This document shows, one piece after another, positions 1 through 64,000 of a DNA stretch of 64,000 nucleotides. Below the pieces are notes generated by a model. The model was not told the DNA's origin, searched no databases, and saw nothing but the letters and a program-made list of their open reading frames with translations. A program made the position numbers and the translations under genes. Numbering within the stretch: position 1 is the first letter of the stretch; each line of letters starts with the position of its first letter. Origin of the DNA: Henricia sp. BOLD:AAB3569 (Eukaryota > Echinodermata > Asteroidea > Spinulosida > Echinasteridae); NCBI GenBank assembly GCA_037783545.1, contig JBBELK010000109.1, forward strand, positions 744,001 to 808,000, written 5' to 3'.

Positions 1-39
1 CATGCTAAGCGAGCGCTCTACCACTTGAGCTAATCCCCC
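1..39 (-). tRNA. tRNA-Ala(AGC), cut by left window edge
   Basis: 5' part of a tRNA up to the anticodon loop; the T arm lies outside the window. What is present matches the reference without change. Confidence 0.8.
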
Positions 40-515
40 GCTGTTGTTGACTGTTGGGCACACTTTAAAAATGTTGTACATACTCAACATTTTCAGATGC
101 ATTGTTCACGGCTCACCATGAGCCGTAAACTCAAAAGAACTCTTGAATTTGGAAGATCCGTGTATTGATCCCGGTACTTCTCGCATGCTAAGCGAGCGCT
201 CTACCACTTGAGCTAATCCCCCGCTGTTGTTGAGTGTTGGGCACACTTTAAAAATGTTGTACATACTCAACATTTTCAGATGCATTGTTCACGGCTCACC
301 ATGAGCCGTAAACTCAGAAGAACTGTTGAATTTGGAAGATCCGGGTATCGATCCCGGTATCTCTCGCATGCAAAGCGAGCGCTCTACCACTTGAGCTAAT
401 CCCACGCTGTTGTTGAGTGTTGGGCACACTTTAAAAATGTTGTACATACTGAACATTTTCAGATGAATTGTTCACGTCTCACCATCAGCCGTAAACTCAA
501 AAGAACTCTTGAATT

Positions 516-588
516 TGGAAGATCCGGGTATCGATCCCGGTACTTCTCGCATGCTAAGCGAGCGCTCTACCACTTGAGCTAATCCCCC
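516..588 (-). tRNA. tRNA-Ala(AGC)
   Basis: All four stems paired as in the reference, both boxes intact, T4 trailer. Its 5' neighbour on the minus strand (699) is also clean, giving an adjacent pair of good AGC genes. Confidence 0.88.
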
Positions 589-698
589 GCTGTTGTTGAG
601 TGTTGGGCACACTTTAAAAATGTTGTACATACTGAACATTTTCAGATGAATTGTTCACGGCTCACCATGAGCCGTAAACTCAAAATAACTCTTGAATT

Positions 699-771
699 TG
701 GAAGATCCGGGTATCGATCCCGGTACTTCTCGCATGCTAAGCGAGCGCTCTACCACTTGAGCTAATCCCCC
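699..771 (-). tRNA. tRNA-Ala(AGC)
   Basis: Reference-like body. The trailer has ATTTTG in place of CTTTTG (plus strand aaaataac), keeping T4. Confidence 0.88.
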
Positions 772-1064
772 GCTGTTGTTGAGCGTTGGGCACACTTTAA
801 AAATGTTGTACATACTGAACATTTTCAGATGAATTGTTCACGGCTCACCATGAGCCGTAAACTCAAAAGAACTCTTGAATTTGGAAGATCCGGGTATCGA
901 TCCTGGTACTTCTCGCATGCTAAGCGGGCGATCTACCACTTGAGCTAATCCCCCGCTGTTGTTGAATGTTGGGCACACTTTAAAAATGTTGTACATACTC
1001 AACATTTTCAGATGCATTGTTCACGGCTCACCATGAGCCGTAAACTCAAAAGAACTCTTAAATT

Positions 1065-1137
1065 TGGAAGATCCGGGTATCGATCCCGGTACTTCTCGCA
1101 TGCAAAGCGAGCGGTCTACCACTTGAGCTAATCCCAG
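1065..1137 (-). pseudogene. tRNA-Ala(TGC), acceptor and D-stem damaged
   Basis: Acceptor 5' strand is CTGGGAT (G1C and G2T), leaving two terminal mismatches, and G24 is C in the D stem (gcggtctac). Same form at 1614, 6187, 19155 and 20363. Confidence 0.8.
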
Positions 1138-1247
1138 GCTGTTGTTGAGTGTTGGGCACACTTTAAAAATGTTGTACATACTGAACATTTTCAGATGAAT
1201 TGTTCACGGCTCACCATGAGCCGTAAACTCAAAATAACTCTTGAATT

Positions 1248-1320
1248 TGGAAGATCCGGGTATCGATCCCGGTACTTCTCGCATGCTAAGCGAGCGCTCT
1301 ACCACTTGAGCTAATCCCCC
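1248..1320 (-). tRNA. tRNA-Ala(AGC)
   Basis: Clean body between two damaged units (1065 with broken acceptor, 1431 with D and anticodon-stem mismatches). Confidence 0.87.
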
Positions 1321-1979
1321 GCTGTTGTTGAGCGTTGGGCACACTTTAAAAATGTTGTACATACTGAACATTTTCAGATGAATTGTTCACGGCTCACCAT
1401 GAGCCGTAAACTCAAAAGAACTCTTGAATTTGGAAGATCCGGGTATCGATCCTGGTACTTCTCGCATGCTAAGCGGGCGATCTACCACTTGAGCTAATCC
1501 CCCGCTGTTGTTGAGTGTTGGGCACACTTTAAAAATGTTGTACATACTCAACATTTTCAGATGCATTGTTCACGGCTCACCATGAGCCGTAAACTCAAAA
1601 GAACTCTTAAATTTGGAAGATCCGGGTATCGATCCCGGTACTTCTCGCATGCAAAGCGAGCGGTCTACCACTTGAGCTAATCCCAGGCTGTTGTTGAGTG
1701 TTGGGCACACTTTAAAAATGTTGTACATACTGAACATTTTCAGATGAATTGTTCACGGCTCACCATGAGCCGTAAACTCAAAAGAACTCTTGAATTTGGA
1801 AGATCCGGGTATCGATCCCGGTACTTCTCGCATGCTAAGCGAGCGCTCTACCACTTGATCTAATCCCCCGCTGTTGTTGAGTGTTTGGCACACTTTAACA
1901 ATGTTGTACACACTGAACATTTTCAGATGAATTGTTCACGACTCACCATGAGCCGTAAACTCAAAAGAACTCTTGAATT

Positions 1980-2052
1980 TGGAAGATCCGGGTATCGATC
2001 CCGGTACTTCTCGCATGCTAAGCGAGCGCTCTACCACTTGAGCTAATCCCCC
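1980..2052 (-). tRNA. tRNA-Ala(AGC)
   Basis: Complete counterpart, one HOR step (2013 bp) away, of the tRNA cut at the left edge. Clean stems. Confidence 0.87.
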
Positions 2053-3441
2053 GCTGTTGTTGACTGTTGGGCACACTTTAAAAATGTTGTACATACTCAA
2101 CATTTTCAGATGCATTGTTCACGGCTCACCATGAGCCGTAAACTCAAAAGAACTCTTGAATTTGGAAGATCCGTGTATTGATCCCGGTACTTCTCGCATG
2201 CTAAGCGAGCGCTCTACCACTTGAGCTAATCCCCCGCTGTTGTTGAGTGTTGGGCACACTTTAAAAATGTTGTACATACTCAACATTTTCAGATGCATTG
2301 TTCACGGCTCACCATGAGCCGTAAACTCAGAAGAACTGTTGAATTTGGAAGATCCGGGTATCGATCCCGGTATCTCTCGCATGCAAAGCGAGCGCTCTAC
2401 CACTTGAGCTAATCCCACGCTGTTGTTGAGTGTTGGGCACACTTTAAAAATGTTGTACATACTGAACATTTTCAGATGAATTGTTCACGTCTCACCATCA
2501 GCCGTAAACTCAAAAGAACTCTTGAATTTGGAAGATCCGGGTATCGATCCCGGTACTTATCGCATGCTAAGCGAGCGCTCTACCACTTGAGCTAATCCCC
2601 GCTGTTGTTGAGTGTTGGGCACACTTTAAAAATGTTGTACATACTGAACATTTTCAGATGAATTGTTCACGGCTCACCATGAGCCGTAAACTCAAAATAA
2701 CTCTTGAATTTGGAAGATCCGGGTATCGATCCCGGTACTTCTCGCATGCTAAGCGAGCGCTCTACCACTTGAGCTAATCCCCCGCTGTTGTTGAGCGTTG
2801 GGCACACTTTAAAAATGTTGTACATACTGAACATTTTCAGATGAATTGTTCACGGCTCACCATGAGCCGTAAACTCAAAAGAACTCTTGAATTTGGAAGA
2901 TCCGGGTATCGATCCTGGTACTTCTCGCATGCTAAGCGGGCGATCTACCACTTGAGCTAATCCCCCGCTGTTGTTGAATGTTGGGCACACTTTAAAAATA
3001 TTGTACATACTCAACATTTTCAGATGCATTGTTCACGGCTCACCATGAGCCGTAAACTCAAAAGAACTCTTGAATTTGGAAGATCCGGGTATCGATCCCG
3101 GTACTTCTCGCATGCTAAGCGAGCGCTCTACCACTTGAGCTAATCCCCGCTGTTGTTGACTGTTGGGCACACTTTAAAAATGTTGTACATACTCAACATT
3201 TTCAGACGCATTGTTCACGGCTCACCATGAGCCGTAAACTCAAAAGAACTCTTGAATTTGGAAGATCCGGGTATCGATCCCGGTACTTCTCGCATGCAAA
3301 GCGAGCGCTCTACCACTTGATCTAATCCCCCGCTGTTGTTGAGTGTTTGGCACACTTTAACAATGTTGTACACACTGAACATTTTCAGATGAATTGTTCA
3401 CGGCTCACCATGAGCCGTAAACTCAAAATAACTCTTGAATT

Positions 3442-3514
3442 TGGAAGATCCGGGTATCGATCCCGGTACTTCTCGCATGCTAAGCGAGCGCTCTACCACT
3501 TGAGCTAATCCCCC
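3442..3514 (-). tRNA. tRNA-Ala(AGC)
   Basis: Clean body with the aaaataac trailer, lying next to 3625, whose acceptor is destroyed. Confidence 0.87.
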
Positions 3515-4173
3515 GCTGTTGTTGAGTGTTGGGCACACTTTAAAAATGTTGTATATACTCAACATTTTCAGATGAATTGTTCACGGCTCACCATGAGCCG
3601 TAAACTTAAAAGAACTCTTGAATTTAAAAGATCCGGGTATCGATCCCGGTACTTCTCGCATGCAAAGCGAGCGCTCTACCACTTGAGTTAATTACCCGCT
3701 GTTGTTGAGTGTTGGGCACACTTTAAAAATGTTGTACATACTCAACATTTTCAGATGAATTGTTCACGTCTCACCATCAGCCGTAAACTCAAAAGAACTC
3801 TTGAATTTGGAAGATCCGGGTATCGATCCCGGTACTTCTCGCATGCTAAGCGAGCGCTCTACCACTTGAGCTATTCCCCCGCTGTTGTTGAGTGTTGGGC
3901 ACACTTTAAAAATGTTGTACATACTGAACATTTTCAGATGAATTGTTCACGGCTCACCATGAGCCGTAAACTCAAAATAACTCTTGAATTTGGAAGATCC
4001 GGGTATCGATCCCGGTACTTCTCGCATGCTAAGCGAGCGCTCTACCACTTGAGCTAATCCCCCGCTGTTGTTGAGCGTTGGGCACACTTTAAAAATGTTG
4101 TACATACTGAACATGTTCAGATGAATTGTTCACGGCTCACCATGAGCCGTAAACTCAAAAGAACTCTTGAATT

Positions 4174-4246
4174 TGGAAGATCCGGGTATCGATCCCGGTA
4201 CTTCTCGCATGCAGAGCGAGCGGTCTACCACTTGAGCTAATCCCAG
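4174..4246 (-). pseudogene. tRNA-Ala with C33
   Basis: Anticodon loop is TCTGCAT: the universally conserved U33 is C, which would impair the U-turn. The acceptor is also damaged (cccagg). C33 also occurs at 28372 and 31414 with otherwise good stems. Confidence 0.8.
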
Positions 4247-5088
4247 GCTGTTGTTGAGTGTTGGGCACACTTTAAAAATGTTGTACATACTGAACATTTT
4301 CAGATGAATTGTTCACGGCTCACCATGAGCCGTAAACTCAAAAGAACTCTTGAATTTGAAAGATCCGGGTATCGATCCCGGTACTTCTCGCATGCAAAGC
4401 GAGCGCTCTACCACTTGAGTTAATTACCCGCTGTTGTTGAGTGTTGGGCACACTTTAAAAATGTTGTACATACTCAACATTTTCAGATGAATTGTTCACG
4501 TCTCACCATCAGCCGTAAACTCAAAAGAACTCTTGAATTTGGAAGATCCGGGTATCGATCCCGGTACTTCTCGCATGCTAAGCGAGCGCTCTACCACTTG
4601 AGCTAATCCCCCGCTGTTGTTGAGTGTTGGGCACACTTTAAAAATGTTGTACATACTGAACATTTTCAGATGAATTGTTCACGGCTCACCATGAGCCGTA
4701 AACTCAAAAGAACTCTTAAATTTGGAAGATCCGGGTATCGATCCCGGTACTTCTCGCATGCTAAGCGAGCGCTCTACCACTTGAGCTAATCCCCCGCTGG
4801 TGTTGAGTGTTGGGCACACTTTAAAAATGTTGTACATACTGAACATTTTCAGATGAATTGTTCACGGCTCACCATGAGCCGTAAACTCAAAAGAACTCTT
4901 GAATTTGGAAGATCCGGGTATCGATCCCGGTACTTCTCGCATGCAAAGCGAGCGCTCTACCACTTGAGTTAATTACCCGCTGTTGTTGAGTGTTGGGCAC
5001 ACTTTAAAAATGTTGTACATACTCAACATTTTCAGATGAATTGTTCACGTCTCACCATCAGCCGTAAACTCAAAAGAACTCTTGAATT

Positions 5089-5161
5089 TGGAAGATCCGG
5101 GTATCGATCCCGGTACTTCTCGCATGCTAAGCGAGCGCTCTACCACTTGAGCTAATCCCCC
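5089..5161 (-). tRNA. tRNA-Ala(AGC)
   Basis: Clean body in the 549-bp sub-repeat. The trailer side holds the double-changed form of inverted repeat 2 (cgtctcaccatcag), so the palindrome is not needed for a sound tRNA. Confidence 0.87.
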
Positions 5162-6369
5162 GCTGTTGTTGAGTGTTGGGCACACTTTAAAAATGTTGTA
5201 CATACTGAAAATTTTCAGATGAATTGTTCACGGCTCACCATGAGCCGTAAACTCAAAAGAACTCTTAAATTTGGAAGATCCGGGTATCGATCCCGGTACT
5301 TCTCGCATGCTAAGCGAGCGCTCTACCACTTGAGCTAATCCCCCGCTGGTGTTGAGTGTTGGGCACACTTTAAAAATGTTGTACATACTGAACATTTTCA
5401 GATGAATTGTTCACGGCTCACCATGAGCCGTAAACTCAAAAGAACTCTTGAATTTGGAAGATCCGGGTATCGATCCTGGTACTTCTCGCATGCTAAGCGA
5501 GCGATCTACCACTTGAGCTAATTCCCCGCTGTTGTTGAGTGTTGGGCACACTTTAAAAATGTTGTACATACTCAACATTTTCAGATGAATTGTTCACGGC
5601 TCACCATGAGCCGTAAACTCAAAAGAACTCTTGAATTTGAAAGATCCGGGTATCGATCCAGGTACTTCTCGCATGCAAAGCGAGCGCTCTACTACTAGAG
5701 TTAATTACCCGCTGTTGTTGAGTGTTGGGCACACTTTAAAAATGTTGTACATACTCAACATTTTCAGATGAATTGTTCACGTCTCACCATCAGCCGTAAA
5801 CTCAAAAGAACTCTTGAATTTGGAAGATCCGGGTATCGATCCCGGTACTTCTCGCATGCTAAGCGAGCGCTCTCCCACTTGAGCTAATCCCCCGCTGTTG
5901 TTGAGTGTTGGGCACACTTTAAAAATGTTGTACATACTGAACATTTTCAGATGAATTGTTCACGGCTCACCATGAGCCGTAAACTCATAAGAACTCTTGA
6001 ATTTGGAAGATCCGGGTATCGATCCCGGTACTTCTCGCATGCAAAACGAGCGCACTACCACTTGAGCTAATCCCCCGCTGTTGTTGAGTGTTGGGCACAC
6101 TTTAAAAATGTTGTACATACTCAACATTTTCAGATGAATTGTTCACGGCTCACCATGAGCCGTAAACTCAAAAGAACTCTTAAATTTGGAAGATCCGGGT
6201 ATCGATCCTGGTACTTCTCGCATGCAAAGCGAGCGGTCTACCACTTGAGCTAATCCCAGGCTGTTGTTGAGTGTTGGGCACACTTTAAAAATGTTGTACA
6301 TACTGAACATTTTCAGATGAATTGTTCACGGCTCACCATGAGCCGTAAACTCAAAAGAACTCTTGAATT

Positions 6370-6442
6370 TGGAAGATCCGGGTATCGATCCCGGTACTTC
6401 TCGCATGCAAAGCGAGCGCTCTACCACTTGAGCTAATCCCCC
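6370..6442 (-). tRNA. tRNA-Ala(TGC)
   Basis: Same body as AGC copies with one change at position 34 (loop TTTGCAT). This anticodon reads GCA and GCG. First fully clean TGC copy from the left. Confidence 0.88.
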
Positions 6443-6552
6443 GCTGTTGTTGAGTATTGGGCACACTTTAAAAATGTTGTACATACTGAACATTTTCAGA
6501 TGAATTGTTCACGGCTCACCATGAGCCGTAAACTCAAAAGAAGTCTTGAATT

Positions 6553-6625
6553 TGGAAGATCCGGGTATCGATCCCGGTACTTCTCGCATGCAAAGCGAGC
6601 GCTCTACCACTGGAGCTAATCCCCC
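6553..6625 (-). pseudogene. tRNA-Ala(TGC) with C14, A-box mutant subfamily
   Basis: All stems pair but A14 is C (ccactggagc). The form recurs in more than twenty units, for example 8246, 9778, 20912, 24459, 32835, 36978, 38216, 42642, 43922, 45723 and 46455. Loss of the invariant A of the A box predicts weak TFIIIC binding and poor folding, yet the form was amplified. Confidence 0.7.
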
Positions 6626-6714
6626 GCTGTTGTTGAGTGTTGGGCACACTTTAAAAATGTTGTACATACTCAACATTTTCAGATGCATTGTTCACGGCTA
6701 AGAACTCTTGAATT

Positions 6715-6787
6715 TGGAAGATCCGGGTATCGATCCCGGTACTTCTCGCATGCAAAGCGAGCGCTCTACCACTTGAGCTAATCCCCC
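6715..6787 (-). tRNA. tRNA-Ala(TGC) with lost primary terminator
   Basis: Clean body, but a 21-bp deletion (junction cggctaagaac) removes the T4 run and half of inverted repeat 2 just past its 3' end. Transcription would run on to the next T run in the spacer. Recurs at 8408, 9940, 11633, 13165 and 14858. Confidence 0.83.
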
Positions 6788-6901
6788 GCTGTTGTTGAGT
6801 GTTGGGCACACTTTAAAAATGTTGTACATACTGAACATTTTCAGATGAATTGTTCACGGCTCACCATCAGCCGTAAACTCAAAAGAACTCTTGAATTTGC
6901 A

Positions 6902-6949
6902 TACTTCTCGCATGCAAAGCGAGCGCTCTACCACTTGAGCTAATCCCCC
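6902..6949 (-). pseudogene. tRNA-Ala remnant without T arm (162-bp unit)
   Basis: A 21-bp deletion removes the 3' acceptor strand and T arm, including the B box; the junction reads aatttgcatacttc. The 5' half, anticodon TGC included, is intact. Recurs at 7795, 9326, 10127, 11020, 12551, 13352, 14245, 15776, 21575 and 25122. Confidence 0.88.
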
Positions 6950-7059
6950 GCTGTTGTTGAGTGTTGGGCACACTTTAAAAATGTTGTACATACTGAACAT
7001 TTTCAGATGAATTGTTCACGGCTCACCATGAGCCGTAAACTCAAAAGAACTCTTGAATT

Positions 7060-7131
7060 TGGAAGATCCGGGTATCTATCCCGGTACTTCTCGCATGCTA
7101 AGCGAGCGCTTACCACTTGAGCTAACCCCCC
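7060..7131 (-). pseudogene. tRNA-Ala(AGC), D-stem deletion form
   Basis: One base is lost in the D stem (gcgcttaccac for gcgctctaccac), leaving three pairs, and the B box carries a change (ctatcc). A6G is tolerated as G:U. Typical of AGC copies in the 3225-bp HOR (7953, 8591, 9485) and in 40309-47918. Confidence 0.78.
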
Positions 7132-7225
7132 GCTGTTGTTGAGTGTTGGGCACACTTTAAAAATGTTGTACATACTCAACATTTTCAGATGAATTGTTCA
7201 CGGCTCACCATGAGCCGTAAACTCT

Positions 7226-7228
7226 AAA
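7226..7228 (-). terminator. Weakened (T3) terminator variant
   Basis: The word actctaaagaac leaves only TTT after the TGC copy at 7242. The same form follows 8773, 10467, 11998, 13692, 15223, 40491, 41728, 42459, 43739, 44664, 45723, 47369, 48100 and 63931. Read-through to the T5 run in the next spacer is likely. Confidence 0.65.
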
Positions 7229-7424
7229 GAACTCTTGAATTTGGAAGATCCGGGTATCGATCCCGGTACTTCTCGCATGCAAAGCGAGCGATCTACCACT
7301 TGAGTTAATCCCCCGCTGTTGTTGAGTGTTGGGCACACTTTAAAAATGTTGTACATACTCAACATTTTCAGATGCATTGTTCACGGCTCACCATGAGCCG
7401 TAAACTCAAAAGAACTCTTGAATT

Positions 7425-7497
7425 TGGAAGATCCGGGTATCGATCCCGGTACTTCTCGCATGCTAAGCGAGCGCTCTACCACTTGAGCTAATCCCCC
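7425..7497 (-). tRNA. tRNA-Ala(AGC), 3225-bp HOR copy 1
   Basis: Clean body with T4 trailer. HOR partners at 10650 and 13875, and in the other half-repeat at 8956, 12181 and 15406. Confidence 0.88.
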
Positions 7498-8955
7498 GCT
7501 GTTGTTGAGTGTTGGGCACACTTTAAAAATGTTGTACATACTCAACATTTTCAGATGCATTGTTCAAGGCTCACCATGAGCCGTAAACTCAAAAGAACTC
7601 TTGAATTTGGAAGATCCGGGTATCGATCCCGGTACTTCTCGCATGCAAAGCGAGCGCTCTACCACTTGAGCTAATCCCAGGCTGTTGTTGAGTGTTGGGC
7701 ACACTTTAAAAATGTTGTACATACTGAACATTTTCAGATGAATTGTTCACGGCTCACCATCAGCCGTAAACTCAAAAGAACTCTTGAATTTGCATACTTC
7801 TCGCATGCAAAGCGAGCGCTCTACCACTTGAGCTAATCCCCCGCTGCTGTTGAGTGTTGGAAACACTATAAAAATGTTGTACATACTGAACATTTTCAGA
7901 TGAATTGTTCACGGCTCACCATGAGCCGTCAACTCAAAAGAACTCTTGAATTTGGAAGATCCGGGTATCGATCCCGGTACTTCTCGCATGCTAAGCGAGC
8001 GCTTACCACTTGAGCTAACCCCCCACTGTTGTTGAGTGTAAACTCAAAAGAACTCTTGAATTTGGAAGATCCGGGTATCGATCCCGGTACTTCTCGCATG
8101 CAAAGCGAGCGGTCTACCACTTGAGCTAATCCCCCGCTGTTGTTGAGTGTTGGGCACACTTTAAAAATGTTGTACATACTGAACATTTTCAGATGAATTG
8201 TTCACGGCTCACCATGAGCCGTAAACTCAAAAGAAGTCTTGAATTTGGAAGATCCGGGTATCGATCCCGGTACTTCTCGCATGCAAAGCGAGCGCTCTAC
8301 CACTGGAGCTAATCCCCCGCTGTTGTTGAGTGTTGGGCACACTTTAAAAATGTTGTACATACTCAACATTTTCAGATGCATTGTTCACGGCTAAGAACTC
8401 TTGAATTTGGAAGATCCGGGTATCGATCCCGGTACTTCTCGCATGCAAAGCGAGCGCTCTACCACTTGAGCTAATCCCCCGCTGTTGTTGAGTGTTGGGC
8501 ACACTTTAAAAATGTTGTACATACTGAACATTTTCAGATGAATTGTTCACGGCTCACCATGAGCCGTAAACTCAAAAGAACTCTTGAATTTGGAAGATCC
8601 GGGTATCTATCCCGGTACTTCTCGCATGCTAAGCGAGCGCTTACCACTTGAGCTAACCCCCCACTGTTGTTGAGTGTTGGGCACACTTTAAAAATGTTGT
8701 ACATACTCAACATTTTCAGATGAATTGTTCACGGCTCACCATGAGCCGTAAACTCTAAAGAACTCTTGAATTTGGAAGATCCGGGTATCGATCCCGGTAC
8801 TTCTCGCATGCAAAGCGAGCGATCTACCACTTGAGTTAATCCCCCGCTGTTGTTGAGTGTTGGGCACACTTTAAAAATGTTGTACATACTCAACATTTTC
8901 AGATGCATTGTTCACGGCTCACCATGAGCCGTAAACTCAAAAGAACTCTTGAATT

Positions 8956-9028
8956 TGGAAGATCCGGGTATCGATCCCGGTACTTCTCGCATGCTAAGCG
9001 AGCGCTCTACCACTTGAGCTAATCCCCC
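8956..9028 (-). tRNA. tRNA-Ala(AGC), 3225-bp HOR copy 1, second half
   Basis: Clean; 1531 bp from its partner in the first half. Confidence 0.88.
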
Positions 9029-9594
9029 GCTGTTGTTGAGTGTTGGGCACACTTTAAAAATGTTGTACATACTCAACATTTTCAGATGCATTGTTCAAGG
9101 CTCACCATGAGCCGTAAACTCAAAAGAACTCTTGAATTTGGAAGATCCGGGTATCGATCCCGGTACTTCTCGCGTGCAAAGCGAGCGCTCTACCACTTGA
9201 GCTAATCCCAGGCTGTTGTTGAGTGTTGGGCACACTTTAAAAATGTTGTACATACTGAACATTTTCAGATGAATTGTTCACGGCTCACCATCAGCCGTAA
9301 ACTCAAAAGAACTCTTGAATTTGCATACTTCTCGCATGCAAAGCGAGCGCTCTACCACTTGAGCTAATCCCCCGCTGCTGTTGAGTGTTGGAAACACTAT
9401 AAAAATGTTGTACATACTGAACATTTTCAGATGAATTGTTTCACGGCTCACCATGAGCCGTCAACTCAAAAGAACTCTTGAATTTGGAAGATCCGGGTAT
9501 CGATCCCGGTACTTCTCGCATGCTAAGCGAGCGCTTACCACTTGAGCTAACCCCCCACTGTTGTTGAGTGTAAACTCAAAAGAACTCTTGAATT

Positions 9595-9667
9595 TGGAAG
9601 ATCCGGGTATCGATCCCGGTACTTCTCGCATGCAAAGCGAGCGCTCTACCACTTGAGCTAATCCCCC
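9595..9667 (-). tRNA. tRNA-Ala(TGC), close-spaced pair member
   Basis: Clean body. Only 38 bp separates it from the damaged AGC copy ending at 9556 because the spacer between them is deleted. Its partner at 8063 has C24 in the D stem, which tells the two half-repeats apart. Confidence 0.86.
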
Positions 9668-10649
9668 GCTGTTGTTGAGTGTTGGGCACACTTTAAAAAT
9701 GTTGTACATACTGAACATTTTCAGATGAATTGTTCACGGCTCACCATGAGCCGTAAACTCAAAAGAAGTCTTGAATTTGGAAGATCCGGGTATCGATCCC
9801 GGTACTTCTCGCATGCAAAGCGAGCGCTCTACCACTGGAGCTAATCCCCCGCTGTTGTTGAGTGTTGGGCACACTTTAAAAATGTTGTACATACTCAACA
9901 TTTTCAGATGCATTGTTCACGGCTAAGAACTCTTGAATTTGGAAGATCCGGGTATCGATCCCGGTACTTCTCGCATGCAAAGCGAGCGCTCTACCACTTG
10001 AGCTAATCCCCCGCTGTTGTTGAGTGTTGGGCACACTTTAAAAATGTTGTACATACTGAACATTTTCAGATGAATTGTTCACGGCTCACCATCAGCCGTA
10101 AACTCAAAAGAACTCTTGAATTTGCATACTTCTCGCATGCAAAGCGAGCGCTCTACCACTTGAGCTAATCCCCCGCTGTTGTTGAGTGTTGGGCACACTT
10201 TAAAAATGTTGTACATACTGAACATTTTCAGATGAATTGTTCACGGCTCACCATGAGCCGTAAACTCAAAAGAACTCTTGAATTTGGAAGATCCGGGTAT
10301 CTATCCCGGTACTTCTCGCATGCTAAGCGAGCGCTTACCACTTGAGCTAACCCCCCGCTGTTGTTGAGTGTTGGGCACACTTTAAAAATGTTGTACATAC
10401 TCAACATTTTCAGATGAATTGTTCACGGCTCACCATGAGCCGTAAACTCTAAAGAACTCTTGAATTTGGAAGATCCGGGTATCGATCCCGGTACTTCTCG
10501 CATGCAAAGCGAGCGATCTACCACTTGAGTTAATCCCCCGCTGTTGTTGAGTGTTGGGCACACTTTAAAAATGTTGTACATACTCAACATTTTCAGATGC
10601 ATTGTTCACGGCTCACCATGAGCCGTAAACTCAAAAGAACTCTTGAATT

Positions 10650-10722
10650 TGGAAGATCCGGGTATCGATCCCGGTACTTCTCGCATGCTAAGCGAGCGCT
10701 CTACCACTTGAGCTAATCCCCC
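10650..10722 (-). tRNA. tRNA-Ala(AGC), 3225-bp HOR copy 2
   Basis: Clean body at +3225 from 7425. Confidence 0.88.
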
Positions 10723-13700
10723 GCTGTTGTTGAGTGTTGGGCACACTTTAAAAATGTTGTACATACTCAACATTTTCAGATGCATTGTTCAAGGCTCACC
10801 ATGAGCCGTAAACTCAAAAGAACTCTTGAATTTGGAAGATCCGGGTATCGATCCCGGTACTTCTCGCATGCAAAGCGAGCGCTCTACCACTTGAGCTAAT
10901 CCCAGGCTGTTGTTGAGTGTTGGGCACACTTTAAAAATGTTGTACATACTGAACATTTTCAGATGAATTGTTCACGGCTCACCATCAGCCGTAAACTCAA
11001 AAGAACTCTTGAATTTGCATACTTCTCGCATGCAAAGCGAGCGCTCTACCACTTGAGCTAATCCCCCGCTGCTGTTGAGTGTTGGAAACACTATAAAAAT
11101 GTTGTACATACTGAACATTTTCAGATGAATTGTTCACGGCTCACCATGAGCCGTCAACTCAAAAGAACTCTTGAATTTGGAAGATCCGGGTATCGATCCC
11201 GGTACTTCTCGCATGCTAAGCGAGCGCTTACCACTTGAGCTAACCCCCCACTGTTGTTGAGTGTAAACTCAAAAGAACTCTTGAATTTGGAAGATCCGGG
11301 TATCGATCCCGGTACTTCTCGCATGCAAAGCGAGCGGTCTACCACTTGAGCTAATCCCCCGCTGTTGTTGAGTGTTGGGCACACTTTAAAAATGTTGTAC
11401 ATACTGAACATTTTCAGATGAATTGTTCACGGCTCACCATGAGCCGTAAACTCAAAAGAAGTCTTGAATTTGGAAGATCCGGGTATCGATCCCGGTACTT
11501 CTCGCATGCAAAGCGAGCGCTCTACCACTGGAGCTAATCCCCCGCTGTTGTTGAGTGTTGGGCACACTTTAAAAATGTTGTACATACTCAACATTTTCAG
11601 ATGCATTGTTCACGGCTAAGAACTCTTGAATTTGGAAGATCCGGGTATCGATCCCGGTACTTCTCGCATGCAAAGCGAGCGCTCTACCACTTGAGCTAAT
11701 CCCCCGCTGTTGTTGAGTGTTGGGCACACTTTAAAAATGTTGTACATACTGAACATTTTCAGATGAATTGTTCACGGCTCACCATGAGCCGTAAACTCAA
11801 AAGAACTCTTGAATTTGGAAGATCCGGGTATCTATCCCGGTACTTCTCGCATGCTAAGCGAGCGCTTACCACTTGAGCTAACCCCCCACTGTTGTTGAGT
11901 GTTGGGCACACTTTAAAAATGTTGTACATACTCAACATTTTCAGATGAATTGTTCACGGCTCACCATGAGCCGTAAACTCTAAAGAACTCTTGAATTTGG
12001 AAGATCCGGGTATCGATCCCGGTACTTCTCGCATGCAAAGCGAGCGATCTACCACTTGAGTTAATCCCCCGCTGTTGTTGAGTGTTGGGCACACTTTAAA
12101 AATGTTGTACATACTCAACATTTTCAGATGCATTGTTCACGGCTCACCATGAGCCGTAAACTCAAAAGAACTCTTGAATTTGGAAGATCCGGGTATCGAT
12201 CCCGGTACTTCTCGCATGCTAAGCGAGCGCTCTACCACTTGAGCTAATCCCCCGCTGTTGTTGAGTGTTGGGCACACTTTAAAAATGTTGTACATACTCA
12301 ACATTTTCAGATGCATTGTTCAAGGCTCACCATGAGCCGTAAACTCAAAAGAACTCTTGAATTTGGAAGATCCGGGTATCGATCCCGGTACTTCTCGCGT
12401 GCAAAGCGAGCGCTCTACCACTTGAGCTAATCCCAGGCTGTTGTTGAGTGTTGGGCACACTTTAAAAATGTTGTACATACTGAACATTTTCAGATGAATT
12501 GTTCACGGCTCACCATCAGCCGTAAACTCAAAAGAACTCTTGAATTTGCATACTTCTCGCATGCAAAGCGAGCGCTCTACCACTTGAGCTAATCCCCCGC
12601 TGCTGTTGAGTGTTGGAAACACTATAAAAATGTTGTACATACTGAACATTTTCAGATGAATTGTTTCACGGCTCACCATGAGCCGTCAACTCAAAAGAAC
12701 TCTTGAATTTGGAAGATCCGGGTATCGATCCCGGTACTTCTCGCATGCTAAGCGAGCGCTTACCACTTGAGCTAACCCCCCACTGTTGTTGAGTGTAAAC
12801 TCAAAAGAACTCTTGAATTTGGAAGATCCGGGTATCGATCCCGGTACTTCTCGCATGCAAAGCGAGCGCTCTACCACTTGAGCTAATCCCCCGCTGTTGT
12901 TGAGTGTTGGGCACACTTTAAAAATGTTGTACATACTGAACATTTTCAGATGAATTGTTCACGGCTCACCATGAGCCGTAAACTCAAAAGAAGTCTTGAA
13001 TTTGGAAGATCCGGGTATCGATCCCGGTACTTCTCGCATGCAAAGCGAGCGCTCTACCACTGGAGCTAATCCCCCGCTGTTGTTGAGTGTTGGGCACACT
13101 TTAAAAATGTTGTACATACTCAACATTTTCAGATGCATTGTTCACGGCTAAGAACTCTTGAATTTGGAAGATCCGGGTATCGATCCCGGTACTTCTCGCA
13201 TGCAAAGCGAGCGCTCTACCACTTGAGCTAATCCCCCGCTGTTGTTGAGTGTTGGGCACACTTTAAAAATGTTGTACATACTGAACATTTTCAGATGAAT
13301 TGTTCACGGCTCACCATCAGCCGTAAACTCAAAAGAACTCTTGAATTTGCATACTTCTCGCATGCAAAGCGAGCGCTCTACCACTTGAGCTAATCCCCCG
13401 CTGTTGTTGAGTGTTGGGCACACTTTAAAAATGTTGTACATACTGAACATTTTCAGATGAATTGTTCACGGCTCACCATGAGCCGTAAACTCAAAAGAAC
13501 TCTTGAATTTGGAAGATCCGGGTATCTATCCCGGTACTTCTCGCATGCTAAGCGAGCGCTTACCACTTGAGCTAACCCCCCGCTGTTGTTGAGTGTTGGG
13601 CACACTTTAAAAATGTTGTACATACTCAACATTTTCAGATGAATTGTTCACGGCTCACCATGAGCCGTAAACTCTAAAGAACTCTTGAATTTGGAAGATC

Positions 13701-13874
13701 CGGGTATCGATCCCGGTACTTCTCGCATGCAAAGCGAGCGATCTACCACTTGAGTTAATCCCCCGCTGTTGTTGAGTGTTGGGCACACTTTAAAAATGTT
13801 GTACATACTCAACATTTTCAGATGCATTGTTCACGGCTCACCATGAGCCGTAAACTCAAAAGAACTCTTGAATT

Positions 13875-13947
13875 TGGAAGATCCGGGTATCGATCCCGGT
13901 ACTTCTCGCATGCTAAGCGAGCGCTCTACCACTTGAGCTAATCCCCC
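13875..13947 (-). tRNA. tRNA-Ala(AGC), 3225-bp HOR copy 3
   Basis: Clean body at +6450 from 7425. Confidence 0.88.
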
Positions 13948-16043
13948 GCTGTTGTTGAGTGTTGGGCACACTTTAAAAATGTTGTACATACTCAACATTT
14001 TCAGATGCATTGTTCAAGGCTCACCATGAGCCGTAAACTCAAAAGAACTCTTGAATTTGGAAGATCCGGGTATCGATCCCGGTACTTCTCGCATGCAAAG
14101 CGAGCGCTCTACCACTTGAGCTAATCCCAGGCTGTTGTTGAGTGTTGGGCACACTTTAAAAATGTTGTACATACTGAACATTTTCAGATGAATTGTTCAC
14201 GGCTCACCATCAGCCGTAAACTCAAAAGAACTCTTGAATTTGCATACTTCTCGCATGCAAAGCGAGCGCTCTACCACTTGAGCTAATCCCCCGCTGCTGT
14301 TGAGTGTTGGAAACACTATAAAAATGTTGTACATACTGAACATTTTCAGATGAATTGTTCACGGCTCACCATGAGCCGTCAACTCAAAAGAACTCTTGAA
14401 TTTGGAAGATCCGGGTATCGATCCCGGTACTTCTCGCATGCTAAGCGAGCGCTTACCACTTGAGCTAACCCCCCACTGTTGTTGAGTGTAAACTCAAAAG
14501 AACTCTTGAATTTGGAAGATCCGGGTATCGATCCCGGTACTTCTCGCATGCAAAGCGAGCGGTCTACCACTTGAGCTAATCCCCCGCTGTTGTTGAGTGT
14601 TGGGCACACTTTAAAAATGTTGTACATACTGAACATTTTCAGATGAATTGTTCACGGCTCACCATGAGCCGTAAACTCAAAAGAAGTCTTGAATTTGGAA
14701 GATCCGGGTATCGATCCCGGTACTTCTCGCATGCAAAGCGAGCGCTCTACCACTGGAGCTAATCCCCCGCTGTTGTTGAGTGTTGGGCACACTTTAAAAA
14801 TGTTGTACATACTCAACATTTTCAGATGCATTGTTCACGGCTAAGAACTCTTGAATTTGGAAGATCCGGGTATCGATCCCGGTACTTCTCGCATGCAAAG
14901 CGAGCGCTCTACCACTTGAGCTAATCCCCCGCTGTTGTTGAGTGTTGGGCACACTTTAAAAATGTTGTACATACTGAACATTTTCAGATGAATTGTTCAC
15001 GGCTCACCATGAGCCGTAAACTCAAAAGAACTCTTGAATTTGGAAGATCCGGGTATCTATCCCGGTACTTCTCGCATGCTAAGCGAGCGCTTACCACTTG
15101 AGCTAACCCCCCACTGTTGTTGAGTGTTGGGCACACTTTAAAAATGTTGTACATACTCAACATTTTCAGATGAATTGTTCACGGCTCACCATGAGCCGTA
15201 AACTCTAAAGAACTCTTGAATTTGGAAGATCCGGGTATCGATCCCGGTACTTCTCGCATGCAAAGCGAGCGATCTACCACTTGAGTTAATCCCCCGCTGT
15301 TGTTGAGTGTTGGGCACACTTTAAAAATGTTGTACATACTCAACATTTTCAGATGCATTGTTCACGGCTCACCATGAGCCGTAAACTCAAAAGAACTCTT
15401 GAATTTGGAAGATCCGGGTATCGATCCCGGTACTTCTCGCATGCTAAGCGAGCGCTCTACCACTTGAGCTAATCCCCCGCTGTTGTTGAGTGTTGGGCAC
15501 ACTTTAAAAATGTTGTACATACTCAACATTTTCAGATGCATTGTTCAAGGCTCACCATGAGCCGTAAACTCAAAAGAACTCTTGAATTTGGAAGATCCGG
15601 GTATCGATCCCGGTACTTCTCGCGTGCAAAGCGAGCGCTCTACCACTTGAGCTAATCCCAGGCTGTTGTTGAGTGTTGGGCACACTTTAAAAATGTTGTA
15701 CATACTGAACATTTTCAGATGAATTGTTCACGGCTCACCATCAGCCGTAAACTCAAAAGAACTCTTGAATTTGCATACTTCTCGCATGCAAAGCGAGCGC
15801 TCTACCACTTGAGCTAATCCCCCGCTGCTGTTGAGTGTTGGAAACACTATAAAAATGTTGTACATACTGAACATTTTCAGATGAATTGTTCACGGCTCAC
15901 CATGAGCCGTCAACTCAAAAGAACTCTTGAATTTGGAAGATCCGGGTATCGATCCCGGTACTTCTCGCATGCTAAGCGAGCGCTTACCACTTGAGCTAAC
16001 CCCCCACTGTTGTTGAGTGTAAACTCAAAAGAACTCTTGAATT

Positions 16044-16116
16044 TGGAAGATCCGGGTATCGATCCCGGTACTTCTCGCATGCAAAGCGAGCGCTCTACCA
16101 CTTGAGCTAATCCCCC
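16044..16116 (-). tRNA. tRNA-Ala(TGC), end of the 3225-bp HOR block
   Basis: Clean body. Just right of it the spacer switches from the actgaac/gatgaattg form expected in this HOR position to actcaac/gatgcattg, marking the block edge near 16155. Confidence 0.87.
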
Positions 16117-16592
16117 GCTGTTGTTGAGTGTTGGGCACACTTTAAAAATGTTGTACATACTCAACATTTTCAGATGCATTGTTCAAGGCTCACCATGAGC
16201 CGTAAACTCAAAAGAACTCTTGAATTTGGAAGATCCGGGTATCGATCCCGGTACTTCTCGCATGCTAAGCGAGCGCTCTACCACTTGAGCTAATCCCCCG
16301 CTGTTGTTGAGTGTTGGGCACACTTTAAAAATGTTGTACATACTGAACATTTTCAGATGAATTGTTCACGGCTCACCATGAGCCGTAAACTCATAAGAAC
16401 TCTTGAATTTGGAAGATCCGGGTATCGATCCCGGTACTTCTCGCATGCAAAACGAGCGCTCTACCACTTGAGCTAATCCCCCGCTGTTGTTGAGTGTTGG
16501 GCACACTTTAAAAATGTTGTACATACTCAACATTTTCAGATGAATTGTTCACGGCTCACCATGAGCCGTAAACTCAAAAGAACTCTTGAATT

Positions 16593-16665
16593 TGGAAGAT
16601 CCGGGTATCGATCCCGGTACTTCTCGCATGCTAAGCGAGCGCTCTACCACTTGAGCTAATCCCCC
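16593..16665 (-). tRNA. tRNA-Ala(AGC)
   Basis: Clean body with T4; its upstream spacer has the rare gttgactgttg form also seen at 44 and 2058. Confidence 0.87.
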
Positions 16666-18056
16666 GCTGTTGTTGACTGTTGGGCACACTTTAAAAATGT
16701 TGTACATACTCAACATTTTCAGATGCATTGTTCACGGCTCACCATGAGCCGTAAACTCAAAAGAACTCTTGAATTTGGAAGATCCGGGTATCGATCCCGG
16801 TACTTCTCGCATGCTAAGCGAGCGCTCTACCACTTGAGCTAATCCCCCGCTGTTGTTGAGTGTTGGGCACACTTTAAAAATGTTGTACATACTGAACATT
16901 TTCAGATGAATTGTTCACGGCTCACCATGAGCCGTAAACTCAAAAGAACTCTTGAATTTGGAAGATCCGGGTATCGATCCTGGTACTTCTCGCATGCTAA
17001 GCGAGCGATCTACCACTTGAGCTAATCCCCCGCTGTTGTTGAGTGTTGGGCATACTTTAAAAATGTTGTACATACTCAACATTTTCAGATGAATTGTTCA
17101 CGGCTCACCATGAGCCGTAAACTCAAAAGAACTCTTGAATTTGAAAGATCCGGGTATCGATCCCGGTACTTCCCGCATGCAAAGCGAGCGCTCTACCACT
17201 TGAGTTAATTACCCGCTGTTGTTGAGTGTTGGGCACACTTTAAAAATGTTGTACATACTCAACATTTTCAGATGAATTGTTCACGTCTCACCATCAGCCG
17301 TAAACTCAAAAGAACTCTTGAATTTGGAAGATCCGGGTATCGATCCCGGTACTTCTCGCATGCTAAGCGAGCGCTCTACCACTTGAGCTAATCCCCCGCT
17401 GTTGTTGAGTGTTGGGCACACTTTAAAAATGTTGTACATACTGAACATTTTCAGATGAATTGTTCACGGCTCACCATGAGCCGTAAACTCATAAGAACTC
17501 TTGAATTTGGAAGATCCGGGTATCGATCCCGGTACTTCTCGCATGCAAAACGAGCGCTCTACCACTTGAGCTAATCCCCCGCTGTTGTTGAGTGTTGGGC
17601 ACACTTTAAAAATGTTGTACATACTCAACATTTTCAGATGAATTGTTCACGGCTCACCATGAGCCGTCAACTCAAAAGCACTCTTGAATTTGAAAGATCC
17701 GGGTATCGATCCCGGTACTTCTCGCATGCAAAGCGAGCGCTCTACCACTTGAGTTAATTACCCGCTGTTGTTGAGTGTTGGGCACACTTTAAAAATGTTG
17801 TACATACTCAACATTTTCAGATGAATTGTTCACGTCTCACCATCAGCCGTAAACTCAAAAGAACTCTTGAATTTGGAAGATCCGGGTATCGATCCCGGTA
17901 CTTCTCGCATGCAAAGCGAGCGCTCTACCACTTGATTTAATCCCCCGCTGTTGTTGAGTGTTTGGCACACTTTAACAATGTTGTACACACTGAACATTTT
18001 CAGATGAATTGTTCACGACTCACCATGAGCCGTAAACTCAAAAGAACTCTTGAATT

Positions 18057-19560
18057 TGGAAGATCCGGGTATCGATCCCGGTACTTCTCGCATGCTAAGC
18101 GAGCGCTCTACCACTTGAGCTAATCCCCCGCTATTGTTGACTGTTGGGCACACTTTAAAAATGTTGTACATACTCAACATTTTCAGATGCATTGTTCACG
18201 GCTCACCATGAGCCGTAAACTCAAAAGAACTCTTGAATTTGGAAGATCCGGGTATTGATCCCGGTACTTCTCGCATGCTAAGCGAGCGCTCTACCACTTG
18301 AGCTAATCCCCCGCTGTTGTTGAGTGTTGGGCACACTTTAAAAATGTTGTACATACTCAACATTTTCAGATGCATTGTTCACGGCTCACCATGAGCCGTA
18401 AACTCAAAAGAACTCTTAAATTTGGAAGATCCGGGTATCGATCCCGGTATCTCTCGCATGCAAAGCGAGCGCTCTACCACTTGAGCTAATCCCACGCTGT
18501 TGTTGAGTGTTGGGCACACTTTAAAAATGTTGTACATACTGAACATTTTCAGATGAATTGTTCACGTCTCACCATCAGCCGTAAACTCAAAAGAACTCTT
18601 GAATTTGGAAGATCCGGGTATCGATCCCGGTACTTCTCGCATGCTAAGCGAGCGCTCTACCACTTGAGCTAATCCCCCGCTGTTGTTGAGTGTTGGGCAC
18701 ACTTTAAACATGTTGTACATACTGAACATTTTCAGATGAATTGTTCACGGCTCACCATGAGCCGTAAACTCAAAATAACTCTTGAATTTGGAAGATCCGG
18801 GTATCGATCCCGGTACTTCTCGCATGCTAAGCGAGCGCTCTACCACTTGAGCTAATCCCCCGCTGTTGTTGAGCGTTGGGCACACTTTAAAAATGTTGTA
18901 CATACTGAACATTTTCAGATGAATTGTTCACGGCTCACCATGAGCCGTAAACTCAAAAGAACTCTTGAATTTGGAAGATCCGGGTATCGATCCTGGTACT
19001 TCTCGCATGCTAAGCGGGCGATCTACCACTTGAGCTAATCCCCCGCTGTTGTTGAGTGTTGGGCACACTTTAAAAATGTTGTACATACTCAACATTTTCA
19101 GATGCATTGTTCACGGCTCACCATGAGCCGTAAACTCAAAAGAACTCTTAAATTTGGAAGATCCGGGTATCGATCCCGGTACTTCTCGCATGCAAAGCGA
19201 GCGGTCTACCACTTGAGCTAATCCCAGGCTGTTGTTGAGTGTTGGGCACACTTTAAAAATGTTGTACATACTGAACATTTTCAGATGAATTGTTCACGGC
19301 TCACCATGAGCCGTAAACTCAAAATAACTCTTGAATTTGGAAGATCCGGGTATCGATCCCGGTACTTCTCGCATGCTAAGCGAGCGCTCTACCACTTGAG
19401 CTAATCCCCCGCTGTTGTTGAGCGTTGGGCACACTTTAAAAATGTTGTACATACTGAACATTTTCAGATGAATTGTTCACGGCTCACCATGAGCCGTAAA
19501 CTCAAAAGAACTCTTGAATTTGGAAGATCCGGGTATCGATCCTGGTACTTCTCGCATGCT
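18057..19560 (-). repeat. Displaced copy of the 2013-bp HOR
   Basis: Offset 18090 from the window start: tattgatcc at 18253, the tatctctcgc word at 18449, the gcgggcgatc form at 19014 and the cccagg form at 19213 line up with 163, 359, 924 and 1123 in order. The match ends inside the tRNA at 19521, whose left part (cctggtac) fits the 2013-bp HOR and whose right part (gagcgcttacc) fits the 3225-bp HOR. Confidence 0.8.
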
Positions 19561-19630
19561 AAGCGAGCGCTTACCACTTGAGCTAACCCCCCACTGTTGT
19601 TGAGTGTAAACTCAAAAGAACTCTTGAATT

Positions 19631-19703
19631 TGGAAGATCCGGGTATCGATCCCGGTACTTCTCGCATGCAAAGCGAGCGCTCTACCACTTGAGCTAATCC
19701 CCC
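19631..19703 (-). tRNA. tRNA-Ala(TGC) at a block junction
   Basis: Clean body next to the chimeric tRNA 19521, from which it is separated by the deleted spacer (tgagtgtaaactc). Confidence 0.86.
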
Positions 19704-22303
19704 GCTGTTGTTGAGTGTTGGGCACACTTTAAAAATGTTGTACATACTCAACATTTTCAGATGCATTGTTCACGGCTCACCATGAGCCGTAAACTCAAAA
19801 GAACTCTTGAATTTGGAAGATCCGGGTATCGATCCCGGTACTTCTCGCATGCTAAGCGAGCGCTCTACCACTTGAGCTAATCCCCCGCTGTTGTTGAGTG
19901 TTGGGCACACTTTAAAAATGTTGTACATACTCAACATTTTCAGATGCATTGTTCAAGGCTCACCATGAGCCGTAAACTCAAAAGAACTCTTGAATTTGGA
20001 AGATCCGGGTATCGATCCCGGTACTTCTCGCATGCAAAGCGAGCGCTCTACCACTTGAGCTAATCCCAGGCTGTTGTTGAGTGTTGGGCACACTTTAAAA
20101 ATGTTGTACATACTGAACATTTTCAGATGAATTGTTCACGGCTCACCATGAGCCGTAAACTCAAAATAACTCTTGAATTTGGAAGATCCGGGTATCGATC
20201 CCGGTACTTCTCGCATGCAAAACGAGCGCACTACCACTTGAGCTAATCCCCCGCTGTTGTTGAGTGTTGGGCACACTTTAAAAATGTTGTACATACTCAA
20301 CATTTTCAGATGAATTGTTCACGGCTCACCATGAGCCGTAAACTCAAAAGAACTCTTAAATTTGGAAGATCCGGGTATCGATCCCGGTACTTCTCGCATG
20401 CAAAGCGAGCGGTCTACCACTTGAGCTAATCCCAGGCTGTTGTTGAGTGTTGGGCACACTTTAAAAATGTTGTACATACTGAACATTTTCAGATGAATTG
20501 TTCACGGCTCACCATGAGCCGTAAACTCAAAAGAACTCTTGAATTTGGAAGATCCGGGTATCGATCCCGGTACTTCTCGCATGCTAAGCGAGCGTTCTAC
20601 CACTTGAGCTAATCCCCCGCTGTTGTTGAGTATTGGGCACACTTTAAAAATGTTGTACATACTGAACATTTTCAGATGAATTGTTCACGGCTCACCATCA
20701 GCCGTAAACTCAAAAGAACTCTTGATTTTGGAAGATCCGGGTATCGATCCCGTTACTTCTCGAATGCAAAGCGAGCGCTCTACCACTTGAGCTAATCCCC
20801 CGCTGTTGTTGAGTGTTGGGCACACTTTAAAAATGTTGTACATACTGAACATTTTCAGATGAATTGTTCACGGCTCACCATGAGCCGTAAACTCAAAAGA
20901 AGTCTTGAATTTGGAAGATCCGGGTATCGATCCCGGTACTTCTCGCATGCAAAGCGAGCGCTCTACCACTGGAGCTAATCCCCCGCTGTTGTTGAGTGTT
21001 GGGCACACTTTAAAAATGTTGTACATACTCAACATTTTCAGATGCATTGTTCACGGCTCACCATGAGCCGTAAACTCAAAAGAACTCTTGAATTTGGAAG
21101 ATCCGGGTATCGATCCCGGTACTTCTCGCATGCAAAGCGAGCGCTCTACCACTTGAGTTAATCCCCCGCTGCTGTTGAGTGTTGGAAACACTTTAAAAAT
21201 GTTGTACATACTGAACATTTTCAGATGAATTGTTCACGGCTCACCATGAGCCGTCAACTCAAAAGAACTCTTGAATTTGGAAGATCCGGGTATCGATCTC
21301 GGTACTTCTCGCATGCTAAGCGAGCGCTTACCACTTGAGCTAACCCCCCACTGTTGTTGAGTGTAAACTCAAAAGAACTCTTGAATTTGGAAGATCCGGG
21401 TATCGATCCCGGTACTTCTCGCATGCAAAGCGAGCGCTCTACCACTTGAGCTAATCCCCCGCTGTTGTTGAGTGTTGGGCACACTTTAAAAATGTTGTAC
21501 ATACTGAACATTTTCAGATGAATTGTTCACGGCTCACCATCAGCCGTAAACTCAAAAGAACTCTTGAATTTGCATACTTCTCGCATGCAAAGCGAGCGCT
21601 CTACCACTTGAGCAAATCCCCCGCTGCTGTTGAGTGTTGGAAACACTTTAAAAATGTTGTACATACTGAACATTTTCAGATGAATTGTTCACGGCTCACC
21701 ATGAGCCGTCAACTCAAAAGAACTCTTGAATTTGGAAGATCCGGGTATCGATCCCGGTACTTCTCGCATGCTAAGCGAGCGCTTACCACTTGAGCTAACC
21801 CCCCACTGTTGTTGAGTGTAAACTCAAAAGAACTCTTGAATTTGGAAGATCCGGGTATCGATCCCGGTACTTCTCGCATGCAAAGCGAGCGCTCTACCAC
21901 TTGAGCTAATCCCCCGCTGTTGTTGAGTGTTGGGCACACTTTAAAAATGTTGTACATACTGAACATTTTCAGATGAATTGTTCACGGCTCACCATGAGCC
22001 GTAAACTCAAAAGAACTCTTGAATTTGGAAGATCCGGGTATCGATCCCGGTACTTCTCGCATGCAAAGCGAGCGATCTACCACTTGAGTTAATCCCCCGC
22101 TGTTGTTGAGTGTTGGGCACACTTTAAAAATGTTGTACATACTCAACATTTTCAGATGAATTGTTCACGTCTCACCATCAGCCGTAAACTCAAAAGAACT
22201 CTTGAATTTGGAAGATTCGGGTATCGATCCCGGTACTTCTCGCATGCAAAGCGAGCGCTCTACCACTTGAGCTAATCCCCCGCTGTTGTTGAGTGTTGGG
22301 CAC

Positions 22304-22334
22304 ACTTTAAAAAACGGCTCACTTTAAAAATGTT
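22304..22334. repeat. 17-bp spacer insertion marker
   Basis: cactttaaa is duplicated around aaacggct, giving a second copy of the TATA-like stretch. The insert can be explained as a template switch to inverted repeat 2, which contains cggctcac. It marks each place with a tRNA-less unit, plus one place (near 28477) where the next tRNA is still present. Confidence 0.8.
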
Positions 22335-22404
22335 GTACATACTCAACATTTTCAGATGAATTGTTCACGGCTCACCATGAGCCGTAAACTCAAAAGAACT
22401 CTTG

Positions 22405-22421
22405 ACTTGAGTTAATCCCCC
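22405..22421 (-). pseudogene. tRNA-less unit (60-bp deletion)
   Basis: Only the first 17 nt of the tRNA remain after the junction ctcttgacttgag. The unit is 123 bp and always follows a spacer with the 17-bp insertion. Counterparts end at 23110, 24165, 25968, 26657, 27895, 29516, 30937, 31626, 33596, 37556, 38794, 38917, 40886, 45062 and 48498. Confidence 0.88.
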
Positions 22422-22531
22422 GCTGTTGTTGAGTGTTGGGCACACTTTAAAAATGTTGTACATACTGAACATTTTCAGATGAATTGTTCACGGCTCACCA
22501 TGAGCCGTAAACTCAAAAGAACTCTCGAATT

Positions 22532-22604
22532 TGGACGAACCGGGTATCGATCCCGGTACTTCTCGCATGCAAAGCGAGCGGTCTACCACTTGAGCTAATC
22601 GCAG
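22532..22604 (-). pseudogene. tRNA-Ala(TGC), cgaacc/gcaggc form
   Basis: The acceptor 3' strand is TTCGTCC and the 5' strand CTGCGAT: pairs 1, 2 and 7 fail, while C4:G69 pairs. The D stem also has C24. Partner 26079 is identical in these words; later copies (26768, 28006, 29627, 31737) have G4 and lose that pair too. Confidence 0.78.
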
Positions 22605-22697
22605 GCTGTTGTTGAGTGTTGGGCACACTTTAAAAATGTTGTACATACTGAACATTTTCAGATGAATTGTTCACGGCTCACCATGAGCCGTAAACTC

Positions 22698-22705
22698 AAA
22701 AAAAA
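22698..22705 (-). terminator. Long (T8) terminator variant
   Basis: Eight T residues after the tRNA at 22715. This extended run occurs mainly after T-stem-mismatched AGC copies in 22-41 kb. Confidence 0.7.
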
Positions 22706-22714
22706 CCTTGAATT

Positions 22715-22787
22715 TGGAAGATCCGTGTATCGATCCCGGTACTTCTCGCATGCTAAGCGAGCGCTCTACCACTTGAGCTAATCCCCC
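22715..22787 (-). pseudogene. tRNA-Ala(AGC), T-stem mismatch and T8 trailer
   Basis: ccgtgt gives one A:G mismatch in the T stem; the trailer holds eight T residues (22698-22705). Same form at 23221, 26262, 26951, 28189, 28755, 29810, 31231, 31920, 37850, 39211 and 41180. One mismatch may be tolerated, so pseudogene status is uncertain. Confidence 0.6.
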
Positions 22788-22897
22788 GCTGTTGTTGAGT
22801 ATTGGGTACACTTTAAAAATGTTGTACATACTGAACATTTTCAGATGAATTGTTCACGGCTCACCATCAGCCGTAAACTCAAAAGAACTCTTGAATT

Positions 22898-22970
22898 TGG
22901 AAGATCCGGGTATCGATCCCGGTACTTCTCGCATGCAAAGCGAGCGCTCTACCACTTGAGCTAATCCCCC
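22898..22970 (-). tRNA. tRNA-Ala(TGC) with 17-bp spacer insertion upstream
   Basis: Clean body. Its 5' flank carries the 17-bp insertion and beyond that a tRNA-less unit. The TATA-like stretch nearest the gene becomes part of a longer A run (actttaaaaaacgg). Confidence 0.85.
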
Positions 22971-23586
22971 GCTGTTGTTGAGTGTTGGGCACACTTTAAA
23001 AAACGGCTCACTTTAAAAATGTTGTACATACTCAACATTTTCAGATGAATTGTTCACGGCTCACCATGAGCCGTAAACTCAAAAGAACTCTTGACTTGAG
23101 TTAATCCCCCGCTGTTGTTGAGTGTTGGGCACACTTTAAAAATGTTGTACATACTGAACATTTTCAGATGAATTGTTCACGGCTCACCATGAGCCGTAAA
23201 CTCAAAAAAAACCTTGAATTTGGAAGATCCGTGTATCGATCCCGGTACTTCTCGCATGCTAAGCGAGCGCTCTACCACTTGAGCTAATCCCCCGCTGTTG
23301 TTGAGTCTTGGGTACACTTTAAAAATGTTGTACATACTGAACATTTTCAGATGAATTGTTCACGGCTCACCATCAGCCGTAAACTCAAAAGAACTCTTGA
23401 ATTTGGAAGATCCGGGTATCGATCCCGGTACTTCTCGCATGCAAAGCGAGCGCTCTACCACTTGAGCTAATCCCCCGCTGTTGTTGAGTGTTGGGCACAC
23501 TTTAAAAATGTTGTACATACTCAACATTTTCAGATGCATTGTTCACGGCTCACCATGAGCCGTCAACTCAAAAGAACTCTTGAATT

Positions 23587-23659
23587 TGGAAGATCCGGGT
23601 ATCGATCCCGGTACTTCTCGCATGCAAAGCGAGCGCTCTACCACTTGAGCTAATCCCCC
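23587..23659 (-). tRNA. tRNA-Ala(TGC)
   Basis: Clean; trailer word gtcaactcaaaag keeps T4. HOR partner 27317. Confidence 0.86.
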
Positions 23660-26600
23660 GCTGTTGTTGAGTGTTGGGCACACTTTAAAAATGTTGTACA
23701 TACTGAACATTTTCAGATGAATTGTTCACGGCTCACCATCAGCCGTAAACTCAAAAGAACTCTTGAATTTGGAAGATCCGGGTATCGATCCCGGTACTTC
23801 TCGCATGCAAAGCGAGCGCTCTACCACTTGAGCTAATCCCCCGCTGTTGTTGAGTGTTGGGCACACTTTAAAAATGTTGTACATACTGAACATTTTCAGA
23901 TGAATTGTTCACGGCTCACCATGAGCCGTAAACTCAAAAGAACTCTTGAATTTGGAAGATTCGGGTATCGATCCCGGTACTTCTCGCATGCAAAGCGAGC
24001 GCTCTACCACTTGAGCTAATCCCCCGCTGTTGTTGAGTGTTGGGCACACTTTAAAAAACGGCTCACTTTAAAAATGTTGTACATACTCAACATTTTCAGA
24101 TGAATTGTTCACGGCTCACCATGAGCCGTAAACTCAAAAGAACTCTTGACTTGAGTTAATCCCCCGCTGTTGTTGAGTGTTGGGCACACTTTAAAAATGT
24201 TGTACATACTGAACATTTTCAGATGAATTGTTCACGGCTCACCATCAGCCGTAAACTCAAAAGAACTCTTGAATTTGGAAGATCCGGGTATCGATCCCGT
24301 TACTTCTCGAATGCAAAGCGAGCGCTCTACCACTTGAGCTAATCCCCCGCTGTTGTTGAGTGTTGGGCACACTTTAAAAATGTTGTACATACTGAACATT
24401 TTCAGATGAATTGTTCACGGCTCACCATGAGCCGTAAACTCAAAAGAAGTCTTGAATTTGGAAGATCCGGGTATCGATCCCGGTACTTCTCGCATGCAAA
24501 GCGAGCGCTCTACCACTGGAGCTAATCCCCCGCTGTTGTTGAGTGTTGGGCACACTTTAAAAATGTTGTACATACTCAACATTTTCAGATGCATTGTTCA
24601 CGGCTCACCATGAGCCGTAAACTCAAAAGAACTCTTGAATTTGGAAGATCCGGGTATCGATCCCGGTACTTCTCGCATGCAAAGCGAGCGCTCTACCACT
24701 TGAGTTAATCCCCCGCTGCTGTTGAGTGTTGGAAACACTTTAAAAATGTTGTACATACTGAACATTTTCAGATGAATTGTTCACGGCTCACCATGAGCCG
24801 TCAACTCAAAAGAACTCTTGAATTTGGAAGATCCGGGTATCGATCTCGGTACTTCTCGCATGCTAAGCGAGCGCTTACCACTTGAGCTAACCCCCCACTG
24901 TTGTTGAGTGTAAACTCAAAAGAACTCTTGAATTTGGAAGATCCGGGTATCGATCCCGGTACTTCTCGCATGCAAAGCGAGCGCTCTACCACTTGAGCTA
25001 ATCCCCCGCTGTTGTTGAGTGTTGGGCACACTTTAAAAATGTTGTACATACTGAACATTTTCAGATGAATTGTTCACGGCTCACCATCAGCCGTAAACTC
25101 AAAAGAACTCTTGAATTTGCATACTTCTCGCATGCAAAGCGAGCGCTCTACCACTTGAGCAAATCCCCCGCTGCTGTTGAGTGTTGGAAACACTTTAAAA
25201 ATGTTGTACATACTGAACATTTTCAGATGAATTGTTCACGGCTCACCATGAGCCGTCAACTCAAAAGAACTCTTGAATTTGGAAGATCCGGGTATCGATC
25301 CCGGTACTTCTCGCATGCTAAGCGAGCGCTTACCACTTGAGCTAACCCCCCACTGTTGTTGAGTGTAAACTCAAAAGAACTCTTGAATTTGGAAGATCCG
25401 GGTATCGATCCCGGTACTTCTCGCATGCAAAGCGAGCGCTCTACCACTTGAGCTAATCCCCCGCTGTTGTTGAGTGTTGGGCACACTTTAAAAATGTTGT
25501 ACATACTGAACATTTTCAGATGAATTGTTCACGGCTCACCATGAGCCGTAAACTCAAAAGAACTCTTGAATTTGGAAGATCCGGGTATCGATCCCGGTAC
25601 TTCTCGCATGCAAAGCGAGCGATCTACCACTTGAGTTAATCCCCCGCTGTTGTTGAGTGTTGGGCACACTTTAAAAATGTTGTACATACTCAACATTTTC
25701 AGATGAATTGTTCACGTCTCACCATCAGCCGTAAACTCAAAAGAACTCTTGAATTTGGAAGATTCGGGTATCGATCCCGGTACTTCTCGCATGCAAAGCG
25801 AGCGCTCTACCACTTGAGCTAATCCCCCGCTGTTGTTGAGTGTTGGGCACACTTTAAAAAACGGCTCACTTTAAAAATGTTGTACATACTCAACATTTTC
25901 AGATGAATTGTTCACGGCTCACCATGAGCCGTAAACTCAAAAGAACTCTTGACTTGAGTTAATCCCCCGCTGTTGTTGAGTGTTGGGCACACTTTAAAAA
26001 TGTTGTACATACTGAACATTTTCAGATGAATTGTTCACGGCTCACCATGAGCCGTAAACTCAAAAGAACTCTCGAATTTGGACGAACCGGGTATCGATCC
26101 CGGTACTTCTCGCATGCAAAGCGAGCGGTCTACCACTTGAGCTAATCGCAGGCTGTTGTTGAGTGTTGGGCACACTTTAAAAATGTTGTACATACTGAAC
26201 ATTTTCAGATGAATTGTTCACGGCTCACCATGAGCCGTAAACTCAAAAAAAACCTTGAATTTGGAAGATCCGTGTATCGATCCCGGTACTTCTCGCATGC
26301 TAAGCGAGCGCTCTACCACTTGAGCTAATCCCCCGCTGTTGTTGAGTATTGGGTACACTTTAAAAATGTTGTACATACTGAACATTTTCAGATGAATTGT
26401 TCACGGCTCACCATCAGCCGTAAACTCAAAAGAACTCTTGAATTTGGAAGATCCGGGTATCGATCCCGGTACTTCTCGCATGCAAAGCGAGCGCTCTACC
26501 ACTTGAGCTAATCCCCCGCTGTTGTTGAGTGTTGGGCACACTTTAAAAAACGGCTCACTTTAAAAATGTTGTACATACTCAACATTTTCAGATGAATTGT

Positions 26601-29600
26601 TCACGGCTCACCATGAGCCGTAAACTCAAAAGAACTCTTGACTTGAGTTAATCCCCCGCTGTTGTTGAGTGTTGGGCACACTTTAAAAATGTTGTACATA
26701 CTGAACATTTTCAGATGAATTGTTCACGGCTCACCATGAGCCGTAAACTCAAAAGAACTCTCGAATTTGGACGAACCGGGTATCGATCCCGGTACTTCTC
26801 GCATGCAAAGCGAGCGGTCTACCACTTGAGCTAATCCCAGGCTGTTGTTGAGTGTTGGGCACACTTTAAAAATGTTGTACATACTGAACATTTTCAGATG
26901 AATTGTTCACGGCTCACCATGAGCCGTAAACTCAAAAAAAACCTTGAATTTGGAAGATCCGTGTATCGATCCCGGTACTTCTCGCATGCTAAGCGAGCGC
27001 TCTACCACTTGAGCTAATCCCCCGCTGTTGTTGAGTCTTGGGTACACTTTAAAAATGTTGTACATACTGAACATTTTCAGATGAATTGTTCACGGCTCAC
27101 CATCAGCCGTAAACTCAAAAGAACTCTTGAATTTGGAAGATCCGGGTATCGATCCCGGTACTTCTCGCATGCAAAGCGAGCGCTCTACCACTTGAGCTAA
27201 TCCCCCGCTGTTGTTGAGTGTTGGGCACACTTTAAAAATGTTGTACATACTCAACATTTTCAGATGCATTGTTCACGGCTCACCATGAGCCGTCAACTCA
27301 AAAGAACTCTTGAATTTGGAAGATCCGGGTATCGATCCCGGTACTTCTCGCATGCAAAGCGAGCGCTCTACCACTTGAGCTAATCCCCCGCTGTTGTTGA
27401 GTGTTGGGCACACTTTAAAAATGTTGTACATACTGAACATTTTCAGATGAATTGTTCACGGCTCACCATCAGCCGTAAACTCAAAAGAACTCTTGAATTT
27501 GGAAGATCCGGGTATCGATCCCGGTACTTCTCGCATGCAAAGCGAGCGCTCTACCACTTGAGCTAATCCCCCGCTGTTGTTGAGTGTTGGGCACACTTTA
27601 AAAATGTTGTACATACTGAACATTTTCAGATGAATTGTTCACGGCTCACCATGAGCCGTAAACTCAAAAGAACTCTTGAATTTGGAAGATTCGGGTATCG
27701 ATCCCGGTACTTCTCGCATGCAAAGCGAGCGCTCTACCACTTGAGCTAATCCCCCGCTGTTGTTGAGTGTTGGGCACACTTTAAAAAACGGCTCACTTTA
27801 AAAATGTTGTACATACTCAACATTTTCAGATGAATTGTTCACGGCTCACCATGAGCCGTAAACTCAAAAGAACTCTTGACTTGAGTTAATCCCCCGCTGT
27901 TGTTGAGTGTTGGGCACACTTTAAAAATGTTGTACATACTGAACATTTTCAGATGAATTGTTCACGGCTCACCATGAGCCGTAAACTCAAAAGAACTCTC
28001 GAATTTGGACGAACCGGGTATCGATCCCGGTACTTCTCGCATGCAAAGCGAGCGGTCTACCACTTGAGCTAATCCCAGGCTGTTGTTGAGTGTTGGGCAC
28101 ACTTTAAAAATGTTGTACATACTGAACATTTTCAGATGAATTGTTCACGGCTCACCATGAGCCGTAAACTCAAAAAAAACCTTGAATTTGGAAGATCCGT
28201 GTATCGATCCCGGTACTTCTCGCATGCTAAGCGAGCGCTCTACCACTTGAGCTAATCCCCCGCTGTTGTTGAGTATTGGGTACACTTTAAAAATGTTGTA
28301 CATACTGAGCATTTTCAGATGAATTGTTCACGGCTCACCATCAGCCGTAAACTCAAAAGAACACTTGAATTTGGAAGATCCGGGTATCGATCCCGGTACT
28401 TCTCGCATGCAGAGCGAGCGCTCTACCACTTGAGCTAATCCCCCGCTGTTGTTGAGTGTTGGGCACACTTTAAAAAACGGCTCACTTTAAAAATGTTGTA
28501 CATACTCAACATTTTCAGATGAATTGTTCACGGCTCACCATGAGCCGTAAACTCAAAAGAACTCTCGAATTTGGACGAACCGGGTATCGATCCCGGTACT
28601 TCTCGCATGCAAAGCGAGCGGTCTACCACTTGAGCTAATCCCAGGCTGTTGTTGAGTGTTGGGCACACTTTAAAAATGTTGTACATACTGAACATTTTCA
28701 GATGAATTGTTCACGGCTCACCATGAGCCGTAAACTCAAAAAAAACCTTGAATTTGGAAGATCCGTGTATCGATCCCGGTACTTCTCGCATGCTAAGCGA
28801 GCGCTCTACCACTTGAGCTAATCCCCCGCTGTTGTTGAGTATTGGGTACACTTTAAAAATGTTGTACATACTGAACATTTTCAGATGAATTGTTCACGGC
28901 TCACCATCAGCCGTAAACTCAAAAGAACTCTTGAATTTGGAAGATCCGGGTATCGATCCCGGTACTTCTCGCATGCAAAGCGAGCGCTCTACCACTTGAG
29001 CTAATCCCCCGCTGTTGTTGAGTGTTGGGCACACTTTAAAAATGTTGTACATACTCAACATTTTCAGATGCATTGTTCACGGCTCACCATGAGCCGTAAA
29101 CTCAAAAGAACTCTTGAATTTGGAAGATCCGGGTATCGATCCCGGTACTTCTCGCATGCAAAGCGAGCGCTCTACCACTTGAGCTAATCCCCCGCTGTTG
29201 TTGAGTGTTGGGCACACTTTAAAAATGTTGTACATACTGAACATTTTCAGATGAATTGTTCACGGCTCACCATCAGCCGTCAACTCAAAAGAACTCTTGA
29301 ATTTGGAAGATCCGGGTATCGATCCCGGTACTTCTCGCATGCAAAGCGAGCGCTCTACCACTTGAGCTAATCCCCCGCTGTTGTTGAGTGTTGGGCACAC
29401 TTTAAAAAACGGCTCACTTTAAAAATGTTGTACATACTCAACATTTTCAGATGAATTGTTCACGGCTCACCATGAGCCGTAAACTCAAAAGAACTCTTGA
29501 CTTGAGTTAATCCCCCGCTGTTGTTGAGTGTTGGGCACACTTTAAAAATGTTGTACATACTGAACATTTTCAGATGAATTGTTCACGGCTCACCATGAGC

Positions 29601-29992
29601 CGTAAACTCAAAAGAACTCTCGAATTTGGACGAACCGGGTATCGATCCCGGTACTTCTCGCATGCAAAGCGAGCGGTCTACCACTTGAGCTAATCCCAGG
29701 CTGTTGTTGAGTGTTGGGCACACTTTAAAAATGTTGTACATACTGAACATTTTCAGATGAATTGTTCACGGCTCACCATGAGCCGTAAACTCAAAAAAAA
29801 CCTTGAATTTGGAAGATCCGTGTATCGATCCCGGTACTTCTCGCATGCTAAGCGAGCGCTCTACCACTTGAGCTAATCCCCCGCTGTTGTTGAGTATTGG
29901 GTACACTTTAAAAATGTTGTACATACTGAACATTTTCAGATGAATTGTTCACGGCTCACCATCAGCCGTAAACTCAAAAGAACTCTTGAATT

Positions 29993-30065
29993 TGGAAGAT
30001 CCGGGTATCGATCCCGGTACTTCTCGCATGCAAAGCGAGCGCTCTACCACTTGAGCTAATCCCCC
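29993..30065 (-). tRNA. tRNA-Ala(TGC)
   Basis: First of four successive clean TGC copies (29993, 30176, 30359, 30542) inside an otherwise degenerate stretch. Confidence 0.86.
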
Positions 30066-32628
30066 GCTGTTGTTGAGTGTTGGGCACACTTTAAAAATGT
30101 TGTACATACTCAACATTTTCAGATGCATTGTTCACGGCTCACCATGAGCCGTCAACTCAAAAGAACTCTTGAATTTGGAAGATCCGGGTATCGATCCCGG
30201 TACTTCTCGCATGCAAAGCGAGCGCTCTACCACTTGAGCTAATCCCCCGCTGTTGTTGAGTGTTGGGCACACTTTAAAAATGTTGTACATACTGAACATT
30301 TTCAGATGAATTGTTCACGGCTCACCATCAGCCGTAAACTCAAAAGAACTCTTGAATTTGGAAGATCCGGGTATCGATCCCGGTACTTCTCGCATGCAAA
30401 GCGAGCGCTCTACCACTTGAGCTAATCCCCCGCTGTTGTTGAGTGTTGGGCACACTTTAAAAATGTTGTACATACTGAACATTTTCAGATGAATTGTTCA
30501 CGGCTCACCATCAGCCGTAAACTCAAAAGAACTCTTGAATTTGGAAGATCCGGGTATCGATCCCGGTACTTCTCGCATGCAAAGCGAGCGCTCTACCACT
30601 TGAGCTAATCCCCCGCTGTTGTTGAGTGTTGGGCACACTTTAAAAATGTTGTACATACTGAACATTTTCAGATGAATTGTTCACGGCTCACCATGAGCCG
30701 TAAACTCAAAAGAACTCTTGAATTTGGAAGATTCGGGTATCGATCCCGGTACTTCTCGCATGCAAAGCGAGCGCTCTACCACTTGAGCTAATCCCCCGCT
30801 GTTGTTTAGTGTTGGGCACACTTTAAAAAACGGCTCACTTTAAAAATGTTGTACATACTCAACATTTTCAGATGAATTGTTCACGGCTCACCATGAGCCG
30901 TAAACTCAAAAGAACTCTTGACTTGAGTTAATCCCCCGCTGTTGTTGAGTGTTGGGCACACTTTAAAAATGTTGTACATACTGAACATTTTCAGATGAAT
31001 TGTTCACGGCTCACCATGAGCCGTAAACTCAAAAGAACTCTCGAATTTGGACGAACCGGGTATCGATCCCGGTACTTCTCGCATGCAAAGCGAGCGGTCT
31101 ACCACTTGAGCTAATCCCAGGCTGTTGTTGAGTGTTGGGCACACTTTAAAAATGTTGTACATACTGAACATTTTCAGATGAATTGTTCACGGCTCACCAT
31201 GAGCCGTAAACTCAAAAAAAACCTTGAATTTGGAAGATCCGTGTATCGATCCCGGTACTTCTCGCATGCTAAGCGAGCGCTCTACCACTTGAGCTAATCC
31301 CCCGCTGTTGTTGAGTATTGGGTACACTTTAAAAATGTTGTACATACTGAACATTTTCAGATGAATTGTTCACGGCTCACCATCAGCCGTAAACTCAAAA
31401 GAACTCTTGAATTTGGAAGATCCGGGTATCGATCCCGGTACTTCTCGCATGCAGAGCGAGCGCTCTACCACTTGAGCTAATCCCCCGCTGTTGTTGAGTG
31501 TTGGGCACACTTTAAAAAACGGCTCACTTTAAAAATGTTGTACATACTCAACATTTTCAGATGAATTGTTCACGGCTCACCATGAGCCGTAAACTCAAAA
31601 GAACTCTTGACTTGAGTTAATCCCCCGCTGTTGTTGAGTGTTGGGCACACTTTAAAAATGTTGTACATACTGAACATTTTCAGATGAATTGTTCACGGCT
31701 CACCATGAGCCGTAAACTCAAAAGAACTCTCGAATTTGGACGAACCGGGTATCGATCCCGGTACTTCTCGCATGCAAAGCGAGCGGTCTACCACTTGAGC
31801 TAATCCCAGGCTGTTGTTGAGTGTTGGGCACACTTTAAAAATGTTGTACATACTGAACATTTTCAGATGAATTGTTCACGGCTCACCATGAGCCGTAAAC
31901 TCAAAAAAAACCTTGAATTTGGAAGATCCGTGTATCGATCCCGGTACTTCTCGCATGCTAAGCGAGCGCTCTACCACTTGAGCTAATCCCCCGCTGTTGT
32001 TGAGTATTGGGTACACTTTAAAAATGTTGTACATACTGAACATTTTCAGATGAATTGTTCACGGCTCACCATCAGCCGTAAACTCAAAAGAACTCTTGAA
32101 TTTGGAAGATCCGGGTATCGATCCCGGTACTTCTCGCATGCAAAGCGAGCGCTCTACCACTTGAGCTAATCCCCCGCTGTTGTTGAGTGTTGGGCACACT
32201 TTAAATATGTTGTACATACTCAACATTTTCAGATGCATTGTTCACGGCTCACCATGAGCCGTAAACTCAAAAGAACTCTTGAATTTGGAAGATCCGGGTA
32301 TCGATCCCGGTACTTCTCGCATGCAAAGCGAGCGCTCTACCACTTGAGCTAATCCCCCGCTGTTGTTGAGTGTTGGGCACACTTTAAAAATGTTGTACAT
32401 ACTGAACATTTTCAGATGAATTGTTCACGGCTCACCATCAGCCGTCAACTCAAAAGAACTCTTGAATTTGGAAGATCCGGGTATCGATCCCGGTACTTCT
32501 CGCATGCAAAGCGAGCGCTCTACCACTTGAGCTAATCCCCCGCTGTTGTTGAGTGTTGGGCACACTTTAAAAATGTTGTACATACTGAACATTTTCAGAT
32601 GAATTGTTCACGGCTCACCATGAGCCGT

Positions 32629-32652
32629 AAACTCAAAAGAAGTCTTGAATTT
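32629..32652. other. Paralogous empty site of the LINE
   Basis: The unit ending here has the same trailer with aagtcttg, and the tRNA that follows (32652) shares the rare acttttcgca change with the tRNA right of the LINE (36795). Junction 32640/32641 corresponds to 34978/36784. This defines the element ends and shows no detectable target duplication. Confidence 0.8.
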
Positions 32653-34074
32653 GGAAGATCCGGGTATCGATCCCGGTACTTTTCGCATGCTAAGCGAGCG
32701 CTCTACCACTTGAGCTAATCCCCCGCTGTTGTTGAGTGTTGGGCACACTTTAAAAATGTTGTACATACTCAACATTTTCAGATGAATTGTTCACGTCTCA
32801 CCATCAGCCGTAAACTCAAAAGAACTCTTGAATTTGGAAGATCCGGGTATCGATCCCGGTACTTCTCGCATGCAAAGCGAGCGCTCTACCACTGGAGCTA
32901 ATCCCCCGCTGTTGTTGAGTGTTGGGCACACTTTAAAAATGTTGTACATACTGAACATTTTCAGATGAATTGTTCACGGCTCACCATCAGCCGTAAACTC
33001 AAAAGAACTCTTGAATTTGGAAGATTCGGGTATCGATCCCGGTACTTCTCGCATGCAAAGCGAGCGCTCTACCACTTGAGCTAATCCCCCGCTGTTGTTG
33101 AGTGTTGGGCACACTTTAAAAATGTTGTACATACTCAACATTTTCAGATGAATTGTTCACGTCTCACCATCAGCCGTAAACTCAAAAGAACTCTTAAATT
33201 TGGAAGATTCGGGTATCGATCCCGGTACTTCTCGCATGCAAAGCGAGCGCTCTACCACTTGAGCTAATCCCCCGCTGTTGTTGAGTGTTGGGCACACTTT
33301 AAAAATGTTGTACATACTCAACATTTTCAGATGAATTGTTCACGTCTCACCATCAGCCGTAAACTCAAAAGAACTCTTGAATTTGGAAGATTCGGGTATC
33401 GATCCCGGTACTTCTCGCATGCAAAGCGAGCGCTCTACCACTTGAGCTAATCCCCCGCTGTTGTTGAGTGTTGGGCACACTTTAAAAAACGGCTCACTTT
33501 AAAAATGTTGTACATACTCAACATTTTCAGATGAATTGTTCACGGCTCACCATGAGCCGTAAACTCAAAAGAACTCTTGACTTGAGTTAATCCCCCGCTG
33601 TTGTTGAGTGTTGGGCACACTTTAAAAATGTTGTACATACTGAACATTTTCAGATGAATTGTTCACGGCTCACCATGAGCCGTAAACTCAAAAGAACTCT
33701 CGAATTTGGACGAACCGGGTATCGATCCCGGTACTTCTCGCATGCAAAGCGAGCGGTCTACCACTTGAGCTAATCCCAGGCTGTTGTTGAGTGTTGGGCA
33801 CACTTTAAAAATGTTGTACATACTGAACATTTTCAGATGAATTGTTCACGGCTCACCATGAGCCGTAAACTCAAAAAAAACACCTTGAATTTGGAAGATC
33901 CGTGTATCGATCCCGGTACTTCTCGCATGCTAAGCGAGCGCTCTACCACTTGAGCTAATCCCCCGCTGTTGTTGAGTATTGGGTACACTTTAAAAATGTT
34001 GTACATACTGAACATTTTCAGATGAATTGTTCACGGCTCACCATGAGCCGTAAACTCAAAAGAAGTCTTGAATT

Positions 34075-34147
34075 TGGAAGATCCGGGTATCGATCCCGGT
34101 ACTTCTCGCATGCTAAGCGAGCGCTCTACCACTTGAGCTAATCCCCC
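34075..34147 (-). tRNA. tRNA-Ala(AGC)
   Basis: Clean body with the aagtcttg trailer; T4 kept. Same trailer type as the LINE target unit. Confidence 0.86.
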
Positions 34148-34257
34148 GCTGTTGTTGAGTGTTGGGCACACTTTAAAAATGTTGTACATACTCAACATTT
34201 TCAGATGAATTGTTCACGTCTCACCATCAGCCGTAAACTCAAAAGAACTCTTGAATT

Positions 34258-34330
34258 TGGAAGATCCGGGTATCGATCCCGGTACTTCTCGCATGCGAAG
34301 CGAGCGCTCTACCACTGGAGCTAATCCCCC
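34258..34330 (-). tRNA. tRNA-Ala(CGC) variant, A14 lost
   Basis: Anticodon loop TTCGCAT gives CGC, which would read GCG only. Stems pair, but position 14 is C (plus strand ctggagc), breaking the T8:A14 tertiary pair and the A box. Likely poorly transcribed. The other CGC copy, 39577, has the same lesion, so both descend from one event. Confidence 0.72.
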
Positions 34331-34806
34331 GCTGTTGTTGAGTGTTGGGCACACTTTAAAAATGTTGTACATACTGAACATTTTCAGATGAATTGTTCAC
34401 GGCTCACCATCAGCCGTAAACTCAAAAGAACTCTTGAATTTGGAAGATCCGGTTATCGATCCCGGTACTTCTCGCATGCAAAGCGAGCGATCTACCACTT
34501 GAGTTAATCCCCCGCTGTTGTTGAGTGTTGGGCACACTTTAAAAATGTTGTACATACTCAACATTTTCAGATGAATTGTTCACGTCTCACCATCAGCCGT
34601 AAACTCAAAAGAACTCTTGAATTTGGAAGATTCGGGTATCGATCCCGGTACTTCTCGCATGCAAAGCGAGCGCTCTACCACTTGAGCTAATCCCCCGCTG
34701 TTGTTGAGTGTTGGGCACACTTTAAAAATGTTGTACATACTGAACATTTTCAGATGAATTGTTCACGGCTCACCATCAGCCGTAAACTCAAAAGAACTCT
34801 TGAATT

Positions 34807-34879
34807 TGGAAGATCCGGGTATCGATCCCGGTACTTCTCGCATGCAAAGCGAGCGCTCTACCACTTGAGCTAATCCCCC
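34807..34879 (-). tRNA. tRNA-Ala(TGC), last before the LINE
   Basis: Clean body. The LINE begins 99 bp to its right, that is on its 5' side and beyond its spacer, so its own boxes and trailer are intact. Confidence 0.87.
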
Positions 34880-34979
34880 GCTGTTGTTGAGTGTTGGGCA
34901 CACTTTAAAAATGTTGTACATACTGAACATTTTCAGATGAATTGTTCACGGCTCACCATGAGCCGTAAACTCAAAAGAT

Positions 34980-36467
34980 TTGGAATCCTTACCGGCATAT
35001 CTACCTGCACATGAGCCTTGTCCTGATCTACAAGAATGGGATGTCTTCAATCAGTTGAGGCGCATCAACTGCAGAAAAGCTAGTGGTCCTGATGGCATTC
35101 CAGCGCGAATTATTCGGGAATTTGCTTATGAACTAAGCAAACCTCTTACCGACATCCTGAATTGCTCATATCAACAAGGGGTTGTCCCCAGTCAGTGGAA
35201 ACTGGCTATTGTTGTCCCAATCCCTAAGACCAATCGGCCGATTTGGAACAAACTGAGACCAGTGTCACTTACTGACCATTTCGCAAAACTGGGTGAGACA
35301 TTTGTGACAAAGTGGATCTATGCGGACATTGGGGATAAACTGGATCCTAATCAATTTGGGAATCGCAAAGGATTTTCAACGTCACACTACCTAATCAAAT
35401 TAATGAACACTCTGTACGCTCATGCAGATTCACGCAACAGCTACAGCAATGTTGTAGTTACTGACTTTAGTAAAGCCTTTGATTTGATTGATCATAACAT
35501 AGTCATTGGTAAATTACTTGAGTTAGGCGTGAGACCATCAATTTTGCCCTGGGTGTGCAGCTTCTTAAATAAAAGATCCCAGTGTGTTCGTTACAGAAAT
35601 GTACTATCAGATTTTCAAGTCTTACAGGGAGGTGTACCACAGGGAACAAAATTAGGGCCACTTTGTTTTCTGGCACAAATAAATGATGCTATCCAAAAGC
35701 CACAACAGGGGATATCAATTTTGAAATATGTAGATGATGTCACAATAATTGAGAGCGGTCTGGTTAATGTGGACAGCAGTGTGCAAACCACACTGAATGA
35801 ATTTAATGACTGGTCTACATGTAACAACATGAAACTCAACCCAGATAAATGTGCACTTATGAATGTCTGTTTCATGAGAAATCCCATTAGACCACCATCT
35901 TTGGAGATTTGTTCACAACAATTGAAAGTGGTCGGTTGTGTTAAACTTTTAGGTATACAAATTAGTCGTGACCTGAAATGGGATAATCATGTCTCAGAAT
36001 TAGTTCGTAAAGCTAATGCTAAACAGTACATGTTGAAGATATTAAAGAAATTTCATCTTTCTACTGCTGACCTTTTGACAATCTATAAAGGATATGTGCG
36101 GTCTTTATTAGAGTATGCTGTTCCGGTGTGGAATGCTGGGCTTACAACAAAACAGGTTGATGATTTGGAAAGAGTTCAGAAACGTGCTTTAAGAATAATT
36201 TTGGGTTCCACCTATACAACATATCAAGAGGCACTTGATAAAATTGATATATGCACTCTACAACAACGTAGGAAAGACATTTGCATAAAATTTGCTACTG
36301 AACTGAGAAAGTCCAGCTTTTTCCAAGACTGGCTGCCTAGACAGCGGGGGGACCAAGTGCAATATAACTTGAGAAATAGTAAACAAATCTCCAGACCAAG
36401 GTGTAAGACAAAGAGATATTCTCAGAGTGCAATTCCGTATTTAATTGACCTTTTGAATGAAATGTAA
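34980..36467 (+). CDS. LINE ORF2 fragment: reverse transcriptase
   Basis: RNA-dependent DNA polymerase that would copy LINE RNA at the target nick. Open for 495 codons; the first codon is TTG, not ATG, so this is the remaining part of a longer ORF rather than a true start. Visible in order: N-terminal RT motif KASGPDGIPARII (33-45), fingers with LRPVSLTDHFAKLGE (92-106), motif A TDFSKAFD with catalytic D162, motif B QGGVPQGTKLGPL (216-228), motif C YVDD (250-253), thumb-like LLGIQISRDLKWDNHV (323-338), and a C-terminal EYAVPVWNAGL (378-388) plus LERVQKRALRIILG (396-409) typical of CR1/L2/Rex/Jockey-like LINEs. No RNase H or upstream endonuclease is seen. No stop or frameshift interrupts it, which suggests a fairly recent insertion. 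Family placement is by motif recognition only. Confidence 0.92.
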   Translation: MESLPAYLPAHEPCPDLQEWDVFNQLRRINCRKASGPDGIPARIIREFAYELSKPLTDILNCSYQQGVVPSQWKLAIVVPIPKTNRPIWNKLRPVSLTDHFAKLGETFVTKWIYADIGDKLDPNQFGNRKGFSTSHYLIKLMNTLYAHADSRNSYSNVVVTDFSKAFDLIDHNIVIGKLLELGVRPSILPWVCSFLNKRSQCVRYRNVLSDFQVLQGGVPQGTKLGPLCFLAQINDAIQKPQQGISILKYVDDVTIIESGLVNVDSSVQTTLNEFNDWSTCNNMKLNPDKCALMNVCFMRNPIRPPSLEICSQQLKVVGCVKLLGIQISRDLKWDNHVSELVRKANAKQYMLKILKKFHLSTADLLTIYKGYVRSLLEYAVPVWNAGLTTKQVDDLERVQKRALRIILGSTYTTYQEALDKIDICTLQQRRKDICIKFATELRKSSFFQDWLPRQRGDQVQYNLRNSKQISRPRCKTKRYSQSAIPYLIDLLNEM

Positions 36468-36783
36468 ATAAAATTACCGATTCTTACTCATTTCCTTTAG
36501 ATTTTAATAAGCAATTTTTAGGGTTGGATTGAATAAGGTTCCAGGGGGAGGGGTGTATTGTATTTTTAAGGTTTTGTCTTGTTAATGTATTGTATTTGGT
36601 AAAGTTTTAGTTCGTTTTTGGTAATGTTTTAGTTCGTTTTGTCCTACTTTAAAAACAAAACAAAAATCTTTTGGGTATTATTGATTAATCATTAAGTATT
36701 GTGTAAATTGTACTTGTATTGTAAAAATTGACGCAATTTAGCTTGTGGCTACAAGTGCAATTTGAAATAAACCAACAATAATA
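36468..36783 (+). other. LINE 3' UTR and tail
   Basis: AT-rich, no ORF, base composition unlike the array. It contains an imperfect 21-22 bp tandem duplication at 36598-36640 (core agttttagttcg / tgttttagttcg), an A-rich stretch near 36650-36668 and a final aataata run. An AATAAA also overlaps the stop codon (36467-36472). The end would be the template region recognised by the reverse transcriptase during target-primed synthesis. Confidence 0.8.
36766..36771 (+). promoter_or_regulatory. Polyadenylation signal of the LINE
   Basis: AATAAA, 12 bp before the element end at 36783; right position for the distal signal of a LINE transcript. Confidence 0.65.
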
Positions 36784-36794
36784 AGTCTTGAATT

Positions 36795-36867
36795 TGGAAG
36801 ATCCGGGTATCGATCCCGGTACTTTTCGCATGCTAAGCGAGCGCTCTACCACTTGAGCTAATCCCCC
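36795..36867 (-). tRNA. tRNA-Ala(AGC) whose terminator was displaced by the LINE
   Basis: The LINE sits in its trailer, 11 bp past the 3' end, separating it from the T4 run now at 34973-34976. Minus-strand transcription would enter the LINE antisense, so the next oligo-T is inside the LINE UTR. The body has one anticodon-stem mismatch (C27:A43 from ttttcgc). Confidence 0.75.
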
Positions 36868-39576
36868 GCTGTTGTTGAGTGTTGGGCACACTTTAAAAAT
36901 GTTGTACATACTCAACATTTTCAGATGAATTGTTCACGTCTCACCATCAGCCGTAAACTCAAAAGAACTCTTGAATTTGGAAGATCCGGGTATCGATCCC
37001 GGTACTTCTCGCATGCAAAGCGAGCGCTCTACCACTGGAGCTAATCCCCCGCTGTTGTTGAGTGTTGGGCACACTTTAAAAATGTTGTACATACTGAACA
37101 TTTTCAGATGAATTGTTCACGGCTCACCATCAGCCGTAAACTCAAAAGAACTCTTGAATTTGGAAGATCCGGGTATCGATCCCGGTACTTCTCGCATGCA
37201 AAGCGAGCGATCTACCACTTGAGTTAATCCCCCGCTGTTGTTGAGTGTTGGGCACACTTTAAAAATGTTGTACATACTCAACATTTTCAGATGAATTGTT
37301 CACGTCTCACCATCAGCCGTAAACTCAAAAGAACTCTTGAATTTGGAAGATTCGGGTATCGATCCCGGTACTTCTCGCATGCAAAGCGAGCGCTCTACCA
37401 CTTGAGCTAATCCCCCGCTGTTGTTGAGTGTTGGGCACACTTTAAAAAACGGCTCACTTTAAAAATGTTGTACATACTCAACATTTTCAGATGAATTGTT
37501 CACGGCTCACCATGAGCCGTAAACTCAAAAGAACTCTTGACTTGAGTTAATCCCCCGCTGTTGTTGAGTGTTGGGCACACTTTAAAAATGTTGTACATAC
37601 TGAACATTTTCAGATGAATTGTTCACGGCTCACCATGAGCCGTAAACTCAAAAGAACTCTCGAATTTGGACGAACCGGGTATCGATCCCGGTACTTCTCG
37701 CATGCAAAGCGAGCGGTCTACCACTTGAGCTAATCCCAGGCTGTTGTTGAGTGTTGGGCACACTTTAAAAATGTTGTACATACTGAACATTTTCAGATGA
37801 ATTGTTCACGGCTCACCATGAGCCGTAAACTCAAAAAAAACCTTGAATTTGGAAGATCCGTGTATCGATCCCGGTACTTCTCGCATGCTAAGCGAGCGCT
37901 CTACCACTTGAGCTAATCCCCCGCTGTTGTTGAGTATTGGGTACACTTTAAAAATGTTGTACATACTGAACATTTTCAGATGAATTGTTCACGGCTCACC
38001 ATGAGCCATAAACTCAAAAGAAGTCTTGAATTTGGAAGATCCGGGTATCGATCCCGGTACTTCTCGCATGCTAAGCGAGCGCTCTACCACTTGAGCTAAT
38101 CCCCCGCTGTTGTTGAGTGTTGGGCACACTTTAAAAATGTTGTACATACTCAACATTTTCAGATGAATTGTTCACGTCTCACCATCAGCCGTAAACTCAA
38201 AAGAACTCTTGAATTTGGAAGATCCGGGTATCGATCCCGGTACTTCTCGCATGCAAAGCGAGCGCTCTACCACTGGAGCTAATCCCCCGCTGTTGTTGAG
38301 TGTTGGGCACACTTTAAAAATGTTGTACATACTGAACATTTTCAGATGAATTGTTCACGGCTCACCATCAGCCGTAAACTCAAAAGAACTCTTGAATTTG
38401 GAAGATCCGGGTATCGATCCCGGTACTTCTCGCATGCAAAGCGAGCGATCTACCACTTGAGTTAATCCCCCGCTGTTGTTGAGTGTTGGGCACACTTTAA
38501 AAATGTTGTACATACTCAACATTTTCAGATGAATTGTTCACGTCTCACCATCAGCCGTAAACTCAAAAGAACTCTTGAATTTGGAAGATTCGGGTATCGA
38601 TCCCGGTACTTCTCGCATGCAAAGCGAGCGCTCTACCACTTGAGCTAATCCCCCGCTGTTGTTGAGTGTTGGGCACACTTTAAAAAACGGCTCACTTTAA
38701 AAATGTTGTACATACTCAACATTTTCAGATGAATTGTTCACGGCTCACCATGAGCCGTAAACTCAAAAGAACTCTTGACTTGAGTTAATCCCCCGCTGTT
38801 GTTGAGTGTTGGGCACACTTTAAAAATGTTGTACATACTGAACATTTTCAGATGAATTGTTCACGGCTCACCATGAGCCGTAAACTCAAAAGAACTCTTG
38901 ACTTGAGTTAATCCCCCGCTGTTGTTGAGTGTTGGGCACACTTTAAAAATGTTGTACATACTGAACATTTTCAGATGAATTGTTCACGGCTCACCATGAG
39001 CCGTAAACTCAAAAGAACTCTCGAATTTGGACGAACCGGGTATCGATCCCGGTACTTCTCGCATGCAAAGCGAGCGGTCTACCACTTGAGCTAATCCCAG
39101 GCTGTTGTTGAGTGTTGGGCACACTTTAAAAATGTTGTACATACTGAACATTTTCAGATGAATTGTTCACGGCTCACCATAAGCCGTAAACTAAAAAAAA
39201 ACCTTGAATTTGGAAGATCCGTGTATCGATCCCGGTACTTCTCGCATGCTAAGCGAGCGCTCTACCACTTGAGCTAATCCCCCGCTGTTGTTGAGTATTG
39301 GGTACACTTTAAAAATGTTGTACATACTGAACATTTTCAGATGAATTGTTCACGGCTCACCATGAGCCATAAACTCAAAAGAAGTCTTGAATTTGGAAGA
39401 TCCGGGTATCGATCCCGGTACTTCTCGCATGCTAAGCGAGCGCTCTACCACTTGAGCTAATCCCCCGCTGTTGTTGAGTGTTGGGCACACTTTAAAAATG
39501 TTGTACATACTCAACATTTTCAGATGAATTGTTCACGTCTCACCATCAGCCGTAAACTCAAAAGAACTCTTGAATT

Positions 39577-39649
39577 TGGAAGATCCGGGTATCGATCCCG
39601 GTACTTCTCGCATGCGAAGCGAGCGCTCTACCACTGGAGCTAATCCCCC
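39577..39649 (-). tRNA. tRNA-Ala(CGC) variant, A14 lost
   Basis: Second CGC copy. It is followed, as at 34258, by a unit with ccggttatcg, so the stretch was duplicated as a block. Confidence 0.72.
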
Positions 39650-40870
39650 GCTGTTGTTGAGTGTTGGGCACACTTTAAAAATGTTGTACATACTGAACAT
39701 TTTCAGATGAATTGTTCACGGCTCACCATCAGCCGTAAACTCAAAAGAACTCTTGAATTTGGAAGATCCGGTTATCGATCCCGGTACTTCTCGCATGCAA
39801 AGCGAGCGATCTACCACTTGAGTTAATCCCCCGCTGTTGTTGAGTGTTGGGCACACTTTAAAAATGTTGTACATACTGAACATTTTCAGATGAATTGTTC
39901 ACGTCTCACCATCAGCCGTAAACTCAAAAGAACTCTTGAATTTGGAAGATTCGGGTATCGATCCCGGTACTTCTCGCATGCAAAGCGAGCGCTCTACCAC
40001 TGGAGCTAATCCCCCGCTGTTGTTGAGTGTTGGGCACACTTTAAAAATATTGTACATACTGAACATTTTCAGATGAATTGTTCACGGCTCACCATCAGCC
40101 GTAAACTCAAAATAACTCTTGAATTTGGAAGATCCGGGTATCGATCCCGGTACTTCTCGCATGCAAAGCGAGCGCTCTACCACTTGAGCTAATCCCCCGC
40201 TGTTGTTGAGTGTTGGGCACACCTTAAAAATGTTGTACATACTGAACATTTTCAGATGAATTGTTCACGGCTCACCATGAGCCGTAAACTCAAAAGAACT
40301 CTTGAATTTGGAAGATCCGGGTATCTATCCCGGTACTTCTCGCATGCTAAGCGAGCGCTTACCACTTGAGCTAACCCCCCGCTGTTGTTGAGTGTTGGGC
40401 ACACTTTAAAAATGTTGTACATACTCAACATTTTCAGATGAATTGTTCACGGCTCACCATAAGCCGTAAACTCTAAAGAACTCTTGAATTTGGAAGATCC
40501 GGGTATCGATCCCGGTACTTCTCGCATGCAAAGCGAGCGATCTACCACTTGAGTTAATCCCCCGCTGTTGTTGAGTGTTGGGCACACTTTAAAAATGTTG
40601 TACATACTCAACATTTTCAGATGAATTGTTCACGTCTCACCATCAGCCGTAAACTCAAAAGAACTCTTGAATTTGGAAGATTCGGGTATCGATCCCGGTA
40701 CTTCTCGCATGCAAAGCGAGCGCTCTACCACTTGAGCTAATCCCCCGCTGTTGTTGAGTGTTGGGCACACTTTAAAAAACGGCTCACTTTAAAAATGTTG
40801 TACATACTCAACATTTTCAGATGAATTGTTCACGGCTCACCATGAGCCGTAAACTCAAAATAACTCTTGA

Positions 40871-43800
40871 CTTGAGTTAATCCCTCGCTGTTGTTGAGTG
40901 TTGGGCACACTTTAAAAATGTTGTACATACTGAACATTTTCAGATGAATTGTTCACGGCTCACCATGAGCCGTAAACTCAAAAGAACTCTCGAATTTGGA
41001 CGAACCGGGTATCGATCCCGGTACTTCTCGCATGCAAAGCGAGCGGTCTACCACTTGAGCTAATCCCAGGCTGTTGTTGAGTGTTGGGCACACTTTAAAA
41101 ATGTTGTACATACTGAACATTTTCAGATGAATTGTTCACGGCTCACCATGAGCCGTAAACTCAAAAAAAACCTTGAATTTGGAAGATCCGTGTATCGATC
41201 CCGGTACTTCTCGCATGCTAAGCGAGCGCTCTACCACTTGAGCTAATCCCCCGCTGTTGTTGAGTGTTGGGCACACTTTAAAAATGTTGTACATACTCAA
41301 CATTTTCAGATGCATTGTTCACGGCTCACCATGAGCCGTAAACTCAAAAGAACTCTTGAATTTGGAAGATCCGGGTATCGATCCCGGTACTTCTCGCATG
41401 CAAAGCGAGCGCTCTACCACTTGAGTTAATCCCCCGCTGCTGTTGAGTGTTGGAAACACTTTAAAAATGTTGTACATACTGAACATTTTCAGATGAATTG
41501 TTCACGGCTCACCATGAGCCGTAAACTCAAAAGAACTCTTGAATTTGGAAGATCCGGGTATCGATCCCGGTACTTCTCGCATGCTAAGCGAGCGCTTACC
41601 ACTTGAGCTAACCCCCCGCTGTTGTTGAGTGTTGGGCACACTTTAAAAATGTTGTACATACTCAACATTTTCAGATGAATTGTTCACGGCTCACCATGAG
41701 CCGTAAACTCTAAAGAACTCTTGAATTTGGAAGATCCGGGTATCGATCCCGGTACTTCTCGCATGCAAAACGAGCGATCTACCACTTGAGTTAATCCCCC
41801 GCTGTTGTTGAGTGTTGGGCACACTTTTAAAATGTTGTACATACTCAACATTTTCAGATGAATTGTTCACGTCTCACCATCAGCCGTAAACTCAAAAGAA
41901 CTCTTGAATTTGGAAGATCCGGGTATCGATCCCGGTACTTCTCGCATGCAAAGCGAGCGCTCTACCACTTGAGCTAATCCCGCGCTGTTGTTGAGTGTTG
42001 GGCACACTTTAAAAATGTTGTACATACTCAACATTTTCAGATGCATTGTTCATGGCTCACCATGAGCCGTAAACTCAAAAGAACTCTTGAATTTGGAAGA
42101 TCCGGGTATCGATCCCGGTACTTCTCGCATGCAAAGCGAGCGCTCTACCACTTGAGTTAATCCCCCGCTGCTGTTGAGTGTTGGAAACACTTTAAAAATG
42201 TTGTACATACTGAACATTTTCAGATGAATTGTTCACGGCTCACCATGAGCCGTAAACTCAAAAGAACTCTTGAATTTGGAAGATCCGGGTATCGATCCCG
42301 GTACTTCTCGCATGCTAAGCGAGCGCTTACCACTTGAGCTAACCCCCCGCTGTTGTTGAGTGTTGGGCACACTTTAAAAATGTTGTACATACTCAACATT
42401 TTCAGATGAATTGTTCACGGCTCACCATGAGCCGTAAACTCTAAAGAACTCTTGAATTTGGAAGATCCGGGTATCGATGCCGGTACTTCTCGCATGCAAA
42501 GCGAGCGATCTACCACTTGAGTTAATCCCCCGCTGTTGTTGAGTGTTGGGCACACTTTAAAAATGTTGTACATACTCAACATTTTCAGATGAATTGTTCA
42601 CGTCTCACCATCAGCCGTAAACTCAAAAGAACTCTTGAATTTGGAAGATTCGGGTATCGATCCCGGTACTTCTCGCATGCAAAGCGAGCGCTCTACCACT
42701 GGAGCTAATCCCCCGCTGTTGTTGAGTGTTGGGCACACTTTAAAAATATTGTACATACTGAACATTTTCAGATGAATTGTTCACGGCTCACCATCAGCCG
42801 TAAACTCAAAAGAACTCTTGAATTTGGAAGATCCGGGTATCGATCCCGGTACTTCTCGCATGCAAAGCGAGCGGTCTACCACTTGAGCTAATCCCCCGCT
42901 GTTGTTGAGTGTTGGGCACACTTAAAAAATGTTGTACATACTCAACATTTTCAGATGCATTGTTCACGGCTCACCATGAGCCGTAAACTCAAAAGAACTC
43001 TTGAATTTGGAAGATCCGGGTATCGATCCCGGTACTTCTCGCATGCAAAGCGAGCGCTCTACCACTTGAGCTAATCCCGCGCTGTTGTTAAGTGTTGGGC
43101 ACACTTTAAAAATGTTGTACATACTCAACATTTTCAGATGAATTGTTCACGTCTCACCATCAGCCGTAAACTCAAAAGAACTCTTGAATTTGGAAGATCC
43201 GGGTATCGATCCCGGTACTTCTCGCATGCAAAGCGAGCGCTCTACCACTTGAGCTAATCCCGCGCTGTTGTTGAGTGTTGGGCACACTTTAAAAATGTTG
43301 TACATACTCAACATTTTCAGATGCATTGTTCACGGCTCACCATGAGCCGTAAACTCAAAGGAACTCTTGAATTTGGAAGATCCGGGTATCGATCCCGGTA
43401 CTTCTCGCATGCAAAGCGAGCGCTCTACCACTTGAGTTAATCCCCCGCTGCTGTTGAGTGTTGGAAACACTTTAAAAATGTTGTACATACTGAACATTTT
43501 CAGATGAATTGTTCACGGCTCACCATGAGCCGTAAACTCAAAAGAACTCTTGAATTTGGAAGATCCGGGTATCGATCCCGGTACTTCTCGCATGCTAAGC
43601 GAGCGCTTACCACTTGAGCTAACCCCCCGCTGTTGTTGAGTGTTGGGCACACTTTAAAAATGTTGTACATACTCAACATTTTCAGATGAATTGTTCACGG
43701 CTCACCATGAGCCGTAAACTCTAAAGAACTCTTGAATTTGGAAGATCCGGGTATCGATCCCGGTACTTCTCGCATGCAAAGCGAGCGATCTACCACTTGA

Positions 43801-44280
43801 GTTAATCCCCCACTGTTGTTGAGTGTTGGGCACACTTTAAAAATGTTGTACATACTCAACATTTTCAGATGAATTGTTCACGTCTCACCATCAGCCGTAA
43901 ACTCAAAAGAACTCTTGAATTTGGAAGATTCGGGTATCGATCCCGGTACTTCTCGCATGCAAAGCGAGCGCTCTACCACTGGAGCTAATCCCCCGCTGTT
44001 GTTGAGTGTTGGGCACACTTTAAAAATATTGTACATACTGAACATTTTCAGATGAATTGTTCACGGCTCACCATCAGCCGTAAACTCAAAAGAACTCTTG
44101 AATTTGGAAGATCCGGGTATCGATCCCGGTACTTCTCGCATGCAAAGCGAGCGCTCTACCACTTGAGCTAATCCCCCGCTGTTGTTGAGTGTTGGGCACA
44201 CTTTAAAAATGTTGTACATACTGAACATTTTCAGATGAATTGTTCACGGCTCACCATGAGCCGTAAACTCAAAAGAAGTC
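40871..44280 (-). repeat. 731/1280-bp HOR
   Basis: tRNA starts: 40997T, 41180A, 41363T, 41546A, 41728T, 41911T, 42094T, 42277A, 42459T, 42642T, 42825T, 43008T, 43191T, 43374T, 43557A, 43739T, 43922T, 44105T. The run ttgagtta-type T unit, D-stem-deleted A unit, T unit with T3 terminator occurs at 41363, 42094 and 43374. The cgcgctg flank (41979, 43079, 43262) marks another shared unit. Confidence 0.82.
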
Positions 44281-44287
44281 TTGAATT

Positions 44288-44371
44288 TGGAAGATCCGGG
44301 TATCGATCCCGGTACCGATCCCGGTACTTCTCGCATGCTAAGCAAGCGCTTACCACTTGAGCTAACCCCCC
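44288..44371 (-). pseudogene. tRNA-Ala(AGC) with 12-bp tandem duplication in the T arm
   Basis: cgatcccggtac is repeated directly at 44304-44327, doubling part of the B box and T stem; the D stem also has the one-base deletion and the anticodon stem a wobble (gcaagc). Only copy of this kind in the window. Confidence 0.85.
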
Positions 44372-45174
44372 GCTGTTGTTGAGTGTTGGGCACACTTTAA
44401 AAATGTTGTACATACTCAACATTTTCAGATGCATTGTTCACGGCTCACCATGAGCCGTAAACTCAAAAGAACTCTTGAATTTGGAAGATCCGGGTATCTA
44501 TCCCGGTACTTCTCGCATGCTAAGCGAGCGCTTACCACTTGAGCTAACCCCCCGCTGTTGTTGAGTGTTGGGCACACTTTAAAAATGTTGTACATACTCA
44601 ACATTTTCAGATGAATTGTTCACGGCTCACCATGAGCCGTAAACTCTAAAGAACTCTTGAATTTGGAAGATCCGGGTATCGATCCCGGTACTTCTCGCAT
44701 GCAAAGCGAGCGATCTACCACTTGAGTTAATCCCCCGCTGTTGTTGAGTGTTGGGCACACTTTAAAAATGTTGTACATACTCAACATTTTCAGATGAATT
44801 GTTCACGTCTCACCATCAGCCGTAAACTCAAAAGAACTCTTGAATTTGGAAGATTCGGGTATCGATCCCGGTACTTCTCGCATGCAAAGCGAGCGCTCTA
44901 CCACTTGAGCTAATCCCCCGCTGTTGTTGAGTGTTGGGCACACTTTAAAAAACGGCTCACTTTAAAAATGTTGTACATACTCAACATTTTCAGATGAATT
45001 GTTCACGGCTCACCATGATCAGCCGTAAACTCAAAAGAACTCTTGACTTGAGTTAATCCCCCGCTGTTGTTGAGTGTTGGGCACACTTTAAAAATGTTGT
45101 ACATACTCAACATGTTTTCAGATGCATTGTTCACGGCTCACCATGAGCCGTAAACTCAAAAGAACTCTTGAATT

Positions 45175-45247
45175 TGGAAGATCCGGGTATCGATCCCGGT
45201 ACTTCTCGCATGCTAAGCGAGCGCTCTACCACTTGAGCTAATCCCCC
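45175..45247 (-). tRNA. tRNA-Ala(AGC)
   Basis: Clean body in the 3436-bp HOR; partner 48611. The spacer on its trailer side has the two-base insertion caacatgttttc. Confidence 0.86.
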
Positions 45248-48200
45248 GCTGTTGTTGAGTGTTGGGCACACTTTAAAAATGTTGTACATACTCAACATTT
45301 TCAGATGCATTGCTCACGGCTCACCATGAGCCGTAAACTCAAAAGAACTCTTGAATTTGGAAGATCCGGGTATCGATCCCGGTACTTCTCGCATGCAAAG
45401 CGAGCGCTCTACCACTTGAGTTAACCCCCCGCTGTTGTTGAGTGTTGGAAACACTTTAAAAATGTTGTACATACTGAACATTTTCAGATGAATTGTTCAC
45501 GGCTCACCATGAGCCGTAAACTCAAAAGAACTCTTGAATTTGGAAGATCCGGGTATCGATCCCGGTACTTCTCGCATGCTAAGCAAGCGCTTACCACTTG
45601 AGCTAACCCCCCGCTGTTGTTGAGTGTTGGGCACACTTTAAAAATGTTGTACATACTTAACATTTTCAGATGATTTGTTCACGGCTCACCATGAGCCGTA
45701 AACTCTAAAGAACTCTTGAATTTGGAAGATCCGGGTATCGATCCCGGTACTTCTCGCATGCAAAGCGAGCGCTCTACCACTGGAGCTAATCCCCCGCTGT
45801 TGTTGAGTGTTGGGCACACTTTAAAAATGTTGTACATACTGAACATTTTCAGATGAATTGTTCACGGCTCACCATCAGCCGTAAACTCAAAAGAACTCTT
45901 GAATTTGGAAGATCCGGGTATCGATCCCGGTACTTCTCGCATGCAAAGCGAGCGCTCTACCACTTGAGTTAACCCCCCGCTGTTGTTGAGTGTTGGAAAC
46001 ACTTTAAAAATGTTGTACATACTGAACATTTTCAGATGAATTGTTCACGGCTCACCATCAGCCGTAAACTCAAAAGAACTCTTGAATTTGGAAGATCCGG
46101 GTATCGATCCCGGTACTTCTCGCATGCAAAGCGAGCGCTCTACCACTTGAGCTAATCCCCCGCTGATATTGAGTGTTGGGCACACTTTAAAAATGTTGTA
46201 CATACTGAACATTTTCAGATGAATTGTTCACGGCTCACCATGAGCCGTAAACTCAAAAGAAGTCTTGAATTTGGAAGATCCGGGTATCGATCCCGGTACT
46301 TCTCGCATGCTAAGCGAGCGCTCTACCACTTGAGCTAATCCCCCGCTGTTGCTGAGTGTTGGGCACACTTTAAAAATGTTGTACATACTCAACATTTTCA
46401 GATGAATTGTTCACGTCTCACCATCAGCCGTAAACTCAAAAGAACTCTTGAATTTGGAAGATTCGGGTATCGATCCCGGTACTTCTTGCATGCAAAGCGA
46501 GCGCTCTACCACTGGAGCTAATCCCCCGCTGTTGTTGAGTGTTGGGCACACTTTAAAAATGTTGTACATACTGAACATTTTCAGATGAATTGTTCACGGC
46601 TCACCATCAGCCGTAAACTCAAAAGAACTCTTGAATTTGGAAGATCCGGGTATCGATCCCGGTACTTCTCGCATGCAAAGCGAGCGCTCTACCACTTGAG
46701 CTAATCCCCCGCTGTTGTTGAGTGTTGGGCACACTTTAAAAATGTTGTACATACTCAACATTTTCAGATGCATTGTTCACGGCTCACCATGAGCCGTAAA
46801 CTCAAAAGAACTCTTGAATTTGGAAGATCCGGGTATCGATCCCGGTACTTCTCGCATGCAAAGCGAGCGCTCTACCACTTGAGTTAATCCCCCGCTGTTG
46901 TTGAGTGTTGGAAACACTTTAAAAATGTTGTACATACTGAACATTTTCAGATGAATTGTTCACGGCTCACCATGAGCCGTAAACTCAAAAGAACTCTTGA
47001 ATTTGGAAGATCCGGGTATCGATCCCGGTACTTCTCGCATGCAAAGCGAGCGCTCTACCACTTGAGCTAATCCCCCGCTGTTGTTGAGTGTTGGGCACAC
47101 TTTAAAAATGTTGTACATACTGAACATTTTCAGATGAATTGTTCACGGCTCACCATGAGCCGTAAACTCAAAAGAAGTCTTGAATTTGGAAGATCCGGGT
47201 ATCGATCCCGGTACTTCTCGCATGCTAAGCAAGCGCTTACCACTTGAGCTAACCCCCCGCTGTTGTTGAGTGTTGGGCACACTTTAAAAATGTTGTACAT
47301 ACTCAACATTTTCAGATGATTTGTTCACGGCTCACCATGAGCCGTAAACTCTAAAGAACTCTTGAATTTGGAAGATCCGGGTATCGATCCCGGTACTTCT
47401 CGCATGCAAAGCGAGCGATCTACCACTTGAGTTAATCCTCCGCTGTTGTTGAGTGTTGGGCACACTTTAAAAATGTTGTACATACTAAACATTTTCAGAT
47501 GAATTGTTCACGTCTCACCATCAGCCGTAAACTCAAAAGAACTCTTGAATTTGGAAGATTCGGGTATCGATCCCGGTACTTCTCGCATGCAAAGCGAGCG
47601 ATCTACCACTGGAGCTAATCCCCCGCTGTTGTTGAGTGTTGGGCACACTTTAAAAATGTTGTACATACTGAACATTTTCAGATGAATTGTTCACGGCTCA
47701 CCATCAGCCGTAAACTCAAAAGAACTCTTGAATTTGGAAGATCCGGGTATCAATCCCGGTACTTCTCGCATGCAAAGCGAGCGCTCTACCACTTGAGCTA
47801 ATCCCCCGCTGTTGTTGAGTGTTGGGCACACTTTAAAAATGTTGTACATACTCAACATTTTCAGATGCATTGTTCACGGCTCACCATGAGCCGTAAACTC
47901 AAAAGAACTCTTGAATTTGGAAGATCCGGGTATCTATCCCGGTACTTCTCGCATGCTAAGCGAGCGCTTACCACTTGAGCTAACCCCCCGCTGTTGTTGA
48001 GTGTTGGGCACACTTTAAAAATGTTGTACATACTCAACATTTTCAGATGAATTGTTCACGGCTCACCATGAGCCGTAAACTCTAAAGAACTCTTGAATTT
48101 GGAAGATCCGGGTATCGATCCCGGTACTTCTCGCATGCAAAGCGAGCGATCTACCACTTGAGTTAATCCCCCGCTGTTGTTGAGTGTTGGGCACACTTTA

Positions 48201-49527
48201 AAAATGTTGTACATACTCAACATTTTCAGATGAATTGTTCACGTCTCACCATCAGCCGTAAACTCAAAAGAACTCTTGAATTTGGAAGATTCGGGTATCG
48301 ATCCCGGTACTTCTCGCATGCAAAGCGAGCGCTCTACCACTTGAGCTAATCCCCCGCTGTTGTTGAGTGTTGGGCACACTTTAAAAAACGGCTCACTTTA
48401 AAAATGTTGTACATACTCAACATTTTCAGATGAATTGTTCACGGCTCACCATGATCAGCCGTAAACTCAAAAGAACTCTTGACTTGAGTTAATCCCCCGC
48501 TGTTGTTGAGTGTTGGGCACACTTTAAAAATGTTGTACATACTCAACATGTTTTCAGATGCATTGTTCACGGCTCACCATGAGCCGTAAACTCAAAAGAA
48601 CTCTTGAATTTGGAAGATCCGGGTATCGATCCCGGTACTTCTCGCATGCTAAGCGAGCGCTCTACCACTTGAGCTAATCCCCCGCTGTTGTTGAGTGTTG
48701 GGCACACTTTAAAAATGTTGTACATACTCAACATTTTCAGATGCATTGCTCACGGCTCACCATGAGCCGTAAACTCAAAAGAACTCTTGAATTTGGAAGA
48801 TCCGGGTATCGATTCCGGTACTTCTCGCATGCAAAGCGAGCGCTCTACCACTTGAGCTAATCCCCCGCTGTTGTTGAGTGTTGGGCACACTTTAAAAATG
48901 TTGTACATACTGAACATTTTCAGATGAATTGTTCACGGCTCACCATGTGCCGTAAACTCAAAAGAACTCTTGAATTTGGAAGATCCGGGTATCGATCCCG
49001 GTACTTCTAGCATGCAAAGCGAGCGCTCTACCACTTGAGCTAATCCCCCGCTGTTGTTGAGTGTTGGGCACACTTTAAAAATGTTGTACATACTGAACAT
49101 TTTCAGATGAATTGTTCACGGCTCACCATGAGCCGTAAACTCAAAAGAACTCTTGAATTTGGAAGATCCGGGTATCGATCTCGGTACTTCTCGCATGCTA
49201 AGCGAGCGCTCTACCACTTGAGCTAATCCCCCGCTGTTGTTGAGTGTTGGGCACACTTTAAAAATGTTGTACATACTCAACATTTTTTCAGATGCATTGT
49301 TCACAGCTCACCATTAGCCGTAAACTCAAAAGAACTCTTGAATTTGGAAGATCCGGGTATCGATCCCGGTACTTCTCGCATGCAAAGCGAGCGCTCTACC
49401 ACTTGAGCTAATCCCCCGCTGTTGTTGAGTGTTGGGCACACTTTAAAAATGTTGTACATACTGAACATTTTCAGATGAATTGTTCACGGCTCACCATGAG
49501 CCGTAAACTCAAAAGAACTCTTGAATT

Positions 49528-49600
49528 TGGAAGATCCGGGTATCGATCCCGGTACTTCTCGCATGCAAAGCGAGCGCTCTACCACTTGAGCTAATCCCCC
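49528..49600 (-). tRNA. tRNA-Ala(TGC), 1094-bp HOR
   Basis: Clean; partner 50622. The upstream spacer has six T residues in cattttttcag and a cgtac change in the loop of inverted repeat 1. Confidence 0.87.
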
Positions 49601-50253
49601 GCTGTTGTTGAGTGTTGGGCACACTTTAAAAATGTCGTACATACTCAACATTTTTTCAGATGCATTGTTCACGGCTCACCATGAGCCGTAAACTCAAAAG
49701 AACTCTTGAATTTGGAAGATCCGGGTATCGATCCCGGTACTTCTCGCATGCTAAGCGAGCGATCTACCACTTGAGCTAATCCCCCGCTGTTGTTGAGTGC
49801 TGGGAACACTTTAAAAATGTTGTACATACTCAACATTTTCAGATGCATTGTTCATGAGCCGTAAACTCAAAAGAACTCTTGAATTTGGAAGATCCGGGTA
49901 TCGATCCCGGTACTTCTCGCATGCAAAGCGAGCGCTCTACCACTTGAGCTATAATCCCCCGCTGTTGTTGAGTGTTGGGCACACTTTAAAAATGTTGTAC
50001 ATACTGAACATTTTCAGATGAATTGTTCACGGCTCACCATGTGCCGTAAACTCAAAAGAACTCTTGAATTTGGAAGATCCGGGTATCGATCCCGGTACTT
50101 CTAGCATGCAAAGCGAGCGCTCTACCACTTGAGCTAATCCCCCGCTGTTGTTGAGTGTTGGGCACACTTTAAAAATGTTGTACATACTGAACATTTTCAG
50201 ATAAATTGTTCACGGCTCACCATGAGCCGTAAACTCAAAAGAACTCTTGAATT

Positions 50254-50326
50254 TGGAAGATCCGGGTATCGATCCCGGTACTTCTCGCATGCTAAGCGAG
50301 CGCTCTACCACTTGAGCTAATCCCCC
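50254..50326 (-). tRNA. tRNA-Ala(AGC), 1094-bp HOR
   Basis: Clean, whereas its HOR partner 49160 has A52 breaking a T-stem pair (gatctcgg). Two otherwise matching copies thus differ in predicted function. Confidence 0.87.
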
Positions 50327-52272
50327 GCTGTTGTTGAGTGTTGGGCACACTTTAAAAATGTTGTACATACTCAACATTTTTTCAGATGCAGTGTTCACAG
50401 CTCACCATTAGCCGTAAACTCAAAAGAACTCTTGAATTTGGAAGATCCGGGTATCGATCCCGGTACTTCTCGCATGCAAAGCGAGCGCTCTACCACTTGA
50501 GCTAATCCCCCGCTGTTGTTGAGTGTTGGGCACACTTTAAAAATGTTGTACATACTGAACATTTTCAGATGAATTGTTCACGGCTCACCATGAGCCGTAA
50601 ACTCAAAAGAACGCTTGAATTTGGAAGATCCGGGTATCGATCCCGGTACTTCTCGCATGCAAAGCGAGCGCTCTACCACTTGAGCTAATCCCCCGCTGTT
50701 GTTGAGTGTTGGGCACACTTTAAAAATGTCGTACATACTCAACATTTTTTCAGATGCATTGTTCACGGCTCACCATGAGCCGTAAACTCAAAAGAACTCT
50801 TGAATTTGGAAGATCCGGGTATCGATCCCGGTACTTCTCGCATGCTAAGCGAGCGATCTACCACTTGAGCTAATCCCCCGCTGTTGTTGAGTGCTGGGAA
50901 CACTTTAAAAATGTTGTACATACTCAACATTTTCAGATGCATTGTTCATGAGCCGTAAACTCAAAAGAACTCTTGAATTTGGAAGATCCGGGTATCGATC
51001 CCGGTACTTCTCGCATGCAAAGCGAGCGCTCTACCACTTGAGCTAATCCCCCTCTGTTGTTGAGTGTTGGGCACACTTTAAAAATGTTGTACATACTCAA
51101 CATTTTCAGATGAATTGTTCACGGTTCACCATGAGCCGTAAACTCAAAAGAACTCTTGAATTTGGAAGATCCGGGTATCGATCCCGGTACTTCTCGCATG
51201 CAAAGCGAGCGGTCTACCACTTGAGCTAATCCCCCGCTGTTGTTGAGTGTTGGGCACACTTTAAAAATGTTGTACATACTGAACATTTTCAGATGAATTG
51301 TTCACGGCTCACCATGAGCCGTAAACTCAAAAGAACTCTTGAATTTGGAAGATCCGGGTATCGATCCCGGTACTTCTCGCATGCTAAGCGAGCGCTCTAC
51401 CACTTGAGCTAATCCCCCGCTGTTGTTGAGTGTTGGGCACACTTTAAAAATGTTGTACATACTCAACATTTTCAGATGAATTGTTCACGGCTCACCATGA
51501 GCCGTAAACTCAAAAGAACTCTTGAATTTGGAAGATCCGGGTATCGATCCCGGTACTTCTCGCTTGCTAAGCGAGCGCTCTACCACTTGAGCTAATCCCC
51601 CGCTGTTGTTGAGTGTAGGGAACACTTTAAAAATGTTGTACATACTCAACATTTTCAGTTGCATTGTTCACGGCTCACCATGAGCCGTAAACTCAAAAGA
51701 ACTCTTGAATTTGGAAGATCCGGGTATCGATCCCGGTACTTCTCGCATGCTAAGCGAGCGCTCTACCACTTGAGCTAATCCCCCGCTGTTGTTGAGTGTT
51801 GGGCACACTTTAAAAATGTTGTACATACTCAACATTTTCAGATGAATTGTTCACGGTTCACCATGAGCCGTAAACTCAAAAGAACTCTTGAATTTGGAAG
51901 ATCCGGGTATCGATCCCGGTACTTCTCGCATGCTAAGCGAGCGTTCTACCACTTGAGCTAATCCCCCGCTGTTGTTGAGTGTAGGGAACACTTTAAAAAT
52001 GTTGTACATACTGAACATTTTCAGATGAATTGTTCACGGCTCACCATGAGCCGTAAACTCAAAAGAACTCTTGAATTTGGAAGATCCGGGTATCGATCCC
52101 GGTACTTCTCGCATGCAAAGCGAGCGGTCTACCACTTGAGCTAATCCCCCGCTGTTGTTGAGTGTTGGGCACACTTTAAAAATGTTGTACATACTGAACA
52201 TTTTCAGATGAATTGTTCACGGCTCACCATGAGCCGTAAACTCAAAAGAACTCTTGAATTTGGAAGATCCGG

Positions 52273-52281
52273 GTATCGATC
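52273..52281 (-). promoter_or_regulatory. Pol III B box (reference unit)
   Basis: GATCGATAC, tRNA positions 53-61, matches GWTCRANNC. It is kept in most units. Exceptions include the gatgcc form (42477, 63036), the gatcagg form (61796) and the ctatcc form, where GATCGATAC becomes GATAGATAC (for example 7077, 8607, 40325). Confidence 0.85.
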
Positions 52282-52314
52282 CCGGTACTTCTCGCATGCT
52301 AAGCGAGCGCTCTA

Positions 52315-52326
52315 CCACTTGAGCTA
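52315..52326 (-). promoter_or_regulatory. Pol III A box (reference unit)
   Basis: TAGCTCAAGTGG, tRNA positions 8-19, fits the eukaryotic A-box pattern TRGYNNANNNGG. TFIIIC would bind here. In one recurrent subfamily (plus-strand ccactggagc) position 14 is C instead of A, hitting the invariant A of the box. Confidence 0.85.
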
Positions 52327-52357
52327 ATCCCCCGCTGTTGTTGAGTGTTGGGCACAC

Positions 52358-52365
52358 TTTAAAAA
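52358..52365 (-). promoter_or_regulatory. TATA-like upstream element / second oligo-T
   Basis: Minus strand reads TTTTTAAA at -25 to -32 relative to tRNA position 1, the place where TATA-like elements assist TFIIIB at some tRNA genes. It is followed by a CAA-rich stretch at 52334-52343 (CAACAACAGC just before the tRNA), like the CAA start-site motifs known upstream of plant tRNA genes. The same T5 run could act as a back-up terminator for transcription coming from the preceding tRNA. Positional role is inference. Confidence 0.5.
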
Positions 52366-52387
52366 TGTTGTACATACTCAACATTTT
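52362..52387. repeat. Spacer inverted repeat 1 (9-bp arms)
   Basis: AAAATGTTG / CAACATTTT with the 8-nt spacer TACATACT; arms are exact reverse complements. A second common form of the unit has GAACATTTT, which shortens the arms to 8 bp. A form with GAAAATTTT (for example 52927, 53467, 54946) breaks the pairing further. In the array it lies about 30-55 bp upstream of the tRNA 5' end. Confidence 0.85.
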
Positions 52388-52401
52388 CAGATGAATTGTT
52401 C

Positions 52402-52420
52402 ACGGCTCACCATGAGCCGT
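52402..52420. repeat. Spacer inverted repeat 2 (8-bp arms, CCA loop)
   Basis: ACGGCTCA / TGAGCCGT around CCA, an exact palindrome in most units. Recurrent broken forms exist: one arm changed (caccatcagccgt) or both arms changed (cgtctcaccatcag). It lies between the terminator of one tRNA and the upstream region of the next. It could be a protein site or an RNA hairpin in read-through transcripts; no known motif is recognised. Confidence 0.85.
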
Positions 52421-52426
52421 AAACTC

Positions 52427-52430
52427 AAAA
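52427..52430 (-). terminator. Pol III T4 terminator for the tRNA at 52444
   Basis: TTTT on the minus strand, 13 nt past the discriminator base of the tRNA at 52444-52516. Four T residues is the minimal efficient Pol III terminator in many animals. The same run is present after most tRNAs in the array; variants with fewer or more T residues are listed separately. Confidence 0.8.
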
Positions 52431-52626
52431 GAACTCTTGAATTTGGAAGATCCGGGTATCGATCCCGGTACTTCTCGCTTGCTAAGCGAGCGCTCTACCA
52501 CTTGAGCTAATCCCCCGCTGTTGTTGAGTGTAGGGAACACTTTAAAAATGTTGTACATACTCAACATTTTCAGTTGCATTGTTCACGGCTCACCATGAGC
52601 CGTAAACTCAAAAGAACTCTTGAATT

Positions 52627-52699
52627 TGGAAGATCCGGGTATCGATCCCGGTACTTCTCGCATGCTAAGCGAGCGCTCTACCACTTGAGCTAATCCCCC
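52627..52699 (-). tRNA. tRNA-Ala(AGC)
   Basis: Clean copy in the most uniform part of the array; partner 51712 at 915 bp. Confidence 0.9.
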
Positions 52700-52809
52700 G
52701 CTGTTGTTGAGTGTTGGGCACACTTTAAAAATGTTGTACATACTCAACATTTTCAGATGAATTGTTCACGGCTCACCATGAGCCGTAAACTCAAAAGAAC
52801 TCTTGAATT

Positions 52810-52882
52810 TGGAAGATCCGGGTATCGATCCCGGTACTTCTCGCATGCAAAGCGAGCGCTCTACCACTTGAGCTAATCCCCC
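52810..52882 (-). tRNA. tRNA-Ala(TGC)
   Basis: Starts a run of five clean TGC copies (52810 to 53542) without an AGC copy between them. Confidence 0.9.
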
Positions 52883-53724
52883 GCTGTTGTTGAGTGTTGG
52901 GCACACTTTAAAAATGTTGTACATACTGAAAATTTTCAGATGAATTGTTCACGGCTCACCATGAGCCGTAAACTTAAAAGAACTCTTGAATTTGGAAGAT
53001 CCGGGTATCGATCCCGGTACTTCTCGCATGCAAAGCGAGCGCTCTACCACTTGAGCTAATCCCCCGCTGTTGTTGAGTGTTAGGCACACTTTAAAAATGT
53101 TGTACATACTCAACATTTTCAGATGAATTGTTCACGGTTCACCACGAGCCGTAAATTCAAAAGAACTCTTGAATTTGGAAGATCCGGGTATCGATCCCGG
53201 TACTTCTCGCATGCAAAGCGAGCGCTCTACCACTTGAGCTAATCCCCCGCTGTTGTTGAGTGTTGGGCACACTTTAAAAATGTTGTACATACTCAACATT
53301 TTCAGATGAATTGTTCACGGCTCACCATGAGCCGTAAACTCAAAAGAACTCTTGAATTTGGAAGATCCGGGTATCGATCCCGGTACTTCTCGCATGCAAA
53401 GCGAGCGCTCTACCACTTGAGCTAATCCCCCGCTGTTGTTGAGTGTTGGGCACACTTTAAAAATGTTGTACATACTGAAAATTTTCAGATGAATTGTTCA
53501 CGGCTCACCATGAGCCGTAAACTTAAAAGAACTCTTGAATTTGGAAGATCCGGGTATCGATCCCGGTACTTCTCGCATGCAAAGCGAGCGCTCTACCACT
53601 TGAGCTAATCCCCCGCTGTTGTTGAGTGTTGGGCACACTTTAAAAATGTTGTACATACTCAACATTTTCAGATGAATTGTTCACGGTTCACCATGAGCCG
53701 TAAATTCAAAAGAACTCTTGAATT

Positions 53725-53797
53725 TGGAAGATCCGGGTATCGATCCCGGTACTTCTCGCATGCTAAGCGAGCGCTCTACCACTTGAGCTAATCCCCC
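53725..53797 (-). tRNA. tRNA-Ala(AGC)
   Basis: Clean. The upstream spacer has gtagggaacac in place of gttgggcacac, a form that accompanies AGC copies at 54274, 55921, 56653 and 58300. Confidence 0.9.
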
Positions 53798-54822
53798 GCT
53801 GTTGTTGAGTGTAGGGAACACTTTAAAAATGTTGTACATACTGAACATTTTCAGATGAATTGTTCACGGCTCACCATGAGCCGTAAACTCAAAAGAACTC
53901 TTGAATTTGGAAGATCCGGGTATCGATCCCGGTACTTCTCGCATGCAAAGCGAGCGCTCTACCACTTGAGCTAATCCCCCGCTGTTGTTGAGTGTTGGGC
54001 ACACTTTAAAAATGTTGTACATACTCAACATTTTCAGATGAATTGTTCACGGCTCACCATGAGCCGTAAACTCAAAAGAACTCTTGAATTTGGAAGATCC
54101 GGGTATCGATCCCGGTACTTCTCGCATGCAAAGCGAGCGCTCTACCACTTGAGCTAATCCCCCGCTGTTGTTGAGTGTTGGGCACACTTTAAAAATGTTG
54201 TACATACTCAACATTTTCAGATGAATTGTTCACGGTTCACCATGAGCCGTAAATTCAAAAGAACTCTTGAATTTGGAAGATCCGGGTATCGATCCCGGTA
54301 CTTCTCGCATGCTAAGCGAGCGCTCTACCACTTGAGCTAATCCCCCGCTGTTGTTGAGTGTAGGGAACACTTTAAAAATGTTGTACATACTGAACATTTT
54401 CAGATGAATTGTTCACGGCTCACCATGAGCCGTAAACTCAAAAGAACTCTTGAATTTGGAAGATCCGGGTATCGATCCCGGTACTTCTCGCATGCAAAGC
54501 GAGCGCTCTACCACTTGAGCTAATCCCCCGCTGTTGTTGAGTGTTGGGCACACTTTAAAAATGTTGTACATACTCAACATTTTCAGATGAATTGTTCACG
54601 GCTCACCATGAGCCGTAAACTCAAAAGAACTCTTGAATTTGGAAGATCCGGGTATCGATCCCGGTACTTCTCGCATGCAAAGCGAGCGGTCTACCACTTG
54701 AGCTAATCCCCCGCTGTTGTTGAGTGTTGGGCACACTTTAAAAATGTTGTACATACTCAACATTTTCAGATGAATTGTTCACGGCTCACCATGAGCCGTA
54801 AACTCAAAAGAACTCTTGAATT

Positions 54823-54895
54823 TGGAAGATCCGGGTATCGATCCCGGTACTTCTCGCATGCAAAGCGAGCGCTCTACCACTTGAGCTAATCCCCC
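54823..54895 (-). tRNA. tRNA-Ala(TGC)
   Basis: Clean; its upstream inverted repeat 1 is broken by the gaaaatttt form. Confidence 0.9.
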
Positions 54896-55188
54896 GCTGT
54901 TGTTGAGTGTTGGGCACACTTTAAAAATGTTGTACATACTGAAAATTTTCAGATGAATTGTTCACGGCTCACCATGAGCCGTAAACTCAAAAGAACTCTT
55001 GAATTTGGAAGATCCGGGTATCGATCCCGGTACTTCTCGCATGCAAAGCGAGCGCTCTACCACTTGAGCTAATCCCCCGCTGTTGTTGAGTGTTGGGCAC
55101 ACTTTAAAAATGTTATACATACTGAACATTTTCAGATGAATTGTTCAGGGCTCACCATGAGCCGTGAACTCAAAAAAACTCTTGAATT

Positions 55189-55261
55189 TGGAAGATCCGG
55201 GTATCGATCCCGGTACTTCTCGCATGCTAAGCGAGCGCTCTACCACTTGAGCTAATCCCCC
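55189..55261 (-). tRNA. tRNA-Ala(AGC) with T7 terminator
   Basis: Clean body; the trailer has seven T residues (plus strand caaaaaaactc), stronger than the usual T4. Same form at 57568, 59215, 60862 and 62326. Confidence 0.9.
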
Positions 55262-55554
55262 GCTGTTGTTGAGTGTTGGGCACACTTTAAAAATGTTGTA
55301 CATACTCAACATTTTCAGATGAATTGTTCACGGCTCACCATGAGCCGTAAACTCAACAGAACTCTTGAATTTGGAAGATCCGGGTATCGATCCCGGTACT
55401 TCTCGCATGCAAAGCGAGCGCTCTACCACTTGAGCTAATCCCCCGCTGTTGTTGAGTGTTGGGCACACTTTAAAAATGTTGTACATACTGAAAATTTTCA
55501 GATGAATTGTTCACGGCTCACCATGAGCCGTAAACTTAAAAGAACTCTTGAATT

Positions 55555-55627
55555 TGGAAGATCCGGGTATCGATCCCGGTACTTCTCGCATGCAAAGCGA
55601 GCGCTCTATCACTTGAGCTAATCCCCC
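55555..55627 (-). pseudogene. tRNA-Ala(TGC) with A19
   Basis: D loop is AAGTGATA: G19, which pairs with C56 in the T loop and belongs to the A box, is A. All else is clean. Partner 57934 shares it. Confidence 0.65.
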
Positions 55628-56652
55628 GCTGTTGTTGAGTGTTGGGCACACTTTAAAAATGTTGTACATACTCAACATTTTCAGATGAATTGTTCACGGC
55701 TCACCATGAGCCGTAAACTCAAAAGAACTCTTGAATTTGGAAGATCCGGGTATCGATCCCGGTACTTCTCGCATGCAAAGCGAGCGCTCTACCACTTGAG
55801 CTAATCCCCCGCTGTTGTTGAGTGTAGGGAACACTTTAAAAATGTTGTACATACTCAACATTTTCAGTTGCATTGTTCACGGCTCACCATGAGCCGTAAA
55901 CTCAAAAGAACTCTTGAATTTGGAAGATCCGGGTATCGATCCCGGTACTTCTCGCATGCTAAGCGAGCGCTCTACCACTTGAGCTAATCCCCCGCTGTTG
56001 TTGAGTGTAGGGAACACTTTAAAAATGTTGTACATACTGAACATTTTCAGATGAATTGTTCACGGCTCACCATGAGCCGTAAACTCAAAAGAACTCTTGA
56101 ATTTGGAAGATCCGGGTATCGATCCCGGTACTTCTCGCATGCAAAGCGAGCGCTCTACCACTTGAGCTAATCCCCCGCTGTTGTTGAGTGTTGGGCACAC
56201 TTTAAAAATGTTATACATACTGAAAATTTTCAGATGAATTGTTCACGGCTCACCATGAGCCGTAAACTTAAAAGAACTCTTGAATTTGGAAGATCCGGGT
56301 ATCGATCCCGGTACTTCTCGCATGCAAAGCGAGCGCTCTACCACTTGAGCTAATCCCCCGCTGTTGTTGAGTGTTGGGCACACTTTAAAAATGTTGTACA
56401 TACTCAACATTTTCAGATGAATTGTTCACGGTTCACCATGAGCCGTAAACTCAAAAGAACTCTTGAATTTGGAAGATCCGGGTATCGATCCCGGTACTTC
56501 TCGCATGCAAAGCGAGCGCTCTACCACTTGAGCTAATCCCCCGCTGTTGTTGAGTGTTGGGCACACTTTAAAAATGTTGTACATACTCAACATTTTCAGA
56601 TGAATTGTTCACGGTTCACCATGAGCCGTAAATTCAAAAGAACTCTTGAATT

Positions 56653-56725
56653 TGGAAGATCCGGGTATCGATCCCGGTACTTCTCGCATGCTAAGCGAGC
56701 GCTCTACCACTTGAGCTAATCCCCC
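56653..56725 (-). tRNA. tRNA-Ala(AGC), 2379-bp HOR copy 2
   Basis: Clean; partner 54274. Confidence 0.9.
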
Positions 56726-58848
56726 GCTGTTGTTGAGTGTAGGGAACACTTTAAAAATGTTGTACATACTGAACATTTTCAGATGAATTGTTCACGGCTC
56801 ACCATGAGCCGTAAACTCAAAAGAACTCTTGAATTTGGAAGATCCGGGTATCGATCCCGGTACTTCTCGCATGCAAAGCGAGCGCTCTACCACTTGAGCT
56901 AATCCCCCGCTGTTGTTGAGTGTTGGGCACACTTTAAAAATGTTGTACATACTCAACATTTTCAGATGAATTGTTCACGGCTCACCATGAGCCGTAAACT
57001 CAAAAGAACTCTTGAATTTGGAAGATCCGGGTATCGATCCCGGTACTTCTCGCATGCAAAGCGAGCGGTCTACCACTTGAGCTAATCCCCCGCTGTTGTT
57101 GAGTGTTGGGCACACTTTAAAAATGTTGTACATACTCAACATTTTCAGATGAATTGTTCACGGCTCACCATGAGCCGTAAACTCAAAAGAACTCTTGAAT
57201 TTGGAAGATCCGGGTATCGATCCCGGTACTTCTCGCATGCAAAGCGAGCGCTCTACCACTTGAGCTAATCCCCCGCTGTTGTTGAGTGTTGGGCACACTT
57301 TAAAAATGTTGTACATACTGAAAATTTTCAGATGAATTGTTCACGGCTCACCATGAGCCGTAAACTCAAAAGAACTCTTGAATTTGGAAGATCCGGGTAT
57401 CGATCCCGGTACTTCTCGCATGCAAAGCGAGCGCTCTACCACTTGAGCTAATCCCCCGCTGTTGTTGAGTGTTGGGCACACTTTAAAAATGTTATACATA
57501 CTGAACATTTTCAGATGAATTGTTCAGGGCTCACCATGAGCCGTGAACTCAAAAAAACTCTTGAATTTGGAAGATCCGGGTATCGATCCCGGTACTTCTC
57601 GCATGCTAAGCGAGCGCTCTACCACTTGAGCTAATCCCCCGCTGTTGTTGAGTGTTGGGCACACTTTAAAAATGTTGTACATACTCAACATTTTCAGATG
57701 AATTGTTCACGGCTCACCATGAGCCGTAAACTCAACAGAACTCTTGAATTTGGAAGATCCGGGTATCGATCCCGGTACTTCTCGCATGCAAAGCGAGCGC
57801 TCTACCACTTGAGCTAATCCCCCGCTGTTGTTGAGTGTTGGGCACACTTTAAAAATGTTGTACATACTGAAAATTTTCAGATGAATTGTTCACGGCTCAC
57901 CATGAGCCGTAAACTTAAAAGAACTCTTGAATTTGGAAGATCCGGGTATCGATCCCGGTACTTCTCGCATGCAAAGCGAGCGCTCTATCACTTGAGCTAA
58001 TCCCCCGCTGTTGTTGAGTGTTGGGCACACTTTAAAAATGTTGTACATACTCAACATTTTCAGATGAATTGTTCACGGCTCACCATGAGCCGTAAACTCA
58101 AAAGAACTCTTGAATTTGGAAGATCCGGGTATCGATCCCGGTACTTCTCGCATGCAAAGCGAGCGCTCTACCACTTGAGCTAATCCCCCGCTGTTGTTGA
58201 GTGTAGGGAACACTTTAAAAATGTTGTACATACTCAACATTTTCAGTTGCATTGTTCACGGCTCACCATGAGCCGTAAACTCAAAAGAACTCTTGAATTT
58301 GGAAGATCCGGGTATCGATCCCGGTACTTCTCGCATGCTAAGCGAGCGCTCTACCACTTGAGCTAATCCCCCGCTGTTGTTGAGTGTAGGGAACACTTTA
58401 AAAATGTTGTACATACTGAACATTTTCAGATGAATTGTTCACGGCTCACCATGAGCCGTAAACTCAAAAGAACTCTTGAATTTGGAAGATCCGGGTATCG
58501 ATCCCGGTACTTCTCGCATGCAAAGCGAGCGCTCTACCACTTGAGCTAATCCCCCGCTGTTGTTGAGTGTTGGGCACACTTTAAAAATGTTATACATACT
58601 GAAAATTTTCAGATGAATTGTTCACGGCTCACCATGAGCCGTAAACTTAAAAGAACTCTTGAATTTGGAAGATCCGGGTATCGATCCCGGTACTTCTCGC
58701 ATGCAAAGCGAGCGCTCTACCACTTGAGCTAATCCCCCGCTGTTGTTGAGTGTTGGGCACACTTTAAAAATGTTGTACATACTCAACATTTTCAGATGAA
58801 TTGTTCACGGTTCACCATGAGCCGTAAACTCAAAAGAACTCTTGAATT

Positions 58849-58921
58849 TGGAAGATCCGGGTATCGATCCCGGTACTTCTCGCATGCAAAGCGAGCGCTC
58901 TACCACTTGAGCTAATCCCCC
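58849..58921 (-). tRNA. tRNA-Ala(TGC), end of the 2379-bp HOR
   Basis: Clean; right of it the spacer changes to the gatgcattg form, closing the HOR block. Confidence 0.89.
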
Positions 58922-59031
58922 GCTGTTGTTGAGTGTTGGGCACACTTTAAAAATGTTGTACATACTCAACATTTTCAGATGCATTGTTCACGGCTCACCA
59001 TGAGCCGTAAACTCAAAAGAACTCTTGAATT

Positions 59032-59104
59032 TGGAAGATCCGGGTATCGATCCCGGTACTTCTCTCATGCAAAGCGAGCGCTCTACCACTTGAGCTAATC
59101 CCCC
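59032..59104 (-). pseudogene. tRNA-Ala(TGC), anticodon-stem mismatch
   Basis: tctctcatgc gives A40, leaving a G30:A40 mismatch in the anticodon stem. Confidence 0.65.
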
Positions 59105-60129
59105 GCTGTTGTTGAGTGTTGGGCACACTTTAAAAATGTTATACATACTGAACATTTTCAGATGAATTGTTCACGGCTCACCATGAGCCGTGAACTCAAA
59201 AAAACTCTTGAATTTGGAAGATCCGGGTATCGATCCCGGTACTTCTCGCATGCTAAGCGAGCGCTCTACCACTTGAGCTAATCCCCCGCTGTTGTTGAGT
59301 GTTGGGTACACTTTAAAAATGTTGTACATACTCAACATTTTCAGATGCATTGTTCACGGCTCACCATGAGCCGTAAACTCAAAAAAACTCTTGAATTTGG
59401 AAGATCCGGGTATCGATCCCGGTACTTCTCGCATGCAAAGCGAGCGCTCTACCACTTGAGCTAATCCCCCGCTGTTGTTGAGTGTTGGGCACACTTTAAA
59501 AATGTTGTACATACTGAAAATTTACAGATGAATTGTTCACGGCTCACCATGAGCCGTAAACTCAAAAGAACTCTTGAATTTGGAAGATCCGGGTATCGAT
59601 CCCGGTACTTCTCGCATGCAAAGCGAGCGGTCTACCACTTGAGCTAATCCCCCGCTGTTGTTGAGTGTTGGGCACACTTTAAAAATGTTGTACATACTCA
59701 ACATTTTCAGATGAATTGTTCACGGCTCACCATGAGCCGTAAACTCAAAAGAACTCTTGAATTTGGAAGATCCGGGTATCGATCCCGGTACTTCTCGCAT
59801 GCAAAGCGAGCGCTCTACCACTTGAGCTAATCCCCCGCTGTTGTTGAGTGTTGGGCACACTTTAAAAATGTTGTACATACTGAAAATTTTCAGATGAATT
59901 GTTCACGGCTCACCATGAGCCGTAAACTCAAAAGAACTCTTGAATTTGGAAGATCCGGGTATCGATCCCGGTACTTCTCGCATGCAAAGCGAGCGCTCTA
60001 CCACTTGAGCTAATCCCCCGCTGTTGTTGAGTGTTGGGCACACTTTAAAAATGTTATACATACTGAACATTTTCAGATGAATTGTTCAGGGCTCACCATG
60101 AGCCGTGAACTCAAAAAAACTCTTGAATT

Positions 60130-60202
60130 TGGAAGATCCGGGTATCGATCCCGGTACTTCTCGCATGCTAAGCGAGCGCTCTACCACTTGAGCTATTCCC
60201 CT
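60130..60202 (-). pseudogene. tRNA-Ala(AGC), acceptor damaged
   Basis: The acceptor 5' strand reads AGGGGAA: pairs 1 and 7 fail. The T7 terminator and the remaining stems are fine. Confidence 0.75.
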
Positions 60203-60861
60203 GCTGTTGTTGAGTGTTGGGCACACTTTAAAAATGTTGTACATACTCAACATTTTCAGATGAATTGTTCACGGCTCACCATGAGCCGTAAACTCAAAAG
60301 AACTCTTGAATTTGGAAGATCCGGGTATCGATCCCGGTACTTCTCGCATGCAAAGCGAGCGCTCTACCACTTGAGCTAATCCCCCGCTGTTGTTGAGTGT
60401 TGGGCACACTTTAAAAATGTTGTACATACTGAAAATTTTCAGATGAATTGTTCACGGCTCACCATGAGCCGTAAACTTAAAAGAACTCTTGAATTTGGAA
60501 GATCCGGGTATCGATTCCGGTACTTCTCGCATGCAAAGCGAGCGCTCTACCACTTGAGCTAATCCCCCGCTGTTGTTGAGTGTTGGGCACACTTTAAAAA
60601 TGTTGTACATACTGAACATTTTCAGATGAATTGTTCACGGCTCACCATGAGCCGTAAACTCAAAAGAACTCTTGAATTTGGAAGATCCGGGTATCGATCC
60701 CGGTACTTCTCGCATGCAAAGCGAGCGCTCTACCACTTGAGCTAATCCCCCGCTGTTGTTGAGTGTTGGGCACACTTTAAAAATGTTATACATACTGAAC
60801 ATTTTCAGATGAATTGTTCAGGGCTCACCATGAGCCGTGAACTCAAAAAAACTCTTGAATT

Positions 60862-60934
60862 TGGAAGATCCGGGTATCGATCCCGGTACTTCTCGCATGC
60901 TAAGCGAGCGCTCTACCACTTGAGCTAATCCCCC
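60862..60934 (-). tRNA. tRNA-Ala(AGC)
   Basis: Clean with T7 terminator; its 732-bp partner 60130 is damaged in the acceptor stem. Confidence 0.89.
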
Positions 60935-61776
60935 GCTGTTGTTGAGTGTTGGGCACACTTTAAAAATGTTGTACATACTCAACATTTTCAGATGAATTGT
61001 TCACGGCTCACCATGAGCCGTAAACTCAAAAGAACTCTTGAATTTGGAAGATCCGGGTATCGATCCCGGTACTTCTCGCATGCAAAGCGAGCGCTCTACC
61101 ACTTGAGCTAATCCCCCGCTGTTGTTGAGTGTTGGGCACACTTTAAAAATGTTGTACATACTGAAAATTTTCAGATGAATTGTTCACGGCTCACCATGAG
61201 CCGTAAACTTAAAAGAACTCTTGAATTTGGAAGATCCGGGTATCGATCCCGGTACTTCTCGCATGCAAAGCGAGCGCTCTACCACTTGAGCTAATCCCCC
61301 GCTGTTGTTGAGTGTTGGGCACACTTTAAAAATGTTGTACATACTGAACATTTTCAGATGAATTGTTCACGGCTCACCATGAGCCGTAAACTCAAAAGAA
61401 CTCTTGAATTTGGAAGATCCGGGTATCGATCCCGGTACTTCTCGCATGCAAAGCGAGCGCTCTACCACTTGAGCTAATCCCCCGCTGTTGTTGAGTGTTG
61501 GGCACACTTTAAAAATGTTGTACATACTCAACATTTTCAGATGCATTGTTCACGGCTCACCATGAGCCGTAAACTCAAAAGAACTCTTGAATTTGGAAGA
61601 TCCGGGTATCGATCCCGGTACTTCTCGCATGCTAAGCGAGCGCTCTACCACTTGAGCTAATCCCACGCTGTTGTTGAGTGTAGGGCACACTTTAAAAATG
61701 TTGTACATACTCAACATTTTCAGATGCATTGTTCACGGCTCACCATGAGCAGTAAACTCAAAAGAACTCTTGAATT

Positions 61777-61849
61777 TGGAAGATCCGGGTATCGATCAGG
61801 GTACTTCTCGCATGCTAAGCGAGCGCTCTACCACTTGAGCTAATCCCCC
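61777..61849 (-). pseudogene. tRNA-Ala(AGC), T stem and B box damaged
   Basis: gatcaggg replaces gatcccgg, breaking two T-stem pairs beside the B box. Confidence 0.78.
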
Positions 61850-62874
61850 GCTGTTGTTGAGTGTTGGGCACACTTTAAAAATGTTGTACATACTCAACAT
61901 TTTCAGATGAATTGTTCACGGCTCACCATGAGCCGTAAACTCAAAAGAACTCTTGAATTTGGAAGATCCGGGTATCGATCCCGGTACTTCTCGCATGCAA
62001 AGCGAGCGCTCTACCACTTGAGCTAATCCCCCGCTGTTGTTGAGTGTTGGGCACACTTTAAAAATGTTGTACATACTCAACATTTTCAGATGAATTGTTC
62101 ACGGCTCACCAAGAGCCGTAAACTCAAAAGAACTCTTGAATTTGGAAGATCCGGGTATCGATCCCGGTACTTCTCGCACGCTAAGCGAGCGCTCTACCAC
62201 TTGAGCTAATCCCCCGCTGTTGTTGAGTGTAGGGCACACTTTAAACATGTTGTACATACTCAACATTTTCAGATGCATTGTTCACGGCTCACCATGAGCC
62301 GTAAACTCAAAAAAACTCTTGAATTTGGAAGATCCGGGTATCGATCCCGGTACTTCTCGCATGCTAAGCGAGCGCTCTACCACTTGAGCTAATCCCCCGC
62401 TGTTGTTGAGTGTTGGGCACACTTTAAAAATGTTGTACATACTCAACATTTTCAGATGAATTGTTCACGGCTCACCATGAGCCGTAAACTCATAAGAACT
62501 CTTGAATTTGGAAGATCCGGGTATCGATCCCGGTACTTCTCGCATGCTAAGCGAGCGCTCTACCACTTGAGCTAATCCCCCGCTGTTGTTGAGTGTAGGG
62601 CACACTTTAAAAATGTTGTACATACTCAACATTCTCAGATGCATTGTTCACGGCTCACCATGAGCCGTAAACTCAAAAGAACTCTTGAATTTGGAAGATC
62701 CGGGTATCGATCCCGGTACTTCTCGCATGCTAAGCGAGCGATCTACCACTTGAGCTAATCCCCCGCTGTTGTTGAGTGTTGGGCACACTTTAAAAATGTT
62801 GTACATACTCAACATTTTCAGATGAATTGTTCACGGCTCACCATGAGCCGTAAACTCAAAAAAACTCTTGAATT

Positions 62875-62906
62875 TGGAAGATCCGGGTATCTTGAGCTAA
62901 TCCCCC
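62875..62906 (-). pseudogene. tRNA remnant with 41-bp internal deletion
   Basis: The word ccgggtatcttgagc joins the T arm directly to the D arm, removing the anticodon arm. Independent of the 60-bp deletion class. Confidence 0.88.
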
Positions 62907-63382
62907 GCTGTTGTTGAGTGTTGGGCACACTTTAAAAATGTTGTACATACTGAACATTTTCAGATGAATTGTTCACGGCTCACCATGAGCCGTAAACTCA
63001 AAAAAACTCTTGAATTTGGAAGATCCGGGTATCGATGCCGGTACTTCTCGCATGCTAAGCGAGCGCTCTACCACTTGAGCTAATCCCCCGCTGTTGTTGA
63101 GTGTTGGGCACACTTTAAAAATGTTGTACATACTCAACATTTTCAGATGAATTGTTCACGGCTCACCATGAGCCGTAAACTCATAAGAACTCTTGAATTT
63201 GGAAGATCCGGGTATCGATCCCGGTACTTCTCGCATGCTAAGCGAGCGCTCTACCACTTGAGATAATCCCCCGCTGTTGTTGAGTGTAGGGCACACTTTA
63301 AAAATGTTGTACATACTCAACATTTTCAGATGAATTGTTCACGGCTCACCATGAGCCGTAAACTCAAAAGAACTCTTGAATT

Positions 63383-63455
63383 TGGAAGATCCGGGTATCG
63401 ATCCCGGTACTTCTCGCATGCAAAGCGAGCGCTCTACCACTTGAGCTAATCCCCC
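63383..63455 (-). tRNA. tRNA-Ala(TGC), last clean copy
   Basis: Last copy in the window with all stems paired; the neighbours at 63200 and 63566 both have D-stem or acceptor lesions. Confidence 0.87.
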
Positions 63456-64000
63456 GCTGTTGTTGAGTGTTGGGCACACTTTAAAAATGTTGTACATACT
63501 CAACATTTTCAGATGAATTGTTCACGGCTCACCATGAGCCGTAAACTCAAAAGAACTCTTGAATTTGGAAGATCCGGGTATCGATCCCGGTACTTCTCGC
63601 ATGCAAAGCGAGCGGTCTAACACTTGAGCTAATACCCCGCTGTTGTTGAGTGTTGGGCACACTTTAAAAATGTTGTACATACACAACATTTTCAGATGAA
63701 TTGTTCACGGCTCACCATGAGCCGTAAACTCAAAAGAACTCTTGAATTTGGAAGATCCGGGTATCGATCCCGGTACTTCTCGCATGCTAAGCAAGCGCTT
63801 ACCACTTGAGCTAACCCCCCGCTGTTGTTGAGTGTTGGGCACACTTTAAAAATGTTGTACATACTCAACATTTTCAGATGATTTGTTCACGGCTCACCAT
63901 GAGCCGTAAACTCTAAAGAACTCTTGAATTTGGAAGATCCGGGTATCGATCCCGGTACTTCTCGCATGCAAAGCGAGCGCTCTACCACTGGAGCTAATCC

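Follow-up and report, generated by a model that had tools for sequence, protein, structure and literature searches.

This locus raises the question of what a tRNA gene repeated several hundred times in a starfish stands for: a reservoir of genes, a satellite, or a boundary. The window, the whole stretch of 64,000 nt from Henricia analysed here, had been predicted to be, apart from one LINE, a single-orientation satellite of about 350 units of 183 bp, each with a Pol III gene for the same amino acid, arranged in layered higher-order repeats (HORs). Its tRNA-Ala genes, of the Pol III type, do form a tandem array on the scale of a satellite, one of several tRNA arrays in this starfish (Table 1). 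By COX1 the host likewise groups with starfish; COX1 DNA compared with plasmids gave only 47 distant, uninformative records.

A tRNA search of the window had been proposed as the check, and the programs agree. By blastn there are 335 tRNA-Ala segments on the minus strand and none on the plus strand, ARAGORN finds 271 genes, every one tRNA-Ala and on the minus strand, and Rfam gives 305 matches above the gathering score; all 150 of these that are listed are RF00005 on the minus strand, with a top score among them of 56.8 bits. The unit consists of a 73-bp tRNA and a 110-bp spacer. Exactly 183 bp long are 253 of the 335 listed units, which include two cut pieces at the window ends, and the others are mostly 182, 162, 111 or 323 bp. 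When pieces lacking a tRNA are split out, the window holds 346 segments of at least 100 bp, so the predicted number of units was correct. The only LINE-sized interval in the window is 34,979-36,785, as expected from the prediction of a single LINE. Its open frame, stop-to-stop 34,962-36,467, encodes an RVT_1 domain (E 1.3e-25), and AATAAA lies close to its 3' end. The flanks of the insertion site are CTCAAAAGA and TCTTGAATTT; a target duplication was not seen in them, and two target bases are missing, the first base being ambiguous.

The array reaches far beyond the window. It spans positions 625,929-930,476 of the 2.88 Mb contig C109, with edges about 304.5 kb apart, both of which give way abruptly to other DNA. 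Inside the edges all six ten-kb stretches and all 11 of the 400-bp probes were array, outside them none of seven 400-bp probes, and continuity between the sampled pieces is assumed. Extrapolation from a 124-kb sample gives about 1,600 tRNA-Ala copies in the whole array. The single orientation holds for the window; beyond it there are two short plus strand segments, near contig 822.2 kb and 833.2 kb, and the whole array is therefore not strictly one-way. Apart from these it is a long head-to-tail array, as satellite DNA is.

The layered HORs were also present, with lags of 3,225, 2,379 and 3,547 bp. At a lag of 3,225 bp the identity is 99.87%, as compared to about 96% between single units, and the order of the variants in the three copies of this block is the same, apart from the unit that opens copy 1 and the one that closes copy 3 (54 segments listed). 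Broken units are amplified within the HORs just as intact units are. A preferential amplification of intact units has a p of 0.06, 16 of 34 unit types with at least three copies being intact as compared to 31 of 108 singletons. The tRNA searches, the unit lengths and the HORs together bear out the tRNA-Ala satellite.

Table 1. Positions of the features in the window, with the state of the genes in the repeats.
Feature	Position	Strand	Details or evidence
tRNA-Ala tandem array, left part, 183-bp units	1..34978	-	ARAGORN, TRF, Rfam, blastn
tRNA-Ala tandem array, right part	36786..64000	-	ARAGORN, TRF, Rfam, blastn
LINE, 5'-truncated, inserted in spacer	34979..36785	+	sequence, ORF, PF00078, homologs
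18-unit HOR, 3,225 bp, about three copies	6342..15895		intact genes in 14/55 segments
HOR, lag 3,547 bp	20601..26771		99.7% identical; 9/36 segments intact
HOR, lag 2,379 bp	53818..59070		99.7% identical; 23/27 segments intact
Most regular stretch	48482..62891	-	78.8 copies of 183 bp at 97%; 57/78 segments intact
Example tRNA-Ala(AGC) gene	516..588	-	54 bits
Example of the commonest tRNA-Ala(TGC) copy	6370..6442	-	56.8 bits; 77 identical 73-mers in window
Rare Ala copy, CGC anticodon	34258..34330	-
Second Ala copy with CGC anticodon	39,577-39,649

Are the genes in the units still genes? Among the 291 full-length copies in the window the anticodon is TGC in 199, AGC in 90 and CGC in two. All of them are alanine, as predicted, but with three anticodons the term single isoacceptor is inexact. 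G3 and U70, which we take to be the Ala identity element, are present in 290 of the 291. All stems pair in the consensus cloverleaf and in 151 of these copies, the A box is as in the consensus in 232 and the B box in 266, at the positions that we presume for them in the unit, and 261 have TTTT within 25 bases. The unit consensus has a TATA-like TTTTTAAAG 24-32 bases upstream of the gene and TTTT 14-17 bases downstream; that they are a TATA-like element and a terminator is our reading of the unit. The survey of unit variants left two segments longer than 250 bp aside. Intact by every test are 133 of the 346 window segments, with the TTTT terminator in 122 of the 133, and judged in this way the copies do not appear to be nearly all pseudogenes, the outcome that had been named as speaking against the prediction. 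In the 124-kb sample about half of the units, 284 of 595, have an intact gene, counting only units of 100-205 bp (27 of 48 starts in L022, 37 of 49 in L023).

The same assembly contains further tRNA arrays, for Lys+Tyr, for Thr, and two more for Ala, so that the arrayed isotypes are Ala, Lys, Tyr and Thr. There are also genes outside the arrays. The consensus of the C109 array differs from an Ala-AGC gene on C305 at five of 73 sites (34, 40, 45, 68 and 69), of which the state at site 34 is shared with the AGC copies of the array, and none of the five breaks a stem pair or loses Ala decoding. Thus, as in Xenopus, the Ala tRNA of the array differs from a gene outside the arrays and still pairs in all stems. 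The Lys array differs, by eye, from genes on C376 and C453 in the T arm and at site 67. Between C109 and a sister Ala array on C307 the tRNA is 96-97% identical, and the spacer aligns over 41-48 bp only, at about 87%.

Our preferred reading, to which we give an even chance, is that the arrays are reserves of tRNA genes, redundant yet not dead and homogenised in the manner of satellites, perhaps for oogenesis as in Xenopus. The array would have started from a functional Ala gene, like the one that persists outside the arrays on C305, and grown through unequal exchange. Single copies would drift as fast as the spacer because they are dispensable, and the array as a whole would keep its capacity for tRNA synthesis, since over longer times lineages of broken units disappear. 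With less support, and by analogy with the oocyte-type genes of Xenopus, the reserve might be drawn on at the peak of tRNA demand, in oogenesis and the early embryo.

A close rival, possible and short of probable, is a neutral satellite that began when a tandem duplication happened to take in a tRNA gene and that expanded by unequal exchange, the copies being passengers, probably silenced, that add nothing. The variation within the array agrees with this. The Ala tRNA and its spacer vary alike (42/73 as compared to 63/110 variable sites in the window, 49/73 as compared to 79/110 in the 124 kb), and the substitution types in the tRNA were 79 in the 124 kb, where 77.8 were expected. Changes that keep a base pair are not preferred; in the 124 kb 11 pair-keeping and 42 pair-breaking types were seen, as compared to 15.1 and 34.4 predicted from the spacer spectrum, and in the window alone 7 and 36, as compared to 14.5 and 24.7. 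Within the Ala array neither data set gave clear evidence that the tRNA is under selection, and the divergence of tRNA and spacer per unit is not correlated (r -0.10, p 0.10). Within the Lys/Tyr arrays the variability of tRNA and spacer is alike too, so in neither the Ala nor the Lys/Tyr arrays is the tRNA less variable than the spacer, a subset of promoter-box sites hinting otherwise. The broken units in the HORs are also what a neutral satellite would contain.

It is more difficult for the neutral satellite that roughly half of the units sampled still hold an intact gene, and that several isotypes are arrayed, for which a single accident is an insufficient explanation. Furthermore, the tRNA is conserved between the Lys/Tyr arrays, whose two consensuses differ at 1 of 157 tRNA sites as compared to 20 of 436 spacer sites (one-sided Fisher p 0.012, from 21 differences, one array pair, pooled counts and 18 distinct units per array). 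The pooled polymorphism within these arrays is 33 tRNA and 95 spacer sites (contrast p 0.046), where the within- and between-array counts have unlike unit length limits, some loci overlap, and the distinct units (18 + 18) are those that count. The corresponding comparison between Ala arrays was not significant (tRNA 3/73 and spacer 6/48, p 0.15; fixed and polymorphic sites, p 1.0).

A role in chromatin, with the array as a boundary or pericentromeric element that works by TFIIIC binding rather than by its tRNA, seems improbable. Such tDNA boundaries are proposed for human 1q23.3 in the available part of that paper (PMC4041453), and in the 124 kb the A and B box sites vary less than base-matched spacer sites (12 of 23, with 17.2 expected, P 0.005), as do boxes and identity sites together when compared to the rest of the unit (13/27 and 115/156, p 0.012). 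The box signal is, however, weak, as 13 site sets were tried, P is 0.010 for a palindrome set, and the counts of substitution types give P 0.23 and the 27 sites p 0.15 in the window alone. The array stops abruptly at other DNA within its contig. Read from these sites, a boundary function may be given at most a weak hint.

Two other properties of the unit were considered and rejected. CpG bases show no extra decay of the kind that methylation would leave, with transitions at 10 of 18 CpG bases and at 35 of 65 other C/G bases. A palindrome in the spacer (unit positions 98-114) could form a hairpin, but C103G and C112A often occur while the partner base stays the same, which leaves a hairpin role unsupported. 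The palindrome set has somewhat few variable sites. Exact-pattern scans of viral contigs and genome contigs with words from the spacer gave no match. A genome search with the spacer gave nine matches, on C109 and C307 only, which is weak evidence because common words were skipped and most of the array itself was missed.

It is very unlikely that the length of the array and its HORs are in part an artefact of assembly. The mitochondrial contig of the same assembly does have three COX1 copies spaced by 16,221 bp, the pattern that arises when a circle is assembled as a line, but there are 172 distinct sequences among 333 units of the window, a single LINE-sized interval, and other DNA joined at both edges of the array. 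That the unit derives from a tRNA-Ala-derived retroposon is hardly credible, since, although a tRNA with a tail of about 110 bp is by our own reading SINE-sized, the tRNA is intact as far as the discriminator and pairs in every stem of the consensus, the spacer matches only C109 and C307 in the weak search above, and TTTT follows within 17 bases, so that a transcript of the full unit is not expected.

For the tRNA gene reserve there are thus the intact half of the sampled units and the several isotypes. The differences from the C305 gene spare stems and decoding, the tRNA of C307 is kept while its spacer diverges, and the Lys/Tyr tRNA is almost unchanged between arrays despite the polymorphism within them. 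The large tRNA counts of Asterias amurensis and the oocyte-specific genes of Xenopus, both described below, also speak for it. Against it, the tRNA shows no clear selection within arrays, broken units are found in the HORs, and the Ala test between arrays falls short of significance; conversion by other tRNA genes might also mimic constraint. A bolder version, which we hold to be doubtful, is that starfish keep tRNA satellites dedicated to the germ line or maternal supply. There would then be isotype arrays (Ala, Lys+Tyr, Thr, perhaps more) of hundreds to thousands of genes, distinct from the somatic genes and activated in oogenesis, the satellite being a reservoir under selection at the level of the array, within which any single copy may decay. 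Oocytes of starfish are plentiful and long established as study material, so the idea of an oocyte reserve is directly testable.

Tandem tRNA arrays are already known, and a set like that of Henricia was not found in starfish in the titles and abstracts of the literature searched. Two genome papers on Asterias amurensis list, in the parts available, 14,926 and 6,779 tRNAs, which implies that tRNA arrays may be general in starfish and have gone unremarked; unequal assembly of such arrays could account for the distance between the two counts. In the Zoroaster genome paper tRNA is not mentioned, and the accessible part of a brittle-star genome paper mentions only mitochondrial tRNAs. The finding joins satellite DNA and housekeeping gene families, categories usually treated separately, and points to very large stocks of tRNA genes in some animals. 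It also offers a natural test of whether selection on a tandem gene family acts per copy or per whole array.

In comparison with known systems, centromere-type satellites likewise have a unit near nucleosome size and HORs in several layers, whereas the Henricia unit is a Pol III gene and its array, of 0.3 Mb, lies inside a contig. In Xenopus the tandem tRNA unit is about 3.2 kb with several tRNAs, and tRNA genes exist outside the arrays too; Henricia, known from sequence alone, has one Ala gene per 183 bp and the other isotypes in separate arrays. The oocyte-specific tRNA genes of Xenopus are, like the Henricia arrays, tandem and from a large-egged animal, and are reported to be active at genome activation (PMC11500080). 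Entamoeba, as far as the available text goes, also has homogenised tandem tRNA arrays of several isotypes alongside low-copy dispersed genes, but nearly all its tRNA genes are arrayed, in units of up to five genes with STR spacers, and make up more than 10% of the genome (PMC2652664), whereas Henricia is an animal with one- or two-gene units and HORs. The human 1q23.3 tDNA VNTR is, in the same partial source as above, a tandem of tRNA genes in an animal, with GC-rich, CTCF-binding units of 7.3 kb in 9-43 copies (PMC4041453), as compared to 183-bp units and, by extrapolation, more than 1,000 copies in Henricia. The Arabidopsis SYY cluster is described as having tandem tRNA variants unlike the dispersed ones, major and minor copies, and pseudogenes, as in Henricia, with 54 clustered Tyr genes against the extrapolated Ala copies of the starfish array (PMC12308677).

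The window consists of tRNA-Ala genes repeated in tandem on the minus strand, and its single interruption is a LINE. A blastn search with the 73-base gene gave 335 matches on that strand and none on the opposite one, Rfam gave 305 matches above the gathering score (150 of them listed), and ARAGORN called 271 genes, every one a tRNA-Ala on the minus strand. The commonest unit length is 183 bp (253 of the 335 listed units, two of which are pieces cut at the window ends), and the minor lengths are 182, 162, 111 and 323 bp. The 323-bp form has a 140-bp half without most of the tRNA, the 162-bp form lacks either the 3' part of the tRNA or some of the spacer, and the 111-bp form is short of some spacer.

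In the genome assembly (740.7 Mb, 2,104 contigs) the window lies at 744,001-808,000 of contig C109. Array sequence was present in all six ten-kb stretches read inside the array edges, and in 11/11 inner as compared to 0/7 outer probes of 400 bp. From 651 tRNA starts counted in 124 kb, the total can be extrapolated to about 1,600 copies. Two short inverted segments, 10,958 bp apart, were seen near 822.2 and 833.2 kb, and about 200 bp beyond the left edge there is a tRNA-like sequence, perhaps SINE-derived (read stretch L049:3301-3370). The units are also arranged into higher-order repeats. Three consecutive copies of an 18-unit block, 3,225 bp long, carry their unit variants in matching order, except at the opening unit of copy 1 and the closing unit of copy 3. 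The identity at this lag is 99.87%, while units differ from one another by about 4% on average; further lags are 2,379 and 3,547 bp.

Coordinates of the LINE and of the tRNA arrays (C, contigs of the assembly; L, stretches read from them)
Feature	Sequence	Position	Description	Stretches
tRNA-Ala array	C109	edges 625,929 and 930,476	about 304.5 kb, sequence between probes assumed to be array	
5'-truncated LINE	window	34,979-36,785	open reverse-transcriptase frame, 496 codons	
Lys/Tyr array	C109	129-175 kb; again at 180.0 and 186.0 kb	about 593-bp units; none at probes 120.0, 126.0 and 176.0 kb	
Second Lys/Tyr array	C837	8/8 places read, 144-360 kb (three chosen on known matches); 0/7 places, 1-120 kb	584-bp units; >200 kb judged by probes	L002-L004, L051-L053, L066-L070
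tRNA-Thr array	C720	6/6 places, 790-820 kb (one chosen on match)	about 350-bp units	
Ala-CGC genes	C454	41 matches within 7.1 kb	steps of about 162 bp and multiples	L083
Ala-CGC genes	C307	12 matches, 15-55 kb	600 bp apart in the read stretch	L084-L085

The unit consensus encodes a complete tRNA-Ala, with seven acceptor pairs including G3:U70, discriminator A73, and fully paired D, anticodon and T stems. Among the 291 full-length copies in the window, 151 have no mismatched pair, 290 retain G3:U70, 232 the A box and 266 the B box, and 261 have TTTT within 25 bases of the gene. All gene tests were passed jointly by 133 window copies, 122 of these also with a terminator, and in 124 kb of array by 284 of 595 units when the terminator was left out. 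The intact genes are unevenly distributed, 14 of 55 segments at window positions 6,342-15,895 as compared to 57 of 78 at 48,482-62,891. The anticodon is TGC in 199 of the full-length copies, AGC in 90 and CGC in two. AGC is read as inosine, and jointly the three could read all Ala codons.

Within the array, the tRNA is kept no better than the spacer. Variable sites make up 42/73 of the tRNA and 63/110 of the spacer among 155 distinct full units in the window, and 49/73 and 79/110 among the 237 distinct of 553 full units in 124 kb. In the same 124 kb, the spacer spectrum would lead one to expect 77.8 substitution types in the tRNA and 79 were seen; changes that keep stem pairs were not favoured (11 keeping and 42 breaking, expected 15.1 and 34.4). 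Of 13 site sets tried, the A and B boxes had 12/23 variable sites against 17.2 expected for base-matched spacer sites (P 0.005), the boxes plus identity sites 13/27 against 115/156 in the remainder of the unit (p 0.012; 0.15 in the window alone), and a palindrome set gave P 0.010. Substitution-type counts for the boxes gave no signal (P 0.23), and we do not lean on the box sites in our reading. In the Lys/Tyr arrays, tRNA and spacer were likewise equally variable (18 distinct units each).

We take the Ala array, judged from its sequence, to be a reserve of genes that is redundant without being dead. Single copies would be individually dispensable, blocks of units would spread via unequal exchange, and the tRNA would be held over longer times. 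A neutral satellite that carries the gene as a passenger comes close behind. Comparisons between arrays give a different result from those within them. Between the two Lys/Tyr arrays, 20/436 spacer sites and 1/157 tRNA sites of the consensuses differ (one-sided p 0.012), and the sole tRNA difference, Tyr precursor position 42, falls by our reading in the intron. Pooled polymorphism within these arrays covers 33 tRNA and 95 spacer sites, and the contrast with the between-array differences has p 0.046. The Ala genes of C109 and C307 differ at 2-3 of 73 sites, and the alignable part of their spacers is limited to 41-48 bp, with about 87% identity; a conservative count of tRNA against spacer was not significant (p 0.15), nor was fixed against polymorphic (p 1.0). 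The array consensus differs from an Ala-AGC gene on C305 at sites 34, 40, 45, 68 and 69, with all stems still paired. Conservation between arrays could also be produced by gene conversion from other genes.

The Lys/Tyr units carry tRNA-Lys(TTT) on one strand and an intron-containing tRNA-Tyr(GTA) on the other. On C109 this array (129-187 kb) includes an inverted stretch (L001, L005-L008, L012, L047, L078), and GTG (His) stands at the anticodon position of three Tyr copies in L012. ARAGORN called no Tyr on C837, though the Tyr consensus there differs from that of C109 at only one site. The Thr copies at C720:790-821 kb mostly have a CGT anticodon (L057, L071-L075), and the C454 array holds the other Ala gene type. 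It is the spacer of the roughly 600-bp C307 unit that has the 41-48 bp piece in common with the 183-bp unit, which suggests that the short unit may have descended from a longer one. The search that gave the C454 and C307 matches, with 40 of 119 candidates scored, also found Ala genes outside arrays, on C156, C384, C4 (two) and C305 (two). Reading C376 and C453 turned up Lys genes. A separate genome-wide search scored 63 of 135,043 first-look tRNA candidates, and the isotypes found are a lower bound.

The LINE insertion is probably recent, because it is the sole LINE-sized interval in the window; its flanks there showed no target duplication. Among the 120 matches listed of 713, the best have 69% identity over the full length and 79% over 62%, and the named relatives are from Branchiostoma and sea urchins. 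Ten long frames were scanned on C109 outside the array (L011, L017, L021, L028). Five have LINE, LTR-element or DNA-transposon domains, one has a weak DUF6451 match and four have no match.

The mitochondrial contigs C955 and C2104 carry the COX1 of the assembly. Among 15 chosen matches it is closest (table 9) to the starfish Meridiastra gunnii, 93.0%, followed by eight other named starfish at 89.5-92.4%, and sea urchins and a sea cucumber at up to 89.3%. In a FastTree built from 20 selected COX1 proteins of echinoderms and hemichordates, the host falls among starfish (support 0.84), beside Ctenodiscus (0.79). The C955 sequence is itself a tandem, with COX1 present at least three times at a spacing of 16,221 bp (L079-L081). 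This is probably an assembler concatemer, and copy numbers should therefore be treated with caution.

In the literature searched, which covered few subscription papers, we found no satellite-scale array of a single tRNA gene with higher-order repeats for any animal, and no set of isotype arrays for starfish. The Asterias amurensis genome papers give 14,926 and 6,779 tRNAs, with no comment on arrangement in the parts available, and because of these counts such arrays may be common to starfish generally. A 2010 survey still named Entamoeba as the sole case of tandem tRNA arrays (PMC2888827); they are known from Xenopus (PMC11500080), Entamoeba (PMC2652664), human (PMC4041453) and Arabidopsis (PMC12308677). 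The Arabidopsis SYY cluster is described there as mostly silenced, yet expressed in root cap cells (PMC12308677). The best functional parallel comes from Xenopus, whose oocyte-specific tandem tRNA genes are said to switch on at zygotic genome activation (PMC11500080).
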